64,000 nucleotides of DNA from Arenibacter sp. P308M17 (GTDB lineage: Bacteria; Bacteroidota; Bacteroidia; Flavobacteriales; Flavobacteriaceae): the NCBI RefSeq assembly GCF_003426735.1, contig NZ_QVON01000001.1:496001-560000 (forward strand), given 5' to 3'. A program made the position numbers and the translations under genes. Below, piece by piece: positions 1-64,000 of this stretch (position 1 is its first letter; every line of letters starts with the position of its first letter). The notes beneath the pieces were generated by a model, which had not been told where the DNA came from, did not search any database, and saw only the letters and a list, made by a program, of their open reading frames with translations.

Positions 1-162
1 GCATTGGAAGAATTGGGGGTACCGGTAATCAAATCCCTAAAGAACAAGCATTTGGACAAACTAAGACAGTGGGTAGATAGTGATGCAAAAATAGAGGTAA
101 ACTATCCGGATATAACCGAACAGATTATTGGCCAGTTGCTGGAAGAGGTAGTTCTGGGCTAA
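1..162 (+). CDS. 3' end of an unrecognised protein (partial)
   Basis: An open frame runs in from the left edge and stops at TAA (160-162), giving 53 C-terminal residues from ALEELGVPVIKSL to LLEEVVLG. The residues are charged and probably helical, with no signal or membrane segment. It ends 14 bp before the GH1 gene on the same strand, so the two may be co-transcribed. I do not recognise the family from this fragment, and the start lies outside the window. Confidence 0.7.
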   Translation, partial: ALEELGVPVIKSLKNKHLDKLRQWVDSDAKIEVNYPDITEQIIGQLLEEVVLG

Positions 163-176
163 GCATCTTAATTATT

Positions 177-1550
177 ATGTCGAAAAATTCAGGTTATTTC
201 AATTTAAGGGCAAATGACTATGGTAAAGATTTTATTTGGGGCGTAGCTACAGCGGCATATCAGATAGAGGGTGCCCACGACCTACATGGTAAAGGACCCT
301 CCATTTGGGACGACTTTACCTCAAAAAAAGGAAATACCTATCAAAATCAGCACGGCAATGATGCCTGCGAATTTTATCATAGGTTTCAGGAGGATATCCT
401 CCTGATGGCGAAAATGAATATTGGCCATTTTAGGTTCTCCCTGTCCTGGTCCAGGATACTGCCAAATGGAACAGGAACGGTCAGCACCAAAGGCATTCAA
501 TTTTATAATGATGTCATTAACTTTTGTCTGGAATGCGGTATAACCCCTTGGGTAACCTTATACCACTGGGACCTGCCCCTTGCCTTGGAAAAAAAAGGGG
601 GATGGACCAATCGTGAAATTCTTGGATGGTTTCGGGAATATGCCACTGTTTGTGCCCATAATTTTGGGGATAGGGTAAAGAATTGGATGGTATTGAACGA
701 ACCTATGGTCTTTACGGGTGCTGGGTATTTTATAGGGGTACACGCTCCAGGGAGGAAAGGTTTAAGCAATTTTTTGCCCGCCGTGCACCACGCCGTATTG
801 TGCCAGGCTGTGGGTGGTAGAATTTTACGCAGTTTAGTGTCCAATGCCAATATTGGCACTACCTTCTCTTGTTCCCAAATATCACCTTATAGGAACAATC
901 CAAGGGACCTTAAGGCTGCTGAGAGGGCGGATGCCATGCTTAACCGACTCTTTATAGAACCTTCTTTGGGAATGGGGTACCCTTGGGATATCGTTCCGGT
1001 ATTAAAACGACTGCAATCCTATATATTGCCGGGGGACGCCGACAACTCCGTTTTTGATTTCGATTTTATTGGGGTCCAAAATTATACGCGGGAAAAAGTT
1101 AAGCATTCCTATTTCGTACCCTATATAAGGGCAAAAATTGTAAAGGCAAGTAAGCGAAAGGTGAATGCTACCCTAATGGACTGGGAAGTCCATCCCCCCA
1201 GTATTTTTAAAATGATAAAAAGATTCAACAGTTATAAGGGCATAAAAAAAATAATAATTACCGAAAACGGAGCTGCCTTTGCCGATGAAATCTACAAGGG
1301 CAGGGTAGATGATAAAGAAAGGCTTTCCTATCTACAGGCGTATTTGAAAGAGGTGCACAGAGCACAAAGGGAGGGACTAAAGGTAGATGGGTATTTTGTG
1401 TGGACATTTACCGATAATTTTGAATGGGCAGAAGGATATTACCCTAGATTTGGATTAGTCTACATCGATTTTGAAAATCAGCAACGCATTATAAAGTCAT
1501 CCGGAAAATGGTTCAGAGAATTTCTGGACACTGGGAAGTTAGCGTTATAG
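177..1550 (+). CDS. Glycoside hydrolase family 1 beta-glucosidase
   Basis: This 457-residue protein has the usual GH1 length and should hydrolyse beta-glucosides or related beta-linked disaccharides in the cytoplasm. The N-terminal signature is FIWGVATAAYQIEG (19-32). The acid/base glutamate is E175 in LNEP (173-176), and the nucleophile is E363 in ITENG (361-365). The substrate-site motif DNFEWAEGY follows at 413-421. There is no signal peptide. The ATG at 177 is the first in frame and gives the correct N-terminus. The gene sits 14 bp behind the partial upstream frame and converges on a TonB receptor gene 11 bp away. Exact sugar specificity cannot be read from the sequence. Confidence 0.95.
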   Translation: MSKNSGYFNLRANDYGKDFIWGVATAAYQIEGAHDLHGKGPSIWDDFTSKKGNTYQNQHGNDACEFYHRFQEDILLMAKMNIGHFRFSLSWSRILPNGTGTVSTKGIQFYNDVINFCLECGITPWVTLYHWDLPLALEKKGGWTNREILGWFREYATVCAHNFGDRVKNWMVLNEPMVFTGAGYFIGVHAPGRKGLSNFLPAVHHAVLCQAVGGRILRSLVSNANIGTTFSCSQISPYRNNPRDLKAAERADAMLNRLFIEPSLGMGYPWDIVPVLKRLQSYILPGDADNSVFDFDFIGVQNYTREKVKHSYFVPYIRAKIVKASKRKVNATLMDWEVHPPSIFKMIKRFNSYKGIKKIIITENGAAFADEIYKGRVDDKERLSYLQAYLKEVHRAQREGLKVDGYFVWTFTDNFEWAEGYYPRFGLVYIDFENQQRIIKSSGKWFREFLDTGKLAL

Positions 1551-1561
1551 AGATCCCTTTT

Positions 1562-3643
1562 TTACAAGGAATATCCCAACCTTAGGCTGCCGTAATAATT
1601 CCTTCCGTTTCCGGGATAGTAGAATCTGGGTTCCGCCCCGCCAAATCCCGTGGTGTTGATAAGTACGGATTGGGCATAGTTGATGTCGAAGATATTATTG
1701 ATCCCAAAAGCCAAATCCATGGACAACCTTTTCCCCAATTGCTTTTTATACCCCAGCTTGGTATTCATTACATTGTAGGCATTACTGTAGAGGCTATTGG
1801 CGTCCGTTAACGGAATTTCCCCTACGTACTGGTGGGTGGTATACCAATACATTTTATTGTTGAGTTGGGCTTGTAGGCCAGAATTTAATCGGTGTTGGGG
1901 AACCCCCGTCAAGGGATTTCCGGAATAATCGTTATCCCCGTCCACAAAGGTCACAAAATTATGATCGTTAAAGGTATAGCTGATAAAGGGGGTTATCCTT
2001 AGTTTGGGGCCAATATCCCAATTGTAGTCCATATCCAGTTCCAAACCCTGATGTTTCGTCTTGCCCGCATTTTTACCAATATATTGATCCTCTCCAACCC
2101 GTTGGGCAACCAAAAGGTTTTTTATGTCCATTCTGTAGAGGGCAAGGTTTATGTTTAATTTCCCATCCAGCAGCAGTAGTTTGGAACCAATTTCATAGTT
2201 TACACCCGTTTCTTGGGCAATATCAGGATTAATTACCCCATCCGGAGTAAGGGTCTCTTCCACAGTAGGGTTGGAAAAGCCTTTACTTATATTGGCATAA
2301 ATTGAATTTACGGCCGATAAATTATAGTTGAGGTTTAGGCTGGGCAGTACTATGGCGTCAAAATTTCTTTCTGCGCTCCTATTGTCGGCCCCTTGATTGA
2401 ATTCATCCCTGAAATCATAATACGTCTTGTTGACGCTCAGTCCAATCTGGGTAGAAAAAGCCTTTCCAAAGGGAATAAGCAGATTGCCAAAAGCATTGAA
2501 CTGTCTTCTAAACTCTTTGTTTTTTGCAAATTGGTCGCCCTCTACACTTCCTTGGCCATTATTGTCTTCATATAGATTTTCATATTCGTCCCATTGGTAT
2601 TCGTCCTTGTATAATTCGGCCCCAAAATTATAATCAATGTTAGCGCCGTTGGCCACCCACTTACCCGTAAACTTTGTACGGAACCCATAGCCGTTGGTGT
2701 ATTCCTCCAAAATGCCAAAGGGCCTGGGTTCATAGTGGTCCAGATAGGAATAGAAAATACTGGTGGTGTTCTTTATTTTATCCGAAAAGCTATGGTTTAA
2801 GTTTAGGCCGGCTATGCTGTATTTGTTGTCCTCGTATCCTTTGGCAGCTTTCCAGGTAAACGCTGCCTTGGTAGGGTTTTCCTTAAAATCCGTCTCTCCT
2901 ATAGAACTGGAAATTTGGGCGTTATAATCAACATGGTTGAAGAGAAGCCCAATATTGGTTTTAGTGTTTATTTGGTAATTTAAATCCAAGAGCACGCCTT
3001 CACGTGTAAATTTGTTGTTTTCCCTATAGCCATCGGTCTCCAAAATGCCATAATGAAAGTTTAGTGCTATTTTATTTTCCTTTAGGCTAAATTGTAAATT
3101 GTTCTTGACCATATTGTACGAGCCTACTGTAAAGTTATTCCTGAAATAAGTGGACTCGTTGCCGGGCTGTTTGGAATTCAGCAAAATGGCCCCTCCCAAA
3201 TTTGCCCCGTGATTGGTCGCTTTTGGGCCCTTGATCACTTCCACTGAACTTAAGTTTTCCAAATCGAAGGATTCAATGGCGGAGAAGCCCGAACCGTTCG
3301 TAATGGGTATGTCATTATAGTAAAGTCGCAGTTTATCCGTCCCGAACAATGTTCTTGCACCTACCCCCCTTATGGTGATCCTGTTTGTATTTAGGGCCCC
3401 TGACAATATATAGACCCCGGATATCTGATTTATTGCCGATACCATATCTACGGGACTATAGTTCTGAAATACCTTGTTTCCTATTATTTTAGTAGCTATA
3501 ATGCCATTATCGGTGGCCGATTGAAGGCTGTCCAGAAGGATTACTTCATCCAATTCGGTAATGCTATCTCTTTGGGTAGGTTCTTGGGCACTGGATACAA
3601 ATACAGAAACTAAGGCAAATAGAAAATATCGGAAGCATTTCAT
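1562..3643 (-). CDS. TonB-dependent outer membrane receptor
   Basis: This 693-residue protein starts with a signal peptide (MKCFRYFLFALVSVFVSSAQ). A TonB-box-like stretch (ELDEVILLDS, about 31-40) follows, then a plug domain (about 45-160, with ITIRGVGAR and SSVEVIKGP). The rest is a 22-strand-type barrel full of alternating aromatic residues. It resembles the FecA/siderophore class more than the SusC class, because no carboxypeptidase-like N-domain is present. It probably imports an iron chelate or another scarce ligand across the outer membrane using TonB energy. The start codon is preceded by a 17-bp perfect palindrome. The ligand is unknown; no biosynthetic or esterase gene lies next to it. 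Confidence 0.9.
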   Translation of the reverse strand: MKCFRYFLFALVSVFVSSAQEPTQRDSITELDEVILLDSLQSATDNGIIATKIIGNKVFQNYSPVDMVSAINQISGVYILSGALNTNRITIRGVGARTLFGTDKLRLYYNDIPITNGSGFSAIESFDLENLSSVEVIKGPKATNHGANLGGAILLNSKQPGNESTYFRNNFTVGSYNMVKNNLQFSLKENKIALNFHYGILETDGYRENNKFTREGVLLDLNYQINTKTNIGLLFNHVDYNAQISSSIGETDFKENPTKAAFTWKAAKGYEDNKYSIAGLNLNHSFSDKIKNTTSIFYSYLDHYEPRPFGILEEYTNGYGFRTKFTGKWVANGANIDYNFGAELYKDEYQWDEYENLYEDNNGQGSVEGDQFAKNKEFRRQFNAFGNLLIPFGKAFSTQIGLSVNKTYYDFRDEFNQGADNRSAERNFDAIVLPSLNLNYNLSAVNSIYANISKGFSNPTVEETLTPDGVINPDIAQETGVNYEIGSKLLLLDGKLNINLALYRMDIKNLLVAQRVGEDQYIGKNAGKTKHQGLELDMDYNWDIGPKLRITPFISYTFNDHNFVTFVDGDNDYSGNPLTGVPQHRLNSGLQAQLNNKMYWYTTHQYVGEIPLTDANSLYSNAYNVMNTKLGYKKQLGKRLSMDLAFGINNIFDINYAQSVLINTTGFGGAEPRFYYPGNGRNYYGSLRLGYSL

Positions 3644-3652
3644 GTGTTATGT

Positions 3653-3669
3653 TTAAGTTTCAAACTTAA
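3653..3669. promoter_or_regulatory. 17-bp perfect palindrome before the TonB receptor gene
   Basis: The sequence TTAAGTTTCAAACTTAA is self-complementary around its central base. It sits 10 bp upstream of the TonB receptor start on the minus strand. The position fits an operator for a dimeric repressor, possibly a metal regulator, or a hairpin at the 5' end of the mRNA. The regulator is not identifiable from sequence alone. Confidence 0.45.
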
Positions 3670-3888
3670 GGATTATTATCTGAATTTTTTCTATTGAAGT
3701 GTATAGGGTACCATGTTTGTATGCTTTAAAATGGGAATAAATATCAACTATTTAGCGCAGTCTTTTCGGTTACAAAAAACATTGGTTATTTTTAGCGGGA
3801 TATTGGCAAAATGGCCATAGCACCAAATTAAAGCGCATGGGTCTTTTATGATACATAAAGAGGTAGGCGCGGTATAAATGTATTTAAA

Positions 3889-4065
3889 TGAAACGAACAT
3901 TAAGAAATTTTAAAAATTACTTCACAAAAGGGGATGTTTAAAATTCCTGCCTTGCCGGCAGGCAGGTTTAATGTGAGAGCGAAGCGGTTACATACGCTCT
4001 CAACCTGCCCGACTAGCTATTCAGGCGGGTTTTAATTAATTTATTATCAAATAATTACAAAAATT
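3889..4065 (+). repeat. Dispersed leader repeat, copy 1 (upstream of exonuclease III)
   Basis: The 428-bp gap between the divergent TonB receptor and exonuclease III genes holds no gene. Its second part, from TGAAACGAACATT to TAATTACAAAAATT, recurs in reverse orientation at about 27626-27798. Both copies carry the same GC palindrome (here 3947-3967), the block TTTAATGTGAGAGCGAAGCG and an AT-rich leader. Copy 1 has an extra CCTGCCCGACTAGC-type insert. The leader part ends only a few bases before the GTG start at 4072. The left part, 3670-3888, shows nothing I can name. Confidence 0.75.
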
Positions 4066-4071
4066 AAACGT

Positions 4072-4833
4072 GTGAAAATTATTTCTTATAACGTAAACGG
4101 AATCAGGGCTGCGGTGAACAAGGGTTTTTTGGATTGGTTAAAAACAGTAAATCCGGATGTAGTGTGTTTGCAAGAGATCAAGGCCAATAGGGATCAATTG
4201 GATCTTGCACTTTTTGAAACCTTGGGTTACCCCTATCATTATTGGTATAGTGCCCAGAAGAAGGGCTATAGTGGAGTAGCCATTTTGGCCAAAATACAAC
4301 CGGATCATGTGGAGTACGGTACCGGAATAGACTATATGGATTTTGAAGGACGAAATCTTAGGGCCGATTTTAATGGCATCTCCGTTATGAGCCTTTATTT
4401 GCCCTCAGGGACCAATATAGCCCGATTGGATCATAAACTACAGTATATGGCCGATTTCCAGGACTATGTTGACAATCTAAAAAAAGAGAGGCCGAACCTT
4501 ATTATTTGCGGGGATTATAACATATGCCATGAGGCCATAGATATTCACGATCCGGTCAGGAACAAAAATGTTTCGGGGTTTTTGCCTGTGGAAAGGGAGT
4601 GGATCGGTAATTTTATGGATAACGGGTTTGTAGATAGTTTCAGGCATTTTAATAAGGAACCCGATAATTATACCTGGTGGAGCTATAGGGCCAACTCCCG
4701 TGCCAATAATAAGGGATGGAGATTGGATTATGGATTGGTCAGTAGCCCATTGGTAAGTCGTTTAAAACGTTCCGTTATTTTGTCGCAGGCCGTTCATAGT
4801 GATCATTGTCCCATTCTTGTGGAATTGGAGTAG
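4072..4833 (+). CDS. xthA: Exodeoxyribonuclease III
   Basis: This 253-residue enzyme of the exonuclease/endonuclease/phosphatase family should act in base-excision repair as AP endonuclease and 3'-5' exonuclease. Visible catalytic residues are N8 (NVNG), E35 (CLQEIKA), Y109 in SLYLPSG, D148 and N150 (GDYN), and S243-D244-H245 (SDHCPI). The length matches the family. The start is GTG; no in-frame ATG gives a complete N-terminus, and KIISYNVNGIRA is the normal beginning. The upstream leader is repetitive DNA shared with another site in the window. Confidence 0.97.
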   Translation: MKIISYNVNGIRAAVNKGFLDWLKTVNPDVVCLQEIKANRDQLDLALFETLGYPYHYWYSAQKKGYSGVAILAKIQPDHVEYGTGIDYMDFEGRNLRADFNGISVMSLYLPSGTNIARLDHKLQYMADFQDYVDNLKKERPNLIICGDYNICHEAIDIHDPVRNKNVSGFLPVEREWIGNFMDNGFVDSFRHFNKEPDNYTWWSYRANSRANNKGWRLDYGLVSSPLVSRLKRSVILSQAVHSDHCPILVELE

Positions 4834-5034
4834 GGACGCCATGGAACGTATATTTTTTGTTATTTACCGAAGTAGGGTTTCCCTTACCACAGAATAAAAG
4901 CATTGGCTTCTGCCGGAGTATCTTTAATTTCCTCAAGCTTTTTATTGACGCAAGTTGAGTTATATAACGAGAGTTGGGATATTTATTTGCTTTAGTTGAT
5001 ATTAATCATTTTTTTTACACTTAAAATCATCTGA

Positions 5035-6075
5035 ATGAAGTATACCAATCTCCCCCATACCGATATAGAAGTAAGCAAAATATGTCTTGGCACTATGACC
5101 TGGGGCAGACAAAATACGGAAGAGGAAGGTCATGCACAGATGGATTATGCCTTGGAACAGGGCATTAATTTTTTTGATACGGCAGAATTGTACCCTATTC
5201 CTGCAACAAAGGAACGCTATGCGGATACCGAAAGGATTATCGGGAATTGGTTTAGAAAGAAAAAGAACCGAGATAAGGTAATTTTGGCATCCAAGATCGT
5301 AGGCAAGGACGAAGTCAGTAAGTTTATAAGAACCACGGGAATCAATCGAGAAACCATTACATCGGCCGTTGAGGGAAGCCTTTCCCGTTTGCGGACAGAC
5401 TATTTGGATCTGTATCAGTTGCATTGGCCGGACCGGACTACGAATTACTTCGGAAAGAGGGGATATAGGCATAGTAGCCATGACCATTGGGAAGATAATA
5501 TCCATCAGATATTGGAAACTTTTAGGGATCTGGTACGGGAAGGTAAAATTAGGCATGTAGGCATTTCCAATGAAACCCCTTGGGGAGCTATGCGTTACTT
5601 GGAGGAAAGCAAGGTACATGCCAGTTTGCCAAGAATGATTACCATACAAAATCCGTATAATCTCTTAAATAGGCTTTTTGAAGTGGGTCTGGCCGAGATC
5701 TCGCATCGTGAAAATTTGGGTCTTTTGGCTTATTCCCCTTTGGGTTTTGGTACATTGAGCGGCAAGTACTTAGGGGGGAGAAAGCCAGAGAATGCCCGTG
5801 TTACCCTATTTCCAAATTACAATAGATACAGTAGCGGGCCGGCTGTACAGGCTACCCAGGAATATTATAAACTGGCGCAGCAAAACGGTTTGTCCTTGGT
5901 GCAAATGGCACTGGCCTTTGTAAATTCGAGACCATTTTTAACCTCCAATATCATTGGTGCCACCACAATGGACCAGCTTAAGGAAAATATTGGTTGCATT
6001 GATGTGCAATTAAGCGAGGAAGTACTTAGGGGTATTGAGTCGATACACAATGAAATTCCAAATCCCGCCCCTTAA
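5035..6075 (+). CDS. Tas-like NADP(H)-dependent aldo/keto reductase
   Basis: This 346-residue TIM-barrel oxidoreductase reduces carbonyl substrates with NADPH in the cytoplasm. The catalytic tetrad is visible: D48 in FFDTAELYP, Y53, K87 in LASKIVG and H130 in YQLHWPDR. The N-terminus (LGTMTWGRQNTEEEGHAQMDYA) closely follows the E. coli Tas pattern, and the long loop after the fourth strand fits that subfamily. The physiological substrate of Tas-type enzymes is not settled. The preceding 200 bp (4834-5034) contain no gene. A tiny membrane-peptide frame starts 5 bp downstream. Confidence 0.93.
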   Translation: MKYTNLPHTDIEVSKICLGTMTWGRQNTEEEGHAQMDYALEQGINFFDTAELYPIPATKERYADTERIIGNWFRKKKNRDKVILASKIVGKDEVSKFIRTTGINRETITSAVEGSLSRLRTDYLDLYQLHWPDRTTNYFGKRGYRHSSHDHWEDNIHQILETFRDLVREGKIRHVGISNETPWGAMRYLEESKVHASLPRMITIQNPYNLLNRLFEVGLAEISHRENLGLLAYSPLGFGTLSGKYLGGRKPENARVTLFPNYNRYSSGPAVQATQEYYKLAQQNGLSLVQMALAFVNSRPFLTSNIIGATTMDQLKENIGCIDVQLSEEVLRGIESIHNEIPNPAP

Positions 6076-6079
6076 GGAC

Positions 6080-6187
6080 ATGACGGTGATAATTTTATTA
6101 AAAGTAGGGTTTTGGCAATTGGGCCTAATTGTTGTCGTTGTGGTATTGATGCTGGTTCTGGCACGGATGTTCAATTCAAAAAAATAG
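6080..6187 (+). CDS. Putative 35-residue single-span membrane peptide
   Basis: An ATG at 6080, 5 bp after the aldo/keto reductase stop, opens a 35-codon frame ending at TAG (6185-6187). The peptide starts MTVIILLK, continues GFWQLGLIVVVVVLMLVLAR, and ends in MFNSKK, giving one strong membrane helix with a positive tail. The GFWQL-hydrophobic start resembles the N-terminal helix of TatA, but the amphipathic helix and FG hinge of TatA are missing. It fills the gap before the convergent radA almost exactly. I cannot assign a function, and it could be a chance frame. Confidence 0.4.
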   Translation: MTVIILLKVGFWQLGLIVVVVVLMLVLARMFNSKK

Positions 6188-6194
6188 CGAATAC

Positions 6195-7556
6195 CTAAGA
6201 GAATAGACTATTGGCCACATCTTCTATTTTTGAGGCCAACTGTACTCGGATATGGGTATTCTTTAAGGTTATCTTGTTGTTTTTGGAAACATAGATAGTG
6301 CTGAAACCCAATTTTTCCGCTTCCAAAATACGTTGATCTATACGTTGTACCGGCCTTATTTCTCCGGCAAGACCTACTTCTGCAGCAAAACAGACTCCTT
6401 TTTCAATCGGAATGTCCTCATTGCTGGAGAGAATGGCCGCAATTACAGCGAGATCAATGGCGGGGTCATCTACGGAAATTCCTCCGGTGATATTGAGAAA
6501 AACATCTTTGGCAGCCAACTTAAATCCGGCCCTTTTTTCCAGGACTGCCAAAAGCATGTTCAATCGCTTTGCGTTGTAACCAGTAGTGGAACGCTGTGGG
6601 GTGCCATATACTGCCGTGCTTACCAAGGCCTGTATTTCTATCATTAACGGGCGCATGCCCTCAACGGTTGATGCAATGGAGGTACCGCTTAAGCCTTCGT
6701 CGTTCTTGGAAATTAAAATCTCGGACGGATTGTTGACCTCCCTCAGGCCGCTACCCTGCATTTCATAGATTCCCAATTCGGATGTAGATCCGAAACGGTT
6801 TTTAAGGGATCTCAGGATGCGGTACACATAATTTCTATCGCCCTCAAATTGTAATACGGTATCTACCATATGCTCCAATATCTTTGGTCCGGCAATAGTG
6901 CCGTCTTTAGTGATATGGCCAATGAGTATAACGGGTGTATTGGTTTCCTTTGCAAATTTGATAAGTTCTGCGGTGCATTCGCGTATCTGGGAAATACTGC
7001 CTGCCGAGGATTCAATATAATCCGTATGCAGGGTCTGTATGGAATCGATGACCACAATATCGGGCTCGGTGGCTTCGATCTGTTGAAAGATATTTTGTGT
7101 TTTGGTCTCTGTAAGGATAAGGCAGGTTTCGCTATTGGGGTGAATGCGATCGGCACGCATTTTAATTTGTTTTTGGCTTTCTTCCCCGGATACATATAAA
7201 GTTTTATAGGGAAGTTTAAGGGCAATCTGTAGTAATAAAGTACTTTTTCCAACGCCCGGTTCCCCGCCCAAAAGCGTTAGGGAGCCTGGTACGAGTCCCC
7301 CGCCCAGGACCCTGTTGAACTCCAGATCGAAAGTATTGAGCCTTACTTCCCTGTCGGTACTAATTTCATTGATTCGTAATGGTTTTGCAATTTTTTTTAA
7401 AGATGGGGAAGTGTTTTTCCAGGAGACCTTCTCCTCTTTCTGGACTACCTCTTCCACAACGGTGTTCCATTGTTTGCAGGCTCCGCATTGTCCTACCCAC
7501 TTGGCGTACTGCGTGCCACAGTGCTGACAAAAAAAAGCAGTTTTTGTTTTGGCCAT
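6195..7556 (-). CDS. radA: DNA repair protein RadA
   Basis: This 453-residue RecA-related ATPase promotes branch migration during recombinational repair. A four-cysteine zinc finger lies at C10, C13, C24 and C27. Walker A is GGEPGVGKST (about 97-106), and the RadA-specific KNRFG motif is at 252-256. The C-terminal third is the Lon-protease-like domain. The length is normal, and ATG 7556 with MAKTKTAFFCQHCG is the expected start. Downstream it converges on the small membrane peptide frame. Upstream lies an accessory patch. Confidence 0.97.
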   Translation of the reverse strand: MAKTKTAFFCQHCGTQYAKWVGQCGACKQWNTVVEEVVQKEEKVSWKNTSPSLKKIAKPLRINEISTDREVRLNTFDLEFNRVLGGGLVPGSLTLLGGEPGVGKSTLLLQIALKLPYKTLYVSGEESQKQIKMRADRIHPNSETCLILTETKTQNIFQQIEATEPDIVVIDSIQTLHTDYIESSAGSISQIRECTAELIKFAKETNTPVILIGHITKDGTIAGPKILEHMVDTVLQFEGDRNYVYRILRSLKNRFGSTSELGIYEMQGSGLREVNNPSEILISKNDEGLSGTSIASTVEGMRPLMIEIQALVSTAVYGTPQRSTTGYNAKRLNMLLAVLEKRAGFKLAAKDVFLNITGGISVDDPAIDLAVIAAILSSNEDIPIEKGVCFAAEVGLAGEIRPVQRIDQRILEAEKLGFSTIYVSKNNKITLKNTHIRVQLASKIEDVANSLFS

Positions 7557-7585
7557 TATTTAAATTATGGTTTGTGCTAAGGTAA

Positions 7586-7791
7586 TGAACTCATTTAAAC
7601 TTTTCTCAATTGGCTAAAAAATCGCTCTTTTTCGCCCACTTTTCACCTTTCCTGCCTGCCGGCAGGCAGGTTCTTGTTCCGTAGTTCTATTATGCAACTC
7701 AAAAGAGCTTCAATTGGACAAAAAATAGTTGATTCCCGCCCGTACCGTATCGGGCGGGTTCGCTTCAATCAGAAAAGTTTAAATGAGTTCA
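7586..7791. repeat. 206-bp segment bounded by 21-bp perfect inverted repeats
   Basis: TGAACTCATTTAAACTTTTCT at 7586-7606 is exactly the reverse complement of 7771-7791. Between the arms are two GC palindromes, one around CCTGCCGGCAGG (7651-7671) and one of the type CCCGCCCG...CGGGCGGG (7737-7758). The segment lies just upstream of radA and fills most of the 307-bp gap 7557-7863. A 79-residue open frame crosses it but looks accidental. The layout suggests a small non-autonomous mobile element or a long hairpin. No clear target-site duplication was found. Confidence 0.6.
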
Positions 7792-7863
7792 ATAAGAAGT
7801 TTGAAAAGGAATTGGGGGTATGTAGTCCTATCGTGGAGCCTTATGCTCGATTGTCTGCAGTTT

Positions 7864-8163
7864 TTATTCGGTTATTCTTTTCTTTAAATCCATTCTTTCG
7901 TGCAATATTCTAGTTATCTCAACATAATTTTCATTCAGAGTTCTGTAGAATATTATATGCCGATCTGTTTTCATTCCGAGAAGCTGTTTTGAAATTCCAT
8001 TATAGTTTTTTCCTATTTCAGGATTTTCAGCTATTCCTTGACAATTGGAAATTAGTCCATCGTAATACTTGTCCGCTTGTTGTTCGGACCAAACCTCAAA
8101 CGTATAATTCCAAATTTTGGATAAATCCTCAACAGCTTTATTTGTCAATTTATATTCAGCCAT
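7864..8163 (-). CDS. parE: ParE/RelE-family toxin
   Basis: This 99-residue protein has the RelE/ParE fold pattern. It begins MAEYKLTNKAVEDLSKIWNYT, continues with W..EQADKYYDGLI and GI...P.IGKNYN, and ends in the strands RHIIFYRTL and VEITRILHERMD. ParE proteins inhibit DNA gyrase, while RelE relatives cleave mRNA. The N-terminal YxLTxxAxEDLxxIWxYT style is typical of ParE. Its start overlaps the end of the antitoxin gene by 8 bp, so the two are translationally coupled. The pair is presumably repressed by the antitoxin-toxin complex at the palindrome upstream of parD. Confidence 0.88.
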   Translation of the reverse strand: MAEYKLTNKAVEDLSKIWNYTFEVWSEQQADKYYDGLISNCQGIAENPEIGKNYNGISKQLLGMKTDRHIIFYRTLNENYVEITRILHERMDLKKRITE

Positions 8164-8407
8164 TCGAGTGCTTTCTCTCTTTTAAGGATTCAAGATGTTT
8201 TTTTGGATCGAAGTCGTGAGCTATTCCGCTGTCGATCCCTTCTTGAATTGCTTTTTTCAAGGCGGTCACTTTATTTTCTTCTTCTTCCAAAAGTCTTAAT
8301 CCAGCACGAATAACTTCGCTTACATTTTTAAACCTTCCTTCATTTATTCGGCTTTGAACGAATTGGTCAAAATAATTTCCGAGTGATATTGATGTGTTTT
8401 TGTTCAT
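8156..8407 (-). CDS. parD: ParD-family antitoxin
   Basis: I start this gene at ATG 8407 (MNKNTSISLGNYFDQFV), giving 83 residues, the normal ParD size. The frame stays open for 20 more codons upstream, but those lie across the promoter and palindrome. The N-terminal ribbon-helix-helix (NTSISLGNYFDQFVQSRINEGRFKNVSEVIRAGLRLLEE) binds DNA as a dimer. The acidic, flexible C-terminus (EGIDSGIAHDFDPKKHLES) should wrap the ParE toxin. It is the first gene of the operon and overlaps parE by 8 bp. Confidence 0.88.
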   Translation of the reverse strand: MNKNTSISLGNYFDQFVQSRINEGRFKNVSEVIRAGLRLLEEEENKVTALKKAIQEGIDSGIAHDFDPKKHLESLKERKHSNG

Positions 8408-8425
8408 TTGATTACTCAATTTTAT

Positions 8426-8457
8426 CAAAAATACCAAAAATTGGTATAAAGACAAAA
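8426..8457 (-). promoter_or_regulatory. parDE promoter with operator palindrome
   Basis: Read on the minus strand, a -33 box TTTTG (8457-8453) and a -7 box TATTTTTG (8433-8426) are separated by 19 bp, as in Bacteroidota promoters. The palindrome ATACCAA-AAA-TTGGTAT (8431-8447) fills the spacer. This is where a ribbon-helix-helix ParD dimer would block transcription. The parD start lies 18 bp further on. Confidence 0.6.
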
Positions 8458-8597
8458 TTTTTATCAAATTGCACGCAATGTTCAGGCTATGATTTTGGTC
8501 TGGGAAATCCTTGTCTATGCAGGCAGGCGTTAGGATTTTTTAGAAATAGGCGAGAACAGGCAATTACTTATTGCCAATGTTTCTATTGGCTCTTTCA

Positions 8598-8783
8598 TTA
8601 ATAATCTTGGACCAAAACTTCAGTCGGTATGTGAAGAGTTGCGCTTGGATACTCATTTTTTAATTCATTAATCGACTTCCATTCGGATTTTTCGGTTTCC
8701 CTATACCAGGATTTCAATTGCTCTTCACAGTCAGTGTGTTTTTCCCAAAAATCCCGTAAGGTTCTTTTTGCTATTACTCTCAC
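8598..8783 (-). pseudogene. higB: higB toxin gene, 3'-truncated remnant
   Basis: From GTG 8783 the frame reads VRVIAKRTLRDFWEKH, then LKSWYRETEKSEWKS and LKNEYPSAT. This is the N-terminal half of a HigB mRNA-interferase toxin. Homology stops after about 47 residues (YPSATLHIPTEV). The family core that should follow (NRVVFNIKGN, then LVVRI and FVGTHxxYD) is absent in all frames downstream, and no higA antitoxin follows. The sequence after about 8640 is unrelated non-coding DNA with a GC repeat. The toxin is therefore almost certainly inactive. Confidence 0.7.
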
Positions 8784-8817
8784 ATTATACTTGTTCGACG
8801 CATAAATAGCATACAAG

Positions 8818-8832
8818 TTACCAAATTGGTAA
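8818..8832. promoter_or_regulatory. 15-bp operator-like palindrome upstream of the higB remnant
   Basis: TTACCAAATTGGTAA is a perfect palindrome 34 bp upstream of the higB remnant. It is probably the old HigA operator. Its TACCAA/TTGGTA half-sites are the same as those in the parDE operator 370 bp away. Confidence 0.5.
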
Positions 8833-8904
8833 TAAAATTTTTTTTTTCAGCTTGTTGCCAACTGTTTTGTGCCAAGTATCTTTTTTGCACCCAATTTAAA
8901 AAGT

Positions 8905-10149
8905 TTAACCGAGTTCATTAAGTCGCTCGATTTCTTTTTTCAATGTCTGTTTTTCTGTGTTCGATTTAGTCAGTTTTATGGCTTTTTCATAATGTTCAAT
9001 TGCTATTTGAATATCCGATTTAGCATATAGGTAACCCAATAGTGCGTGGTATTGATCGTTATCAGAAAGATTTAATTTATCAGCTTCCAGAATCGCTTTT
9101 TCGTGTCCGTAAATTTTTGAAAAAACAAAGGTTCTGTTCAAGGCGGTTATGGGCGAATATTCAATTAATATCAGTTGGTTGTATAGTTGCAAAATATTTT
9201 TCCATTTGTCTTTGTTGTCCGTGGTATGCCAATAAGCAATTCCTGCTTCCAAATGATATTTTGAAATTTCGTTTCCGTTCGTAGCGTTTACCAAGAAATA
9301 ATTTCCTTTCTCGATGAGCGATTTATCCCATTGGTTTTTGTCCTGTTCGTTAAAAAGTATGGCTTCGCCTTTTTCGTTGGTCCGAGCTTCAATCCGTGAA
9401 CTTTGAAAACACATCAACGCCAATAAAGCGTTTGTTTGTGGTGTATTGGTTAACGGATTTTCTGTCAATATCAAATTTAACCTGATGGCTTCCGAGCAGA
9501 GTTCCTTTCGGATGAATTGATTGTTCGATTTTGAAAAATAACCTTCGTTAAACAGCAAGTACAATGTTTGCAAAACCGTTTCCTGTCTTGATCGGATTTC
9601 ACTTTTGGATAATGTTTTGATTTGGAAATTATCGTTGCGAAGATTGTTTCTTGCCCGTTGCAACCGCTTTTTTATGGTTTCGGCTTTGGTGATAAACGCA
9701 TTGGCAATTTCGTCCACGCTAAATCCACAAAGAATCTGAAGTGCCAATGCAATTTGACTTTCAGAATTGTTAGAAGGATTGCAAACGGCAAAAATCATTG
9801 TCAATTGACTGTCCGAAATAATTTGTTCGTGAAACTCAAAATCGTTTTCCTGTTTGGGCCTATCTGAGTTTATGTCGTTCTTGATTTTGGTTTCAAAAAC
9901 CGAAAGGTGCCTGAAATAATCCTTGGTCTTGTTCTTGGCAACCGTATAAAGCCAGGCTGTGGGATTTTCAGGGATTCCGTTTATTGCCCAATGTTCCGAA
10001 GCTTTTAGAAAGGTGTCGCTCGCAATATCTTCGGCAATCCCAATATGTTTTAAACCAAAATGACGGCATAAAACGGCCGTCATTTTCGCATATTCCTGTC
10101 TGAACAAATGCGGTAAAAGTTCGTTATGTGAAGCCGGTAGTTCAGCCAT
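8905..10149 (-). CDS. ECF42-type RNA polymerase sigma factor with C-terminal TPR-like domain
   Basis: This 414-residue protein is a group 4 sigma factor with a long C-terminal extension. Sigma region 2 spans about 10-85 (FRQEYAKMTAVLCRHFG, then DIASDTFLKA and PTAWLYTVAKNKTKD). Sigma region 4 spans about 115-180. The extension (185-414) carries LYLLFNEGY, AIRLNLIL, ALLALMCFQSSRIEAR and AGIAYWH, and ends in TPR-like helices. This architecture, with a DGPF/YCII gene next door, defines the ECF42 group (COG4941). No anti-sigma gene is present, as expected for that group. It is the last gene of a three-gene operon and overlaps its upstream neighbour by 8 bp. Confidence 0.92.
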   Translation of the reverse strand: MAELPASHNELLPHLFRQEYAKMTAVLCRHFGLKHIGIAEDIASDTFLKASEHWAINGIPENPTAWLYTVAKNKTKDYFRHLSVFETKIKNDINSDRPKQENDFEFHEQIISDSQLTMIFAVCNPSNNSESQIALALQILCGFSVDEIANAFITKAETIKKRLQRARNNLRNDNFQIKTLSKSEIRSRQETVLQTLYLLFNEGYFSKSNNQFIRKELCSEAIRLNLILTENPLTNTPQTNALLALMCFQSSRIEARTNEKGEAILFNEQDKNQWDKSLIEKGNYFLVNATNGNEISKYHLEAGIAYWHTTDNKDKWKNILQLYNQLILIEYSPITALNRTFVFSKIYGHEKAILEADKLNLSDNDQYHALLGYLYAKSDIQIAIEHYEKAIKLTKSNTEKQTLKKEIERLNELG

Positions 10150-10459
10150 TCTGCAAAGGTTGACTCGTACCGCCTACACATTCCAGGATTTCTACCAGAT
10201 GCGAGTCATTCAATCCGCTTTCATCGCGTCTTCGCTGAAATTCAAGGAATGAAGGAACATTCAAAATTTTATTCTGAACTGACACGTCAACATAACTTGA
10301 GGTGTGAACGAAGGTTTTTCCGTCTTCTTTTAGGAAAACACGATACTCAAACTCAGAAGTGTCCAGCGACTTAAAATCCTTTAGGAATTTATCTATATTG
10401 GCTTTGTTCTCCGGCACAAATTCCGGTTTTATCCGGTAAGAAACTGTTACGTATATCAT
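10142..10459 (-). CDS. Small dimeric alpha/beta-barrel-like protein of the ECF42 operon
   Basis: This 105-residue soluble protein begins MIYVTVSYRIKPEFVPENKANIDKFLKDF. The strand-helix-strand order is like antibiotic biosynthesis monooxygenase or YCII-type folds. I cannot name a substrate. The gene overlaps the DGPF gene by 4 bp (ATGA) and the sigma factor gene by 8 bp. It is therefore translationally coupled in the sigma operon and is likely a target or partner of that regulon. A monooxygenase role is inference from the fold only. Confidence 0.75.
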   Translation of the reverse strand: MIYVTVSYRIKPEFVPENKANIDKFLKDFKSLDTSEFEYRVFLKEDGKTFVHTSSYVDVSVQNKILNVPSFLEFQRRRDESGLNDSHLVEILECVGGTSQPLQNG

Positions 10460-10794
10460 TTTACCAGAATTTCTCTTACCTCAATATTTCCTCCAATTTT
10501 GAAAACAGGGTTTCCTTTGGCCATTTCCACGGCTTCGTCAATGTTCTCGGCTCTTACAACGATATAGCCACTAATGAATTCCTTGATTTCGGTATAAGGC
10601 CCGTCCGTAACCACATTGTTTGGCTTTACGGTTTTGGCGCTTCCGGGAATGGGCAAAAGTGTATTTCCTTTGTCCACTAGCTTGTTTTGTGCGGCAATAC
10701 TGCCCAGCCAATTCATTCGCTCCTGCATTTGCTCTGGCGAAGGTTTGAAGTCCGAAATGTCCTTTAGTCTGAAAATTAATGCAAATTCTTTCAT
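10456..10794 (-). CDS. YCII-related (DGPF domain) protein
   Basis: This 112-residue protein has the DGPF family pattern. It starts MKEFALIFRLKDISDFKPSPEQMQ, has the motif VTDGPYTEIKEFISGYIVV around 63-81, and contains AENIDEAVEMAKGNP. DGPF proteins form dimeric ferredoxin-like barrels of unknown activity and are the usual partner of ECF42 sigma factors. It is the first gene of the operon. A candidate ECF-dependent promoter lies 32 bp upstream. Confidence 0.92.
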   Translation of the reverse strand: MKEFALIFRLKDISDFKPSPEQMQERMNWLGSIAAQNKLVDKGNTLLPIPGSAKTVKPNNVVTDGPYTEIKEFISGYIVVRAENIDEAVEMAKGNPVFKIGGNIEVREILVK

Positions 10795-10825
10795 TATATT
10801 ATAATTTTTTTAAATTCAACTTAAT

Positions 10826-10852
10826 GACGATTCAATTTTCAATATGGGGACA
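10826..10852 (-). promoter_or_regulatory. Candidate ECF42-dependent promoter of the DGPF operon
   Basis: On the minus strand TGTCCC (10852-10847) is followed after 17 bp by CGTC (10829-10826). The ECF42 group, as I recall it, uses TGTC-type -35 and CGTC/CGAC-type -10 elements with 16-17 bp spacing in front of DGPF genes. That would make the operon self-activating. No Bacteroidota housekeeping -7 box is evident here. Confidence 0.45.
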
Positions 10853-10943
10853 AAGTTTCAATTTTTTTTGAGCGTTTTGTTCAAGTTGGGGGTAACAAGT
10901 CTATAACAACCATTACCTATTTCGGTTTTATACCAAAATCCTT

Positions 10944-12086
10944 TCAATACCCAAAATCGGCCTTTAGGGCATCAATTTTTTCCAAGGCCATTTCTTTGGT
11001 AAGAAAATCTATTTCTTCCATGCCAAAAGCCTTTTCAAAAGTTCTAAGGGCCTTTTTGGGTTCTCCCAGTTGCTCGTAATATTCCCCTTCAAAATAAAAG
11101 CCCAACATGGTATCGGGATACTCTTTTTTACATAGGTCGGATAAGGGTTTTAGGGATTCAAAGTCTTCCTTTTTTCTAGAGGCTGCGTAAATGGCCATAA
11201 TATCGTTGAGACTGGTGGTTTTTCTAAAACCGAACAGGTTTTCTATGGACGCTTGTTTGTCTTCCAAATACTTGAACACGGGTTCGTCCGAGGTCAGTAT
11301 TTTTTCTTTGTATTCCTTAGGACTTATAGGTTTGAACATGCCGAAGATATTGTCGAAAGCCTTCCCAATGCCATAGGTAGCTACAGAGATATGGTCGGCA
11401 TTCCCATACTGATCAAAAAAATAACGCAGATTATCTATCTGCATATCCTTTAATGTTTGGTTCAGGGCCAGTACCCTGTTGCTATTTTCACTTTTTTCGC
11501 CCTCCAGGATCAATTGGTAGAAAATTTTCTTGTTCATCGCGGATAGTCTTGCGGGCAACCTTGTTTCCATTTCTGGAGCTAAATAGGGCGAAATACTGAT
11601 ATAGGCGTTAAATAGGGAATCGTCCTTGAAAAGGTAATAATTTCCAAAATTGGCCGTGATATCATAGCCCACAAACATTTTAAAGGGAGCCGTACTGAAT
11701 TTGGTTTCCAAATAGGGAATAAGCTCCATCCCCAAAAATTCGAAGAACAGCTTGCCTTTTTCGCTGGGGAGGCCGGTATCCGGATCAAAGCCGCAATCCT
11801 GAAGCCTTAGATTGTCCTTGGATTGGTTTACGCCAACTACTATAGCTTCGGGCATACCATGAAAATTACTGTAAAACTTTGCATTGGCCACCACCTGGTC
11901 AAATAAATATTCCCCGTCCAAAACCACGATGACCGGGTATTTTTTTTCTGCGGTGTAACTTTCGGGGAAATAGTACTGTACATCCCTGCGTTCCTGTAAC
12001 TTGAAGGATTCGAATATTTCTTGGGTCAGCTGTGCCTTGCCGCCAAAACAGACCAGCAGGGCCAATAGGGTAAAAAAACGTTGCAT
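10944..12086 (-). CDS. Secreted esterase-like alpha/beta-hydrolase lacking the nucleophile serine
   Basis: I start at ATG 12086 (MQRFFTLLALLVCFGGKAQ, a signal peptide); a TTG start 18 bp upstream would spoil the signal. The 380-residue product has a putative-esterase (Fes/IroE-like) domain: YPVIVVLDGEYLFD near 45-60, FYSNFHGMPEAIVVGVNQ, and the terminal histidine in NADHISVATYG. At the nucleophile elbow, where GxSxGG is expected, the sequence is VGYDITANFG, with aspartate in place of serine. The last 90 residues are TPR-like. The gene is last in the panC-panD-flippase operon. It may be a binding protein or use an unusual nucleophile; activity is uncertain. Confidence 0.82.
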   Translation of the reverse strand: MQRFFTLLALLVCFGGKAQLTQEIFESFKLQERRDVQYYFPESYTAEKKYPVIVVLDGEYLFDQVVANAKFYSNFHGMPEAIVVGVNQSKDNLRLQDCGFDPDTGLPSEKGKLFFEFLGMELIPYLETKFSTAPFKMFVGYDITANFGNYYLFKDDSLFNAYISISPYLAPEMETRLPARLSAMNKKIFYQLILEGEKSENSNRVLALNQTLKDMQIDNLRYFFDQYGNADHISVATYGIGKAFDNIFGMFKPISPKEYKEKILTSDEPVFKYLEDKQASIENLFGFRKTTSLNDIMAIYAASRKKEDFESLKPLSDLCKKEYPDTMLGFYFEGEYYEQLGEPKKALRTFEKAFGMEEIDFLTKEMALEKIDALKADFGY

Positions 12087-12111
12087 AGAACAGAATTTGG
12101 GCAATAGATGC

Positions 12112-13077
12112 CTATTTGTTTCTGTTCCATAACGGTAATATCAGAAAAGATATTGCGCCAAAAACGACTATCATCAAAGTTTGTGAAATCCACATGATCC
12201 ACCCAAAGGCATCTCCCGAAACCTTGCTGATTCCAAAAATGGCCAGGGCACTGCTCACGGCAATGGGATAAATGCCTATGCCCCCATTGGTGGCCGACAT
12301 GGCAAAGGCTCCTGCCACAAAAGCGACCAGCAACTGACTCAAGCTTAGGTCCACGGTTTCCAGTACGGTATATTTTATTACCCAAAACATGGCTATATAG
12401 GCGAGCCAAATAAATAGGGTGTGAAGAACAAATCCCCATTTGTTCTTCATTTCAAAAATACTGAGGATGCCCTCCAATAGGCCCCTCAAAAATGTTTTTA
12501 GTTTTAGGGCAAATTTCGATTTCGATTTTTTTAATACATACATTCCCAAAGACAGGATCAAAATCCCGGAAAAAAGTAGCATCGATAACAAAATAAGATT
12601 AAAACCTTTTTGTTGAAGGAAGTTCCAAATAATTTCGGTTTGAAGGAACAGTGCTATGGCAACGATCAGGAATAGCATCACCAAATCGATGACCCTTTCC
12701 GTTACAATGGTCCCGAATCCTTTTTGGAAAGGAACATGCTCGTAGGTGGCCAAGGCCGTGGCCCTCAATATTTCCCCAGACCGGGGTATTCCCAGGTTGG
12801 TAAAATATGCGGTTAATATAATCAATATATTGTTGAATACCTTTGGCCTATAACCTAATGGCTGTAACAGGTAGTTCCATCGTACTGCCCGTGACAGGTG
12901 GGTAAGTATCCCCAAAACAACGGATACCCCTACCCAAAAAAGATCGGCATTTTTTATATAGTGGATAATTTCCGACCTATCTTCGGCAGAAGTGGAATAA
13001 TAAGAATACCATACCAAAAAAATACCCAATACGATGGGCAGAATTGTTTTTAACGAATTCTTGATGGAGGACTTCAA
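12112..13077 (-). CDS. YbhN/UPF0104-family flippase-like membrane protein
   Basis: This 321-residue protein has about eight membrane helices and the lysylphosphatidylglycerol synthase membrane-region pattern. Family residues are visible in LTHLSRAVRWNYLLQPLGY, then NLGIPRSGEILRATALA and FAMSATNGGIGIYPIAVS. Relatives include the MprF flippase half and AglD2/YbhN, so movement of a lipid or lipid-linked molecule across the inner membrane is likely. The substrate is unknown. It starts 2 bp after panD and ends 25 bp before the esterase-like gene, so the four genes form one operon. Confidence 0.88.
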   Translation of the reverse strand: MKSSIKNSLKTILPIVLGIFLVWYSYYSTSAEDRSEIIHYIKNADLFWVGVSVVLGILTHLSRAVRWNYLLQPLGYRPKVFNNILIILTAYFTNLGIPRSGEILRATALATYEHVPFQKGFGTIVTERVIDLVMLFLIVAIALFLQTEIIWNFLQQKGFNLILLSMLLFSGILILSLGMYVLKKSKSKFALKLKTFLRGLLEGILSIFEMKNKWGFVLHTLFIWLAYIAMFWVIKYTVLETVDLSLSQLLVAFVAGAFAMSATNGGIGIYPIAVSSALAIFGISKVSGDAFGWIMWISQTLMIVVFGAISFLILPLWNRNK

Positions 13078-13079
13078 AC

Positions 13080-13430
13080 CTAGGTCAAAAGATTGGTTTC
13101 CTCATTGGGGAAAACCAAGGATGGGTTGAATTTCTTGGCCAGTTCGATGTCCATGGTAGCATAGGTGATCAGAATTAGAACATCGCCAACCGCGACCTTT
13201 CTAGCGGCCGCACCGTTCAAGGTAACCTCACCACTGCCCCTGGCTCCAGGTATGGCATAGGTTTCCAGCCTTTCACCATTGTCGTTGTTGACAATCTGTA
13301 CCTTTTCGCCCCTAATTATGTTGGCCGCGTCCATCAAATCTTCATCAATGGTAATGCTCCCAATATAATTAAGGTCGGCACCCGTCACCTTTACACGGTG
13401 TATTTTAGATTTTACAACTTCTATTTGCAT
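13080..13430 (-). CDS. panD: Aspartate 1-decarboxylase
   Basis: This 116-residue enzyme makes beta-alanine from aspartate for pantothenate and coenzyme A. The self-cleavage site is G24-S25 in [12 protein letters not shown], where S25 becomes the pyruvoyl cofactor. K9 ([11 protein letters not shown]) and Y58-type residues ([21 protein letters not shown]) are in place. The length is normal. It lies between panC (77 bp upstream) and the flippase gene (2 bp downstream). Because panC and panD are adjacent, the two precursors of the same condensation are produced together. Confidence 0.97.
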
Positions 13431-13507
13431 GGGACAAAGTTAATCAATATCTACCAATTGGATATCCATTTTCATTTCGGTCGGTATTTTGAAATCGGTG
13501 TTCAATT

Positions 13508-14350
13508 TTAGAGGGCAATGTTGTCTATTAGTCGAACATCCCCCGCATAAACGGCTATAAATGCCCTGTATTTTGTATTTCTGTTTTTTCTTTTAACAGG
13601 TTTCAGTTGGTCTATATCCGTAATTTTAACATATTCAAGGGTTAGTTTTGGGTGGTCCTTAAATTGTTTTTTTACCCAATCCATCGTAAAATTAGCACTT
13701 TTCGTGCCAAATTTATGTTTGGCAGCGATTAGGGTTTTGTATATAAAACCGGCCTCTTGCCTTAATTCCGTGTCCAATCGTTCGTTCCTGGAACTCATTG
13801 CCAATCCGTTGGTTTCCCTAACGATGGGGCAACCTATTATTTCTATTGGCAATTGGATTATTTTTATCAGTTTTTTGATGATCTGAAGTTGTTGAAAATC
13901 CTTTTCACCAAAGTATGCCCTGGTGGGCGAGATGAGACGTAATAGCTTTTCAACAATAGTTCCTACCCCGTCAAAATGTCCTTTTCTAAATTCCCCTTCC
14001 ATAACATTTTCCAATCCCTCAAAATCATAAGTTTTGGAGATAATTTCACTGGAATACATTTCGGTGGCGGAAGGGGCAAAAACTACCAGGTCATCCGAAA
14101 CTGTTTTTAATAGGGCCAAATCGGCCTCCAAAGTATTTGGGTACTTTTCCAGATCTTCCTTATTGTTGAATTGGGTGGGATTAACGAAAATGCTTATCAG
14201 GGTAAGCCCGTTCTCTTCAACCGATTTTTTAATTAGGGAGATATGTCCCATATGCAATGCCCCCATCGTGGGGACCAAACCAATAGTTTTGGTTTTTGGG
14301 AGGGAGGATAGATAGGACTTGAGTTCCTTTTTAGTGCTAATTAGCTGCAT
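13508..14350 (-). CDS. panC: Pantothenate synthetase
   Basis: This 280-residue enzyme joins pantoate and beta-alanine with ATP. The nucleotide motif is PTMGALHMGHISLI (27-40, with H33 and H36). FVNPTQFNNKEDLEKYP binds pantoate, FGEKDFQQL follows, and the KMSKS-like loop is SSRNERL. The length and start (MQLISTKKELKSYL) are normal. It is the first gene of the pan operon. It is divergent from the glycogen-synthase-like gene across 103 bp that must hold both promoters. Confidence 0.97.
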   Translation of the reverse strand: MQLISTKKELKSYLSSLPKTKTIGLVPTMGALHMGHISLIKKSVEENGLTLISIFVNPTQFNNKEDLEKYPNTLEADLALLKTVSDDLVVFAPSATEMYSSEIISKTYDFEGLENVMEGEFRKGHFDGVGTIVEKLLRLISPTRAYFGEKDFQQLQIIKKLIKIIQLPIEIIGCPIVRETNGLAMSSRNERLDTELRQEAGFIYKTLIAAKHKFGTKSANFTMDWVKKQFKDHPKLTLEYVKITDIDQLKPVKRKNRNTKYRAFIAVYAGDVRLIDNIAL

Positions 14351-14409
14351 TCGTTTTACTTAAAAGACAGCAAACTTACTATAATTACTGCTAATCTGCA
14401 TAATTTTTG

Positions 14410-14417
14410 TAATTTTG
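14410..14417 (+). promoter_or_regulatory. -7 box for the glycogen-synthase-like/DUF4270 operon
   Basis: TAATTTTG fits the Bacteroidota -7 consensus TAnnTTTG and lies 36 bp before the ATG at 14454. No convincing -33 TTTG is seen, so the assignment is moderate. Confidence 0.45.
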
Positions 14418-14453
14418 CACTTTCTCTTACTCTATTAATAAAATATTGCTTTT

Positions 14454-15263
14454 ATGAATGGCAAAAAGATATTGTTTGTATCTTCAGAATTAGTACCCTA
14501 TCTACCAGAGAACGAAGTTTCCTTAATGTCTTACGAAACCCCAAGAATGGTCAATAGCAATGGTGGCCAGATAAGGATTTTTATGCCAAGGTTTGGGAAT
14601 ATAAATGAACGTAGACATCAATTGCACGAGGTAATTAGGTTGTCCGGGATGAATTTGGTGATTAATGATATGGATATGCCATTGATCATAAAAGTGGCTT
14701 CCATTCCCAGAGAGCGTATTCAGGTTTATTTTATTGATAATGATGAGTACTTTAAAAGGAAGGCGACCTTTACCGATGAGGATGGTAAATTGTTTCCCGA
14801 TAATGACGAAAGGGCCATTTTCTTTGCCAAGGGAGTGGTCGAGACGGTCAAGAAATTAAATTGGTCTCCGGATATTATTCACGTTCATGGTTGGATGGCC
14901 TCCTTGTTGCCACTCTATCTTAAAAAATTCTATGCCGATGAGCCTTTATTTTCCGGGAGCAGGATCATTATGTCCGTTTATGGACAGGGTTTTGATGGCA
15001 CCTTGGATAAGGACCTCATTAAAAAGATTGCCTTCGACGGTGTTCCCGAAGAAAGTATAAAAGCGCTTGAAGAGCCCAATTATAATAATTTGTTAAAGGT
15101 TGCTGTGGATTATGCCGATGCTGTTATTTTAGCCGCAAAAGATATACCAGCAGAATTGGAAGACTACATATCCAAGCTCGAAAAACCTGTATTGCCATTT
15201 TTTCCTTTGCAGGAGTTTGAGGAGGCTTACATGAATTTTTATAACACCAAAGTATTAAAATAA
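14454..15263 (+). CDS. Glycogen/starch synthase N-domain-like protein (GT5-like)
   Basis: This 269-residue protein corresponds only to the N-terminal Rossmann domain of GT5 glycogen synthases. It begins KKILFVSSELVPYLPE and contains the DIIHVHGWMASLLPLYLK block typical of the ADP-glucose enzymes. The usual KTGG glucan/ADP-glucose loop is replaced by a different sequence, and the C-terminal nucleotide-binding domain is missing. Full synthase activity is therefore doubtful. From memory, such short proteins sit next to panC in many Flavobacteriia, which suggests a conserved but different role. It precedes the DUF4270 gene by 5 bp, so they are probably co-transcribed. Confidence 0.88.
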   Translation: MNGKKILFVSSELVPYLPENEVSLMSYETPRMVNSNGGQIRIFMPRFGNINERRHQLHEVIRLSGMNLVINDMDMPLIIKVASIPRERIQVYFIDNDEYFKRKATFTDEDGKLFPDNDERAIFFAKGVVETVKKLNWSPDIIHVHGWMASLLPLYLKKFYADEPLFSGSRIIMSVYGQGFDGTLDKDLIKKIAFDGVPEESIKALEEPNYNNLLKVAVDYADAVILAAKDIPAELEDYISKLEKPVLPFFPLQEFEEAYMNFYNTKVLK

Positions 15264-15268
15264 TCTAA

Positions 15269-17107
15269 ATGAATTTACTGAACAGATTAAAATTGCCTAC
15301 CGTGGTAGGTATGTTCCTTGTTGTGGTCTTGGGGTCCTGTGAGGAGGATTTGACTACCGTTGGTAGTGGCGTGGTAGGTGGTGAGCCATTTACGGCAGGC
15401 AAGGCGGTTTATGATGTATTTGCCTATAATAAAAAGATAGAAGCGGTCAGGACCAACAAATTGCCGGTGTATCAGATCGGGAACTACGTAGACCCTATAT
15501 ACGGCAAAACGGAAGCTAGAATTACCACTCAGGTACAACTGCCCGTAAACAACCCTACTTTTGGGAGTTACTCCGCGAAAGTGGAAGAAACTGCCGATAC
15601 GGATTCCAGTGTTTTGACCATTAAAGAGAACGAGACAGTGGAAGAAGTGATTTTGTTCATTCCCTTTATAACAAACCCAAAAGGGGATAAGGATCTGGAC
15701 GGTGTTGCGGACGAGTTTGATGTCGATCCCGAAGATCCCAACAGTGATAGTGATGGGGATACTTTAACCGATGTTCAGGAAAAGGCCTTGGGTACCGATC
15801 CATTGGATAAGGATACGGATGGGGATGGGGTCAATGATAATTTGGACGATGATACCGCTGTAAATAGGTTTCCCGTAAAATATGATCTGGACAGTATTTT
15901 TGATGCCAATGGGGATATTCCTGAATCCTTTAATTTTAAGGTGGAACGGTCTACATATTTCTTAAGGGACTTGGATCCCAACACCAATTTTCAGGAAGCC
16001 CAGCAATATTATTCATCCCAACAATTTTCTCCTGACTTTGTATCGGACGTTTTATTTGAAGGGCCTGTCCAGGTCAGTAATGTAGAGCAGTTGGTCTTTA
16101 AGGAAGACGATCCCGAAACGGAAGATGTGGACGAATCCGAGGAAGCGCCTACCAGGATTGCCCCGGGTATTAGGGTAAGCTTGAACAAGGTATTTTTTCA
16201 AGAGCATATTTTGGATAAGGAAGGTTCATCCGAGCTGCTGAGCCAGGCCAATTTTGCCAATTTTTTTAGAGGGGTCCATATGTCCGTGCCGGACGACGTT
16301 TTGTTATTGTTGGACATTACGCAAGGGAACATTACCGTTAAATATAAATACGATAGCGTAACCAGTTCGGCCGATACGACCATTATTCAAAATGAGAGGG
16401 AATTTGTCCTGTATTTTACAAGAAGGGATAGTAGTACCGGCAGTATATTGGGTAATGCAGTAAATACCTTTATTAATGAGGCCTACCCTGCTGAGGTTGC
16501 CAATGGTATGGACAATGGCTCCAACGCTTCAAAAATTTACTTGAAGGGCGGGGCCGGGAGTTTTGCACAGATCAAGCTTTTTGATGATGTGAACGGTAAT
16601 GAAATAATAAATCAGATCAAGGCCAAGAATTGGATAATAAATGAGGCCAATTTGGTTTTTTACGTGGATAGAAATACTTTGGATGCTGCAGATGCCGTTA
16701 TTGAGCCTTCCAAGTTATATTTGTTCAAGGACAACACCAATGCGCCGGTCTACAATCAATTTCTGGAATCGGAGGAGGATTACAACGCTGGGAATTTTAC
16801 GAATTATGATGGAAATTTATATAAGGAAAGTGGCAAAGGGCAGCACTATAAAATTAAAATCACCAATTATATCAACGACCTTATAGTAAGGGATTCTACC
16901 AATACCACCTTAAACCTTACATTAACCTCCGATATCAGGGTTACGGCAGCCGGAAAGGCCATGTTGGACAATGCTACGGAAGGGGTAGTGCCCGTAATGT
17001 CCGTTATAAACCCTTTTGGAACAGTGCTTTACGGTAGTGATAATTTGCCAAGTGGGCTGGAGGGGAAAAAATTAAAACTCGAAATTTTCTATACCAAGGC
17101 CAATTAA
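15269..17107 (+). CDS. DUF4270 lipoprotein with inserted calcium-binding-type repeats
   Basis: This 612-residue exported protein has a lipoprotein signal ending VVVLGSC (about 18-24, followed by EEDLTTVG). DUF4270 features follow ([16 protein letters not shown], then [15 protein letters not shown]). At about residues 133-190 there is an insert rich in D-x-D-x-D-G motifs ([18 protein letters not shown], then [11 protein letters not shown] and [14 protein letters not shown]), a thrombospondin type 3-like calcium-binding repeat. The protein is probably anchored on the outer membrane and may be surface exposed. Function is unknown. A hairpin follows 52 bp after the stop. Confidence 0.9.
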
Positions 17108-17114
17108 AAGCCAG

Positions 17115-17206
17115 AAAAATACCACTTATAGTATTTTTAGGTTGATGAACTAAAAGTTAAAAGGTTTTAGATAACAAGGAGTTATATTTGTTATCTAAAA
17201 CCTTTT
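17115..17206. terminator. Two tandem hairpins between DUF4270 and glmS, the second with an 18-bp perfect stem
   Basis: The first hairpin is AAAAATAC (17115-17122) with GTATTTTT (17131-17138). The second pairs 17159-17176 with 17189-17206 (AAAAGGTTTTAGATAACA and its exact complement) around a 12-nt loop. The loop and right arm contain TATATTTG (17183-17190), a perfect -7 box, 43 bp before glmS. The structure may be a terminator for the upstream operon, the glmS operator, or a glmS leader attenuator. The T-run after the stem is short. Confidence 0.6.
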
Positions 17207-17232
17207 GTTACTTAACCATTAAACTATAAGAT

Positions 17233-19080
17233 ATGTGTGGAATTGTTGGATATATTGGGCATAGGGATGCCTATCCCATAATTGTAAAGGGACTTCAGCG
17301 TTTGGAGTATAGGGGGTATGACAGTGCGGGCATAGCCCTGTACGATGGCAACGACATAAATTTAGCCAAGACCAAGGGAAAGGTGGAGGATCTTAAAAAT
17401 AAGGCAAAAAGTACCATTTCCTTGGAAGGGAAATTGGGAATAGGTCATACAAGATGGGCTACACATGGGGTCCCGAACGATGTTAACTCGCATCCCCATT
17501 ATTCCAATTCCGGCGATTTGGTAATTATCCATAATGGGATTATAGAAAATTATGATGCTATAAAGAAGGAATTGACCAAAAGGGGCTATACTTTTTCTTC
17601 GGAAACCGATACGGAGGTATTGGTAAACCTCATAGAGGAAGTGAAGCGCAAAGAAGGGGTCAAGCTCGGAAAAGCGGTTCAAATTGCTTTGAACGAAGTA
17701 GTTGGGGCATATGCCATCGCCGTTTTTGACAAACAAAAACCAGATGAAATAGTGGTGGCCAAATTGGGGAGTCCGTTGGCCATTGGGGTAGGGGAGAACG
17801 AATTTTTCATAGCCTCCGATGCCTCACCTTTTATAGAATTCACCAACAATGCCATTTATTTGGAGGATGAGGAAATGGCGGTCATTAGATTGGGGAAGGA
17901 AATTAAATTGAGAAAAATAAAAAACGATGCCATAGCCTATCCTTCAATCCAAGAATTGGCACTTAATCTTGAGGAGATTGAAAAGGGAGGTTTTGACCAC
18001 TTTATGCTGAAGGAAATCTACGAACAGCCAAGGGCCATTTTGGATACCTATCGCGGACGCCTATTGGCCAAGGAAGGGATAATTAAAATGGCTGGGATAG
18101 ATGATAATCTTGAAAAGTTCCTGAATGCCAACCGTATTATAATTGTGGCCTGTGGTACTTCATGGCACGCTGGATTGGTGGCAGAGTATATTTTTGAAGA
18201 TTTGGCCCGGATTCCCGTAGAAGTGGAATACGCTTCGGAGTTCCGCTATAGAAACCCCGTTATCACGCATAAGGACGTGCTTATTGCCATTTCCCAATCC
18301 GGGGAAACAGCGGATACCTTGGCGGCCATTAAATTGGCCAAGGAAAAGGGGGCCTTTGTGTTTGGGGTATGTAATGTGGTAGGTTCCTCCATAGCTAGGG
18401 AGACCGATGCAGGTGCCTATACCCACGCCGGTCCAGAAATTGGAGTGGCTTCAACCAAGGCCTTTACAACCCAAATAACGGTATTGACCTTATTGGCCCT
18501 AAAGTTGGCCAAGGAAAAAGGGATTTTTAACCATACCCGTTTTCATGAACATTTAACAGAATTGGAAAATATTCCCTCCAAGGTAGAAAAGGCCTTACTT
18601 TCCAACCCACTTGTAGAAATAATTGCCAATGTCTATAAGGATTCTACCAACTGTCTTTACTTGGGAAGGGGCTACAATTTTCCCGTAGCCTTGGAAGGGG
18701 CATTAAAATTAAAGGAAATTAGTTATATACATGCAGAGGGCTATCCTGCCGCAGAAATGAAGCACGGACCAATTGCCCTAATAGATGAACATATGCCCGT
18801 AGTGGTCATAGCAACGAATAAGGGGCATTATGAAAAAGTAGTAAGTAATATTCAGGAGATAAAATCCCGAAAGGGTAAAATTATCGCTGTGGTTACCGAA
18901 GGCGACGAACAGGTAAGGGATTTGGCGGACCATGTCATAGAAATTCCTGAAACCTTGGAGAGCCTGACTCCCTTATTGACTACTATTCCTCTCCAATTAT
19001 TATCCTATCATATTGCGGTAATGAGAGGTTGTAATGTAGATCAGCCCCGTAACCTGGCCAAATCGGTAACGGTGGAATAG
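17233..19080 (+). CDS. glmS: Glutamine-fructose-6-phosphate aminotransferase (isomerizing)
   Basis: This 615-residue enzyme makes glucosamine 6-phosphate, the first step to UDP-GlcNAc for peptidoglycan and lipopolysaccharide. The mature nucleophile is C2 (MCGIVGYIG). The glutaminase domain (1-240) shows LEYRGYDSAGIAL and GHTRWATHG. Two SIS sugar-isomerase domains follow, with ACGTSWHAGL, SQSGETADTL and EGYPAAEMKHGPIAL. The C-terminus LAKSVTVE is the family ending. There is no sign of a glmS ribozyme upstream. Instead an 18-bp inverted repeat brackets the likely promoter. Confidence 0.98.
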   Translation: MCGIVGYIGHRDAYPIIVKGLQRLEYRGYDSAGIALYDGNDINLAKTKGKVEDLKNKAKSTISLEGKLGIGHTRWATHGVPNDVNSHPHYSNSGDLVIIHNGIIENYDAIKKELTKRGYTFSSETDTEVLVNLIEEVKRKEGVKLGKAVQIALNEVVGAYAIAVFDKQKPDEIVVAKLGSPLAIGVGENEFFIASDASPFIEFTNNAIYLEDEEMAVIRLGKEIKLRKIKNDAIAYPSIQELALNLEEIEKGGFDHFMLKEIYEQPRAILDTYRGRLLAKEGIIKMAGIDDNLEKFLNANRIIIVACGTSWHAGLVAEYIFEDLARIPVEVEYASEFRYRNPVITHKDVLIAISQSGETADTLAAIKLAKEKGAFVFGVCNVVGSSIARETDAGAYTHAGPEIGVASTKAFTTQITVLTLLALKLAKEKGIFNHTRFHEHLTELENIPSKVEKALLSNPLVEIIANVYKDSTNCLYLGRGYNFPVALEGALKLKEISYIHAEGYPAAEMKHGPIALIDEHMPVVVIATNKGHYEKVVSNIQEIKSRKGKIIAVVTEGDEQVRDLADHVIEIPETLESLTPLLTTIPLQLLSYHIAVMRGCNVDQPRNLAKSVTVE

Positions 19081-19102
19081 AGAACCCTTCAAACAAAATT
19101 AT

Positions 19103-19158
19103 AATGATATCCATTAATGGTGTTCCAAAAAGGGCACTATTGATGGATATCATTTTTT
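19103..19158 (+). terminator. Rho-independent terminator of glmS
   Basis: AATGATATCCAT (19103-19114) pairs perfectly with ATGGATATCATT (19143-19154). The inner sequence can extend the stem using G-U pairs, and a T-run follows. It lies 22 bp after the glmS stop. The rest of the 255-bp gap to the next gene is AT-rich and shows nothing else. Confidence 0.8.
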
Positions 19159-19335
19159 TGTAGCTTATTTTTTATCATATTGGCACTAATAAATGTTAAA
19201 TTTTGAACAAAAAATACTATGCATGCATAATTTATTTGATTTTCGTATTGTTAGTTTTAAAATTAATGTATCTTGGCTATTAGATGATATCTTGCCATTA
19301 CCTAATACTAATTTAACCCAAAAACTCAAAAATTT

Positions 19336-22146
19336 ATGAGATCAATACTTCTATTATTCTTTTTCTTGTTTGGGATGTTGACTTATTCCCAAACGATTAT
19401 TAAAGGGAATGTGGTGGATCAAAATAATGATCCCGTGCCCGGGGCCAATATTGTAATTGTGGGGAAAGCCATTGGAACGGTAACCGATTTTGATGGGAAT
19501 TTTTTGTTGAATACGAGTGAGAATCCCCCCTTTACCTTAAGTGTTAGCAGTATTGGTTTTATGGCTTCTACGGTGGGTGTCACTCAAAACGATCAAACCA
19601 TTTCAGTTATCTTAAACGAGGAGCAAACCAATTTGGACGAGGTGGTTATCTCTGCATCCAGAACCCCCGAACGTATATTTGAGTCCCCTGTTACCGTTGA
19701 AAGATTCGGGCTTAGGGATATCCAGAATACGGCCTCGGCCGATTTTTATGATGGCTTGGAGAATTTAAAGGGTGTGGATATCAATACCAATAGCTTAACG
19801 TTCAAGGCTATTAATACAAGGGGATTTGCCACTTTCGCCAACACGCGTTTTATGCAGTTGGTAGATGGTATGGATAACTCTACCCCGGCCCTTAACTTCC
19901 CTATGGGCAACCTTATCGGGATGATCGAGACCGATGTGCTCAGTGTTGAGCTACTACCCGGGGCATCTTCCGCCCTGTACGGGGCAAATGCCTTTAATGG
20001 AATACTTTTTATGCGAAGTAAAAACCCCTTTGATTATTCGGGGATAAGTACCTATGCCAAAAGAGGGATTACTTCCCAAAAGGCGGCCGGCGATAATGCC
20101 TATACCGATTTTGGGATCCGGGCGGCCCATAAGTTCAGTGATAGGTTTGCCGGAAAGGTCAATTTCTCCCTTTTAACGGGAACGGACTGGGCGGCCAACA
20201 ATGAAATGGGAAAGGCCGGTGGTGGAGCCACCAGGGCCTCGACCGATTATGATGGCATAAATGTGTATGGTGACGAGGTTTCTGAAAACATGCAGGTAGT
20301 GGCAGCGGCATTGGTAGATGCCGGTCTTTTAAATTCTGCCGCGCTACCGTTGATTCCTTCCCAAGTAGTAAGCAGGACAGGTTACAACGAGGGGGATCTT
20401 ACCGATTATAAGGCGGAAAGCATTAAGGCGGATTGGGGCCTCTATTATCGTCCTTTTGCGGATGATTTTGAAATTGCCTATGTGGGAAAGGTAGGGAAAG
20501 GAAATACCATCTATCAAGGAACAAATAGGTATAATATTGATGGCTTTTTCATGCAGCAGCATAAATTGGAAATTAGAAATGATAATTTCTTTGTGAGGGG
20601 ATATTTTAATGAAGATAAGGCCGGAGATTCCTATGATATGGTTTTTACCGGGGTAAACGTTAATAATATCTGGAAAGATAACAGTACTTGGTTTGGACAG
20701 TATGTGGGCACCTATGTAGGTGCCGTATCCCAAAATGTTCCTGCCGAACAAGCCCACCTTTTAGCCAGACAGGCGGCCGATACGGGACGTTACCTTCCTG
20801 GAACTCCTGAATTTGAAAGTGCCTTCAATAGGGTGATCAACGATCCTGATCTGACCAAGGGATCCAAGTTCCAGGATAATTCCAAATTCTATCATGCCGA
20901 TGCCAATTATAATTTTGGTCATTTAATGGATTTTGCCGAAATTCAGTTGGGCGGATCCTACAGGCAGTACCGCTTAAATTCTTTCGGAACAATTTATACG
21001 GATGCCGACGGCCCTATTTCCTATTCCGAATTCGGACTTTATAGCCAGGTGCAAAAGAAGTTTCTGGAGGAAGACCGTTTAAAATTGACAGCCTCCCTGC
21101 GTTATGACAAATCCGAATTGTTCGATGGATTCTTTTCACCACGGATATCTTTGGGGTATACGGCCGGTGAAAGCGGCAACCACAACATAAGGGCCTCTTA
21201 CCAGACAGGATTTAGAAACCCTACTACACAGGATCTGTATATTGGCCTCAATGCAGGTAGGGGCATATTGGTGGGCAGTGCTCCGGATAACCCCGCCAGG
21301 GAGGTCAGGCCTTTTGATCTTAGTCCGACCGGAACGGCCATTATTGGAAGTCCGACCATTGATTTTAACGGGGAAGGGGTTTACAACAACTCTTTTACGG
21401 CAAGTTCGGCCATGGCCTTTGCTGCCAGTAGAAATCCAGCGGATCTGGTCATCGCAAATCCGGATTTTGTACAACCGGAACAGGTAACTTCCTATGAGCT
21501 TGGTTATCGGGGCAAATTGAACAAGGTAACTTTGGATGTGAGTGCCTATTACAGTGCCTACAAAAATTTCTTGTCAGGCCAAAATGTTGTGGTGCCCTTT
21601 TATGGGGATGTGCAGTTGACCCAGACGGTGCCTACACCGGGAGGTCCCTTGCCTGCCGCTATGGTAGCCTTGGGAAGTGGGGATTGGCAGGGATACCAGG
21701 CCTATACCAATACGGATGCAAAAGTAAATTCCTATGGGGCGGCTTTGGGCCTAAGTATGAAAATTTGGGGCAATTATGACCTTGGAATGAACTATACCTA
21801 CGCCAAATTGGATTTTGACCAAGAGGACGATCCTGATTTTGTAACCAACTTCAACACCCCGGAACATAAGGTAAAGGCTTCTTTTGGCAATACGGCACTA
21901 TTCAAGAATTTTGGGTTCAATGTGGCCTGGAGATGGAGCGATACCTATTTATGGGAAGCCACTTTTGGCAACGGACAAATTCCGGCCTACCATGTGGTGG
22001 ATGCACAAGTAAGCTATAATGTGCCAAGTATAAAATCGGCCTTTAAACTAGGGGCCTCCAATGTTTTGGGAGATGAATATTACACGGCCTTTGGTACCGG
22101 ATATATTGGTTCCCAATATTATGTTTCCTGGACCATTAACCCCTAA
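19336..22146 (+). CDS. TonB-dependent receptor with carboxypeptidase-like N-domain
   Basis: This 936-residue outer membrane receptor has a signal peptide (MRSILLLFFFLFGMLTYSQ). A CarboxypepD_reg-like domain follows (about 22-105: IIKGNVVDQNNDPVPGANIV, then GTVTDFDGNFLL). Next are a TonB box (NLDEVVISASRTPE), the plug (about 115-235, with VEVLLPGASSALYG-type residues) and a barrel ending near YYVSWTINP. It lacks the long SusC organisation and has no SusD partner, so it probably serves a small ligand. It stands alone between the glmS and ATP synthase terminators. The ligand is unknown. Confidence 0.92.
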   Translation: MRSILLLFFFLFGMLTYSQTIIKGNVVDQNNDPVPGANIVIVGKAIGTVTDFDGNFLLNTSENPPFTLSVSSIGFMASTVGVTQNDQTISVILNEEQTNLDEVVISASRTPERIFESPVTVERFGLRDIQNTASADFYDGLENLKGVDINTNSLTFKAINTRGFATFANTRFMQLVDGMDNSTPALNFPMGNLIGMIETDVLSVELLPGASSALYGANAFNGILFMRSKNPFDYSGISTYAKRGITSQKAAGDNAYTDFGIRAAHKFSDRFAGKVNFSLLTGTDWAANNEMGKAGGGATRASTDYDGINVYGDEVSENMQVVAAALVDAGLLNSAALPLIPSQVVSRTGYNEGDLTDYKAESIKADWGLYYRPFADDFEIAYVGKVGKGNTIYQGTNRYNIDGFFMQQHKLEIRNDNFFVRGYFNEDKAGDSYDMVFTGVNVNNIWKDNSTWFGQYVGTYVGAVSQNVPAEQAHLLARQAADTGRYLPGTPEFESAFNRVINDPDLTKGSKFQDNSKFYHADANYNFGHLMDFAEIQLGGSYRQYRLNSFGTIYTDADGPISYSEFGLYSQVQKKFLEEDRLKLTASLRYDKSELFDGFFSPRISLGYTAGESGNHNIRASYQTGFRNPTTQDLYIGLNAGRGILVGSAPDNPAREVRPFDLSPTGTAIIGSPTIDFNGEGVYNNSFTASSAMAFAASRNPADLVIANPDFVQPEQVTSYELGYRGKLNKVTLDVSAYYSAYKNFLSGQNVVVPFYGDVQLTQTVPTPGGPLPAAMVALGSGDWQGYQAYTNTDAKVNSYGAALGLSMKIWGNYDLGMNYTYAKLDFDQEDDPDFVTNFNTPEHKVKASFGNTALFKNFGFNVAWRWSDTYLWEATFGNGQIPAYHVVDAQVSYNVPSIKSAFKLGASNVLGDEYYTAFGTGYIGSQYYVSWTINP

Positions 22147-22178
22147 CTTGTTAAAATATCAAAGAAGGGAGTATAATT

Positions 22179-22211
22179 AAAAATGGCGTCAATTTTTTGG
22201 ACGCCATTTTT
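22179..22211 (+). terminator. Terminator after the TonB receptor
   Basis: AAAAATGGCGTC (22179-22190) pairs perfectly with GACGCCATTTTT (22200-22211) around a 9-nt loop rich in T. It lies 33 bp after the receptor stop and insulates it from atpD. Confidence 0.85.
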
Positions 22212-22258
22212 CTTGGTAAAAAAAGGAAAAAGTAGTTTCCAAATTAAGATGGAAAACA

Positions 22259-22266
22259 TATCTTTG
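22259..22266 (+). promoter_or_regulatory. -7 box of the atpD-atpC operon
   Basis: TATCTTTG is a perfect Bacteroidota -7 element, 75 bp before the atpD start. It lies downstream of the preceding terminator, so atpD-atpC has its own promoter. A clear -33 TTTG is not seen. Confidence 0.6.
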
Positions 22267-22322
22267 CAGCCTTAAAAACAAAGCGGTATGTCGCACTGTT
22301 TTTAATTTAAAGATAACAGTAA

Positions 22323-23849
<1,527 letters not shown>

Positions 23850-23930
23850 ATGGGTAGGCAGTAATTAGTTGACGGTTGCCAAGATGTGACCGAATACGGA
23901 ATACTGAATATGGATTACTAAAAAGAGAAT

Positions 23931-24209
23931 ATGTATTTAGAAATTGTATCACCAGAGGCTACTTTGTTTGCCGGGGAAGTTACATCGGTAACGGTTCCTG
24001 GAATTGATGGTGAATTTCAAATGTTGAACAATCACGCCCCTATCGTATCCCTTTTGCAGGAAGGAAAAGTAAGGATAAAGGGCAATATAGTTCTGGACGA
24101 GGTGCATGGGGATAAATTTTCCAAAGCTTCCAATGGGGATGCCATTCTGGAAATTAGCAGTGGTACCGTTGAGATGAAGAACAATAAAGTAATTGTATTG
24201 GCGGACTAA
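23931..24209 (+). CDS. atpC: F1F0 ATP synthase subunit epsilon (short form)
   Basis: This 92-residue protein contains only the N-terminal beta-sandwich of epsilon (MYLEIVSPEATLFAGEVTSVTVPGIDGEFQMLNNHAPIVSLL). The two C-terminal helices that inhibit ATP hydrolysis in E. coli are absent. From memory this short form is normal for Bacteroidota, so I do not read it as truncation. It connects the rotor to F1. A strong terminator follows directly. Confidence 0.95.
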   Translation: MYLEIVSPEATLFAGEVTSVTVPGIDGEFQMLNNHAPIVSLLQEGKVRIKGNIVLDEVHGDKFSKASNGDAILEISSGTVEMKNNKVIVLAD

Positions 24210-24232
24210 CAAGGTGAAATACAAAAATTAAT

Positions 24233-24269
24233 ACAGCAAAAGCCGTACGTTTCGTATGGCTTTTGCTGT
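24233..24269. terminator. Bidirectional terminator between atpC and the oxidoreductase gene
   Basis: ACAGCAAAAGCCGTACG (24233-24249) pairs with 24253-24269 over 17 bp with one G-U pair and a 3-nt loop. Runs of T or A lie on both sides. It serves the convergent genes atpC and the minus-strand oxidoreductase. Confidence 0.85.
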
Positions 24270-24287
24270 TTTATGGCCCCTATGGGC

Positions 24288-25409
24288 CTACTTATCCAAA
24301 GAGTGGTTTTTAAATTGGATGGTACGTTCTGTTTTTGCACTTTGAATGGCTGCTTCCAGGATTTCCATGGTAATCATATTGTTTTCCAAAGAATAAGGGT
24401 CGTACCTTTCCAAGTTGGTTTTGCCCCTGATCACCGAAGCGAACAGGGCAAAGGGGTCGTCATAGGGGGCGTCCCTTTCCCCCAGTTTAAAAATTTCCTC
24501 ATCATAACCACTGTATCCTTGCGAAATCCGCAGTCGGAGGTCATGATTATTATCGGCGTAGATAGCGCCTTTTTCTCCATAGATTTCCATATCCTTGCGG
24601 CCGATGGGCCAATTCCAAGAGGGTTCCAAAATGGCCATGGCACGGTCATAGGTAAGAATAATGGTAGCATCGTCATCTACCTTAGGGTTGTTTTCCGGCT
24701 GTAACTGCTGGGTTACGGCAGTCACGGAATTGGGTCTTTTGCCTTGTTGTATCCAGGTCATTAGGTTGGCACCGTAGCACCCAAAGTCCATTATGGCACC
24801 ACCTCCGTTAAGTTTGGGATCGGTAAGGAAATTTAAAAACTCAGGACTTACCCCTATTTTTTTCGGACCTTTATGTCCGTCCCTAACAATTACCTTTCTA
24901 AGGGCGCCTATTGTGCCTTCCTTGAGCAGTTCATTGGCTTTTACATTGGTAGGGTACCAGGAGGTTTCATAGTTGGTAAGCAGGTGAATTTGGTGTTTTT
25001 TGGCCAGGGCCTCCATTTTCTTGGCATGTTCCAAACTAACGGCCAAGGGTTTTTCTACCATCACATGTATGCCCTTTGGGGCACAGGTTTCCACAATGGC
25101 AAGGTGGTCGTATATGTTGCCGAAGCCGGCCACGGCCTCCGGCTTAACGGCAGTGATCATCTCCTCCATGGTGTTAAAGACCATGGTCATGGGAAAGCCG
25201 TGCTTCTCGGACAGACGCTGCGCTAAATTTCGATCGGTCTCCACAATGCCCACCATGACGATATCCTCATTGGCCTCCCGGTTTAGAATCCAGCCAACAT
25301 GGCCATGGGTAAGGCCCACCACTCCCAATTTTATCGGTTCTTTCTGTGCCAGGGCGCTCGTTAGGGTCAATAGGATGATACAAAGAGATACTACAGTGCG
25401 TTTTTTCAT
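24288..25409 (-). CDS. Secreted Gfo/Idh/MocA-family oxidoreductase
   Basis: I start at ATG 25409 (MKKRTVVSLCIILLTLTSALAQ, a signal peptide), giving 373 residues. A GTG 24 bp upstream is less likely. The Rossmann part begins IKLGVVGLTHGHVGW, where the usual GxGxxG is altered to GLTHGH. EKPLAVSLEHAKKMEAL carries the family EKP lysine motif (about 116-118), and the C-terminal substrate domain includes GGAIMDFGCYGANLM. NAD(P)-dependent sugar or polyol oxidation is expected, but secretion and the altered dinucleotide loop make the cofactor uncertain. It lies in a minus-strand group with a small monooxygenase and a sulfatase, which suggests polysaccharide breakdown. Confidence 0.88.
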   Translation of the reverse strand: MKKRTVVSLCIILLTLTSALAQKEPIKLGVVGLTHGHVGWILNREANEDIVMVGIVETDRNLAQRLSEKHGFPMTMVFNTMEEMITAVKPEAVAGFGNIYDHLAIVETCAPKGIHVMVEKPLAVSLEHAKKMEALAKKHQIHLLTNYETSWYPTNVKANELLKEGTIGALRKVIVRDGHKGPKKIGVSPEFLNFLTDPKLNGGGAIMDFGCYGANLMTWIQQGKRPNSVTAVTQQLQPENNPKVDDDATIILTYDRAMAILEPSWNWPIGRKDMEIYGEKGAIYADNNHDLRLRISQGYSGYDEEIFKLGERDAPYDDPFALFASVIRGKTNLERYDPYSLENNMITMEILEAAIQSAKTERTIQFKNHSLDK

Positions 25410-25499
25410 GGGATATGGTTGTTTAAAGACCACGGCGAATACGGTTGCCGTGATCCCTGAAAGATACTACATTTTTTACTCAATAATCGAGATTTAAAC

Positions 25500-25628
25500 C
25501 TGTCCGCCCGTGCCAGTCGGGCGGGCCTACGGCAGGCAGGTGCTCCAACGCGGGCGTCGAAATCAAACATGAATTTTCATTTAATGCCTCGTGGGCCTGC
25601 CTATCGGACAGACAGGCTTGCCCCGAGG
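25500..25628. repeat. GC-rich palindromic repeats in the gap before the monooxygenase gene
   Basis: This stretch contains CCGCCCG...CGGGCGG (about 25503-25526), then CCTACGGCAGGCAGG. A second fold-back runs from CCTCGTGGGCCTGCC (25589) to GCTTGCCCCGAGG (25628). The elements belong to the same family of CCTGCC/GGCAGG palindromes seen at 3947, 7651, 27706, 40640, 42025 and 43588. They lie between genes and may form mRNA hairpins. Confidence 0.6.
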
Positions 25629-25632
25629 TAGT

Positions 25633-25929
25633 TTACTTTACCGGGGATAATTGGCCTATAATTACCTCTACTACGGCGCCCTCGGTAGCCTTTTTGTGTG
25701 CTGCTATATGGGCACTGTTGTTATGTTTTTGCCAATGCCCATAACTGGCCCAGTTTTCATAGAAGAAAAAACGATCCGGGTTTTCATTGTCCTGGTGCAG
25801 GTCGTAATTGAGGCAACCTTCCTCCTTTAGGGTAGGAGGTATAAGTTTTAATAAGGCCTGCTTTACAAATTCGCGTTGTTCGGTTTTTGCCAAAATACTG
25901 GCGGTGATGGTCAATTGCTCGTTACTCAT
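25633..25929 (-). CDS. Putative quinol monooxygenase (ABM domain, YgiN-like)
   Basis: This 98-residue protein has the antibiotic biosynthesis monooxygenase fold signature. It starts LTITASILAKTEQREFVKQAL, has GCLNYDLHQDNENPDRFFFYENW with the family EN.D...F..YE.W pattern, then AHIAAHKK. Relatives are dimeric enzymes acting on quinols or other aromatics without a cofactor, but many are uncharacterised. It lies 126 bp downstream of the sulfatase gene on the same strand. The substrate is unknown. Confidence 0.88.
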   Translation of the reverse strand: MSNEQLTITASILAKTEQREFVKQALLKLIPPTLKEEGCLNYDLHQDNENPDRFFFYENWASYGHWQKHNNSAHIAAHKKATEGAVVEVIIGQLSPVK

Positions 25930-26054
25930 TTTTAATGGGAATTTTATTCTTTAAATATAGGGAACTTGCGGGCTTGGGGAAAGGCAGTGGGCAGTGAAAT
26001 CCGTTTTAGCCAACTGTAAACTGCTTTTGCCAACGTATCTTCAAGCTGCCAGGC

Positions 26055-27503
26055 TTAAAATGCGCCTTTTACATTGATTTTGGAGGCGTTTAACTTCTGT
26101 CCTGGCATTTCTCCCCTAATATTGTGAAACTCCGTTTTTATTAGTCCGCCCTCCTTAAGGTACCAGTCCTTGGTTAGGTTTTCCGGGATATTATCGCCTG
26201 TTTCCATCATCCAATCCCTCAATACCTTTCCCATACTTTTTAGGGTTTCCCTATATTCGGGAAGCGAGGCCACATTGAGCAATTGAAGGGGATTCCTACT
26301 GTAATCATATAGTTCTTCATGGGGTCTGGGTACTATAAAAACATCGGCCTGTATGGGAGAAAGCCTTCCCTGATCCCTTAACATTTCCAATTCCTTAAAG
26401 GAAGCACTGCCTACGGCATCTGCAGGTCCATTCTGTGGTTGCAGGGGCCTCGAATTTAAGATGTACATATACTCCTTGTTCCTGACCATGCGCTCATGGG
26501 CCTCGTAATCGTGCCAATTGTGCTCGGCAAACACATAATTGCGAAAGGGCCGGTCCGGTTCCGTTAGAAGGGTGTCGAAACTATGGCCCTGAAATTGGTC
26601 GGGACTATCTATGCCTGCCAGCGTTAATAGTGTGGGGGCAATATCCACGGCACTTATGAGGCCTTTGCTGGAGGTATCCTTGTATTTAATTCCCTTGGGC
26701 CAATGCATCACAAAGGGGGTTTTCATACCCCTGTCGTTCACCCTGGTCTTACTGTGGGGAAAAGGCCGTCCGTTATCGGACATTATAATTATCAAGGTAT
26801 TGTCCAGCTCTTTTTGTGCTTTCAGTTCTTGGACCACCTCTCCGATATAAAAGTCGAACCTTGTAATTTCGTCATAGTATTGGGCCAAATCCAATTTTGT
26901 TCCTTCTCCATTGGATAAATAAAATGGGGGTTCCAGTTCGCTGGGCGGATGTGTTCCGGTAAATTTATTGGGTCCCCAATCCCTGTGGGCGTCATATGAT
27001 GCGAACCACATGAAAAAGGGGCTGTTTTTTGGACGTTCCTTTAGGGAGGCTACCCAGCTTTCTTCGCCCCCATCCCCATTCTCTTGATGATGCTCGTATA
27101 TTTTATCAAATCCACGTCTGGCATATGGGCCCATATGGAACTTGCCGGCCAGGACGGAATAATAGTTGTTGTTCCTTAGAATCTCGGGAAAGGATAGCAT
27201 ATCCAAGGGAGGGGTGGTATGTAATTCGGCAGCTCCCGTATTGTGGGGATATCTCCCGGTAATGATGGAGTTTCTGCTGGGGCTGCACGAGCTAGCCGTT
27301 AAATAGAAATTATCAAACCTTAACCCATCTTTGGCAAGTTGGTCAATGTTGGGCGTCTTTACCTGTACATTCCCGTAACAACCAATGTCGTCCCAGCTAA
27401 CATCATCGGCAATAAAAACAATGATGTTCAATTTTTCTTTTTGGGCATGAACAGTACTAAAGAAGAACAGATAAAAAGATAATAGTACAAATAAAGGTTT
27501 CAT
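26055..27503 (-). CDS. Secreted sulfatase, N-sulfoglucosamine sulfohydrolase-like (family S1)
   Basis: This 482-residue protein has a signal peptide (MKPLFVLLSFYLFFFSTVHAQ). The metal-binding aspartates D33-D34 lie in NIIVFIADDVSW. The formylglycine site is C73 in CSPSRNSIITGRYP, a cysteine-type sulfatase motif that needs a maturase. Further active-site motifs are LAGKFHMGP and IIIMSDNGRPFPHSKTRV. The overall pattern is that of heparan N-sulfatase-like (S1_8-type) enzymes, so it should desulfate a sulfated sugar or polysaccharide in the periplasm. Neighbours on the same strand are an ABM protein and a Gfo/Idh/MocA oxidoreductase. Subfamily and substrate are inference. Confidence 0.92.
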   Translation of the reverse strand: MKPLFVLLSFYLFFFSTVHAQKEKLNIIVFIADDVSWDDIGCYGNVQVKTPNIDQLAKDGLRFDNFYLTASSCSPSRNSIITGRYPHNTGAAELHTTPPLDMLSFPEILRNNNYYSVLAGKFHMGPYARRGFDKIYEHHQENGDGGEESWVASLKERPKNSPFFMWFASYDAHRDWGPNKFTGTHPPSELEPPFYLSNGEGTKLDLAQYYDEITRFDFYIGEVVQELKAQKELDNTLIIIMSDNGRPFPHSKTRVNDRGMKTPFVMHWPKGIKYKDTSSKGLISAVDIAPTLLTLAGIDSPDQFQGHSFDTLLTEPDRPFRNYVFAEHNWHDYEAHERMVRNKEYMYILNSRPLQPQNGPADAVGSASFKELEMLRDQGRLSPIQADVFIVPRPHEELYDYSRNPLQLLNVASLPEYRETLKSMGKVLRDWMMETGDNIPENLTKDWYLKEGGLIKTEFHNIRGEMPGQKLNASKINVKGAF

Positions 27504-27571
27504 ATATGGCAGGTAATTTACTGGCCTGTTAAAAGTATAGAAAAACTACTTCTAATAAAAATGGTAGGGTA

Positions 27572-27913
27572 CTAGTGTCCTGTCAACCCTACTTTGGCCA
27601 TCCCAAGTCCTGTTCTTTTTCATACCTTAAAATTTTTGTAATTATTCGAAAATAAATTAATTAAAAAATTTAGAACGTATGTAACCGCTTCGCTCTCACA
27701 TTAAACCTGCCTGCCGGCAAGGCAGGAATTTTAAAAATCTCCTTCTGATAGCAATCGGGATATGAAGTAATTTTAAAAATTTATTAATGTTCGTTTCACC
27801 CGGCCTGCGTTAAAAAACAGTTCCGTAGCTTCGGCTATGCAACATTTTTTTGCCTTGCCCAGATAAAAAATAACGGCGACTTAAACGACACAGTAGCATT
27901 GACACGACACTAG
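27572..27913. mobile_element. 342-bp MITE-like element with 15-bp terminal inverted repeats and 5-bp target duplication
   Basis: The left end CTAGTGTCCTGTCAA (27572-27586) and the right end (27899-27913) are inverted copies with one mismatch. Both sides are flanked by GGGTA (27567-27571 and 27914-27918), as expected for a target-site duplication. No transposase is encoded. Inside are a copy of the leader repeat also found before exonuclease III and a core CGTAGCTTCGGCTATG shared with a second element at 34001-34168. It fills most of the 434-bp gap between the sulfatase and serine-hydrolase genes. Confidence 0.72.
27626..27798 (-). repeat. Dispersed leader repeat, copy 2 (inside the MITE-like element)
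   Basis: Read on the minus strand this matches 3889-4065: TGAAACGAACATTAA, an AAAATTACTTCA block, the palindrome CCTGCCTTGCCGGCAGGCAGG, TTTAATGTGAGAGCGAAGCG, and the AT-rich leader ending TAATTACAAAAATT. Copy 2 has an extra block TATCCCGATTGCTATCAG and lacks the CCCGACTAGC insert. After the leader there is only a 23-codon frame (MKKNRTWDGQ). Confidence 0.75.
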
Positions 27914-27937
27914 GGGTAAGAGGAGAGCCATCATATG

Positions 27938-29062
27938 CTATTTACGGGCGGTAGAATCTGTTTTGTTCAGGGTTTCCAATAAGCGAACGCTTAGGTTATC
28001 TATATTTATGCTGTTCTTATGAAAGGCCGTTACATTGGAGAGAATGACTATTCCGGTCCTGTGGGCCATATCAATTATAACATTCGATCTATATCCTCCG
28101 GTGCCACCTCCATGCATCAATTGTTCCCCAACTAGGGTTTTTTTAATGGCCCATCCCAGTCCCATCCCGGCATTATTGGTTTGTAGGCCAAATGTAGGCC
28201 TTCTGGTCAATGCCAATATTTCGTCGGAATCATTGAACTGAGCCTGCGCAAATTTGGATAGGTCGGCTACCGATGATACTATTCCTCCGGCTCCTACCAA
28301 AACGTTCAAATCCCAATTGGGAGTTTCGTTACCATCAGTATCAAGCCCTCTAATCAATTTGTTCTTAATACTGTTTCTATCTGTTGTAGTACTGGCCATT
28401 TCGTACTTTGTGCTTATTTTGGTCTGGAGTAGGTCTTCATAGGAGGTACTGTCTATTTCACTCAAAATAAAACCCAACAATCCTACGCCCAGATTTGAAT
28501 ACTCTGATTTTTCACCTGGATTATGGTTTAGGGTAAGCTCTTGGGTCAAATACTGTTTTAATTTCAGTTCGTCATAATCCTTATAAGGGTTTTGCAGGTC
28601 AACAGAATCAGGAAGCAGGTTGCTGGGAAGCCTTGGAAGCCCCGAGGTGTGATTGGACAACTGTTTAAAGGTTATTTTTACATCGCCCTTTAGGGGCCAA
28701 TCCAAGTAATCGTTGATATGGCCTTCCAGTTCCAGTTGATGGTTTACCACAAGATCTGCCAACAGGGTAGCGGTAAATACCTTGGAAATAGAGCCAATTT
28801 CAAAAACACCATCATGATTGTCAACAGTAAGAATGGTATCGTTTTGCCGTTTAATACCATAAAATTGGGCCGCCCCGTTCTTTATAAGGGCAAAGGACAG
28901 TTGGGTATTGTTGGGGAAATCTTTTGATTCCGCATAAATAATTTTGGATTGGGCTTCCGTAATGCTGCGGGCATCATTTTGTTGACCATTAAAAGCGACT
29001 TTTTCCTGTGTACACCCGCCAATGACCAATAGGGGTAGGATGCATATAAAATAGACCTTCAT
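27938..29062 (-). CDS. Serine-hydrolase lipoprotein (beta-lactamase/esterase class C-like)
   Basis: This 374-residue protein has a lipoprotein signal with cysteine at 17 (LVIGGC). The SxxK nucleophile is S91-I-S-K94, the YxN tyrosine is Y188-S-N190, and the KTG-equivalent is HGGGTGG (317-323). The length and motifs fit the EstB/class C family that includes peptidases, esterases and lactamases. Resistance to beta-lactams cannot be inferred. It is anchored in a membrane facing the periplasm or surface. The promoter side faces the long gap that starts the cassette block. Confidence 0.9.
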   Translation of the reverse strand: MKVYFICILPLLVIGGCTQEKVAFNGQQNDARSITEAQSKIIYAESKDFPNNTQLSFALIKNGAAQFYGIKRQNDTILTVDNHDGVFEIGSISKVFTATLLADLVVNHQLELEGHINDYLDWPLKGDVKITFKQLSNHTSGLPRLPSNLLPDSVDLQNPYKDYDELKLKQYLTQELTLNHNPGEKSEYSNLGVGLLGFILSEIDSTSYEDLLQTKISTKYEMASTTTDRNSIKNKLIRGLDTDGNETPNWDLNVLVGAGGIVSSVADLSKFAQAQFNDSDEILALTRRPTFGLQTNNAGMGLGWAIKKTLVGEQLMHGGGTGGYRSNVIIDMAHRTGIVILSNVTAFHKNSINIDNLSVRLLETLNKTDSTARK

Positions 29063-29204
29063 GGAATAGTTATTAGGTTATTTAAACATTTGGCGGGGGT
29101 AGTGCATGATAATCAAGGGGGATGAAAAGGGAAGGTAAAAAAAATGCTCTTAACTTCCACATATTCAGCACAAAAAGCATCATTAAATAATAGCTGGTGT
29201 TGCT

Positions 29205-29332
29205 ATAAAATAGGTAAATGGCCTCGTAGGCCGTAGTTTAAAGCAAAATTGCACGGCATGGAACGTGGTTTGGACTTGCGTATTGTTCCGTGAAGATTTC
29301 GGTTATTTTGATGCTAATTTATATAGTAACCT
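29205..29332 (+). repeat. ~128-bp direct repeat A (left border of the cassette block)
   Basis: This segment, from TAAAATAGGTAAATG to ATATAGTAACC, recurs in the same orientation at 52363-52490 with roughly 85-90% identity by eye, including CCTCGTAGGCCGTAGTTTAA and GATGCTAATTTATAT. The two copies bracket the 23-kb cassette block. The rest of the 544-bp gap 29063-29606 holds no gene. Its last part (about 29470-29540) is a degenerate copy of the type-beta cassette repeat. Confidence 0.75.
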
Positions 29333-29577
29333 CGCTCGTGCCCGTAAGAGTAAGTAAACCATAGTGCAAAAGAAAACGATAGTTTAAAAATGAGGAGCAA
29401 ATACAAATTCCCTAATCCTACTGAATATACTGGCAAGTGCATTGGTGCAAATTCTGCAAAAGTACAATCCAACTAAAATTATTTGTTACATTGGGCCAAT
29501 GAAATTTAATTACAAGTTACTATATCCGTAGGTTGTGCGTAATTTCACAAAAATTCCTCATTTCAAAATAGAATACT

Positions 29578-29598
29578 TATCTTTGACGTTAGTAACGT
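29578..29598 (+). promoter_or_regulatory. higBA promoter and operator palindrome
   Basis: TATCTTTG (29578-29585) is a perfect -7 box. It is followed immediately by the 13-bp palindrome ACGTTAGTAACGT (29586-29598), which would cover the transcription start. This is a natural HigA operator, 8 bp before the higB ATG. Confidence 0.6.
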
Positions 29599-29606
29599 GA
29601 AAAGAT

Positions 29607-29888
29607 ATGATATTGTCCTTTGGTTCAAAACCGACCGAACAAATTTGGAATGGCATTCGGGTTAAGAAAATGCCGATTGAAGTTCAAAATGTAGGACGAA
29701 GGAAGCTCAGAATGCTGAACAACTCACAGGACATTTCTGATTTAAGGATTCCACCGTTGAACCGATTTGAAAAGCTTAGTGGAAAATTAGGTGATTATTA
29801 TAGCATTCGAATAAACAAACAATGGCGTATAATGTTTTTATGGGACAAAGGAAACGCAAGCGAAGTGGAAATAATAGATTATCCCTAA
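29607..29888 (+). CDS. higB: HigB-family toxin (plasmid maintenance killer protein)
   Basis: This 93-residue RelE-superfamily toxin begins MILSFGSKPTEQIWNG. It has the family stretch VGRRKLRMLNNSQDISDLRIPP, then RFEKLSGKLGDYYSIRINKQWRIMFLW, and ends VEIIDYP. HigB toxins cleave mRNA on the ribosome. In this family the toxin gene precedes the antitoxin gene, as here, with a 4-bp gap. It is the first unit of the cassette block. Confidence 0.93.
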   Translation: MILSFGSKPTEQIWNGIRVKKMPIEVQNVGRRKLRMLNNSQDISDLRIPPLNRFEKLSGKLGDYYSIRINKQWRIMFLWDKGNASEVEIIDYP

Positions 29889-29892
29889 AAAA

Positions 29893-30195
29893 ATGAAAAA
29901 GTTAGCAAATGTACATCCTGGCGAGATTTTGTTTTACGAGTTTCTTGAACCTCTTGAAATTTCGGCCTATCGACTATCAAAAGATTTGAAAATACCTCAA
30001 ACACGAATTTCGGAAATCGTAAAAGGCAATCGCAGAATAACAGCGGACACAGCTTTGCGATTGAGTAAATATTTTGGGAATTCAGCTAAGTTCTGGCTCG
30101 GACTTCAAGATGATTACGATATCGAGGAAGAGAATGAAACAAAGGGGTCGGAATTCAATGAAATTAGGCACTTCGAGAATAAAAACGTTGCCTAA
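29893..30195 (+). CDS. higA: HigA-family antitoxin
   Basis: This 100-residue Xre-type protein starts VHPGEILFYEFLEPLEISAYRLSKDL, the HigA signature. Its helix-turn-helix covers about 21-72 (TRISEIVKGNRRITADTALRLSKYFGNSAKFWLGLQ). It neutralises HigB and represses the operon, probably at the palindrome before higB. It follows higB by 4 bp. The last codons (NKNVA, then TAATAACCAAG) already lie in the repeat that follows the gene. Confidence 0.93.
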   Translation: MKKLANVHPGEILFYEFLEPLEISAYRLSKDLKIPQTRISEIVKGNRRITADTALRLSKYFGNSAKFWLGLQDDYDIEEENETKGSEFNEIRHFENKNVA

Positions 30196-30760
30196 TAACC
30201 AAGCGTTCGTGTGGTCGGTACTGCCCGTCCCGCAAATTTTTCGGGAGCCTAACATGAACGCAGTGTTGACTGAACCGGTCTGGGTCGGTTTGCCTGTATG
30301 GGGATTGATCTGTTTTTCTTGTGGGTTTTTGGGATGGCCTGTTGACCTATGGTGCTGCTTTTTAGTAATACATTCTGCTTTCTACTGTAAATTCCGCTTC
30401 TCGGATCCCATTGACCGTGGTATTTTAATGGTTTTTTCCGAAATCCCTTTGGTAAAAGGCCATAGGCATCCCATTACGCTTTTTGGAAGCTGTTTTTAGG
30501 TATTATTTGTTTTCTTGTCCTACCAATATGCCGGGGGTATTTTGGCTTCGTTTTCCACAAGGGATTATGCCGTCCATGAAGGGTGAAAAGTGGCTTGGAA
30601 CGGAGTTATTTTAGCGCGCCAAAAAGGGGTGGACCTAGCCTATTTTCATATACGGACTAACTATGGACTAACTATGGAGTATCTATGGACTATCTATGGA
30701 GTATCCCCGGACAAGACATTTGGTTTTTAAAATATCTATGCGCTATCAATTACAGAGACC
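30196..30760. repeat. Cassette spacer after higBA with two long repeats and an 11-bp minisatellite
   Basis: No gene is seen in these 565 bp. The start (TAACCAAGCGTTCGTGTGGTCGGTACTGCC) matches the spacer after 48472. About 30297-30475 recurs at 37338-37510 (GGGGATTGATCT, GGTCAGCTGACC-like, GTATTTTAATGG). About 30609-30708 recurs at 42076-42153 and ends in five tandem 11-mers (GGACTAACTAT type, 30654-30708). Confidence 0.65.
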
Positions 30761-31717
30761 TTAATAAAGGGACCGCTCTACTTTGTTTTTTATAGGGGGT
30801 ATGGTTTGGAGATACTCAAATATGGCTCCCGCTTCGGCATCGGTAAGTAGGGGGTAGGGCAGCATAGGGTAGCTAAGGGCCTTTTCCCCTTTTATCTGCC
30901 CATACTTAAGTGTATTCACAAATTCATCCTTGGTCCAATTTCCTATTCCAGTTTCTTTGTCCGGAGTAAGATTTGATGTCAACATTACTCTTCCCTGCAG
31001 ATCCAAGGGTTTGTTGCCCCCTGCAAAATAGCCGACACTGAGTTCAGGATTTAAAAAATCATTGGTTTTAAAGTCGGCCGAATGGCAGGAGAAACAATCC
31101 AGATTCTGTGCCAGATACTTACCCAATTCCACTGTTTGATCTTCCTTGGGTATGGAAATCGTCTCAGTAGGCATTGGTAGGGGCTTAAACGCAACCCTAC
31201 ATAGTAGTTTGGTCAATAAAGAGGGTTCTGATGGGGTATCCGGGGTGGGGTCTGCTTTTACCATAGGATGGTCCGATCTTAAAAATGAAATTATGGCATT
31301 GATATCTTCATCCGCCATATGTGGTAATTTGGCCATGTAGGGAGGACTGTACTGTCCGTCCCTTTTTATTCCGGTTCTAAGTAGGTATACCAGTTCCCCA
31401 TCTGTCCAATCCCCAATGCCATAAGTGTTGTCCTGGGTAATGTTCTGCGAATAAATTTCTCCAAATTCCGGTGGGGCATCCATCATTTTATGCCCGGTAA
31501 GTTTGTTGGTCTGTTGGCTTAAATGGCAACCTGCACATAACATTACCGTCAATTTTTCACCTCTTGCTATAGCCTCGGGGCTACTGTTTACCTTAAAGTC
31601 GATTTTTTGAACTTCATAGGAAGGAATGTCATTGGCACTGATAAAAAGGATCCCAATTCCAACCAATAATAGTATCACTCCTATGCTCACTCCTAGAATT
31701 TTTAATAGTTTTTTCAT
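30761..31717 (-). CDS. Membrane-anchored diheme cytochrome c
   Basis: This 318-residue protein has an N-terminal membrane helix (about 8-27) and two cytochrome c domains. Heme sites are C61-AG-C64-H65 (LCAGCHLS) and C208-FS-C211-H212 (CFSCHSAD). Each domain has a later methionine-rich segment that could provide axial ligands (PPYMAKLPHM; LSYPMLPYP). It should transfer electrons in the periplasm. The partner dehydrogenase or oxidase is not in the window. It stands alone on the minus strand between two repeat-rich gaps. Confidence 0.9.
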   Translation of the reverse strand: MKKLLKILGVSIGVILLLVGIGILFISANDIPSYEVQKIDFKVNSSPEAIARGEKLTVMLCAGCHLSQQTNKLTGHKMMDAPPEFGEIYSQNITQDNTYGIGDWTDGELVYLLRTGIKRDGQYSPPYMAKLPHMADEDINAIISFLRSDHPMVKADPTPDTPSEPSLLTKLLCRVAFKPLPMPTETISIPKEDQTVELGKYLAQNLDCFSCHSADFKTNDFLNPELSVGYFAGGNKPLDLQGRVMLTSNLTPDKETGIGNWTKDEFVNTLKYGQIKGEKALSYPMLPYPLLTDAEAGAIFEYLQTIPPIKNKVERSLY

Positions 31718-32288
31718 CTAAGTAATTTTTAATTAAACAAAAGCGTTTTAAGATTAAATTGGGAGGGGGAAGTTTTATAGTTTCAATCAACTATTTTATT
31801 TGGAATTTTAAGCACACTAAAATGATGTGAAAAACACATGCAGTAGGCTATTCCGTATATGAATATCTTAGTCTTTTCCTATAATTATTGCGTGAAGGGA
31901 TTTAATCATAGGGTGGTTTTTGGATGTTATATTGGCTAATTCGTCAGTTTTGAAAACTCAGCTCACAAAATTAATATTTTTTTTAATATCACATTCAACT
32001 TTCTTAGATTCAATCTTAAAAATATAAGGGAATTGAACAGAATGGATTGATTATTTTAGAATTTACTTTCTTTTGTGTTAAAATTTTAAACAAAAAAAGA
32101 TGATCAGCTATTGCGGGCATCAGTGCTGGCCTAAGTGTTTGCGGTCTGGTAAATTTTCTAAGGCGATGGAGTTGATAAGGACATATGGAATAATGGAAGG
32201 TTGGGACGGGCCATAGCATTGGGCCATTATTTGAAGGGATTGAAGGGAATATATGGCGAAGAAGGGGATTTTTCTTAAAATACATTTT
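31718..32288. other. AT-rich non-coding gap upstream of the cytochrome gene
   Basis: I see no convincing gene in these 571 bp. An 89-codon minus-strand frame (32016-32285) is composed of unlikely residues and has no recognisable features. The stretch should hold the cytochrome promoter, but no clear TAnnTTTG was found. It ends at the sulP remnant. Confidence 0.5.
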
Positions 32289-32510
32289 TCAATTAAATGA
32301 TTTGGCCATTTCCAACGCCTCAGTGATATGCCTAGGGATATATTCTTCGACCAATACCGAAAACATTTCGTTTTTCTAAAAATCTTTTTTGGTCTCTTCG
32401 TTAATTCCGGATAGAATCACTTGTATGCCCTTGGCCCTATATGATTTAATGATCCCTTTTAAGCTTTGACATCCAGTGGCATCAATTAAAGGTACATACC
32501 GCATAACCGG
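32289..32510 (-). pseudogene. SulP-family anion transporter, STAS-domain remnant
   Basis: On the minus strand the frame reads VMRYVPLIDATGCQSLKGII, then RAKGIQVILSGINEETKKDF, an in-frame TAG, then SVLVEEYIPRHITEALEMAKSFN and a stop. This is the C-terminal STAS domain of a sulfate permease. It has an internal stop, and the whole transporter domain is missing. The homology ends at about 32510, exactly where a type-alpha cassette repeat (CACCGCATAGTTCAA) begins. Confidence 0.72.
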
Positions 32511-32580
32511 CACCGCATAGTTCAACTGTGTGGTCATAAGAACTGCGCCCATGGCTTACATGATGTAATCCTATAATCTT
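32511..32580 (+). repeat. Type-alpha cassette repeat
   Basis: CACCGCATAGTTCAA, CTGCGCCCATGGCTTAC and ATCCTATAATCTT match the repeats at 37180-37261, 39946-40020, 43795-43880 and 44665-44740. It follows the sulP remnant. The next gene, the PIN toxin, runs in the opposite direction. Confidence 0.65.
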
Positions 32581-32648
32581 ACAATTTTGCGCATAATTTT
32601 ACGGAAACCTAAATCTATTCATTAATCCCAGTAAATTTTAAGTTATGC

Positions 32649-33212
32649 CTATAATTGTGAATGCAAAAAGTCGGCAGTATCCTTTAATCCTCTATTTCTA
32701 AGTATATCTAAGACTTCGAACTCATCTAAGTCAGGATTTCGTCGATATAGTACCATTTCCTTAAAGGCCTTTATAGCTTCTTCAGGGTTTAAGTCAATAA
32801 TATCTGTCAGGAAGTCATCAGCGGTCTTTGCTGAAAGGCCAAAAGACGATAAATACTCTTTTGGAAAATCTTTTATATTATTGGTAACAATTACGTTTGC
32901 ATTTGTTTTGATTGCTGCGGCGAGTACATGGCAATCATTCTTGTCAGGTAATTCCAGTCCAGTAATCAACCCTGAATAGTTAGATACAAAAGCGTCCGGA
33001 AATGCTAAATTTGCCCTTGCCAAACGTTTTGAAATTTCTTCCTGTGAAACTCCTTTTCTTTTCATTACAGCAGCCCATTCATCAAAAATATGTTCACTCC
33101 ATTTAGGAGTATATAAATCATAATGCGCAAACCAAAACAGTAAATCCCTTATCTCAATTGGATAAATAACATTGGTATCCAAGACACAAATAAAACGAAC
33201 ACTATGTATCAT
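32649..33212 (-). CDS. PIN-domain toxin-like ribonuclease
   Basis: I start at ATG 33212 (MIHSVRFICVLDTNVIYP), giving 187 residues. The open frame continues 12 codons further but inside the upstream gene. PIN acidic residues are visible in VLDTNVIYP, in SEHIFDEW, in LPDKNDCHVLAAA and in VIVTNNIKDFP. PIN toxins cut tRNA, rRNA or mRNA. The start overlaps the end of the HTH partner gene by 11 bp. The C-terminal 50 residues extend beyond the classic VapC length. Confidence 0.88.
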   Translation of the reverse strand: MIHSVRFICVLDTNVIYPIEIRDLLFWFAHYDLYTPKWSEHIFDEWAAVMKRKGVSQEEISKRLARANLAFPDAFVSNYSGLITGLELPDKNDCHVLAAAIKTNANVIVTNNIKDFPKEYLSSFGLSAKTADDFLTDIIDLNPEEAIKAFKEMVLYRRNPDLDEFEVLDILRNRGLKDTADFLHSQL

Positions 33213-33657
33213 ACAACCCGATTTCTTCGTCAGATTGCATAATATCAATAATATGCTTTTTCTGAGCTTCTTTCATTTTTCTTTTATGCTGCATTACATC
33301 CTCAAACTTCACTCTTCGGTGTTTTCCAACCTTTGTGAAATCTATTTTTCCTTCCTCTAAAAGCTTAACAAAATGAGGTCTGGAACAACCCAAAATTTCA
33401 GCTGCCTTTTGAGTTGTAACTTCTGTAGCCATAGGTACCAAAGAAAATGGTTTCCCTTTACTCATTGCTTCCAGAATCTCTCCTAAAAGTTTCAATGCGC
33501 TTAATGGAATTTTAATTCTCTCCTGAGTCTCAGCTATCTCAATTTCCGGATTTTTGGACTTTAATTCCTTAATTACGGAAGAAAGAGCATCATATGATTG
33601 AATTGCAATTTTTTGCTCCTCTTTTGAGGCTTTATTAACGTTATTGTAAGTTTCCAT
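33202..33657 (-). CDS. Excisionase-family HTH antitoxin of the PIN pair
   Basis: This 151-residue protein has an N-terminal coiled region (1-70). A MerR/excisionase-type helix-turn-helix follows, VTTQKAAEILGCSRPHFVKLLEEGKIDFTKVGKHRRVKFEDVMQH (about 80-124). The tail is charged (KRKMKEAQKKHIIDIM). HTH proteins of this kind are common antitoxins of long PIN toxins. The genes overlap by 11 bp and are translationally coupled. Tandem 9-bp repeats upstream may be the operator. Confidence 0.88.
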   Translation of the reverse strand: METYNNVNKASKEEQKIAIQSYDALSSVIKELKSKNPEIEIAETQERIKIPLSALKLLGEILEAMSKGKPFSLVPMATEVTTQKAAEILGCSRPHFVKLLEEGKIDFTKVGKHRRVKFEDVMQHKRKMKEAQKKHIIDIMQSDEEIGLYDT

Positions 33658-33688
33658 TTTGGTTTACCAGTTATATATTTTACAATAA

Positions 33689-33706
33689 TAAACGAAATAA
33701 ACGAAA
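33689..33706. promoter_or_regulatory. Tandem 9-bp direct repeat upstream of the HTH-PIN operon
   Basis: TAAACGAAA occurs twice in tandem (33689-33697 and 33698-33706), 32 bp upstream of the antitoxin start. Tandem sites are typical for excisionase-like DNA binding, so this is a candidate autoregulatory operator. Confidence 0.4.
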
Positions 33707-33769
33707 CAAGCTTACATTTAAAATGTTAAAATTTAAATACATTGTACAACAACTCATTCCTCGCTGGTC

Positions 33770-34000
33770 GGTACTGCCTATCATTAATAAAACTAATTGG
33801 AGCCAAACATAAAGACCGTGTTAATATAATTGGGCCCAGTTTTCCTCTGCTATATGGCCTGCCAATTCATAAAATATCCTGGCGGTCAATGCCCCCTATC
33901 CCGTTTTAAATTGGGCCACTTTAAAGAAAACAAGAAAAAATTTCCCCAGCACAAACCAAAAATCCCTAAATTGGAAGAAATAAAATAGTAATCCCAAGAG
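33770..34000 (+). repeat. Cassette spacer, 5' half
   Basis: This non-coding stretch carries the standard spacer order: GGTCGGTACTGCC, a GGCCTGCCAATTCATAA block, CCCGTTTTAAATTGGGCCAC, AAAACAAGAAAAAAT, and the core AATCCCTAAATTGGAAG (33961-33977). The same order recurs in six other spacers. It is interrupted at 34001 by a MITE-like insertion. Confidence 0.7.
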
Positions 34001-34168
34001 TTAGTGTCCAGTCAAGCCTAAACCTACGGGTAATTTAATTTGTCTCTTGAGCCGCTCCTGTGTTGCAAAAATCCTTACGTAGCTACGGCTATGTGCGTTT
34101 TTTGCGCCTTGACCCAGCTCAAGATCCATCATTCCTTACCCGTCATTTAAACGTTGACTGGACACTTG
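34001..34168. mobile_element. ~165-bp MITE-like element inserted in a cassette spacer
   Basis: AGTGTCCAGTCAA (34003-34015) and its exact complement (34154-34166) form the ends. Imperfect inverted homology continues inward (ACGGGTAA on both sides). The core CGTAGCTACGGCTATG matches the larger element at 27572-27913, and the ends share AGTGTCCnGTCAA. The related spacer at 49640-49665 lacks it and serves as an empty site. No target duplication is evident. Confidence 0.68.
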
Positions 34169-34329
34169 GGTAGTGCAAAACCGAGACCAACACCGTCATT
34201 CCCTCCAGACGCTGTAAAATAGGGATCTTACAAATCCGGCTATAGTAAGCAGCAAAATTTATTTGTTACATTGGGCCTATAAAAGAAATGTAATTAGCAG
34301 TTACTATATCCGTATCTTGGCGGCAAGTA
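34169..34329 (+). repeat. Type-beta cassette repeat, 3' half of spacer
   Basis: CAAAACCGAGACCAACACCG, CCCTCCAGACGCTGTAAAAT and ACATTGGGCCTATAAAAGAA recur at 49664-49824 and, degenerate, at 29470-29540. It ends in CTTGGCGGCAAGTA (34316-34329), which is largely complementary to TACCGGCCGCTAAC at the end of the same unit (36277-36290). Confidence 0.65.
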
Positions 34330-34354
34330 TAGCGACATTCCCAATACAAATATC

Positions 34355-34421
34355 GGACGTTTAAACAAAGTATATTAGGACGTTTAAACAAAGTTATCCG
34401 TTAGAATACTATCTACATTTG
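34355..34421 (+). promoter_or_regulatory. 17-bp direct repeats and -7 box upstream of the SDR gene
   Basis: GGACGTTTAAACAAAGT occurs exactly twice (34355-34371 and 34378-34394), with a period of 23 bp. A perfect -7 box TACATTTG lies at 34414-34421, so the repeats end where the -33 region would be. Paired direct repeats next to the -33 region are the usual binding arrangement of AraC-type activators. The second gene of this unit encodes one. Confidence 0.6.
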
Positions 34422-34442
34422 TCCCAATAAAATAATTAAAAA

Positions 34443-35438
34443 ATGGGACAAAACAATTATAACGGAGCTTTACAGAAACCGATAGGTTCGCGCTTCAACG
34501 GAAAATCAACTTCAACAGAAGTTATCAAAAGCATTGACCTTAAAGGTAAAACCGCCATTGTTACAGGTGGAAACACGGGAATAGGATTGGAAACAGTGAA
34601 AACGCTTGCCATTGCAGGCGCAACGGTAATCGTTCCTGCAAGAGACATTGAAAAAGCAAAAAACAATTTACGGGGAATTGCCAATGTAGAAATAGAGGAA
34701 ATGGACTTATTAAACCCTGCTTCCATTAATACATTTGCTGAAAAGTTTTTGGCTTCGGACAAACCGTTGCATTTGCTGATAAACAATGCTGGCATTATGT
34801 GGGTTCCGATACGCAGAGACAGTCGCGGAATAGAATCACAATTGGCAGTAAATTATTTAGCACAATTCCATCTCTCTGCCAAATTATGGACAGCATTAAA
34901 AAAAGCAAATGGCGCAAGAGTTATTAATGTATCATCGCAAGGACATCAATTTGCCACTTTTAATTTTGAAGACCCAAATTTTGAATATCGGGAATACGAA
35001 ACCTTGCAAGCTTATGGACAATCAAAAACCGCTGTCAATCTGTTTTCTCTTGAATTGGACAACCGGGCAAAAAAGTTTGGTGTAAGAGCATATTCATTAC
35101 ATCCAGGTTCTATTGGCGGTACAGAATTAGCTAGAGAAGCACCTTTGGAATTATTTATAAAAATGGGTTTTTGCAATGGGAAAGGAGATATGTTACCTGA
35201 AGTTGCCGCGTCACTCAAAACAATTCCGCAAGGTGCATCTACAACGATTTGGTGCGCGACAAGTCAGTTGCTAAACAACATTGGCGGTGTGTATTGTGAA
35301 GACAACGACATAGCCGAATTGTACTTAGGACAAGAGTTTTCAGCAGGCATAAAACCCTATTCGGTGGACGAAACTAATGCAAAGCGTTTGTGGGAATTAA
35401 GCGAAAATTTAACCAACATTACTTTTAACGTTGTTTGA
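34443..35438 (+). CDS. Short-chain dehydrogenase/reductase
   Basis: This 331-residue NAD(P)-dependent oxidoreductase shows the cofactor motif TGGNTGIG (about 39-46), LLINNAGI (about 110-117), the catalytic serine in INVSSQGHQ, and YGQSK with the Tyr/Lys pair (about 188-192). It is longer than classic SDRs and resembles retinol-dehydrogenase/WW-oxidoreductase-type members. The substrate is unknown. The AraC gene starts 30 bp downstream, and its product probably activates this promoter. Confidence 0.92.
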   Translation: MGQNNYNGALQKPIGSRFNGKSTSTEVIKSIDLKGKTAIVTGGNTGIGLETVKTLAIAGATVIVPARDIEKAKNNLRGIANVEIEEMDLLNPASINTFAEKFLASDKPLHLLINNAGIMWVPIRRDSRGIESQLAVNYLAQFHLSAKLWTALKKANGARVINVSSQGHQFATFNFEDPNFEYREYETLQAYGQSKTAVNLFSLELDNRAKKFGVRAYSLHPGSIGGTELAREAPLELFIKMGFCNGKGDMLPEVAASLKTIPQGASTTIWCATSQLLNNIGGVYCEDNDIAELYLGQEFSAGIKPYSVDETNAKRLWELSENLTNITFNVV

Positions 35439-35467
35439 TATTTGTAATTTTACATTACACAAGTAAT

Positions 35468-36289
35468 ATGGAATTTCAGTTCACATATATAACAGACGAC
35501 ATTAAACTTTCTTGTTACGAAGACAAATTGTTTAAGACAGAAGTTGTGTTTGACCACCATATGCTTGTGTGGTTCATTTCTGGCGAAACAAAAATCATTC
35601 AGGCAGACCAAAACTATTTGTTTAAAGCAGGTGACATCTTTCTTATTCCAAGAAATCAGTTAGCGACAATTATTAATTACCCAAAAGATGGATTGCCCCA
35701 TAAGTCTGTAGTAATGCACCTTTCAGTTGACAGACTACGAGAATTTTACGCCAACATGAGCGTAAAACCAAAAGTTTCCGCAACACAAAAAATAAAAAGC
35801 TTTAACCAACACCCATTATTGGAAAGTTGTCTTGCTTCTTTAATACCTTATTTTGATGTGCAAGAAAAATTTCCCGAGAATATCGCTTCATTAAAAATTA
35901 CGGAAGCTATTAGCGTTTTGCGGACAATTGACAAAAACATTGATACTATTTTAGCCAATTTTGAGGAACCACATAAAATTGACTTAGCAGATTTCATGGA
36001 AAAGAATTTTATGTTCAATATGCCTTTGGAAAAGTTCGGCTATTTGACAGGACGAAGCCTTACAACATTCAAACGTGATTTTCATAAGATTTTCAACATA
36101 ACGCCACAACGTTGGCTGACACAAAAGCGTTTAGCGTTGGCCCATTACCAACTTGCCGAAAAAAACAGAAAACCCATTGAGGTGTATTTAGAAATAGGAT
36201 TTGAAAACTTATCGCATTTCTCATCCGCTTTTAAAAAACAATTCGGATTGACACCAACAGAACTTATCCTTAAAAATACCGGCCGCTAA
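35468..36289 (+). CDS. AraC-family transcriptional regulator
   Basis: I start at ATG 35468 (MEFQFTYITDDIKLSCYEDK), giving 273 residues. A TTG 33 bp upstream overlaps the SDR stop and is less likely. The N-terminal cupin-like domain (HHMLVWFISGETKIIQADQNYLFKAGDIFLIP) probably senses a ligand. The C-terminal double helix-turn-helix includes EKFGYLTGRSLTTFKRDFHKIF and EVYLEIGFENLSHFSSAFKKQFGLTP. It likely controls the SDR gene through the upstream direct repeats. The last codons overlap the terminal cassette repeat. Confidence 0.93.
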   Translation: MEFQFTYITDDIKLSCYEDKLFKTEVVFDHHMLVWFISGETKIIQADQNYLFKAGDIFLIPRNQLATIINYPKDGLPHKSVVMHLSVDRLREFYANMSVKPKVSATQKIKSFNQHPLLESCLASLIPYFDVQEKFPENIASLKITEAISVLRTIDKNIDTILANFEEPHKIDLADFMEKNFMFNMPLEKFGYLTGRSLTTFKRDFHKIFNITPQRWLTQKRLALAHYQLAEKNRKPIEVYLEIGFENLSHFSSAFKKQFGLTPTELILKNTGR

Positions 36290-36433
36290 CAACTAAGGTT
36301 TCGTTCAACAACGGCTCATACGCCATTGCTATCTTGCAGACTAATTGAAATTATAAACTTTATTGATTTGAACCGGGCGCGCTTAGGTCTTAATTTGCCG
36401 CTACAGCGCATAAACGCACCGTTGGGTGTAATT
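36290..36433 (+). repeat. attC-like hairpin site after the AraC gene
   Basis: TAACAACTAAGG at the stop is followed by CAACGGCTCATACGCCATTGC. The site ends with GCCGCTACAGCGCATAAACG and CACCGTTGGGTG. The two halves are imperfectly complementary and can fold back, like an integron attC. The outer arms do not match the canonical RYYYAAC/GTTRRRY exactly. Confidence 0.5.
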
Positions 36434-36462
36434 TTGGAGCAATTTTTGATGTCTTAATCAAT

Positions 36463-36942
36463 ATGAAAAGCTTTTCCTTTTTACTGGTTATTTTGTTATT
36501 TGCCGGAAACTCAACATTTGGACAGGAAAATACAATTTCTGAATTTGACTTATATGGTTGCTGGAAAATGAAACTTGGGACAAACGAAAATGGAATTAAA
36601 AAAAGGACTTATATCTCTTGTGGGATTTCCGAACCGAAAAATTCCGAAAAGCACTCTAGTATTGTTTTCAAAGCCTTTAATAAGTGTGAATTTCCAGCAG
36701 TAATCCAAGACGCCCTTTGCCCACTTATTTATAAAAATGTCGAAGGGACTTGGAAATACGACAAAAAATCTGGAATAGTAGAAATTTATTACCCAAAGGA
36801 CTTCAAAAAAGAGTTCTGGGACGCGGTAAAAGAAGAATCTCCTGAAGCGGAAATTCCTAACCCAAGAATGAAAACAAAGTTCAAAATAGTTGGGTTTGAA
36901 AAATGGACAGCTGGAAATAGAATAATTACGCCCAATAACTAA
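36463..36942 (+). CDS. Small secreted protein of unknown function
   Basis: This 159-residue product has a clear signal peptide (MKSFSFLLVILLFAGNSTFG). The mature part begins ENTISEFDLYGCWKMKL and contains several cysteines (GC, SCG, NKCEF, DALCPL) and a GTWKYDKKSGIVEIYYP strand pair. It may be a lipocalin-like domain; I cannot name a family. Its final codons (ATT ACG CCC AAT AAC TAA) lie inside the terminal repeat. GTTGGGTGTAATT upstream (36421-36433) is complementary at 11 of 13 positions to AATTACGCCCAAT (36924-36936). Confidence 0.8.
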   Translation: MKSFSFLLVILLFAGNSTFGQENTISEFDLYGCWKMKLGTNENGIKKRTYISCGISEPKNSEKHSSIVFKAFNKCEFPAVIQDALCPLIYKNVEGTWKYDKKSGIVEIYYPKDFKKEFWDAVKEESPEAEIPNPRMKTKFKIVGFEKWTAGNRIITPNN

Positions 36943-37261
36943 GAAGCGTTCTTGTGGCCAGCATGGCCCAGCATAAACCCCATGTTAACCACACCCAGTC
37001 CCGAGTTTCCCTGTACCATGTAGACTACCAATTTATATAATATTCCGGTTATTAATGCCAGCCATTCCGTTTCAATCTGCGCCACTTAAGGCAAACAAGT
37101 AAAAAACTCCCACAACACAAAGCAAAAATCCCTAAATTGGAAGAAATAAAAAGTTATCCAAATTAAATAGCAAGGTTAGCGCAAAACCGACACCGCATAG
37201 TTCAGCGGCGGTTTAAATATAACTGCGCACTTGGCTTCGGTGATTAAATCCTATAATGTTG
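36943..37261 (+). repeat. Cassette spacer ending in a type-alpha repeat
   Basis: This non-coding stretch holds TAACTAAGAAGCG, the block ACCATGTAGACTACCAATT, CATTCCGTTTCAATCTGCGCC, the core AATCCCTAAATTGGAAG (37127-37143), and type-alpha sequence (GCAAAACCGACACCGCATAG to ATCCTATAATGTTG, 37180-37261). Unlike at other spacers, no plus-strand gene follows, so a cassette gene seems to have been lost here. Confidence 0.65.
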
Positions 37262-37337
37262 TACACCTTTTGAAAAAGGTTATTTGCATAGGAATTTTGA
37301 TATGCTTTTGCTGTGTCGATTTGGAAAAGAATGACAT

Positions 37338-37510
37338 ATATGGGGATTGATCTATTTTTATGTGATTTTTTGGGACGGTCAGCTGACCTGTGCGCTACCC
37401 CTTTTATTACAGGGGTGATTTTTTGGGTGGATAGCACTTCATGATTCCCATTGGCCCCATGTATTTTAATGGTTTTTATCTAAATTCCTTTTGTAGGGCC
37501 ATGGGCATAG
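37338..37510 (+). repeat. Repeat C, second copy
   Basis: GGGGATTGATCTATTTTTAT, GGTCAGCTGACC, GATTCCCATTGGCCCCATG and GTATTTTAATGG match 30297-30475 in the same order and orientation. No gene is apparent in it. It lies between a type-alpha spacer and the 3' end of the large minus-strand lipoprotein gene. Confidence 0.6.
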
Positions 37511-37536
37511 TAGCCATAAAATTCAAACGTCAAGTT

Positions 37537-39630
37537 TTAAAGGAAATTTATTTTCTCAACAAATACATCAAAATCGGTTATCATTTGGTTTTTAGGAATT
37601 GATATTGAAAATATCTCACCAAGGTTATTTTCAAATACCCTAATAGGGTATCCCTTCGTTTTAATGGATTGTATTTCATCTGTTTCAGTATTGAATAATA
37701 ATACTTCACGTTTTAAAAATTCTGTTTTTATATCACTTCCAAACCAATCAGGGTCAATGGTAGATGCAAAAATATATTTCGCATCTTTGGATAACCCTAG
37801 AGCAAACAAATCTTCAGGCAATTGTGCCTCAACCTGAAAAGAAATTGTAGAATATAGTTTTCTCTGACCGTAATTAATCAGTAAGTTACCGGAGTCACTG
37901 TAATAAGAGGTGTTTTTATATTTGGCAATATAATCGGAACTAAGTGGTAGCGTAATCACTCTTCTATTCTGTAAAATACCATTATCATTAACCGTATACA
38001 GGATACTTTCCTCATCATTTTTATGCCCTACTATTATTTCATTATCGTTCACGTGGATCATTCTGTATAAGTTATCACCATGATGTGTGTCGTAATGAAT
38101 TTGTTTGTCTAGAAGTATTAATTCTTCCCCATTTCTTTGAAAAATGAATATGGAGTCGGTATCAATAACAACCAAAAAGCCATTTTTTGAATACGTAAAA
38201 TCTACAATACCAGATAAATTAAATTCCTCAAATAAGTAAAAAGAACCAAAGGAGAAAACCTCTGAAAGGGATGTCGGATTTAAAAAATGTAAATTATTTC
38301 GCCCATTTACTACCAACTCTTTTCCCTCGGAAAAATTAAATGGTTTTCTAAACGGAAATTCACCCGCAACATAGACTTCTTCACTTGTAGTTGATTCAAG
38401 CACACCTTGGTCGTAATTAAGTCTCAGTACCGCATTTGTATCATAACTGGCCCAACTTGGAATTTGACTGCTTCCGTGTAAGTATACAGCAGGCTCATCA
38501 TCATCAACTTCTAGATGGCTTAAATAAATTGGTCCGAACAAATCATTATGTCTAAAAGTTACCTGTTCATAATTTGAAACCACATTTGTACCAAAAACAT
38601 TATAAGCATAAATTGCATAAAATGGATTTTCAATATAAGGAGGGTCGGTATCAAGAAAACTGGTTTCTTCGATAGCATTAATTTTTACAATACTGTCCTC
38701 TTCATGGAAAAGTAAATTCGTTCCGTCGGTACTGGCATAAACTATTTCGTAATGGGAAAAGTATGGGATGTCATATTCACTCCATTCTAAAAGAATACTT
38801 TCCCCATCTACACTAACACTGTTTAGGTTAGGTATACTTGGAATAATTAAATTTTTTGGGTTTTCAGTAAGTAATTTACTTTCACCAACCAAAATATTAT
38901 TAGAATAAACCCTCAAAAAATAACATAAATTATTTGTGGTAGCTGGTGGATCGTAATCGATAAAGGTGGTGTTGGTATTATCTTTAATTTCTGTTAAGAG
39001 CACCGCATTTTCTTTTGCACAAGACCCCTCTATTGAACGATATACCTCGTAACTAGTAAACGAATTAACAGCTGTTTCTTGCTTCCAGTTAAATTTCAAA
39101 AGTGATGTTTCATCGGAATCTCTTTCAAAAGAGGTGGCTATATGATTATTAGAAATAGGATCATAACGATTTAAATTAGCTTTGAAAACATCTTTATTTC
39201 CATCATCATCAAAATCAAATAGAAACCTAATCACCAATTCAGAAGGTTTGAAATCGATTATTGAAAGCTCTTCCACTTCCCCCGATGAAAACGAGACTGA
39301 TATTATTCCGTTTTCAATTTTCCAATTGCCCGTTTTTTTAACTGGAACACAGTCATCGTTGTTATATAAAACTTCTTCATATCTGTCATTTTCGGAAAAG
39401 ACAAAGTAATCATATCCACATATTGGGAAACGTGGAGCTATCTGAACACTAGTGCCCATAAATTCTCCTGAATAAACAAACCATGTTCCTAGAATATCCC
39501 CACTTTTTACATTCGTATTTACATTGGTATCATCATCAGGGGTAACGGTCTCCTCTTCTTCCCCACTTTCACAAGCAAGAATAGTAAGTAATAAAATAAT
39601 AAGATATCTGTATCTTTTGAACTTCATCAT
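37537..39630 (-). CDS. Large multi-domain surface lipoprotein
   Basis: This 697-residue protein has a lipoprotein signal ending LTILAC (cysteine about 20) followed by an acidic, low-complexity linker (ESGEEEETVTPDDDTN). A lipocalin-like domain is suggested at about 44-150 (GDILGTWFVYSG, then GNWKIENGIISVSF). Two fibronectin type III-like segments follow (about 170-360: SYEVYRSIEGS, then HYEIVYASTDG). The C-terminal half has beta-propeller-like strands. It probably faces the cell surface. Function is unknown. It is the largest gene in the cassette block and runs against the direction of most neighbours. Confidence 0.85.
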   Translation of the reverse strand: MMKFKRYRYLIILLLTILACESGEEEETVTPDDDTNVNTNVKSGDILGTWFVYSGEFMGTSVQIAPRFPICGYDYFVFSENDRYEEVLYNNDDCVPVKKTGNWKIENGIISVSFSSGEVEELSIIDFKPSELVIRFLFDFDDDGNKDVFKANLNRYDPISNNHIATSFERDSDETSLLKFNWKQETAVNSFTSYEVYRSIEGSCAKENAVLLTEIKDNTNTTFIDYDPPATTNNLCYFLRVYSNNILVGESKLLTENPKNLIIPSIPNLNSVSVDGESILLEWSEYDIPYFSHYEIVYASTDGTNLLFHEEDSIVKINAIEETSFLDTDPPYIENPFYAIYAYNVFGTNVVSNYEQVTFRHNDLFGPIYLSHLEVDDDEPAVYLHGSSQIPSWASYDTNAVLRLNYDQGVLESTTSEEVYVAGEFPFRKPFNFSEGKELVVNGRNNLHFLNPTSLSEVFSFGSFYLFEEFNLSGIVDFTYSKNGFLVVIDTDSIFIFQRNGEELILLDKQIHYDTHHGDNLYRMIHVNDNEIIVGHKNDEESILYTVNDNGILQNRRVITLPLSSDYIAKYKNTSYYSDSGNLLINYGQRKLYSTISFQVEAQLPEDLFALGLSKDAKYIFASTIDPDWFGSDIKTEFLKREVLLFNTETDEIQSIKTKGYPIRVFENNLGEIFSISIPKNQMITDFDVFVEKINFL

Positions 39631-40032
39631 AAAACTAAAAGACTTTCTAAATATTGAAAACTAAAAATAAACTTAAATCTTTCACCTCCAACTTTATTTT
39701 CTAATAAACACGAAGTAAAATAATATTATTGAATGTTACTATTTACTCTTCCATTGTACCCACTTTCAAAATAATATAGTAAAAAACGTGCTACAACAAT
39801 GTTAACCGTTCCACTAGCTCAAAAAGGGTCAAAAAATTAACATTATCAAAAACCGCTCCTGTCCTGCTGCCACTTTGTATATATTAACCAAAAATCCCTA
39901 AATTGGAAGAAATAAAAAGTATTAAAAATAAATAAAAAGGGTTACGCAAAACCGACACCACATTGTTCAAGGCGTATAAAAATCGGCACCCCTGGCTTTC
40001 ATGATTTAATTCTATAATGTTAGCAACAAGCT
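39631..40032 (+). repeat. Gap and cassette spacer before the VOC gene
   Basis: 39631-39830 is AT-rich and shows nothing but the promoter side of the lipoprotein gene. From 39840 the spacer has CCGCTCCTGTCC, the core AATCCCTAAATTGGAAG (39893-39909), and a type-alpha repeat (39946-40020). It ends GTTAGCAACAAGCT (40019-40032), which is largely complementary to AGCTGCTTATAAC (40432-40444) behind the VOC gene. Confidence 0.6.
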
Positions 40033-40070
40033 AAAAAAATAAAATTCACACAACGAAAAATAAAGTAGTA

Positions 40071-40424
40071 ATGCGAAGAATTGTTCCGAATATATATTCA
40101 AATGACATTGAAAAAAGCAAGCAATTCTATACTGAATTTTTAGGAATGGACTTAGAGATGGATATGGATTGGATATTAACTTTCGTGTCAAAAGAAAACC
40201 CAACTGCACAAATTTCAATTTTCCGAAACAACAAAAACAATCCTTTGGATAACTCGGCGATATTTTTATCAATTGAAGTTTCGGATATAGACAACTGGTT
40301 TGAACGCGCCAAAGAGCAAAAAATTGAAGTTGTATATCCAATAACTAATGAAAATTGGGGAGTAAGACGATTTTTTGTAAAAGACCCAAATGGAGTGACC
40401 ATTAATTTATTAACCCATTTATAG
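40071..40424 (+). CDS. VOC/glyoxalase-bleomycin resistance family protein
   Basis: This 117-residue protein has the paired beta-alpha-beta-beta-beta pattern of the vicinal oxygen chelate fold. It begins RRIVPNIYSNDIEKSKQFYTEFLGMDL, continues FLSIEVSDIDNWFERAKEQ, and ends RRFFVKDPNGVTINLLTHL. Members are metal-dependent lyases, dioxygenases or drug-binding proteins. The metal glutamate of the last strand position is not obvious (INLL), so a binding role is possible. It is a single-gene cassette between type-alpha and TAACTAAGG repeats. Confidence 0.88.
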   Translation: MRRIVPNIYSNDIEKSKQFYTEFLGMDLEMDMDWILTFVSKENPTAQISIFRNNKNNPLDNSAIFLSIEVSDIDNWFERAKEQKIEVVYPITNENWGVRRFFVKDPNGVTINLLTHL

Positions 40425-40431
40425 AAAAACC

Positions 40432-40700
40432 AGCTGCTTATAACTAAGGATTCCGCCCACCGTGATGCCAATTCTGAATACCATATTGCCTTAACCCCGG
40501 CCCCAATTCCCCCTTACCATGTGGCCTGTTAATTCATAATATATCCCCGTTAATAGTGCCGCCCATTCCGTTTTAAATTGTGCCACTTTAAATAAAACAA
40601 GAAAAAAATCCCGTTGGCGCAAGCGTCACGCCTGCCTTAGTCGGCAGGAGGGATGGTTAAAACAACATTCTTCCTCCATCCGACTTTTTTAAATTGAAGA
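40432..40700 (+). repeat. Cassette spacer after the VOC gene
   Basis: The order is TATAACTAAGGATTCCGCCC, ATGTGGCCTGTTAATTCATA, CCCATTCCGTTTTAAATTG, AAAACAAGAAAAAAATCCCG, then a GC palindrome CGCCTGCCTTAGTCGGCAGG and GGATGG...CCATCC hairpin arms. The remaining 150 bp up to 40850 are AT-rich, with weak similarity to the type-beta end. Confidence 0.6.
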
Positions 40701-40849
40701 AGTACATATCCAGCCTTAGTAAAGGAAAAAAATTGTTTTTTAGACTGGACCAATAAAAAAATATAATCAATAACCATATCCAATTGTTTTGGGCGTAATT
40801 CAATATCTCACTACAAACCAATAAATATCTTCCCTTTAAAAAATCCTAA

Positions 40850-40888
40850 CAAACATTTGTTTGAACAGCTTATTTTAATATATCTTTG
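40850..40888 (+). promoter_or_regulatory. MarR promoter and operator
   Basis: A -33 TTTG (40860-40863) and a -7 TATCTTTG (40881-40888) are 17 bp apart, a good Bacteroidota promoter. CAAACA-TT-TGTTTG (40850-40863) is an inverted repeat covering the -33 box, a fitting site for an autorepressing MarR dimer. Confidence 0.6.
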
Positions 40889-40921
40889 TAACTAAGATGT
40901 TTATAATGTAAGATAATTGTT

Positions 40922-41368
40922 ATGGAAAAAACCGAAATTTTCAAAGAAATAAGTAGAAACTATTCTGATGCCTCAATTTTAATGCATGAAACCATTGCAC
41001 GCAGTGTTGGACTTTCAGGAACAGACCACAAATATCTTGGACTGATTATTAAAAAAGAAGAAATGACCGCCGGAGAAATTGCCGAAATAACGGGGTTGAC
41101 AACAGGAGCTGTTACAGGATTAATAGACAGGCTTGAAAAAAGAAAACTTGTGAAACGTAAAGCTGACAAAGCCGACCGTAGAAAAGTAATGATTGTTCCA
41201 AATACACAAAAAGCAATGGAACTTCTTCAGCCAATATTTTATGACTTACAAGAAAGGACACAAGAATTGATAAGTACATTTTCAGATGTAGAAATAAATG
41301 TGATTGAAAGGTACTTTATTTCGGCAACAGAAATTATGAAAACCGTAACCAAAAACTTAAATAAATGA
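40922..41368 (+). CDS. MarR-family transcriptional regulator
   Basis: This 148-residue winged-helix protein has the recognition segment MTAGEIAEITGLTTGAVTGLIDRLEKRKLV (about 49-78) and the wing KRKADKADRRKVMIV. Flanking helices form the dimer. It probably represses its own operon at the inverted repeat around 40850. It overlaps the following membrane-protein gene by 4 bp (ATGA). The ligand is unknown. Confidence 0.92.
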   Translation: MEKTEIFKEISRNYSDASILMHETIARSVGLSGTDHKYLGLIIKKEEMTAGEIAEITGLTTGAVTGLIDRLEKRKLVKRKADKADRRKVMIVPNTQKAMELLQPIFYDLQERTQELISTFSDVEINVIERYFISATEIMKTVTKNLNK

Positions 41369-41868
41369 ATATTACAGAAAGTTATTTATCAAGAGCTGAA
41401 TTGTGGATGCTCATTACCACAATAACATATTTTTTAATGAATGGAGCGCAGATTTTTGAAACCACTGTTTTAGTGCCAAAATGGACAGGAAATCCACCCG
41501 AATCGTTTTCATTGCTAGCAGACAAAAATGGGACAAGCCTAAAGACCTTTTGGATTATTTTCCATTCTTTGCACGAACTAACCTTTATATTGGCCATTGC
41601 TTTTTGTTGGAAATTAGAAGGCTTAAGAAACGGATTGCTTATACTTTTTGTGGTACATTTTGCAGTCAGAGTTTGGACGCTTACCTATTTTGCACCGAAT
41701 ATCATTGAATTTCAAAAAATTTCCGAAGGATTGATTTCACCAACAGATTTGGTTAAACGAGCTAATTTATGGAAAGCTTTAAATTATATCCGTGTTGGAA
41801 TTTTCATAGCCGTATCTATTGGTTTGGTCCCGTTGCTCTTGAAATTAATAAATCTAAAACAAAATTAA
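41365..41868 (+). CDS. Four-helix membrane protein of the MarR operon
   Basis: This 167-residue protein has four hydrophobic helices at about 13-30, 62-80, 84-105 and 138-160, separated by short polar loops (VLVPKWTGNPPESF). I do not recognise the family. The 4-bp overlap with marR shows coupled expression, so it may be the function that the regulator controls. Transport or binding of a hydrophobic compound is only a guess. Confidence 0.8.
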   Translation: MNITESYLSRAELWMLITTITYFLMNGAQIFETTVLVPKWTGNPPESFSLLADKNGTSLKTFWIIFHSLHELTFILAIAFCWKLEGLRNGLLILFVVHFAVRVWTLTYFAPNIIEFQKISEGLISPTDLVKRANLWKALNYIRVGIFIAVSIGLVPLLLKLINLKQN

Positions 41869-42371
41869 TATTCCCCGTTGGCCCGTTACCCAAGTCCCCA
41901 ATTTTCAGAAAATCCAGCTTATCTAAAATGCTTTTCAAGCTTCCTTTAATGCTGTTGTAAACGCCAAATACAAGCCATCTACTCCATGTAAACTTACAAT
42001 ACACCCGCTAGCGCGGGCGTCACGCCTGCCTTTGTCGGCAGACAGGCCCGTGCCTCTACCTAACTTAGCTGGCCATTTTAGCGTGCCAAAAAGAGGTGGA
42101 CCTAGCCTATTTGCATATATGGCCTATTTATGGACTAACTATGGAGTATCTATGGCTTTCAAAATTTTACCATATCATATTCCTTTGCTTATATGATTTA
42201 ATCCTATAATGTTGTAAACATTTAAGACACTGCATTGTACCGAAAATGAAATTATGACAAGAATTTATATTTTTTGCCAAATTGTAACTTTTGATTGGAC
42301 AAGGTAGTCTAACAAACATAAGGCCGAAATCGACAGAATTTGCCGTCTATCCCGGACTAACTTAACATCAT
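41869..42371. repeat. Cassette spacer before the serine-hydrolase gene
   Basis: No intact gene. It contains a GC repeat (GCGGGCGTCACGCCTGCC, then GTCGGCAGACAGG, 42010-42050). Repeat D lies at 42076-42153, with the 11-mers GGACTAACTAT and GGAGTATCTAT. A partial type-alpha end (ATTTAATCCTATAATGTTG, 42200-42218) follows. On the minus strand around 41957-42010 a 20-codon stretch ending GLYLAFTTALKEA then stop may be the tail of a lost gene. Confidence 0.55.
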
Positions 42372-43430
42372 ATGAAATATATTGTATCTTTTCTGGTCAC
42401 CATTTTGCTATGCCAATATACAACAGCTCAAGGTAAACAGCTCGAGTCATTTGTTCAATCGTACGCTACCGAAAACAATTTTAATGGCACGGTATTGGTC
42501 GAAAAAGATTCAACCATACTCTACCATAATAGTTTTGGTATTGCCGACCGAAGGTTTAACCTGCCAGTACATAATGAGACCGTTTACAAAGTGGCTTCAA
42601 TAACAAAAGCTTTTACCGCAGTTTTAATACTTCAACTTCGGGAACAAGGAAAACTCGATTTAAATAAACCGATCAAGAACTATTTACCGGACTATCCGGA
42701 TAAAGTAAGTCTTAGGGTAACTCCGCACCAACTTCTTAACCATACTTCTGGCATCATTCTGATAGACACCGTTTCAAGTTTGGAAAATGCAATGAAATAT
42801 GGATTGGGACTTTATTCAACACCAAACACGTCCGACGAACTTTTGAAAAGTTTTGTCAATGATTCCCTTGTAAATGAACCTGGGACAACATTCAATTACA
42901 ACAATGCAGAATACATTGTGCTGGGAAAAATCATTGAGGAACTTTATCAGAAAACTTTTGAACAGGTACTAAATGAAAAGATTCTTGAGCCCTTAGGTAT
43001 GACCAATTCAGGAATGGCCCAAGAAAAGAACATTATCAAAAACTTGGCAAGTACCTATTTTTCAGAAAAGAATCCAGATTCTTTGATAAACGATATTCCA
43101 ATTTTTATCGAAAACTGGTATGCAGCTGGAGCAATGTATTCCTCTCCTACTGATTTACTTAATTTTTCAAACGCCTTGTTTGGACTTAAACTGATCAATA
43201 AAGAAAGTCTGGATTTAATGCTAACGCCGGGGCTTGATGACTATGGGTATGGTGTATGGGTTAGGGGGGATGGAGATGAAAAAGCAATGGAACGCTATGG
43301 AAGAATAATGGGCTCGAATGCTGTATGGATACGGTTCTTAAATAAATCAACAACAATTATTATTCTTAGTAATACCAATATGACCGATTTGGGGGAGTTT
43401 GCGACAGCACTAGAAAAAAACATCCGTTAA
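42372..43430 (+). CDS. Secreted serine hydrolase (beta-lactamase-related)
   Basis: This 352-residue protein has a signal peptide (MKYIVSFLVTILLCQYTTAQG). The SxxK motif is S-I-T-K in YKVASITKAFTAVL (about 76-79), and the YxN motif is Y-N-N in FNYNNAEY. The C-terminal KTG-like element is unclear (GRIMGSNAVWIRF). It belongs to the class C/EstB family. The substrate may be a D-amino peptide or an ester. It has no close operon partner and lies between repeat spacers. Confidence 0.9.
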   Translation: MKYIVSFLVTILLCQYTTAQGKQLESFVQSYATENNFNGTVLVEKDSTILYHNSFGIADRRFNLPVHNETVYKVASITKAFTAVLILQLREQGKLDLNKPIKNYLPDYPDKVSLRVTPHQLLNHTSGIILIDTVSSLENAMKYGLGLYSTPNTSDELLKSFVNDSLVNEPGTTFNYNNAEYIVLGKIIEELYQKTFEQVLNEKILEPLGMTNSGMAQEKNIIKNLASTYFSEKNPDSLINDIPIFIENWYAAGAMYSSPTDLLNFSNALFGLKLINKESLDLMLTPGLDDYGYGVWVRGDGDEKAMERYGRIMGSNAVWIRFLNKSTTIIILSNTNMTDLGEFATALEKNIR

Positions 43431-43904
43431 AAAAGCGAAGATAAAAGCGGCCTTTTAGAACCGTTTGGATATTCTGGAGCATGCTGACCCCTCAAAAGCT
43501 TTCTCGGTGGTCAGTACCACCCATTCCATTTTAATCTTTACTACTTAAGTAAAACAAGAAAAAAATCCCGTTGGCGCGAGCGTCACACCTGCCTTTGTCG
43601 GCAGACAGGCCCATCCTAACGGCGTGGGCAAGCCTGTCTGCCGGCGAGGCAGGCTCGTGCCTTTTCTTAAATTGGCATGCCAACTAGCCATAAGGCAGTC
43701 TTAAATGCCGCTCCTGTCCCTCTGCTTTGCATATATTAACCAAAATTCCCTAAATTGGAAGAAATATAAAGGATTAAGACCCATAGCAAGGATAGCGTAA
43801 AACCGACACCTCAGAGTTCATCGGCGAGCTCCTAAAAACTGTGCCCTTGGCTTACCTAATTTAATCCTATAATGTTGGTACCGATTAAAAAAAAGAAAAA
43901 CTAA
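43431..43904 (+). repeat. Cassette spacer with repeat E, a GC hairpin and a type-alpha end
   Basis: Repeat E (AAAGCGGCCTTTTAGAACCG, GACCCCTCAAAAGC, 43445-43545) also occurs at 49528-49590 and 52124-52230. Arms 43588-43610 and 43632-43653 (CCTGCCTTTGTCGGCAGACAGGC type) are nearly perfect inverted copies. The core AATTCCCTAAATTGG lies near 43744. A type-alpha repeat (43795-43880) ends CCTATAATGTTGG. Confidence 0.65.
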
Positions 43905-44438
43905 ATGACTGAAGAACCACGATACGCTAAATTTTGGGACAGATTCGGAGCATATATTCTGGACGCATTAATAGTTGGACTCATTTCATACGGAATAAAT
44001 TATTTAAACTTCATAAGCTTGAAGAGTTTTTATATCTATTTACCTATTGCCCTAATCGCAATTCTTTACAAACCTTATATGGAAAGTCGGCATCAGGCTA
44101 CTTTGGGAAAAATGGCGCTTAATTTAAAAGTTACCAACTTAAATTACGAACAAATTGATTTTGAAAAATCACTTCTCAGAAGTTTAATAGTAATGATTCC
44201 CGCATTATTCTTTATTCCAGTCCAATATTTGGCTTTTTACAATCCTAATCTATTGGCAATAGAAGGGTTTTGGAATTTTTCCAAAGGAGTAGCGGAAACC
44301 TATCCTACTATGAGGACCTTTAACAGTATATATTCCTTAGTATTTATCGCTGACTTAATATTCCTTTTAACGGACAGTTCAAAAAGAAATCGAAGTTTAA
44401 AAGATAGAATAGCGAAAACCTTAGTACTTCAAAAATAA
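43905..44438 (+). CDS. RDD-family membrane protein
   Basis: This 177-residue protein begins with the RDD signature ARYAKFWDRFGAYILDALIVGLISY (R and D residues in the first helix). It has about four membrane helices at 20-35, 45-60, 90-115 and 140-160. TLGKMALNLKVTNLNYEQIDF is the second conserved block. RDD proteins may act as transporters or membrane adaptors, and some exchange cations, but the role here is unknown. It is a single-gene cassette. Confidence 0.88.
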   Translation: MTEEPRYAKFWDRFGAYILDALIVGLISYGINYLNFISLKSFYIYLPIALIAILYKPYMESRHQATLGKMALNLKVTNLNYEQIDFEKSLLRSLIVMIPALFFIPVQYLAFYNPNLLAIEGFWNFSKGVAETYPTMRTFNSIYSLVFIADLIFLLTDSSKRNRSLKDRIAKTLVLQK

Positions 44439-44781
44439 TTTCTATTGCTCAATAACTAACCTGCCTGCAATCTCCAGATCCTGTTGATGGATCATGTCTC
44501 CAACTATATGGACTGCCAATCATTAACATATTCCGTTTATTAGTACCACCCATCCCGTTTTAAACTGTTCTATTTAAGGAAGAACGGAAAAATTCCCTTT
44601 CACAAACCAAAAATCCCTAAATTGGAAGAAATAAAAAGGATCCAAAGTAAATAATTAGGATAGTAAAAAACCGACACCGCATAGTTCAAGGACGAACCCA
44701 AGAAAACTGCCCCTTGGCTTTAATATTGTTAAACTAAATGAGTAGAGGGGGTAGTAAAGTATTAATAGTATAAGTGAATTA
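44439..44781 (+). repeat. Cassette spacer before the YIP1 gene
   Basis: It has CAATAACTAACCTGCCTGC, ATATGGACTGCCAATC, CATCCCGTTTTAAACTG, the core AATCCCTAAATTGGAAG (44612-44628), and a type-alpha repeat (ACCGACACCGCATAGTTCAA, 44665-44740). The last 40 bp differ from the usual CCTATAATGTTG ending. Confidence 0.6.
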
Positions 44782-45435
44782 ATGAATAGTGAACTAATAA
44801 ACACCGAAAATCAACAAGAGTTATCCGACAAGGAGATTTTTATGGAAATTTGGACTTCTCCAAGAAAGGTCTTCAAATTCATAAATGACAACCATTATGA
44901 CAAATATGTAAATGGACTTTTGTTTTTCGCTGGGATCTCAAGTGCATTCGACAGAGCCTCTTTGAAGAATTCTGGAGACAATTTGTCCTTAATAGCAATA
45001 TTGGCTCTTTGTATAATAGTAGGTGGCCTTTTAGGGTGGATTTCATATTATATATATGCAGCTTTGTTAAGCTGGACAGGAAAATGGATAAATGGTGAAG
45101 GTGATACTAAGTCAATTTTAAGAATTATTTCTTATGCTATGACACCGGCAATAATTGCGCTAATTTTTCTCATACCTCAAATTGGAATTTATGGAAATGA
45201 AATGTTCAAATCAGATGGAGATATAAGCAGTGCTGGAATTGTCGCGAATATTTTTGTTTATAGTTCTATGATTTTAGAATTCATTCTAGGTATTTGGACA
45301 ATAGTCTTTTGCGTAGTTGGTGTTTCTGAAGTCCAAAAACTATCAATTGGAAAATCAATTGTAAATTTAATATTACCTCTTTTAGTTTTTGCTATTCCAA
45401 TAATGATAATTGTATTGATAATTAAAGCGTTGTAA
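44782..45435 (+). CDS. YIP1-family integral membrane protein
   Basis: This 217-residue protein has a polar N-terminus with the YIP1 start (EIWTSPRKVFKFINDN). About five membrane helices follow at 70-95, 110-135 (ISYAMTPAIIALIFLIP), 155-180 and 195-217. The conserved SYAMTP and AGIVANIF segments fit the family. Its role in bacteria is not established. The TPR protein gene begins 14 bp downstream, so the two form a two-gene cassette. Confidence 0.85.
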   Translation: MNSELINTENQQELSDKEIFMEIWTSPRKVFKFINDNHYDKYVNGLLFFAGISSAFDRASLKNSGDNLSLIAILALCIIVGGLLGWISYYIYAALLSWTGKWINGEGDTKSILRIISYAMTPAIIALIFLIPQIGIYGNEMFKSDGDISSAGIVANIFVYSSMILEFILGIWTIVFCVVGVSEVQKLSIGKSIVNLILPLLVFAIPIMIIVLIIKAL

Positions 45436-45449
45436 ATAAAACGAAATTA

Positions 45450-46457
45450 ATGAAAAACTTTAATCTGTATTTCTTCTGCGTACTCGCATTAAATTTTCAA
45501 ATCATCTCCGGACAAGTAGATAAAATTGCAGATTTGGTAAAACAGGGAATCGACCATCATGATAGAGGAGAGTTTGATCAAGCTATCGAAATATATCAAA
45601 ATGCATTAGCCATAGATGAAAACTCTAGTTTGGCCAACTATGAAATAGCGTATACCTATCTGTCCAATAACCAATATGAATTAGCAGAAAAATATAGCAA
45701 AAGAGTCCTTGACCTAAAAAATGGCAACCTGCTCGAAGGTTATATTGCATATGGTAATTCTCTTGATTTACAGGGCAAAAACAAAAAGGCTATCCAGGCA
45801 TATGAAGAGGGATTAAAGACCTTTGACAATTATTTATTGCATTATAATCTGGCAATGGCCCATTATAATTCCGAAAATTATGATAAGGCGTCAGAATCTG
45901 CAATTAATGCGATATTGAACAATTCGTCACATGCCAGCAGCCATTTGATATTAAGCAAAATTATGGTTAATAAAAACGTACGTATAAAAGCAATGCTTCC
46001 CTTATACTTTTTTCTAATGATAGAACCAAATTCAGAAAGAGCTGGTATTGAATACAAAAACCTAAGAAATTATTTGGCCTATGGCGTTACACAAAAGGAT
46101 AATAACAATGTAGACATCACGGTACCAATGAATGGAGATGTAGATTTTGGAGCGGCTGAAATGATGATAAGTTTACTAAAGGCGTCGGAGAATTTGGAAA
46201 AAAATGAAGGGAAATCCGATATGGAACTATTTGCTGACAATAATCACAAATTATTTAAAATTTTAGGTGAACTTAAAAAAGAGAATACTGGTTTTTGGTG
46301 GGACTTTTATGTTACCTTCTTTTATGACATGGCCAAAGAGAACCTAACAACTCCATATAGCTACTACATATCCCTTTCCAAAGGACAAGAAGTGCTGGAT
46401 TGGTTGGATAAAAATAGTAACGATTTTGAACGTTTCTCCGGATGGTTAACAGAATAA
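45450..46457 (+). CDS. Secreted tetratricopeptide-repeat protein
   Basis: This 335-residue protein has a signal peptide (MKNFNLYFFCVLALNFQIISG). At least four TPR-like helical hairpins span about 30-190: DHHDRGEFDQAIEIYQNALA, SNNQYELAEKYSKRVL, LDLQGKNKKAIQAYEEGL and NSENYDKASESAINAIL. The C-terminal 140 residues (LAYGVTQKDNNNVDITVP onward) form an unrecognised domain. It is probably a periplasmic scaffold linked to the YIP1 membrane protein encoded upstream. Confidence 0.88.
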   Translation: MKNFNLYFFCVLALNFQIISGQVDKIADLVKQGIDHHDRGEFDQAIEIYQNALAIDENSSLANYEIAYTYLSNNQYELAEKYSKRVLDLKNGNLLEGYIAYGNSLDLQGKNKKAIQAYEEGLKTFDNYLLHYNLAMAHYNSENYDKASESAINAILNNSSHASSHLILSKIMVNKNVRIKAMLPLYFFLMIEPNSERAGIEYKNLRNYLAYGVTQKDNNNVDITVPMNGDVDFGAAEMMISLLKASENLEKNEGKSDMELFADNNHKLFKILGELKKENTGFWWDFYVTFFYDMAKENLTTPYSYYISLSKGQEVLDWLDKNSNDFERFSGWLTE

Positions 46458-46668
46458 ACAACCAATACCTAACACTTGATCCAATTCAGAGTGGAAGTAT
46501 AAAAAACAAGTACAGTTAAAATAATAGCCAGTAATCAAAATGTCAAACTCAAATGGAAATAAATGATACATTCCAACTATATTTTTTTATTACATTAGGT
46601 CTATTGAGAATATTTTTTTCATAACTATATCCAATCGTTGGCATTCATTATAAAAAAATCAACCAAAC

Positions 46669-47421
46669 TTGAGGACATTAAAAATTATTATCGGATTTCT
46701 ATTGCTTTATGGAGCTGGAACGGAATATGTTGCGGCAAGTCGAGAAGTTGGCTCTTGGTACTCGGCTGGAGTAATTGGAGGTGTTATAACAATGCTTTTG
46801 ATATGTACTTGGCTAATCGGAACTGGATTTTCAAACTCAAAATATAAGCTTAGTAAAATTCAGATAGCGAAATGCCTAGTAATTTCTATTGCCCTATTTT
46901 CCTTGATTGCATTTATCAAAATAGGTACGTATGTGGTTCCCAAAAATTTTGTAGAAATAAATGGTCTTAAAGTACCTATTGGCAAATGTATTGACGGAAA
47001 TCGAAGACTAATATCGGACAATAAAAAAAGAGAGGACTACTGCACTTGCTTTGTCGAAAAAATAACAGCGGTCCCAGAATTTAAAGAAAAGTATCAAAAC
47101 CAACTGGAAAGCGATAAAATAATGGAGGTTTTCAAAGAAGTTCAAAGTGACCCTAAATATCTGGACTTGAAAATTGAAGAATGCTTTGAGGTTGCTCAAA
47201 TGAAATGGACGGACGAGTTGGCGGAAGCGATGAAAAGAAATTGGAAAAAAGAGTTGGCAGGAACGGAATTCGCACAGACAAACGATATCGAGAAATATAG
47301 CGACTGCCTAATTGAAAAATATCGTAAATATCCGTTTCAGGAAATAATGTCCGACGGTTTTGCGGAAAGCGAAGAGGCTATTGCGATAGATGAAGAGTGT
47401 ACGAAAGCCTCGGAAAAATAA
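46669..47421 (+). CDS. Membrane-anchored protein of unknown function
   Basis: This 250-residue product starts at TTG 46669; no ATG in frame gives a full first helix. Three membrane helices lie at about 3-20, 35-55 and 67-85, followed by a soluble domain with paired cysteines (GKCIDGNRR, DYCTCFVEK, EECFEVAQ, SDCLIEKY, DEECTKASEK). The regular cysteine spacing suggests disulfide-bonded helical hairpins facing the periplasm. The unit is bracketed by GTTGGCATT (46637-46645) and its exact complement AATGCCAAC (47425-47433). No family is recognised. Confidence 0.75.
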   Translation: MRTLKIIIGFLLLYGAGTEYVAASREVGSWYSAGVIGGVITMLLICTWLIGTGFSNSKYKLSKIQIAKCLVISIALFSLIAFIKIGTYVVPKNFVEINGLKVPIGKCIDGNRRLISDNKKREDYCTCFVEKITAVPEFKEKYQNQLESDKIMEVFKEVQSDPKYLDLKIEECFEVAQMKWTDELAEAMKRNWKKELAGTEFAQTNDIEKYSDCLIEKYRKYPFQEIMSDGFAESEEAIAIDEECTKASEK

Positions 47422-47424
47422 GGA

Positions 47425-47643
47425 AATGCCAACAATGGTTATAACAAACAGAGCATAAAGGGCTAAATTTAATGGCTTTGGCGTGTTTACTATGTCCGTC
47501 ACATCTTTTGGCTTTGGAAATTTAAAAAATAATTACAAACGGAAAGCTCTGGCTTCGAGTGTAGACGGAAACTGGCCAGCGCGCCCACTGCTGTCGCAGA
47601 TGTCGTACCTCCGCACTACGCTTAACTAAGACGTTGGCAACAT
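47425..47643 (+). repeat. attC-like site between two unknown-gene cassettes
   Basis: The site begins AATGCCAACAATGGTTATAAC and ends GCACTACGCTTAACTAAGACG then TTGGCAACA. The outer arms TGCCAAC and GTTGGCA are exact complements. Inner blocks (AAAGGGCTAAATTTAATGG, GGAAAGCTCTGGC) give further imperfect pairing. From memory, very similar sequences follow single genes in other Flavobacteriia. Length is 219 bp, longer than most integron attC sites. Confidence 0.5.
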
Positions 47644-47650
47644 TTGAGAA

Positions 47651-48472
47651 ATGACGAAATGCATTCAAATTTTATTAATTCTATTGACATTATCTGCTTG
47701 CGGACAAAATGCAACTGAAATGAAAACACCAGAAAATGCGAATGAAATGTTTGCGGAATTCATTGCAAAGAAAAAGTTCATTAAACAACCATATCCAAAT
47801 TACTATCCTGGAATTGCAGACGAAAAAATGCGCCCAATTTTTACGGAAAAAATAAACCAAGTTGCGACTGACTTTAAGACTGTTGCGGAATCTGAAAAAC
47901 CGACTAATAAAATGTATCAAGCAAAAATCGGAATTGGACTTTCAAGGTTTGCAGACATTTATCTGGAATTAGATACCGAAGACAGAGAAAGAATTTGTAT
48001 GTATTTCGAGGAATTAATGGATGTTGTCGGACTGGAAGGTTCGAATGGTCAACTCAATAAATTTATGTACGGTTTTGACCCAATGGAAAAGCCAAAAGAA
48101 AAAAAGTGGACCGATTCGCACGGAAACGTTTTTATTGAAAAAGGGACTGAAGTTTCAATAATTCCAGCGAAATACGATAAAACAGGAAAAAAATACAAGG
48201 TTTTCCTTTACAACGAAACAACTGAAGCTATTGGAATAATAAAAGACTTGATTATAAAACCGAGGGAATTTAAAGTATTTAACGTTTCAGATACAGATAC
48301 TCTTAAATTAGATAATGGAGTTAAGTTTATGTTCGGAGAAACCTATGGACTTGAAGTTGAGGACAAAAAATCACAAGTTAGTGGACTTGGAGGGAAATAT
48401 TTGACTGATTATGGCGTGCCCAATGAAATTGATTTTGCTTTTGTCATAGTTCCAGTTGGAAAAGGAGATTAA
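47651..48472 (+). CDS. Lipoprotein, DUF4844-like
   Basis: This 273-residue protein has a lipoprotein signal ending LTLSAC (cysteine at 17) followed by GQNATEMKTPEN. The block FIAKKKFIKQPYPNYYPGIADEKMRPIFTEKINQ and IYLELDTEDRERICMYFEELMDVVGLESS-like residues fit DUF4844 as I recall it. The C-terminal 110 residues form a separate beta-rich domain (KWTDSHGNVFIEKGTEVSII). Function is unknown. It is a single-gene unit directly after the attC-like site. Confidence 0.8.
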   Translation: MTKCIQILLILLTLSACGQNATEMKTPENANEMFAEFIAKKKFIKQPYPNYYPGIADEKMRPIFTEKINQVATDFKTVAESEKPTNKMYQAKIGIGLSRFADIYLELDTEDRERICMYFEELMDVVGLEGSNGQLNKFMYGFDPMEKPKEKKWTDSHGNVFIEKGTEVSIIPAKYDKTGKKYKVFLYNETTEAIGIIKDLIIKPREFKVFNVSDTDTLKLDNGVKFMFGETYGLEVEDKKSQVSGLGGKYLTDYGVPNEIDFAFVIVPVGKGD

Positions 48473-48828
48473 GAATAAAAAACTACCACCAATAACTAAG
48501 CCTTGGTGTGGTCGGTACTGCCTGTCCTGCACATTTTGCGGGAGCCTAACATAAATACCCAATTACCTTAACCCAGGCCCAGATTCACCTTACCATATGG
48601 CCTGCCAATTAATAATATATCCCGGCAGTCAGTGCCACCCATTCCGTTTCAATCTGTGCCACTTTTTAACGACAACAAGAAAAAAGTACCAGTTGGCGCG
48701 GGCGTTACGCCCTGCCTTTGCATATATTAACCAAAAATCCCTAAATTGGTAAGAAATAAAAAAGTTCAAATTTCCATAGCTTGGTAAGGGCAGGAGGGAA
48801 GGCTGCATACCAACATAACTCTTCTATC
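48473..48828 (+). repeat. Cassette spacer after the DUF4844-like gene
   Basis: The order is CAATAACTAAGCC, GTGTGGTCGGTACTGCCTG, CATATGGCCTGCCAATTAAT, CATTCCGTTTCAATCTGTGCC, GGCGCGGGCGTTACGCCCTGC, and the core AATCCCTAAATTGG (48736-48749). The core is followed not by a type-alpha or type-beta end but by AAGGGCAGGAGGGAAGGCTGC and a group II intron remnant. Confidence 0.65.
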
Positions 48829-48880
48829 AAGTACGGTTCTGAGAGAGGTTTGGGGTGAAACTCCAGTTTTCTATTCGACC
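48829..48880 (+). ncRNA. Group II intron 3'-end remnant (part of domain V and domain VI)
   Basis: AGTACGGTTCTGAGAGAGG followed by TTTGGGGTGAAACTCCA and TCTATTCGACC matches the 3' end of bacterial group II introns: the 3' arm of domain V, domain VI and the terminal CGACC. The 5' arm of domain V (GAGCCGTAT type), the other domains and the reverse-transcriptase ORF are missing, so it cannot splice. It sits where a spacer end would normally be. Confidence 0.6.
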
Positions 48881-48947
48881 ACAAACACGTTATCCTTTAT
48901 TTTAATAATCTTTTAGCTAAATATTAGGTGTAATTTCCAAAGTTCAT

Positions 48948-49538
48948 ATGAAGAAATCAGAAATTAGAAAAGAAATCAAAGTAATATTAAAAAATGGAAC
49001 ATCTAAGATTGGGGTATATGAGTCATTGAGGCAACGTGATGATATACCCGATGTAGAATTAAGAAAGCTCCTAGCTTCAATACCTGATGCCAATATTGAT
49101 AAAATTGACAAAGTCCTGCACAAGATTATTTGTGTATTTTGGGTTCTGTTTGCACTTATTGAGATTGGAAATGTGATTGATGGGCTAATATCAATTAATT
49201 TAAAACTTTTGATCTCATTTATTGTTACAGTTTACATAACGGTCCAAATATGGAGATTCAATGGAGATTTATATTTACCTGCAATTGTTTGGCTTGGGCT
49301 ATCGGTCATAAACGCCCTTAGGGAATTTTATTCGATTGACCCTTATGATCCTGACTATGAACTATATCAAATTATGACCTATGTCTATATTTCGGTTGTA
49401 ATAATTGTTATTGCACTCATGATAATAGTAAGAAAAAATGTTTTCGGTTACTATAAATGGTTTAAGCCGGAAATGAATTTCAAGAATGAAATAATGTTTG
49501 AAAACTATAAAACTACTCTTAATAATGACCCCTCATAA
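48948..49538 (+). CDS. Membrane protein of unknown function
   Basis: This 196-residue protein has a charged N-terminal domain (KKSEIRKEIKVILKNGTSKIGVYESL, 1-45). Four hydrophobic helices follow at about 57-78, 85-100, 108-122 and 142-163, with a polar tail. It lacks a signal peptide and I do not recognise the family. The unit has a repeat E copy (GACCCCTCATAAGC) right at its stop. It could be an immunity or stress protein, but nothing shows it. Confidence 0.75.
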   Translation: MKKSEIRKEIKVILKNGTSKIGVYESLRQRDDIPDVELRKLLASIPDANIDKIDKVLHKIICVFWVLFALIEIGNVIDGLISINLKLLISFIVTVYITVQIWRFNGDLYLPAIVWLGLSVINALREFYSIDPYDPDYELYQIMTYVYISVVIIVIALMIIVRKNVFGYYKWFKPEMNFKNEIMFENYKTTLNNDPS

Positions 49539-49824
49539 GCTCCCTCGGCTATAAGTGCCACCCACTCCGTTTTAAACTTTTCTATTTAAGTAAGAACAGA
49601 AAATTTTTCCCTTCATAAACCAAAAATCCCTAAATTGGTTAGGAATAAAATAGTAATAGCAAAGGTTGCGCAAAACCGAGACCAACACCGTCATTCCCTC
49701 CAGACGCTGTAAAATAGGTGTCGTACAAATCCTACCAAATCAATTAGACAAAAGTTATTTGTTGCATCGGACCTATAAAAGAAATATAGTAACTTGTGGA
49801 TACTATATCTGTACGTTGTGCAGC
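49539..49824 (+). repeat. Cassette spacer ending in a type-beta repeat
   Basis: It has repeat E, CCACTCCGTTTTAAAC, the core AATCCCTAAATTGG (49625-49638) and the uninterrupted junction AAATAGTAATAGCAAAGG, which is the empty-site equivalent of the MITE at 34001. The type-beta block follows (49664-49824). It ends CGTTGTGCAGC (49814-49824), which is complementary at 10 of 11 positions to GCAGCACAACG (50732-50742). Confidence 0.65.
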
Positions 49825-49839
49825 ATTTAAAAGAAAAAA

Positions 49840-50715
49840 TTGATTAGAAAATATCTGATATTCCCCTTTCTTTTAATTCCAATTTTGAGTTGGAGTCAAT
49901 ATGAAGTTACTGGAGTTGTAACATCTAAAACCGATAATGATTTAATCCCAGGTGTAATCGTAATTGAAAAAGGGACTAAAAATGGAGCTCAAACAAACTT
50001 AAACGGTCAATTTTCAATTAAAGTTTCAGATCCTAACGCAATCTTGATTTTTTCATTTGTCGGAATGGTAACCAAAGAATACAGTCTCAAAGGTGAAAAT
50101 AAAATAATAGTCGAAACGAAATGGGATTGTAACAAAGATTTCTTTGATGCAAATAGTATTAGAATTTATGGGCAATCAGGGCTAATTAACAATCCTTTTG
50201 GTGGTCAAATTGAGATCGCGTCTCCATATATAATATCAGGAGGAGTATTAGATGCTAGTTATAGCTATCAAACCAATTCAGAAAAGAATACCTTTCATAG
50301 AGGTAGTTTGGAATTTAAACATCCAATATCAAATTGTGATTTTGACATAGATTTTAGGATTAGCTACCGCGATTTTCAATTTGAAAACCAATTTGACAAT
50401 AACGCTTATTCATTTGAAATTGACCTGAACCTATCAAGAATTAGTTTTATAGCGGGTTACACAAATTTAGATTTCAATGACCTAACCACTTCAATCAATC
50501 AAAATTCTTCAGGAGTATTGATTGGATTTGGAACCAAATTAGGAAAACCGTTATTTCCTGAATTAGTAGGCAAAATCTCAATATATGATGATTTCATCGA
50601 ATATCAAGGTAGAATTCAAGGGAGTTACAAACGGTTCTTGTTATTTCTGAAATATTATAGATTGAGTTCTTTTAATGAATTGAGTCTTGGAATAGGATAT
50701 AGCTTATTTTATTAA
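49840..50715 (+). CDS. Carboxypeptidase-like-domain protein with predicted beta-barrel-like C-terminus
   Basis: This 291-residue product starts at TTG 49840, which gives a proper signal peptide (MIRKYLIFPFLLIPILSWSQ). A CarboxypepD_reg-like domain follows (about 20-95: YEVTGVVTSKTDNDLIPGVI, then GAQTNLNGQFSIKVSDP and FSFVGMVTKEYSL). The last 170 residues have alternating polar/aromatic strands ending LGIGYSLFY, which suggests a small outer-membrane barrel. It resembles a TonB receptor reduced to its N-domain and a short barrel. Function is unknown. Confidence 0.8.
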   Translation: MIRKYLIFPFLLIPILSWSQYEVTGVVTSKTDNDLIPGVIVIEKGTKNGAQTNLNGQFSIKVSDPNAILIFSFVGMVTKEYSLKGENKIIVETKWDCNKDFFDANSIRIYGQSGLINNPFGGQIEIASPYIISGGVLDASYSYQTNSEKNTFHRGSLEFKHPISNCDFDIDFRISYRDFQFENQFDNNAYSFEIDLNLSRISFIAGYTNLDFNDLTTSINQNSSGVLIGFGTKLGKPLFPELVGKISIYDDFIEYQGRIQGSYKRFLLFLKYYRLSSFNELSLGIGYSLFY

Positions 50716-50731
50716 CTAGTGATGAAAAAAC

Positions 50732-50868
50732 GCAGCACAACGACAACGCCTATACCCCATTGCTCCCCTTCGCTTGTCTTAATTTCCTATCTTAGGTTAT
50801 TATAAATCAATCTTGGTTTGGTCTGGGCTTCTAAAGCAACGGGGCATAGCCAGGGCCGTTGTGAGCAA
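50732..50868 (+). repeat. attC-like hairpin site
   Basis: ACAACGCCTATACCCCATTGCT near the left end pairs, with gaps, with AGCAACGGGGCATAGCC and GGGCCGTTGT near the right end. The two halves can form a long imperfect hairpin with unpaired bases, as attC sites do. It is only 137 bp and links two unrelated unknown genes. Confidence 0.55.
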
Positions 50869-50882
50869 GCTAAAAAAACGAA

Positions 50883-51431
50883 GTGAGAAACATTGAACAA
50901 TTGATAAAAGAATTAATTCCACCGAATGATTATCAGAATCGGAATGGATTTAGTAATGAACACATTGTTTTAAGCTTGACCGAAAAAGAAAAAGTAGAAG
51001 TTGAGCGAAATCTAATTGAAATGCCCAAACAGGAAGAAGATGACATGATTGGAGAAACTTTGACAATAATGAAATCGACTGACTCGCTTCCGACTTTGCA
51101 GAAACGTCTGAACTTAACTAAAAGTCCGACTATGAAAATTATTTGGGCGAGTTACATAAACGAAATAAATAATGGAGATGAGAAAATGAAAGAAATCGCG
51201 TTAAACGAAATGGACAAAATTTCTGAAAAATATTCGCGAATCGGAATCTTTCATCATTTAGCAAAATTTCGAGATTCTCGAATAAATGACAAGATTCGGA
51301 ATTTTATAAATCACGAAGACTATTTGACTGCATACAATGCGAGAACGTCTTTGGGAATGGAAACAGCGGAAATAATTAAACGAGAACAAATAAAAAACGG
51401 AATCGGAACTAAAAAATGGTGGGAAATATAG
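50883..51431 (+). CDS. Soluble protein of unknown function
   Basis: This 182-residue protein starts at GTG 50883. It is almost all helical, with repeated short helices (SLPTLQKRLNLTKSPTMKIIWASYINEI, then IGIFHHLAKFRDSRINDKIRNFI and AYNARTSLGMETAEI). The layout suggests HEAT-like repeats. There is no signal or membrane segment. Such small helical cassette proteins are sometimes immunity factors, but that is a guess. It lies between two attC-like sites. Confidence 0.72.
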   Translation: MRNIEQLIKELIPPNDYQNRNGFSNEHIVLSLTEKEKVEVERNLIEMPKQEEDDMIGETLTIMKSTDSLPTLQKRLNLTKSPTMKIIWASYINEINNGDEKMKEIALNEMDKISEKYSRIGIFHHLAKFRDSRINDKIRNFINHEDYLTAYNARTSLGMETAEIIKREQIKNGIGTKKWWEI

Positions 51432-51580
51432 AAATAAAGCCAGCTCATCACATAGATGCTAAGCGTAAAGCGGGCTGAACAGCTAAAATTGAGCACTTTT
51501 GCTCCTATGAAACTTTGCGGTAGGCGGACAGTGAGTCGCTCCGAAATCCCGCACTATGCTTAACTTGACCGTTACCATAC
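51432..51580 (+). repeat. attC-like site before the SRPBCC cassette
   Basis: It begins CCAGCTCATCACATAGATGC, contains TAAGCGTAAAGCGGGC, GCGGTAGGCGGACAG and CCGCACTATGCTTAACTTGACC, and ends GTTACCATAC (51571-51580). The 3' part closely follows the site at 47425-47643 (CCGCACTACGCTTAACTAAG). The terminal arm is the exact complement of GTATGGTAAC (52074-52083) at the end of the next unit. Confidence 0.52.
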
Positions 51581-51591
51581 ATACCCAAACA

Positions 51592-52110
51592 ATGCCGAAA
51601 ATTGAACTTCAAACTGAAATAAAAGCTGATAGAAATATCGTTTTTGACTTATCACGAAGTATCGATTTACATAAAATATCGACTGAACATACGAATGAAG
51701 AAGCAATTGCAGGAAAAACAAGCGGATTAATCGGAATGAATGAAAGCGTAACCTGGCGAGCTAAACACTTCGGAATTTATCAAAATCTGACTTCTAAAAT
51801 CACGGAATATAACCGACCAAAATACTTTGCAGACGAAATGGTTAAAGGTGCGTTTGCGGAGTTTAAACACCAACATCACTTTTCGGAATCGAATGGCGGA
51901 ACTTTGATGACCGACCTTTTTTATTATAAATCGCCTTTTGGAATTTTAGGTAAGCTAGCGGACAAACTCTTTCTTAAAAAATATATGACTGAATTACTGA
52001 CTGAACGAAACCGAATTGTAAAAGAGTTTGCGGAATCTGACAAATGGAAAGAAGTGATAAATGAAAAAAGTACGTATGGTAACAATGGTAACCGCTGCAC
52101 AACCCTATAA
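51592..52110 (+). CDS. SRPBCC/START-like ligand-binding protein
   Basis: I start at ATG 51592 (MPKIELQTEIKADRNIVFDLSRSIDLHK), giving 172 residues. The longer open frame upstream lies in the attC-like site. SRPBCC features are the first strand and helix, GLIGMNESVTWRAKHFGIYQNLTSKIT, then FADEMVKGAFAEFKHQHHF and a long C-terminal helix (LLTERNRIVKEFAE). Proteins of this type bind small hydrophobic ligands. The last residues (YGNNGNRCTTL) are encoded by the cassette-end repeat and are probably not functional. Confidence 0.85.
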   Translation: MPKIELQTEIKADRNIVFDLSRSIDLHKISTEHTNEEAIAGKTSGLIGMNESVTWRAKHFGIYQNLTSKITEYNRPKYFADEMVKGAFAEFKHQHHFSESNGGTLMTDLFYYKSPFGILGKLADKLFLKKYMTELLTERNRIVKEFAESDKWKEVINEKSTYGNNGNRCTTL

Positions 52111-52340
52111 ATTAAAAATTATCTATGATAAAAGCGGCCTTTTAGAACCGTTTGGATATACTTGTGCATGCAGACCCCTCAAGAGCTCCCTCGGTTATAA
52201 GTGCCACCCACTCCGTTTTAATCTGTACACCATAGGGTAAACAAGAAAAAATTTCCCTTGCTGGTGCGAGCGTCACGCTCACACCTCATATTAGTAAAAT
52301 GGACACTAAATTTTTCAACGTCAGGTTAAATTAAATCGCT
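52111..52340 (+). repeat. Last cassette spacer of the block
   Basis: It carries repeat E (AAAGCGGCCTTTTAGAACCG, GACCCCTCAAGAGC, 52124-52230), CCACTCCGTTTTAATCTG, and GGTGCGAGCGTCACGC. Neither the AATCCCTAAATTGG core nor a type-alpha or type-beta end follows, so the array stops here. A non-repetitive stretch then leads into direct repeat B. Confidence 0.6.
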
Positions 52341-52362
52341 CCTTTTGGTGTACTTCTAGATG

Positions 52363-52490
52363 TAAAATAGGTAAATGTCCTCGTAGGCCGTAGTTTAAAG
52401 CAAAATTACACGTCATGGCACGTGGTATGGAGTTTCGTTGGTTCCGTGAATATTTCGGTTATTTTTTGATGCTAATTTATATGGTAACCC
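52363..52490 (+). repeat. ~128-bp direct repeat B (right border of the cassette block)
   Basis: This is the second copy of the repeat at 29205-29332, in the same orientation: TAAAATAGGTAAATG, CCTCGTAGGCCGTAGTTTAA, TTCGGTTATTTT, GATGCTAATTTATAT and GGTAACC. Differences are scattered substitutions and a few short indels. It ends 2 bp before the stop codon of the Xre gene. Confidence 0.75.
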
Positions 52491-52491
52491 C

Positions 52492-52749
52492 TTATTTCTT
52501 TTTGAGGTCGTCCTCAATGCCCAGAAGTAGCTCACTAACTGTTATCTTCAGTCCCTCGGAAATTCTTATAAGGGTACTTATTTTCATTTCTTGGTCACCT
52601 CTCATGTACTTACGCAGATTTTCTACATCCATATCCGCATCATGTGCCACATTTTTTTGGACTAAGGATTTTGAAGTAATAGTGCCTTTTATCCTTTTCC
52701 CCAAAGCAGCTACGACCGGATGATACTCTTTTTTCTTCTGCTTCTTCAT
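52492..52749 (-). CDS. Xre-family helix-turn-helix regulator
   Basis: This 85-residue protein has a lysine-rich start (MKKQKKKEYHPVVAALGKRIKG). A Cro/CI-type helix-turn-helix spans about 22-78 (SKSLVQKNVAHDADMDVENLRKYMRGDQEMKISTLIRISEGLKITVSELL). There is no second domain. It is likely a repressor of its own promoter, where repeats of AATCAGGTT are found. It is the first gene outside the cassette block and could be a remnant of a mobile element. Confidence 0.85.
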   Translation of the reverse strand: MKKQKKKEYHPVVAALGKRIKGTITSKSLVQKNVAHDADMDVENLRKYMRGDQEMKISTLIRISEGLKITVSELLLGIEDDLKKK

Positions 52750-52766
52750 GTAGATGAAATTATTAC

Positions 52767-52814
52767 AATCAGGTTATATGTAGAGGATTATTAATAATCA
52801 GGTTGTATATAACC
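52767..52814. promoter_or_regulatory. Repeated operator-like sites upstream of the Xre gene
   Basis: AATCAGGTT occurs at 52767-52775 and 52796-52804, with a period of 29 bp, each followed by a TAT-rich tail. The second copy runs into GGTTGTATATAACC (52801-52814), a near-perfect palindrome. These sites would suit Xre dimers controlling the gene at 52749 and possibly the opposite plus-strand promoter at 52825. Confidence 0.45.
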
Positions 52815-52824
52815 GAAATTTTAT

Positions 52825-52832
52825 TATATTTG
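52825..52832 (+). promoter_or_regulatory. Plus-strand -7 box facing a gene-free region
   Basis: TATATTTG is a perfect -7 match on the plus strand, divergent from the Xre gene. No gene follows for about 800 bp. A hairpin GCCCATG...CATGGGTTTTCTT (about 52942-52972) lies about 110 bp downstream, so a short RNA could be made here. No -33 box is clear. Confidence 0.3.
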
Positions 52833-53625
52833 AATCATTAACTTAAGTTTGCGATACTTCTATTTGAATTAGCTTAGAAGCATCCGCTTGGATTCCCGGT
52901 CCAAAAACTGGTAACTTGATGCACGGGAGGATAAGTAAGATGCCCATGACCCGGGGCATGGGTTTTCTTATCAAGTGCATATTATATCAGTATCCAGGAC
53001 CTTGAAGTGGAGTTTTAAACATGGGTTCCAACCCACTTTATGGACGAGCGTTGTTTTTATTTAGAAGTTTTGCAGGCAGTAACTAAAAGGCTTAAAAGCG
53101 CTATGGAACACCAACTATGTAACTTAAAAAGTAGAGTTGCCTCTGGGCATCTTACCATTTTGTTGCAGCACACTGTGTTCGATATCCTCTTTACCAAGAA
53201 GCCTAAGAACCCTATATAGGTTTTGCACAGAACTGGTTTAAGCCAGTTCATTAATTATGGGATTGGTGTTGTATCCTTTTTTCCGGAACCCGAAAAATAA
53301 TTTTGTCCCATAATCCACGATCCACATAGTTTTGGCATCCGGCCAAATAACGATATCACAGCCTAAGATCTTTGGGACCTGTCCTTGTGCCCTTTCCGAC
53401 TTGTGTACAAAGCGGAAAGGGAAGGGGGAAGCCCTGCCTATTGACCAAGTTTATGTGATGCCTATAACCTTGTGCCAATGAATACCACCGTATCTTAACC
53501 AAATACTCCTCTTATGCCCAAGACATAAAAATCACATAAAAAAACAACCTCCCAAACCCTGTTGACGCAAACGTTTGGAAGGTCTTAACTAAATAAAATC
53601 AAGTTTCATCCAATATTTCAAAATT
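52833..53625. other. Gene-poor region between the Xre and SusC genes
   Basis: No complete gene is seen. Notable parts are the hairpin at about 52942-52972 and the fold-back CCCTTTCCG (53390-53398) with CGGAAAGGG (53413-53421) around a nearly self-complementary loop. On the minus strand a possible gene fragment lies at 53238-53400. The last 150 bp should contain the SusC promoter, but no TAnnTTTG was identified. TCCCAAACCC and GTTTGGAAGG near 53550-53582 form a weak hairpin. Confidence 0.5.
53238..53400 (-). pseudogene. Possible C-terminal gene fragment
   Basis: On the minus strand a frame without a start reads VPKILGCDIVIWPDAKTMW, then IVDYGTKLFFGFRKKGYN and TNPIINELA before TAA (53240-53238). 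Its composition looks protein-like. Upstream it runs into the CCCTTTCCG hairpin and a stop, so it may be a remnant. I do not recognise the family. Confidence 0.3.
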
Positions 53626-56600
53626 ATGAAAAATAATCTTGAGTACAGGGGCATGCTACGCCTTTGTCTAATCTTTCTTTTTAGTTTTTTTCCCCCACCT
53701 TACTTTGCCCATTTCCCCCATGGGCATTGTTTTAAGGTCTCCACCATACCATTCAACCAACAACAGCACATTTCGGGCACCGTTACGGACCCCTACGGCC
53801 CCATGCCGGGGGTACACGTCCTTATCAAAGGCACCCTGACCGGCACCTTTACAGACCAGGATGGGGCATACTCCTTACAAGTAGACAATACCGATACCCT
53901 GGTCTTTAGCTACCTGGGCTACCATAGCCGGGAACTGCCCGTTCTGGGCCGGACCACCCTGGACATAGAGTTGCAGTCCGAGGTTACGGAACTGCAGGAA
54001 GTGGAGATCAATGCCGGGTATTATACGGTGAAGGAAAGGGAGCGGACGGGGAGTATTAGCAGGGTGACTGCGGAGGAGATAGAACTGCAGCCCATTGTAA
54101 GTCCGTTGCAGACATTGGAGGGAAGGATGCCAGGGGTGGAAGTGGAGCAGGGGGTAGGTATTACTGGCCTGGCGCCCACCATCCGCATAAGGGGCACCAA
54201 TAGTTTAAGAAATGATGGCAATTACCCACTCTATATAGTTGATGGAGTTCCCCTTAATTCCACACCCCTACAAAGTGGTGGTTCGCTGACCGTTTCTACA
54301 GGAATAGATCCCTTGAACACCTTGAACCTGGCCAACATTGAAAGTATAGAGGTGCTAAAGGATGCCGATGCCACGGCCATCTATGGTTCCCGGGGGGCCA
54401 ATGGGGTAATATTGATCTCTACCAAAAAAGGACTTGACAATCAGGGTAGGACTTCCTTGGATATTAATCTTTATTCCGGAATATCCGAAGTTTCCAACAA
54501 GGTTAAACTTTTAAACACCGAGCAATATCTTACCATAAGAAGGCAGGCCATTGAAAATGATGGGTTTGCTCCAGAGGACGTCTATGCCCCCGAACTTACC
54601 TTATGGGATCAGGACCGTTATACCGATTGGCAGGAAGCACTTTTTGGGGGAACGGCTTCAATGACGGATGTGAATATGGCGGTTTCAGGGGGCAATGAAT
54701 ATACCTCGTACCGTATTGGGGGTTCCTTCCGTGCCCAGGGTACCGTTTTTCCGGGGGATTTTGACTATAAGAGGACAACGGCCAATATCAACCTTAACCA
54801 CAGATCCAAGGACAATAGGTTTAAATTGGATTTTTCCGCCAATTATGGGGTAGATGGGAACCGCATTTTTAACGGTTCCAATTTTATAAACTATGCCCTT
54901 ACCGCACCCCCCAATGGGCCACCAATCTATAAGGAAGACGGTAGTCTCAATTGGGAGAATTGGGTGGTGGACAATCCCTTGGCGGTCTTGGAACAGCCAC
55001 AGGACATAAGGGCAAATAATCTGCTTGCCAATATGGCCCTTTCCTATACCCTATTACGGGGGCTGGACCTTAAGGTCAATCTTGGGTATTCCAAACTGGA
55101 TAGTGAGGATATGATCCGATATTATAGGGAGCGTTACAACCCTACAAGATGGGATAATATAGATTTGGGAACAGCCCAAAGTTCTACCAATAGGTTTTCA
55201 TGGATTACCGAACCGCAGTTGATGTACCAACGGCATTGGGGTAAATTGGGCATGGATGCCCTAATGGGCGCCACCTTCCAGGACAATCGGAATAGTTATC
55301 TGAATATTTCAAGCACGGGCTATGCCAACAAAAGCCTAATGGGAAATTTGAGCGCAGCCGACGAGGTCAGAGTTTTGAGCGATGAAAATACGGATTATAG
55401 GTACGCGGCATTATTTGGACGTGTTGGCCTGAATTGGGACGGGAAGTATTTCCTGAACATCACGGGCAGGAGGGACGGGTCCTCGCGTTTTGGACCGGAC
55501 AGGCGTTTCTCGAACTTCTGGGCATTGGGCGGGGCCTGGATCTTCTCGGAAGAGAAGGGTGTCCAAGAAAATGTTCCCTTCTTGAGCTTTGGAAAGCTTA
55601 GGGGGAGTTACGGGACCACCGGGAGTGACCAGATCCCGGACTATGGCTTTTTGGATGCCTATGAGGCCACGGACGGGGTAGGGGGACTGTATCCCACCCA
55701 GTTGTTCAATCCAGACTACTCCTGGGAGGTGAACAAAAAACTGGAGGCTTCGCTACAGTTGGGCCTTATAGACGACCGTATAAATCTGGAATTGAACTGG
55801 TATAGAAATCGTTCCTCCAACCAATTGGTAGGGTACCCATTGCCATCTATTACTGGCTTCGGATCGGTACAGGCCAACCTCCCGGCACTGGTACAGAACT
55901 CCGGTTGGGAGATGCAAACGGAAACCGTCAATATTAGAACAAAAAACTTCTCCTGGCATACCTCCCTCAATGTAACCTTCCCGGACAACAAGCTTATGGA
56001 ATTCGACAATATAGATCAGACTTCCTATAACAATCAATACAGGGTGGGTTACCCTTTGAACATATCAATGGTCTATCAATATGACGGCATTGATCCCGAA
56101 ACCGGTTTTTATCGGGTGGTGGACATCAATGAAGATGGAAGGTACAATAGCGAGGACAGGCAAGTAATTATAAATAGGGGAAGGAAGTTTTATGGTGGAT
56201 TGGGCAATCATTTACGGTATAAGGGAGTGTCACTGCAGTTTCTTTTCGAATATGTGGACCAAAGCAATTTAGGGCATGTATTCGGGGCCCCTTCACCAGG
56301 TCGATACGGAAACGGCCCTGTGGATTTTTTGGAAACCTGGCAGGGACCTGGCGATAATGCCAATATCCAGAAATTATCCCAGTCAAGTGCAGCCCGTACG
56401 GCTTTTGGCCGGGCCGCCAGTAGTTCTTTTGGAATAGAGGATGCTTCTTTTTTAAGGTTAAAGAACGTATCCCTATCCTATACATTGCCCAAAGAGGTGC
56501 TGCAACATATTAATATAAGTGCACTAAGCATGTATGTCCGGGCGCAGAACCTCCTGACCATTACCCCCTATCATGGATTGGACCCGCAGGGAGGTACAAG

Positions 56601-56652
56601 TACCGTACCCCCGTTAAGAACCATTACATGTGGCATTCAGTTAAACCTTTAA
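53626..56652 (+). CDS. SusC/RagA-family TonB-linked outer membrane protein
   Basis: This 1008-residue protein has a hydrophobic leader (RLCLIFLFSFFPPPYFAHF). A carboxypeptidase-like domain follows (about 48-125: ISGTVTDPYGPMPGVHVLI, then GTFTDQDGAYSLQV and LVFSYLGYHSRE). The plug (about 140-250) carries the SusC signature LANIESIEVLKDADATAIYGSRGANGVI, and the 22-strand barrel ends TITCGIQLNL. With the SusD partner it forms an outer-membrane import complex. It heads a susC-susD-M16 operon. The peptidase suggests a peptide or protein ligand, as for RagAB, rather than a glycan. Confidence 0.95.
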   Translation: MKNNLEYRGMLRLCLIFLFSFFPPPYFAHFPHGHCFKVSTIPFNQQQHISGTVTDPYGPMPGVHVLIKGTLTGTFTDQDGAYSLQVDNTDTLVFSYLGYHSRELPVLGRTTLDIELQSEVTELQEVEINAGYYTVKERERTGSISRVTAEEIELQPIVSPLQTLEGRMPGVEVEQGVGITGLAPTIRIRGTNSLRNDGNYPLYIVDGVPLNSTPLQSGGSLTVSTGIDPLNTLNLANIESIEVLKDADATAIYGSRGANGVILISTKKGLDNQGRTSLDINLYSGISEVSNKVKLLNTEQYLTIRRQAIENDGFAPEDVYAPELTLWDQDRYTDWQEALFGGTASMTDVNMAVSGGNEYTSYRIGGSFRAQGTVFPGDFDYKRTTANINLNHRSKDNRFKLDFSANYGVDGNRIFNGSNFINYALTAPPNGPPIYKEDGSLNWENWVVDNPLAVLEQPQDIRANNLLANMALSYTLLRGLDLKVNLGYSKLDSEDMIRYYRERYNPTRWDNIDLGTAQSSTNRFSWITEPQLMYQRHWGKLGMDALMGATFQDNRNSYLNISSTGYANKSLMGNLSAADEVRVLSDENTDYRYAALFGRVGLNWDGKYFLNITGRRDGSSRFGPDRRFSNFWALGGAWIFSEEKGVQENVPFLSFGKLRGSYGTTGSDQIPDYGFLDAYEATDGVGGLYPTQLFNPDYSWEVNKKLEASLQLGLIDDRINLELNWYRNRSSNQLVGYPLPSITGFGSVQANLPALVQNSGWEMQTETVNIRTKNFSWHTSLNVTFPDNKLMEFDNIDQTSYNNQYRVGYPLNISMVYQYDGIDPETGFYRVVDINEDGRYNSEDRQVIINRGRKFYGGLGNHLRYKGVSLQFLFEYVDQSNLGHVFGAPSPGRYGNGPVDFLETWQGPGDNANIQKLSQSSAARTAFGRAASSSFGIEDASFLRLKNVSLSYTLPKEVLQHINISALSMYVRAQNLLTITPYHGLDPQGGTSTVPPLRTITCGIQLNL

Positions 56653-56662
56653 AATCAAGGAT

Positions 56663-58057
56663 ATGAAAAATATATGGTATACCCTATTGATAGGTATCTG
56701 TTTTGCACAAACTTCCTGTGAGGATTTTGTGGAGGTGGATGTACCTGATAACAAAATAGTAAGTGAAACGGTATTTGGAAGCGATGAAACCGCCAATAGT
56801 GCGGTGACCGGCATCTATAACGAACTGTTCAAAGCGGAATTTTCAAACGGTGGATTTTATTCCGTTTCCCTTTTGGGGGGACTTTCAGCGGATGAATTCC
56901 GGACAACGGCATTGAACGATGAACTTTTGGAGTTTGGGGAAAATGAAATATTGGCCGAAAACTCATATAACCTTCCACTTTGGTCCAGTGCCTACAACAT
57001 TATCTATATGTGCAATGCCGTAATGGACGGTCTTGAAAAATATGATGGGGTTTCATCGGCAATGAAGGTCCAATTGTTGGGGGAAACGGCATTCGTCCGG
57101 GCATTTGTTTATCTCTACCTTGTTAATCTTTATGGGGAGGTACCCCTTATCCTATCTCCGGATTACAGGACAAATGCCCTGGCTTCCCGTTCGGATGCCC
57201 AGGAAATCTATAAATCCATAATCTCCGATCTGGAAATGGCCATAACCAATCTAGGAGATACCTTTTTAGAGGGCCAAAGAATACGCCCCAATAAGTTTAC
57301 CGCATTGGCCTTGCTGGCACGGGTACACCTGTACAGGGAAAATTGGGAAAAAGCAGAAGCGGCAAGTACCCAGGTTATTGGCAGTACCTCGAATTTTAGT
57401 CTCATTAATAATTTGGATGAAGTTTTTTTGGCCAATAGCAAAGAGGCTATTTGGCAGATAACCCCGGCCGGGGGAAGTCTGAGTTTTGCTACCAATGAGG
57501 GCCGGATCTACATCTTGACAAGTCCTCCCCCAGATTCCCAAAAACCTGTTGCATTGACCAATGATCTGATAGGGTCATACGCCGATGTGGACATTAGAAA
57601 GGAAAATTGGATAGGGAGATTGGACACCGAGGATGAAGTGTACCACTATCCGTTCAAGTATAAAGTAAATAGTGCGGATGAAATAACGGAGTACTCCATG
57701 GTACTGAGGTTGGCGGAACAATATCTGATAAGGGCCGAGGCCCGGGCACATCAGGATAAATTGGCCGGGGCCATTGCGGACCTGGATAAAATAAGGACAC
57801 GTGCCCACCTTGCACCACTCTCGATGATTGCACCTGGAATAAATAAGGTAGCTCTATTGGATTCCATGCAATTGGAACGCCGCAGGGAATTGTTTACCGA
57901 ATGGGGCCATCGATGGCTGGACCTGAAACGTACCGAAAGGACATCGGATGTTTTGGGAAGTATAAAAACATCCTGGCAGCCTTCGGATGGGCTATACCCA
58001 ATACCGGAAAGCGAAATAGACAAAAACCCAAACCTGGAACAAAATAATGGATACTAA
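56663..58057 (+). CDS. SusD/RagB-family surface lipoprotein
   Basis: This 464-residue protein has a lipoprotein signal with cysteine at 19 (FAQTSC) and an acidic mature start (EDFVEVDVPDNKIV). SusD features are FGSDETANSAVTGIYNEL, then LWSSAYNIIYMCNAVMDGLE, FVRAFVYLYLVNLYGEVPLIL and the C-terminal RRRELFTEWGHRWLDLKRT. It forms the lid of the SusC barrel and captures ligand. It starts 10 bp after susC and overlaps the M16 gene by 11 bp. Confidence 0.95.
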   Translation: MKNIWYTLLIGICFAQTSCEDFVEVDVPDNKIVSETVFGSDETANSAVTGIYNELFKAEFSNGGFYSVSLLGGLSADEFRTTALNDELLEFGENEILAENSYNLPLWSSAYNIIYMCNAVMDGLEKYDGVSSAMKVQLLGETAFVRAFVYLYLVNLYGEVPLILSPDYRTNALASRSDAQEIYKSIISDLEMAITNLGDTFLEGQRIRPNKFTALALLARVHLYRENWEKAEAASTQVIGSTSNFSLINNLDEVFLANSKEAIWQITPAGGSLSFATNEGRIYILTSPPPDSQKPVALTNDLIGSYADVDIRKENWIGRLDTEDEVYHYPFKYKVNSADEITEYSMVLRLAEQYLIRAEARAHQDKLAGAIADLDKIRTRAHLAPLSMIAPGINKVALLDSMQLERRRELFTEWGHRWLDLKRTERTSDVLGSIKTSWQPSDGLYPIPESEIDKNPNLEQNNGY

Positions 58058-60938
58058 TATTCAGCAAGATACAATGAACGATAACAGAACACTAAAGGGC
58101 ATTTTAATGTTACTTGTAAATGTTTTCCTATGGAGTACAATCTCTGTTTATTCCATAACCTTTAAGGACACAGTGCCCCTTGATCCCAGTATAAGGCACG
58201 GAAAACTTTCCAATGGCCTTACCTATTACATAAAACCCACCGGTGATGGTAGCTCTGAATTGTCCCTACGCCTTTTGGTCAAGGCCGGTTCAGCGGTTCA
58301 GGATGCGGACCAATATGAACTGGACCATGTTATGGAACATCTCGCATTCAAGGCAGGGAAACATATGACCATGGCTAAAGCCAATGAATTGGGGTTTCGG
58401 ACCGGTGAAATCAATGGCAACTCCCCCTATGATTATACACAATATTATTTTAGCTCTGTAGACACTAAGGAGAAACTAAAAATTGCATTTCAGCTTTTTC
58501 AGGATATTATCTGGGATCTGGACCTTAAAAAAGAATATATAGATAGTGAACGTTCAGTAATACTCAATGAAAAAGGGATACGTGGTGGATTCGGTGCTCT
58601 ATCCATATTAACCGATCTGGAAAGTACGATGATGGGCAGGGGGGCCGATAGACCTGCCGATTTTGTCCAATTTATAAATACCTTTCCCTACGATGCGCTA
58701 AGGAGGTATTATGATGATTGGTACCGTCCAGAATTAATGGCCCTGGTCGTTGTGGGCGATATAATAGATGTGTATGCCCTGGAAAAAGAAATAAAGGACA
58801 AGTTCTCCCGGGTCAAACCCCTTAAAAATCCCCGTTCCCCAATCAGGGAATTCGGGGCTTACCGAAATTCCCCTCCCCAATTTATCAATAATGCCCATAT
58901 CTTCACTTCAAAGGAATCCAAAAAACAAGCGGTAAATATGCGGATTTATATGCGTCAAAGGGAAGATCTGGATAAAAATGGCCTGGAATTATTGAAACAG
59001 GAACAAAAAGGAAACCTTTTAATCGACATGTTGAACAATAGGTTAAAGGAGAAACAGGATTATTACGTTAGCACTTATACCGTATCCCCCTATATGGCCC
59101 TGCCATCTTCCTTAGGTGTAAAATTGCATATTACCATGGAAGAAGGTACCGTAGAAGGGACACTGTCCAAAACGATCCAGCTTTTGAGGGAAATAAGGAC
59201 CAATGGCTTTTCGGAACCCGAATTTACAAGATTTAAAAAAGAATACTTGGAGTCTTTGTCCAAAACGGATACTATGAAACAAATGTTTTGGGAAGATAAT
59301 ATTGTGGATCATTTTGTTTATGGTAAAATATTGCCCGCCAATAGAATGGCGCTTTTACGGAATATGCTGGACGGCCTAACATTGGACGAATTGAACGTTT
59401 TTGTGAGGCAATATATCAAAACCGATCCTCAAGAACTGGATATTATTATGCTGTCACCATCTGGACATAGGGCCCTGTCCTATTCTGAAAAGCAAATAAG
59501 GGGATGGATTTCTGAAGCCAATAATTTGCCCATTGCCAAATATAGTCCTCCAAAAATACCCAAGGAGTTGATGGAAGCATCTTTCATAAAGACCCTAAAG
59601 CCAAGTACTCTTCAGAAAAATAAAGTGGACATTCCCGGAGCCTCGGAATACACATTGGGCAATGGGATAAAAGTAGTATTAAAACCATTTGATTCCGTAC
59701 TTGTGCCACGCGAACGAAATAAACTGAGTTTTCACGGTTTTTCTTCCAAGGGCATAAGCTGCTATCCTCGAAGTGACTATTTTTCAGCAATGAACGCAGC
59801 AGACATTGTATATAATTCGGGAGTAAGTGGAATGGATAGGTTTGAGTTGAAAAGATATTTTGCCAAAAACGGTTATAACGCGCAGGTAGCACCCTATATA
59901 GGGCATAATGAAGCGGGAATAAGGGGGAGTGCGTCCGTAAGGGATCTGGAAACGGCATTTCAATTGGTTTATTTGTATTTCACGGATCCCAACAAGAATA
60001 GTCTGGCTTTTGAGGATTGGAAGCTTAGGACCCGGTCATCCCATGCATTGCATTCCATCAATTCCGAAGATTTTAAGAATTTCATTAAACTGAAGTTGGG
60101 GGAGAGTACCTTTTTGCCCAAAGGCACCAAGGCTTTAGAAGGGGTGTCAAAAACCGACTTGGATCGTGCCTATGGGATTTACAGGGTCTTGTATGCCAAT
60201 GCCCAAGATTTCACTTTTATTTTTACAGGGGATTTTCCCGAAGAAGAAGTATTGTCCCTTTGCCGGAAGTATTTGGGGAATTTACCTACAGGGAATGTGC
60301 TGTCAAAATGTGAAGAGCCAAAAACTTCAAAGAAGTACAGATTGCCAAAGCCTCGAGAAAAAGTTTTGGTGGGCATGGAATATGCCCAAGAAGTTAAGGT
60401 ACAATTGGAATATATTTCAAATTTAGCGGCAAAAGACTTGGATTGGAAAGAAGATCTAAAATTAAAACTTCTACAGTCCATGATGAACTTTTCAATAATG
60501 CAGGAAATGCGATTTAATTCCGTTAAAAATGAGGGCATTTATACAATAAAAGTAGTGTGTAATTTTGATAAGGACCGTTTGTTCAATGAGGTATATGTGG
60601 AGTTTGGGGCCAGTCCGGAAGACGTGGAACAATTGATAAAGGCGGCTAAACAATTTATGCGGTCGATTAAAAACAATGGCGTAGATGTGGAAGTATTGGA
60701 AAGGTTTAAGTTGGAAAGAGTGGATTATCTGGAAAGGGAAAAATACCATAGGGGCGATATCTTAAAAATGTTATACGATTATTACAAGTATGGAATTCGA
60801 TGGCCCCGGGGTGGTTTAGAACAGCGGCAAGCATATGTAAGATCCCTTTCACCAAGGGATATCGAAATCTTGGCAAAAAGACTGTTAAAGGACAACCCCC
60901 TTGAATTTAAAATGCTCCCAGCCAAGAAGGTGCAATAA
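58047..60938 (+). CDS. M16-family zinc metallopeptidase (PqqL-like, two-domain)
   Basis: This protein is 963 residues from ATG 58047, or 954 from ATG 58074. A signal or anchor helix lies at about 17-36. The inverted zinc motif HxxEH is H94-VM-E97-H98, and the third ligand is probably E175 in SERSVILNEKG, 77 residues on. The second M16 half (about 520-963) lacks the motif, as usual. M16 enzymes degrade small peptides and unfolded polypeptides in a closed chamber. The 11-bp overlap with susD ties it to import, so it should cut the ligand in the periplasm. Confidence 0.93.
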   Translation: MDTNIQQDTMNDNRTLKGILMLLVNVFLWSTISVYSITFKDTVPLDPSIRHGKLSNGLTYYIKPTGDGSSELSLRLLVKAGSAVQDADQYELDHVMEHLAFKAGKHMTMAKANELGFRTGEINGNSPYDYTQYYFSSVDTKEKLKIAFQLFQDIIWDLDLKKEYIDSERSVILNEKGIRGGFGALSILTDLESTMMGRGADRPADFVQFINTFPYDALRRYYDDWYRPELMALVVVGDIIDVYALEKEIKDKFSRVKPLKNPRSPIREFGAYRNSPPQFINNAHIFTSKESKKQAVNMRIYMRQREDLDKNGLELLKQEQKGNLLIDMLNNRLKEKQDYYVSTYTVSPYMALPSSLGVKLHITMEEGTVEGTLSKTIQLLREIRTNGFSEPEFTRFKKEYLESLSKTDTMKQMFWEDNIVDHFVYGKILPANRMALLRNMLDGLTLDELNVFVRQYIKTDPQELDIIMLSPSGHRALSYSEKQIRGWISEANNLPIAKYSPPKIPKELMEASFIKTLKPSTLQKNKVDIPGASEYTLGNGIKVVLKPFDSVLVPRERNKLSFHGFSSKGISCYPRSDYFSAMNAADIVYNSGVSGMDRFELKRYFAKNGYNAQVAPYIGHNEAGIRGSASVRDLETAFQLVYLYFTDPNKNSLAFEDWKLRTRSSHALHSINSEDFKNFIKLKLGESTFLPKGTKALEGVSKTDLDRAYGIYRVLYANAQDFTFIFTGDFPEEEVLSLCRKYLGNLPTGNVLSKCEEPKTSKKYRLPKPREKVLVGMEYAQEVKVQLEYISNLAAKDLDWKEDLKLKLLQSMMNFSIMQEMRFNSVKNEGIYTIKVVCNFDKDRLFNEVYVEFGASPEDVEQLIKAAKQFMRSIKNNGVDVEVLERFKLERVDYLEREKYHRGDILKMLYDYYKYGIRWPRGGLEQRQAYVRSLSPRDIEILAKRLLKDNPLEFKMLPAKKVQ

Positions 60939-60960
60939 TTTGCGGCTTGAATGAAAGAAG

Positions 60961-60988
60961 AAAAAAGGGGGCATTCAATGCCCCCCTT
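60961..60988 (-). terminator. Terminator of the DUF6520 gene
   Basis: GGGGGCATT-C-AATGCCCCC is a strong hairpin. Read on the minus strand it is followed by six T residues. It lies 18 bp beyond the DUF6520 stop and also separates it from the convergent M16 gene. Confidence 0.8.
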
Positions 60989-61005
60989 CAGGTTACACCA
61001 CAAAA

Positions 61006-61311
61006 TTAATCAGGATTTGGTGCCGATCCATTTAATTCTATAATCTGGCCATTACCCTCGGTTGGCTTAGAAGTATCCTTTTCATCATAAACCCTATACT
61101 TCGTTCCGGGTTCTTCTGAGAATTCTACTTCACATTCAGCATTATCCGGGGTACACTCAACATCTATAGTTGCCCATCCATTGGGAGCTTGGACCAAGAT
61201 GTACTTGGTGGCGTAATAGTCCTTGTCCGCGGATTTGTCTACAAACGCGAACGACAGTGCAATGGCAAAAACAAATGCCAACAGCGGTAATATTAACTTC
61301 AACTTTTTCAT
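61006..61311 (-). CDS. DUF6520-family small secreted protein
   Basis: This 101-residue precursor has the DUF6520 start MKKLKLILPLLAFVFAIALSF, a signal peptide with cleavage likely near FAFVDKSADKD. The mature part is about 75 residues, acidic, with two cysteines in VECTPDNAECEVEF that could form a disulfide. The C-terminus is NGSAPNPD. The function of the family is unknown. From memory, its members cluster with MauE/DoxX proteins and AraC regulators in Flavobacteriia, as here. It may be a secreted peptide handled by the neighbouring SusCD-M16 system. Confidence 0.85.
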   Translation of the reverse strand: MKKLKLILPLLAFVFAIALSFAFVDKSADKDYYATKYILVQAPNGWATIDVECTPDNAECEVEFSEEPGTKYRVYDEKDTSKPTEGNGQIIELNGSAPNPD

Positions 61312-61680
61312 GATAATATAAATTTAATTAATAATAAGTGCCTACTCTCTTCTACAGGTTTTCGGTCTTCCCCCTGCTCTTGTTGCGCAACAAAATATTT
61401 TTATTGTTTTACTTCTTTAGTTAAAGGTTGGCAGATGTTTATCCGGATTAGTTTACAATAACTTAGGTAATCCAAACGCGGCACAAAGCAATGGATTTTG
61501 TTTTTTTGCTTTCTCCAGTAAAAAGGTCACGCCCGATAGATTCGGGATCTGCCCCATTTCAATAAATACACACCCCTAACCCCTCTCAAGAGGGGAATTT
61601 TAAACCTTTTTGCTTACTGCCTACTGCTCACGGCCAACACATCATACAGCGTATAATTTCAATGCCCCCGAAGGGATTGG
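61312..61680. other. Gap between DUF6520 and MauE-like genes
   Basis: No gene is seen in these 369 bp. A small hairpin CCCCTC-TCAA-GAGGGG (about 61574-61589) and the self-complementary ATAGATTCGGGATCTG area are present. The promoter of the DUF6520 gene should lie near 61330-61400, but no clear TAnnTTTG was found. Confidence 0.45.
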
Positions 61681-62139
61681 TTAAGTTCGTTCCAAAGTCA
61701 TATTTTTATGTTTGGGGGAGAACAATATGGCCGGTAGGGCCAATAGGAGCAATGCTACATTGAGCACCAAATGCTGTTCCCAGGACAGTAGCGAGATAAC
61801 GCCCCCACAGGAACATGGTTTATAGGGGGCAAAGAATACGATGGCCATGGTATAGCCCGTAAATAAAAGCATAAGGCCCATGGCCCCATAGAGCCCCATC
61901 AACCGGGTCCTGGTCCTGACCAACAACAGGGCAACGGCCAGCTCGGCCAAGGGAACCATCCAGGAGGCCAAAAAAGCCATGGTCTCCCCACCAAGGATGG
62001 GCGAGTTCCTGATATTGTCATAGAACCTATGGCCTTCCAAGAATTTGGTGAGTCCGGCATAGGCAAAAAGGATAATGAACAGCAAGCTGATGACCTCTAC
62101 AATTGTCCTCCTATGTTTTTGAACCCATTTCATATCCAT
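61681..62139 (-). CDS. MauE/DoxX-family redox-associated membrane protein
   Basis: This 152-residue protein has four membrane helices at about 12-32, 53-73, 80-103 and 120-140. DoxX/MauE features are LFAYAGLTKFLEGHRFYDNIRNSP and the conserved PCSCGGVISLL loop (about 109-119), whose cysteine pair could take part in disulfide chemistry. MauE is needed to mature methylamine dehydrogenase with its many disulfides. Here the likely client is the two-cysteine DUF6520 peptide encoded next on the same strand. The gene lies 99 bp behind the AraC regulator gene. Confidence 0.88.
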   Translation of the reverse strand: MDMKWVQKHRRTIVEVISLLFIILFAYAGLTKFLEGHRFYDNIRNSPILGGETMAFLASWMVPLAELAVALLLVRTRTRLMGLYGAMGLMLLFTGYTMAIVFFAPYKPCSCGGVISLLSWEQHLVLNVALLLLALPAILFSPKHKNMTLERT

Positions 62140-62238
62140 TGTAGTTGTTTGATATTGAATGGTATAAAGGTAGGGAAGCCCACTGTTGCGTAGTGGATTA
62201 AAACTATTCCCTAAGGGATTTTTTAAGGGGTAAAAACC

Positions 62239-63198
62239 TTAGGAATTCTCCCTGAGCTGCCTAGGTGTATAACCATACCTTGCCCTGAATTCCTGTGTAA
62301 AATGGGAAGCATTCCTAAAGCCGTTCATTTTGGCTATATTTTTAAACTGCTCGTTGGTATTCCTTATGGAAAGGTGTGCATTCTTAAGTCGTTCATTTTT
62401 TAGGAACCGAAAGACCGTCATCCCGAAAAACTCCTTAAATCCGCGCTTTAATTTATATTCGTTGGTACCGAATTCCAGTGCCAATTTTTTTAGGGAGGTA
62501 ATATCTTTTTCAGGATGGTGCCTTAGATGGTTCCCTATGTTCCTTATAATTTCTATATCGTCCATATTAAAAATGGATTTTATTTTTGGGGTGTCCTGTC
62601 TATTTGATCCGAGGCGGTCTATCCTTGCCAAGATCTTTTGTTTAAGTTTGCCTTCCAATGTGGCCTTGTCCTTAATCAAGTTTGCCGTGATTATCATGAT
62701 CTTTGCCGAAAGAAGGCCCTCATTAGGTAATAGCATCAATTTGCAGAACTCGGACATTACTAGTCCGTCACTGGTCATAAATTTCAATTTTAAGTTTTTT
62801 TTCATTTTTCCATTGGTCAAAAGGTTCCGTATTTGGTCGGTCCAAATTGGCTGGGAATCCTTTTGGAGGATATATCCCATTGGTTTATGTATCAATTCTT
62901 TTTTTCCATACCCCAATAATCGATCTACATCCTCGTTTATCAACACTATCTTGCCGTCCAGATCAAGAAAGAACACCATATTCACCAATTCCATATAGGA
63001 GGCATCAGTGTTGATAAACCCCTGGTGCAGAAATGAATCCTTTAATTCTTCGACTACAATGTTTACCAGTGCGGTCAGTGCTTCAAGCTCATCCGTTTCT
63101 TCGCTCCGTTCAATAATGGCAGTGAAATTGCCCATAGCGATCCTGATCAATAGGGTGAAAACCCTTTCGAGCCGTTCGGTATTTTCTTTTTGATCCAT
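62239..63198 (-). CDS. AraC-family regulator with PAS-like sensor domain
   Basis: This 319-residue protein has an N-terminal helical region (1-60). A PAS-like domain follows (about 65-180: DASYMELVNMVFFLDLDGKI, then INEDVDRLLGYGKKELI and LKLKFMTSDGLVMSEFCKLML). The C-terminal AraC helix-turn-helix pair includes TSLKKLALEFGTNEYKLKRGFKEFFG and IAKMNGFRNASHFTQEFRARYGYTP. It lacks a cupin domain. It probably senses a small signal or redox state and controls the adjacent MauE-DUF6520 genes and perhaps the SusCD operon. Its upstream neighbour on the same strand is a STAS-like protein. Confidence 0.92.
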   Translation of the reverse strand: MDQKENTERLERVFTLLIRIAMGNFTAIIERSEETDELEALTALVNIVVEELKDSFLHQGFINTDASYMELVNMVFFLDLDGKIVLINEDVDRLLGYGKKELIHKPMGYILQKDSQPIWTDQIRNLLTNGKMKKNLKLKFMTSDGLVMSEFCKLMLLPNEGLLSAKIMIITANLIKDKATLEGKLKQKILARIDRLGSNRQDTPKIKSIFNMDDIEIIRNIGNHLRHHPEKDITSLKKLALEFGTNEYKLKRGFKEFFGMTVFRFLKNERLKNAHLSIRNTNEQFKNIAKMNGFRNASHFTQEFRARYGYTPRQLRENS

Positions 63199-63251
63199 AA
63201 CGATAGTTTATAGGGGGAACCTATAATCTTGATCCGGTTAAGAGGGGAACT

Positions 63252-63641
63252 TTATTTCGGATTACATTGCCCGACCGAGGATAAAAATTCAATGCCCTCC
63301 AATTCATTGGCCACAACTTTTGTCCGCACTGAAGGCGAAGTGCTGAACAGATAGATATTGGCCAATAAGCGCGACAATGGATTGGCCGATATAAGGGCCA
63401 CGGAGGTGGCCAGATGGGACCCTTCCCTTGCCAGGTACCATCTGGCGGCCTTGTCCATATTTCTTATTCCCTTGGTATTGCACAAAATGGGGAAAGGCTT
63501 TCCCTGTTGCCATAATAATCGGTCGGCTACAATTTTAACGGCATCTTTTAAGTGGATGACCACATTTTCCTTATAGTCAAAATAGAGGATCCCGTCTTCT
63601 ATACGACAATGAAAAAATTCATTTTCCATACTATTATCCAT
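63252..63641 (-). CDS. STAS/SpoIIAA-like protein (DUF7793-like)
   Basis: I start at ATG 63641 (MDNSMENEFFHCRIEDGILYFDYKENV), giving 129 residues. The frame stays open 34 codons further with an unlikely hydrophobic leader. The strand-helix order (VVIHLKDAVKIVADRLLWQQG, then FPILCNTKGIRNMDKAARWYL and SVALISANPLSRLLANIYLF) resembles STAS or SpoIIAA-like folds. It is likely a cytoplasmic partner-switch or signalling protein. The AraC gene follows after 53 bp on the same strand. The family label is from memory and uncertain. Confidence 0.75.
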   Translation of the reverse strand: MDNSMENEFFHCRIEDGILYFDYKENVVIHLKDAVKIVADRLLWQQGKPFPILCNTKGIRNMDKAARWYLAREGSHLATSVALISANPLSRLLANIYLFSTSPSVRTKVVANELEGIEFLSSVGQCNPK

Positions 63642-63879
63642 AGTATTTTTAATTAAAAGGGGTTTTAAAATAAAAGAAATAAATTTAATTACACAAAGAA
63701 TTTCGATGTAAATACTTACAACTGTTCTGTAAGGGATTATCACTATTCCATAAGGGATTTTATTTCATAGTAGATGGCAATTTATAAGATTATTCCCTAA
63801 ATTTTTATCCAGTTTATGTTGTCCACAATGGGAAACACTATTTTATTTTATAAAATACAATCCCTAAAACCAAACCATT

Positions 63880-64000
63880 ATGGCAAAGATTGCGCCCAAC
63901 AATTTCCTCGATACCGTGCACGAAGTATTTACCGATGCCACCCGTCAGGGGGTACTCCATCTCTATGCCGAGGGGGACTCGTTTACCGGCAGGCGAATCC
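63880..64000 (+). CDS. PLP-dependent aminotransferase class I/II-fold enzyme, 5' part
   Basis: An ATG at 63880 opens a frame that runs off the right edge (40 codons): MAKIAPNNFLDTVHEVFTDA, then TRQGVLHLYAEGDSFTGRRI. The pattern N-LDTV-V-A-GVLHLYAE-GR-I is the N-terminus of alpha-oxoamine-synthase-like enzymes related to KBL/AONS and serine palmitoyltransferase. Only the lead segment is visible, so substrate class and completeness are unknown. It is divergent from the STAS-like gene across about 240 bp. Confidence 0.7.
   Translation, partial: MAKIAPNNFLDTVHEVFTDATRQGVLHLYAEGDSFTGRRI

Follow-up and report, generated by a model that had tools for sequence, protein, structure and literature searches.

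Sedentary chromosomal integrons, of which the Vibrio superintegron is an example, combine the integrase IntI, an attI site and arrays of attC sites. Mobile elements that target attC are also known, namely the IS1111-attC elements and the group IIC-attC introns, and the members of the IS91 family have rolling-circle ends and a GTTC/CTTG target. Clusters of attC sites without an integrase are termed CALIN in the available passages of PMC8618304, and those of the IntegronFinder 2.0 paper name one complete integron in Bacteroidetes proper, that of Salinibacter ruber (PMC9024848). In the accessible text of the open literature, including PMC9024848, PMC8138268, PMC8618304 and PMC9668308 (subscription journals and preprints were outside the scope), we found no flavobacterial integron of the kind described here, no attC-specific IS91 element, and no report of the wider system in which an integrase without the IntI domain, a palindromic attI and an attC-seeking IS91 element occur together.

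The window, i.e. the whole 64,000-nucleotide stretch of Arenibacter sp. P308M17 analyzed here, probably holds a cassette array that is a satellite of a flavobacterial integron-like system, the spacers of which are read as attC sites that were hit by an IS91-like element and then decayed. It is akin to CALIN in lying away from any integrase, and differs from them in that its attC sites are mostly interrupted or decayed. We counted 17-18 gene units, mostly on the plus strand with at least four on the minus strand, so that the plus-strand majority claimed in an earlier note on this DNA holds while its count of about 12 units does not. The gene content listed there was right (HigB-type toxin with HTH antitoxin, SDR with AraC, VOC, MarR, RDD, Yip1 with TPR, and orphans), and so were the seven occurrences of the spacer core AATCCCTAAATTGG, of which six are exact and one, at 43745, has one mismatch, all on the plus strand between 33961 and 49638. 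With up to two mismatches 1.7 copies are expected by chance, and one of 100 shuffles got to seven; the core is also present in seven other Arenibacter species. The longer spacer blocks recur in a single order, as the note had stated, namely gene-A-B-(C)-D-(J)-[E or F-G]-gene, and this order was broken in one of the 47 runs with at least two of the blocks A/A2, B, D, E, F and G in this genome and its relatives. The window spacers are mosaics and not copies of a single repeat. A 152-bp spacer piece has 26 matches in the same genome, nine of them inside the window, and Rfam gave no match in the window at gathering thresholds.

The array is bracketed by a direct repeat of about 125 bp (29206..29331 and 52363..52489, both plus strand, 90% identical), of which just these two copies exist among 18 genomes of the genus. 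Features are on the plus strand unless stated. At the left a block G, a degenerate attI-like site ending ..TATATCCGTAGG|TTGTGCG (29473..29535; the bar marks the junction), precedes the cassette of the HigB-type toxin and HTH antitoxin (29607..30195), which is followed by block A (30194..30334; left-end profile 30197-30334, E 2e-5), read as a relic left end of the IS91-like element that targets attC. A PIN domain and HTH_17 pair on the minus strand (32649..33657), a spacer B-D-J-F (33852..34237) and another attI-like relic of block G (34252..34320) lead to the cassette of a short-chain dehydrogenase and an AraC-type regulator (34443..36289). The adjoining 19-nt piece CAACTAAGGTTTCGTTCAA (36290..36308) is taken for a footprint that the IS91-like element left between R'' and L''; it resembles both element ends, and its match to the right-end profile (36296-36308, E 0.77) is alone not significant. 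Behind it lie an attC-like site of class K with R' at ACCG|TTGGGTG (36309..36421, scanner score 23.0), a cassette with the near-exact ends TTGGGTGTAATT ... AATTACGCCCAA|TAAC (36422..36935, gene 36463-36942, 9/10 match), a further block A relic of the element left end (36934..36968) and a spacer B-D-E (37018..37260). A lipocalin-like domain protein in reverse orientation (37537..39630, minus strand) is followed by a spacer D-E (39879..40021), a glyoxalase/VOC cassette (40071..40424), a relic element left end (40441..40494, left-end profile E 5e-5) and a cassette of a MarR regulator with a 167-aa orphan (40922..41868).

Further to the right, a stretch with a serine-hydrolase/beta-lactamase-fold gene (42198..43502, gene 42372-43430) adjoins a spacer B-C-D-E (43484..43876), and the RDD cassette (43905..44438) is separated by a spacer B-D-E (44507..44729) from the cassette of Yip1 and TPR proteins (44782..46457). 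The cassette at 46638..47432 (gene 46669-47421) has the matching ends TTGGCATT ... AATGCCAA|CAATGG (8/10 match) and precedes an attC-like site of class M (~200 nt) with R' at AGACG|TTGGCAAC (47433..47633, score 24.3), a class with 24 matches in the 79 integrase loci described below. A DUF4844 cassette (47651..48472) is followed by a spacer A-B-C-D with a putative element relic (48491..48763, left-end profile E 0.39 only), a spacer B-D-F (49527..49732) and an attI-like relic of block G in which the palindrome is partly kept (49749..49818). It is followed by |TTGTGCAGC, the start of a cassette with the matching ends TTGTGCAGC ... GCAGCACAA|C (49816..50740, gene 49840-50715, 8/10 match), behind which an attC-like site of class Lx with R' at GCCG|TTGTGAGC (50741..50858) was identified by eye and was not recovered by the scanner. 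A cassette with the near-exact ends TTACCATACATAC ... GTACGTATGGTAA|CAATGG (51572..52082, 9/10 match) and the terminal spacer A2-B (52131..52250) complete the array.

A search of the whole genome with the integron-integrase model placed no tyrosine recombinase in C1:496001-560000, in keeping with the earlier note, which had suggested that the recombinase might lie elsewhere; one of the right family indeed occurs, intact and with an attI, on contig C12, where the first-cassette ends match at 9/10. The family comprises XerA/IntI-like tyrosine recombinases of 374-385 aa with a palindromic attI and attC cassette arrays downstream, and by hand count a close homolog (best E <=1e-118) is found in 66 of the 397 searched genomes of the flavobacterial family. 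The catalytic residues R233, K258, H322, R325, H348 and Y357, in a PF00589 domain, are invariant across 26 aligned integrases. Like sedentary chromosomal integrons, these loci show an integrase, an adjacent attI, one-way arrays, attC of the R''-L''-L'-R' layout, the G|TT junction and cassette-specific complementarity. Unlike them, the integrase lacks the IntI-defining insertion (IntI1 residues 197-227), which is missing from 11 of 11 aligned family members, and carries an extra N-terminal part of ~100 aa (the fold comparison spans residues ~101-373); furthermore, attI is a long palindrome and the integrase is co-directional with the array. In three scanned integrases TIGR02249 reached no more than 206 bits, the cut-off being 265, and in none of 11 genomes was it found above that value. 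The position of IntI1 in the tree is unsure because of long branches.

From 79 integrase loci we used 70, nine partial or distant ones being dropped, and a palindrome with G|TT was called as attI in 50, of which 35 had at least 900 bp downstream. The palindrome lies no more than 150 nt from the integrase end in 43 of the 61 loci entered, short ones excluded, vs none of 46 control stretches, and a first-cassette end complementarity of at least 8 was noticed in 32 of the 35 loci vs ~24% of shuffled controls. When integrase loci were searched with the block G profile (L141 and L176 being the same locus and L148 another), its matches were the attI sites directly 3' of the integrases. Our attC scanner, trained on 61 of 79 sites and applied to genomes picked for being single-contig, detected in 11 genomes 134 attC on the array strand and none on the opposite strand, with up to 28 attC within 18 kb; 101 of 112 neighbours comply with the cassette-end rule vs 3.2% of non-neighbours.

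Within the window about four cassettes have near-exact paired R''/R' ends, and the window-wide end-pairing test was weak (p 0.044 and 0.039); two further units score 8 and one scores 9 of 10, at stretches that were not accepted. A generic scan for attC across the window did, a few sites apart, hardly better than chance. At a score of at least 23 it gave six hits on the array strand, two of them at cassette ends, and three on the other strand, vs 1.1 in shuffles. At the strict threshold no window spacer passes, the single hit there being on the minus strand. Decay weighs on the integron-derived reading as well as on that of unusually long sites, as most of the window spacers have ceased to score as attC.

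Interrupted attC sites were seen in other loci. There an element of the IS91 family that carries a tyrosine recombinase of its own lies within attC, flanked by R'' and L'', and in 18 copies both ends are visible. In the set of 25 element loci (L290 and L291 duplicate places of L288 and L289) both ends are visible in 15, and all 15 junctions read AA|..|CA; further copies inside attC occur in G004 (two) and in the G013 array (one), and the left end at L284 stands without the AA. The right end reads ..GTTCAA|C and the left end TAACTAAG... Both transposases scanned contain PF04986 and PF14319, i.e. an HUH Y2 transposase with a zinc domain, and this Y2_Tnp and Zn_Tnp_IS91 transposase adjoins a Phage_integrase gene. 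The annotated IS91-family example on a Vibrio furnissii plasmid likewise has a transposase beside a tyrosine recombinase gene, unlike which the present element shows attC specificity, as judged by position only. It shares its attC target with the IS1111-attC elements and group IIC-attC introns and is unlike both in having an HUH transposase of the IS91 family accompanied by a further tyrosine recombinase and in lying between R'' and L''. The cassette start was recovered for 12 of 27 left junctions vs 21 of 2700 shuffles, and behind intact elements R' with L' stood out from shuffles in no more than 6 of 15.

On contig C5 the profile of block A hits an intact element at its left end. Because such elements lie inside attC, the extra length of the spacers is best read as decayed element copies, and the spacers are unlikely to be recombination sites of unusual length, contrary to the note. 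With duplicates removed, 12 A copies remained, the intact G013 copy among them; two of the 12 passed the cassette rule, both outside the window. Inside the window no right-end match was significant. Blocks B and D, tried as parts of the intact element, matched nothing in intact elements. Block E, by reason of its GTTCA, may be the right end of the element or, equally, the remainder of attC.

From this anatomy, and by analogy with integrons, we propose that the C12 integrase would recombine at G|TT of the palindromic attI and of the cassette attC, stacking cassettes mostly one way. The IS91-family element would insert behind an R'' box that closes with ..NNNNNAA| and ahead of an L'' arm that opens with |CAN.., the position seen in other loci; most attC of the window would have been struck by it or by a non-autonomous derivative, the decay of which may have left the identical block order after each gene. 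Insertion in attC should freeze cassettes, so that the array in the window is likely to be old and for the most part immobile, and it looks like an old satellite without an integrase. More broadly, we lean towards a second integron lineage in flavobacteria, in which integrases without the domain regarded as essential to IntI handle canonical attC otherwise, perhaps by the N-terminal ~100 aa. Their attI would be palindromic and form a hairpin, and a dedicated IS91 element, given strict attC specificity by its own IntI-like recombinase, would prey on them. Searches that require the IntI insertion may miss such integrons; these integrases allow a direct test of which part recognises attC, and the attC-seeking element offers one route by which arrays of cassettes may become frozen.

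The fixed block order, the many copies and the boundaries near genes would also suit functional, unusually long attC sites of the form A-B-D-E, as would a cassette common to two arrays of this genome at 97.8%, which ends at |TTGTAGC and GCTACAA|. However, the block-defined ends fail to follow the R''/R' rule (p 0.38, four pairs left after duplicate removal), the spacers fail the strict attC threshold, and 43 of the 72 attC chained behind integrases (stem of at least 6, some short and long ones probably mis-paired) measure 134-142 nt, flanks included. Together with the match of block A to the end of an IS91-like element, this makes long sites very improbable. An ordinary genomic island, its gaps filled by a dispersed repeat family with no integron relation, could explain why most spacers fail as attC, the decay of the repeats, the lack of array blocks next to the genes of the left flank in the five relatives examined, and a segment common to arrays at 99.3%, which begins in D and ends in J and not at cassette ends, also a point against the preferred reading. 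Against it, A. hampyeongensis has an integrase-headed array holding the same B/D/E blocks, the G blocks are attI-like, and four cassettes keep near-exact paired ends, and we hold such an island to be very improbable. The same array, the R''/R' complementarity of the four cassettes and the C12 recombinase sustain the note's view of an integron-derived platform.

That the array remains active, with the C12 integrase acting on it in trans, appears doubtful. The integrase is intact with invariant catalytic residues, and the stretch 42198-43502 is 97% identical to G016, another species, in other context (42627-43502 likewise to G007); yet paired ends are kept in four cassettes only and the spacers are mostly interrupted or decayed. 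Gain or loss of single cassettes, for which the note had proposed a strain comparison, was not shown, as none of five indels between near-identical relatives has G|TT / AA|C boundaries, and by eye these look like IS insertions or rearrangements. We retain the satellite array with element-struck attC as the preferred reading. A conserved locus was considered and rejected, as no left-flank array block occurs in the five relatives, and in four relatives compared on the right flank the alignment starts only at the SusC-like side. In G004 the array region that follows the integrase again contains block A2, in support of the preferred reading. Among the right-flank relatives one G-like match was noticed, in G014.

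The array lies at about 29.2-52.5 kb of the window (C1:496001-560000 in a genome of 5.04 Mb and 26 contigs) and consists of mostly plus-strand, unrelated short units, as the earlier note had described, although we count 17-18 of them and not about 12. Its genes comprise a HigB-type toxin with its antitoxin, a PIN/HTH pair, SDR with AraC, VOC, MarR, a beta-lactamase-fold serine hydrolase, RDD, Yip1 with TPR, DUF4844 and orphans. The spacers do repeat their blocks in one order, gene-A-B-(C)-D-(J)-(E or F-G)-gene; among 47 runs with at least two of the ordered blocks in own and relative loci, one was out of order. The spacer core was found at 26 places in the own genome; a search of 60 genomes placed it in 9, namely the own genome, seven more from the genus and a single match that was weak and distant. 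An insertion between D and F, block J (34003-34166) forms a long, imperfect palindrome of REP- or MITE-like character, with further occurrences near 27801 and in other arrays. A dispersed repeat is located at 27571-27916, between sulfatase and hydrolase genes, with 15 more own-genome copies at 90-100% identity.

A genome search with the integron-integrase model agreed with the earlier note that the window holds no tyrosine recombinase, and no protein of the own genome passed the cut-off of this model. For a 374-aa protein encoded on contig C12, NF040815, the XerA/integron model, gave 227 bits against a cut-off of 220, and TIGR02249 gave 201 bits against one of 265. All 10 genus genomes searched contained related recombinases, and in six of these (G001, G003, G004, G005, G006 and G017) the open frames measured 378-385 aa. 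In A. hampyeongensis (G005) the integrase gene heads an array with textbook cassette ends, TTAGCACCA...TGGTGCTAA|C, TTGGCTGTA...TACAGCCAA|C and TTATAGGCA...TGCCTATAA|C, where an untuned pairing test of 11 units gave p 0.014 for end pairing, and further down the same contig carries B, D and E spacer blocks and M, the attC class of about 200 nt. In three genomes we noticed a divergent ORF of 126-131 aa upstream of the integrase (L137:675-1055, minus; L129:2548-2943, plus; L139:11155-11535, plus), without a Pfam match over cut-off in the two scanned; a 133-aa ORF occupies the equivalent place on a Persicobacter plasmid (L295:7495-7896).

The system is widespread. Scanning named genomes for the integrase gave 79 loci, with Bacteroidota titles except for three (L190, L223 and L231), and a script identified the succession of integrase, palindrome and G|TT junction in 50 of 70 loci. 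Since the palindromes were chosen by the search itself, the informative figures are the control stretches 600 nt further on (score of at least 9 in 43/61 loci versus 0/46 controls) and the across-locus pairing of the arms (3.03/9, versus 8.84/9 within a locus). Among the 35 loci with enough sequence, the start of the first cassette recurred downstream as its reverse complement, with a score of at least 8, in 32, versus about 24% of shuffles, and the matched end was mostly followed by CA..G..TATA, a motif outside the query. Chaining yielded 79 attC in 32 arrays; 43 of the 72 sites with a stem of at least 6 measured 134-142 nt, including a 9-nt flank on each side, and the rest were near 200 or 58-85 nt. 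A scanner trained on chained sites behind integrases was run on 12 stretches from 11 single-contig genomes; it returned 134 attC for the array strand versus 0 for the opposite one, and one genome had 28 attC in 18 kb. The rule of complementary cassette ends (R''/R') was kept by 101/112 neighbouring pairs versus 557/17,556 non-neighbours. In the flavobacterial family 99 of 397 genomes matched the integrase at E <= 1e-70 (66 of these at 1e-118 or lower, by hand count); in the phylum 40 of 395 matched at 1e-70, perhaps through other recombinases, because most of these matches are below 50% identity. The Persicobacter plasmid carries a 41% relative followed by palindrome and G|TT. It may be noted that 21 of 70 integrase-bearing contigs stop less than 500 bp downstream of the integrase (L155, L159, L161, L167, L177 and others), which is what assembly breaks at repeated sites or elements would produce.

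In the open literature searched we found no account of a flavobacterial system of this kind, nor of an attC-specific IS91 element. The IntegronFinder 2.0 paper names one complete integron in Bacteroidetes proper (PMC9024848), and reviews count Bacteroidota among the phyla with integrons. The NCBI name of the model for the C12-type enzyme already includes integron integrase, therefore part of the family may be familiar to specialists.

The element in question was recognized in a single-contig relative (G004), where 2.4 kb encoding an IS91-type transposase and a tyrosine recombinase are present in two copies, both inside attC, with the junctions ..GCAGCTAA|TAACTAAGTATTCGGC ... GGATTCGTTCAA|CAAGGGCTATAATTC.. 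and ..GCTGCTAA|TAACTAAG...GTTCAA|CAATATGTATAAGCC.. respectively. Searching 149 family genomes returned 25 matches in six genomes. The element has AA to its left and CA to its right at 15 of the 15 loci with both ends in view, the left AA and right A lying outside the search pattern, which included the right-hand C; one further left end (L284) is without AA. In 6/15, the sequence behind the right end held an R' and a complementary L' beyond what shuffles gave; upstream of the left junctions, a G-preceded start of the same cassette was recovered in 12/27 versus 21/2,700 shuffled controls. One intact copy each lies in the array of relative G013 and on own contig C5. On a Vibrio furnissii plasmid (L297) an IS91-family transposase and a companion tyrosine recombinase are annotated beside an arr gene.

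The block A profile matches the left end of the intact C5 element, which aligns to the spacer at 48473 with 84% identity across 50 nt. A profile built from the left ends of intact copies gave window matches at 30197 with E 2e-5 and at 40441 with E 5e-5. Positions 36290-36308 hold a 19-nt piece showing both element ends, with an R''-like stretch on one side and the next attC on the other. The reading that best suits the repeated spacers is thus attC together with decayed copies, mostly non-autonomous, of the IS91-type element. A weak left-end match was noticed at 48493 (E 0.39), and blocks B and D had no counterpart in the intact copies. Among the integrase loci searched, the block G profile matched sites directly behind integrase genes at two distinct loci, and G resembles attI itself; the three G sites of the window point to the fusion of one-time integron heads into its array.

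Near-exact paired ends are kept by four cassettes (36422/36926, 46638/47423, 49816/50731 and 51572/52073), and two other units also reached 8/10 and one 9/10, away from attC-like sites, and were not accepted as cassette ends. End pairing over all window cassettes was weak (p about 0.04), the block-based test on four pairs was null, the cassette rule was passed by 2 of 12 relic A copies, neither in the window, and the strict attC threshold by none of the window spacers. A direct repeat of about 125 bp brackets the array (29206-29331 and 52363-52489) with no other copy in 18 genus genomes; in five relatives, the genes of the left flank stand without any array block beside them. We therefore infer that the array is lineage-specific, and probably old and mostly frozen. 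Taken together, we consider it likely that the window holds an old satellite cassette array of a flavobacterial integron-like system, most of its attC invaded by IS91-family copies that have since decayed. An ordinary genomic island, its gaps filled with dispersed repeats and bearing no relation to integrons, would suit the R'/L' stem exceeding shuffles behind no more than 6 of 15 elements and the one shared segment that breaks inside spacers; with the B, D and E blocks standing behind an integrase in A. hampyeongensis, we hold such an island to be very improbable. These same blocks support the integron-derived platform of the earlier note, whereas its unusually long recombination sites are improbable, element-invaded attC being the better reading.

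The segment 42198-43502 shows 97% identity with a stretch of G016 (partly G007) in different surroundings, with its left break near TATAATG|TTG and its right break inside a spacer; here, exchange has happened. One cassette, with ends |TTGTAGC and GCTACAA|, is common to two own arrays at 97.8%. A segment common to the own genome and G013 at 99.3% extends from within D to within J, and homologous recombination between repeats fits it better than an integrase does. SusC-like TonB genes related to the one in the right flank (53626-56652) are also located within about 4-10 kb of other arrays (L050 on own contig C23; L089 and L090 in G016). The arrays of G013/G002/G017 and of G007/G016 (L081-L091) have stretches of 10-17 kb that are 99.9-100% identical across assemblies assigned to different species, a sign of either recent transfer or very close strains.
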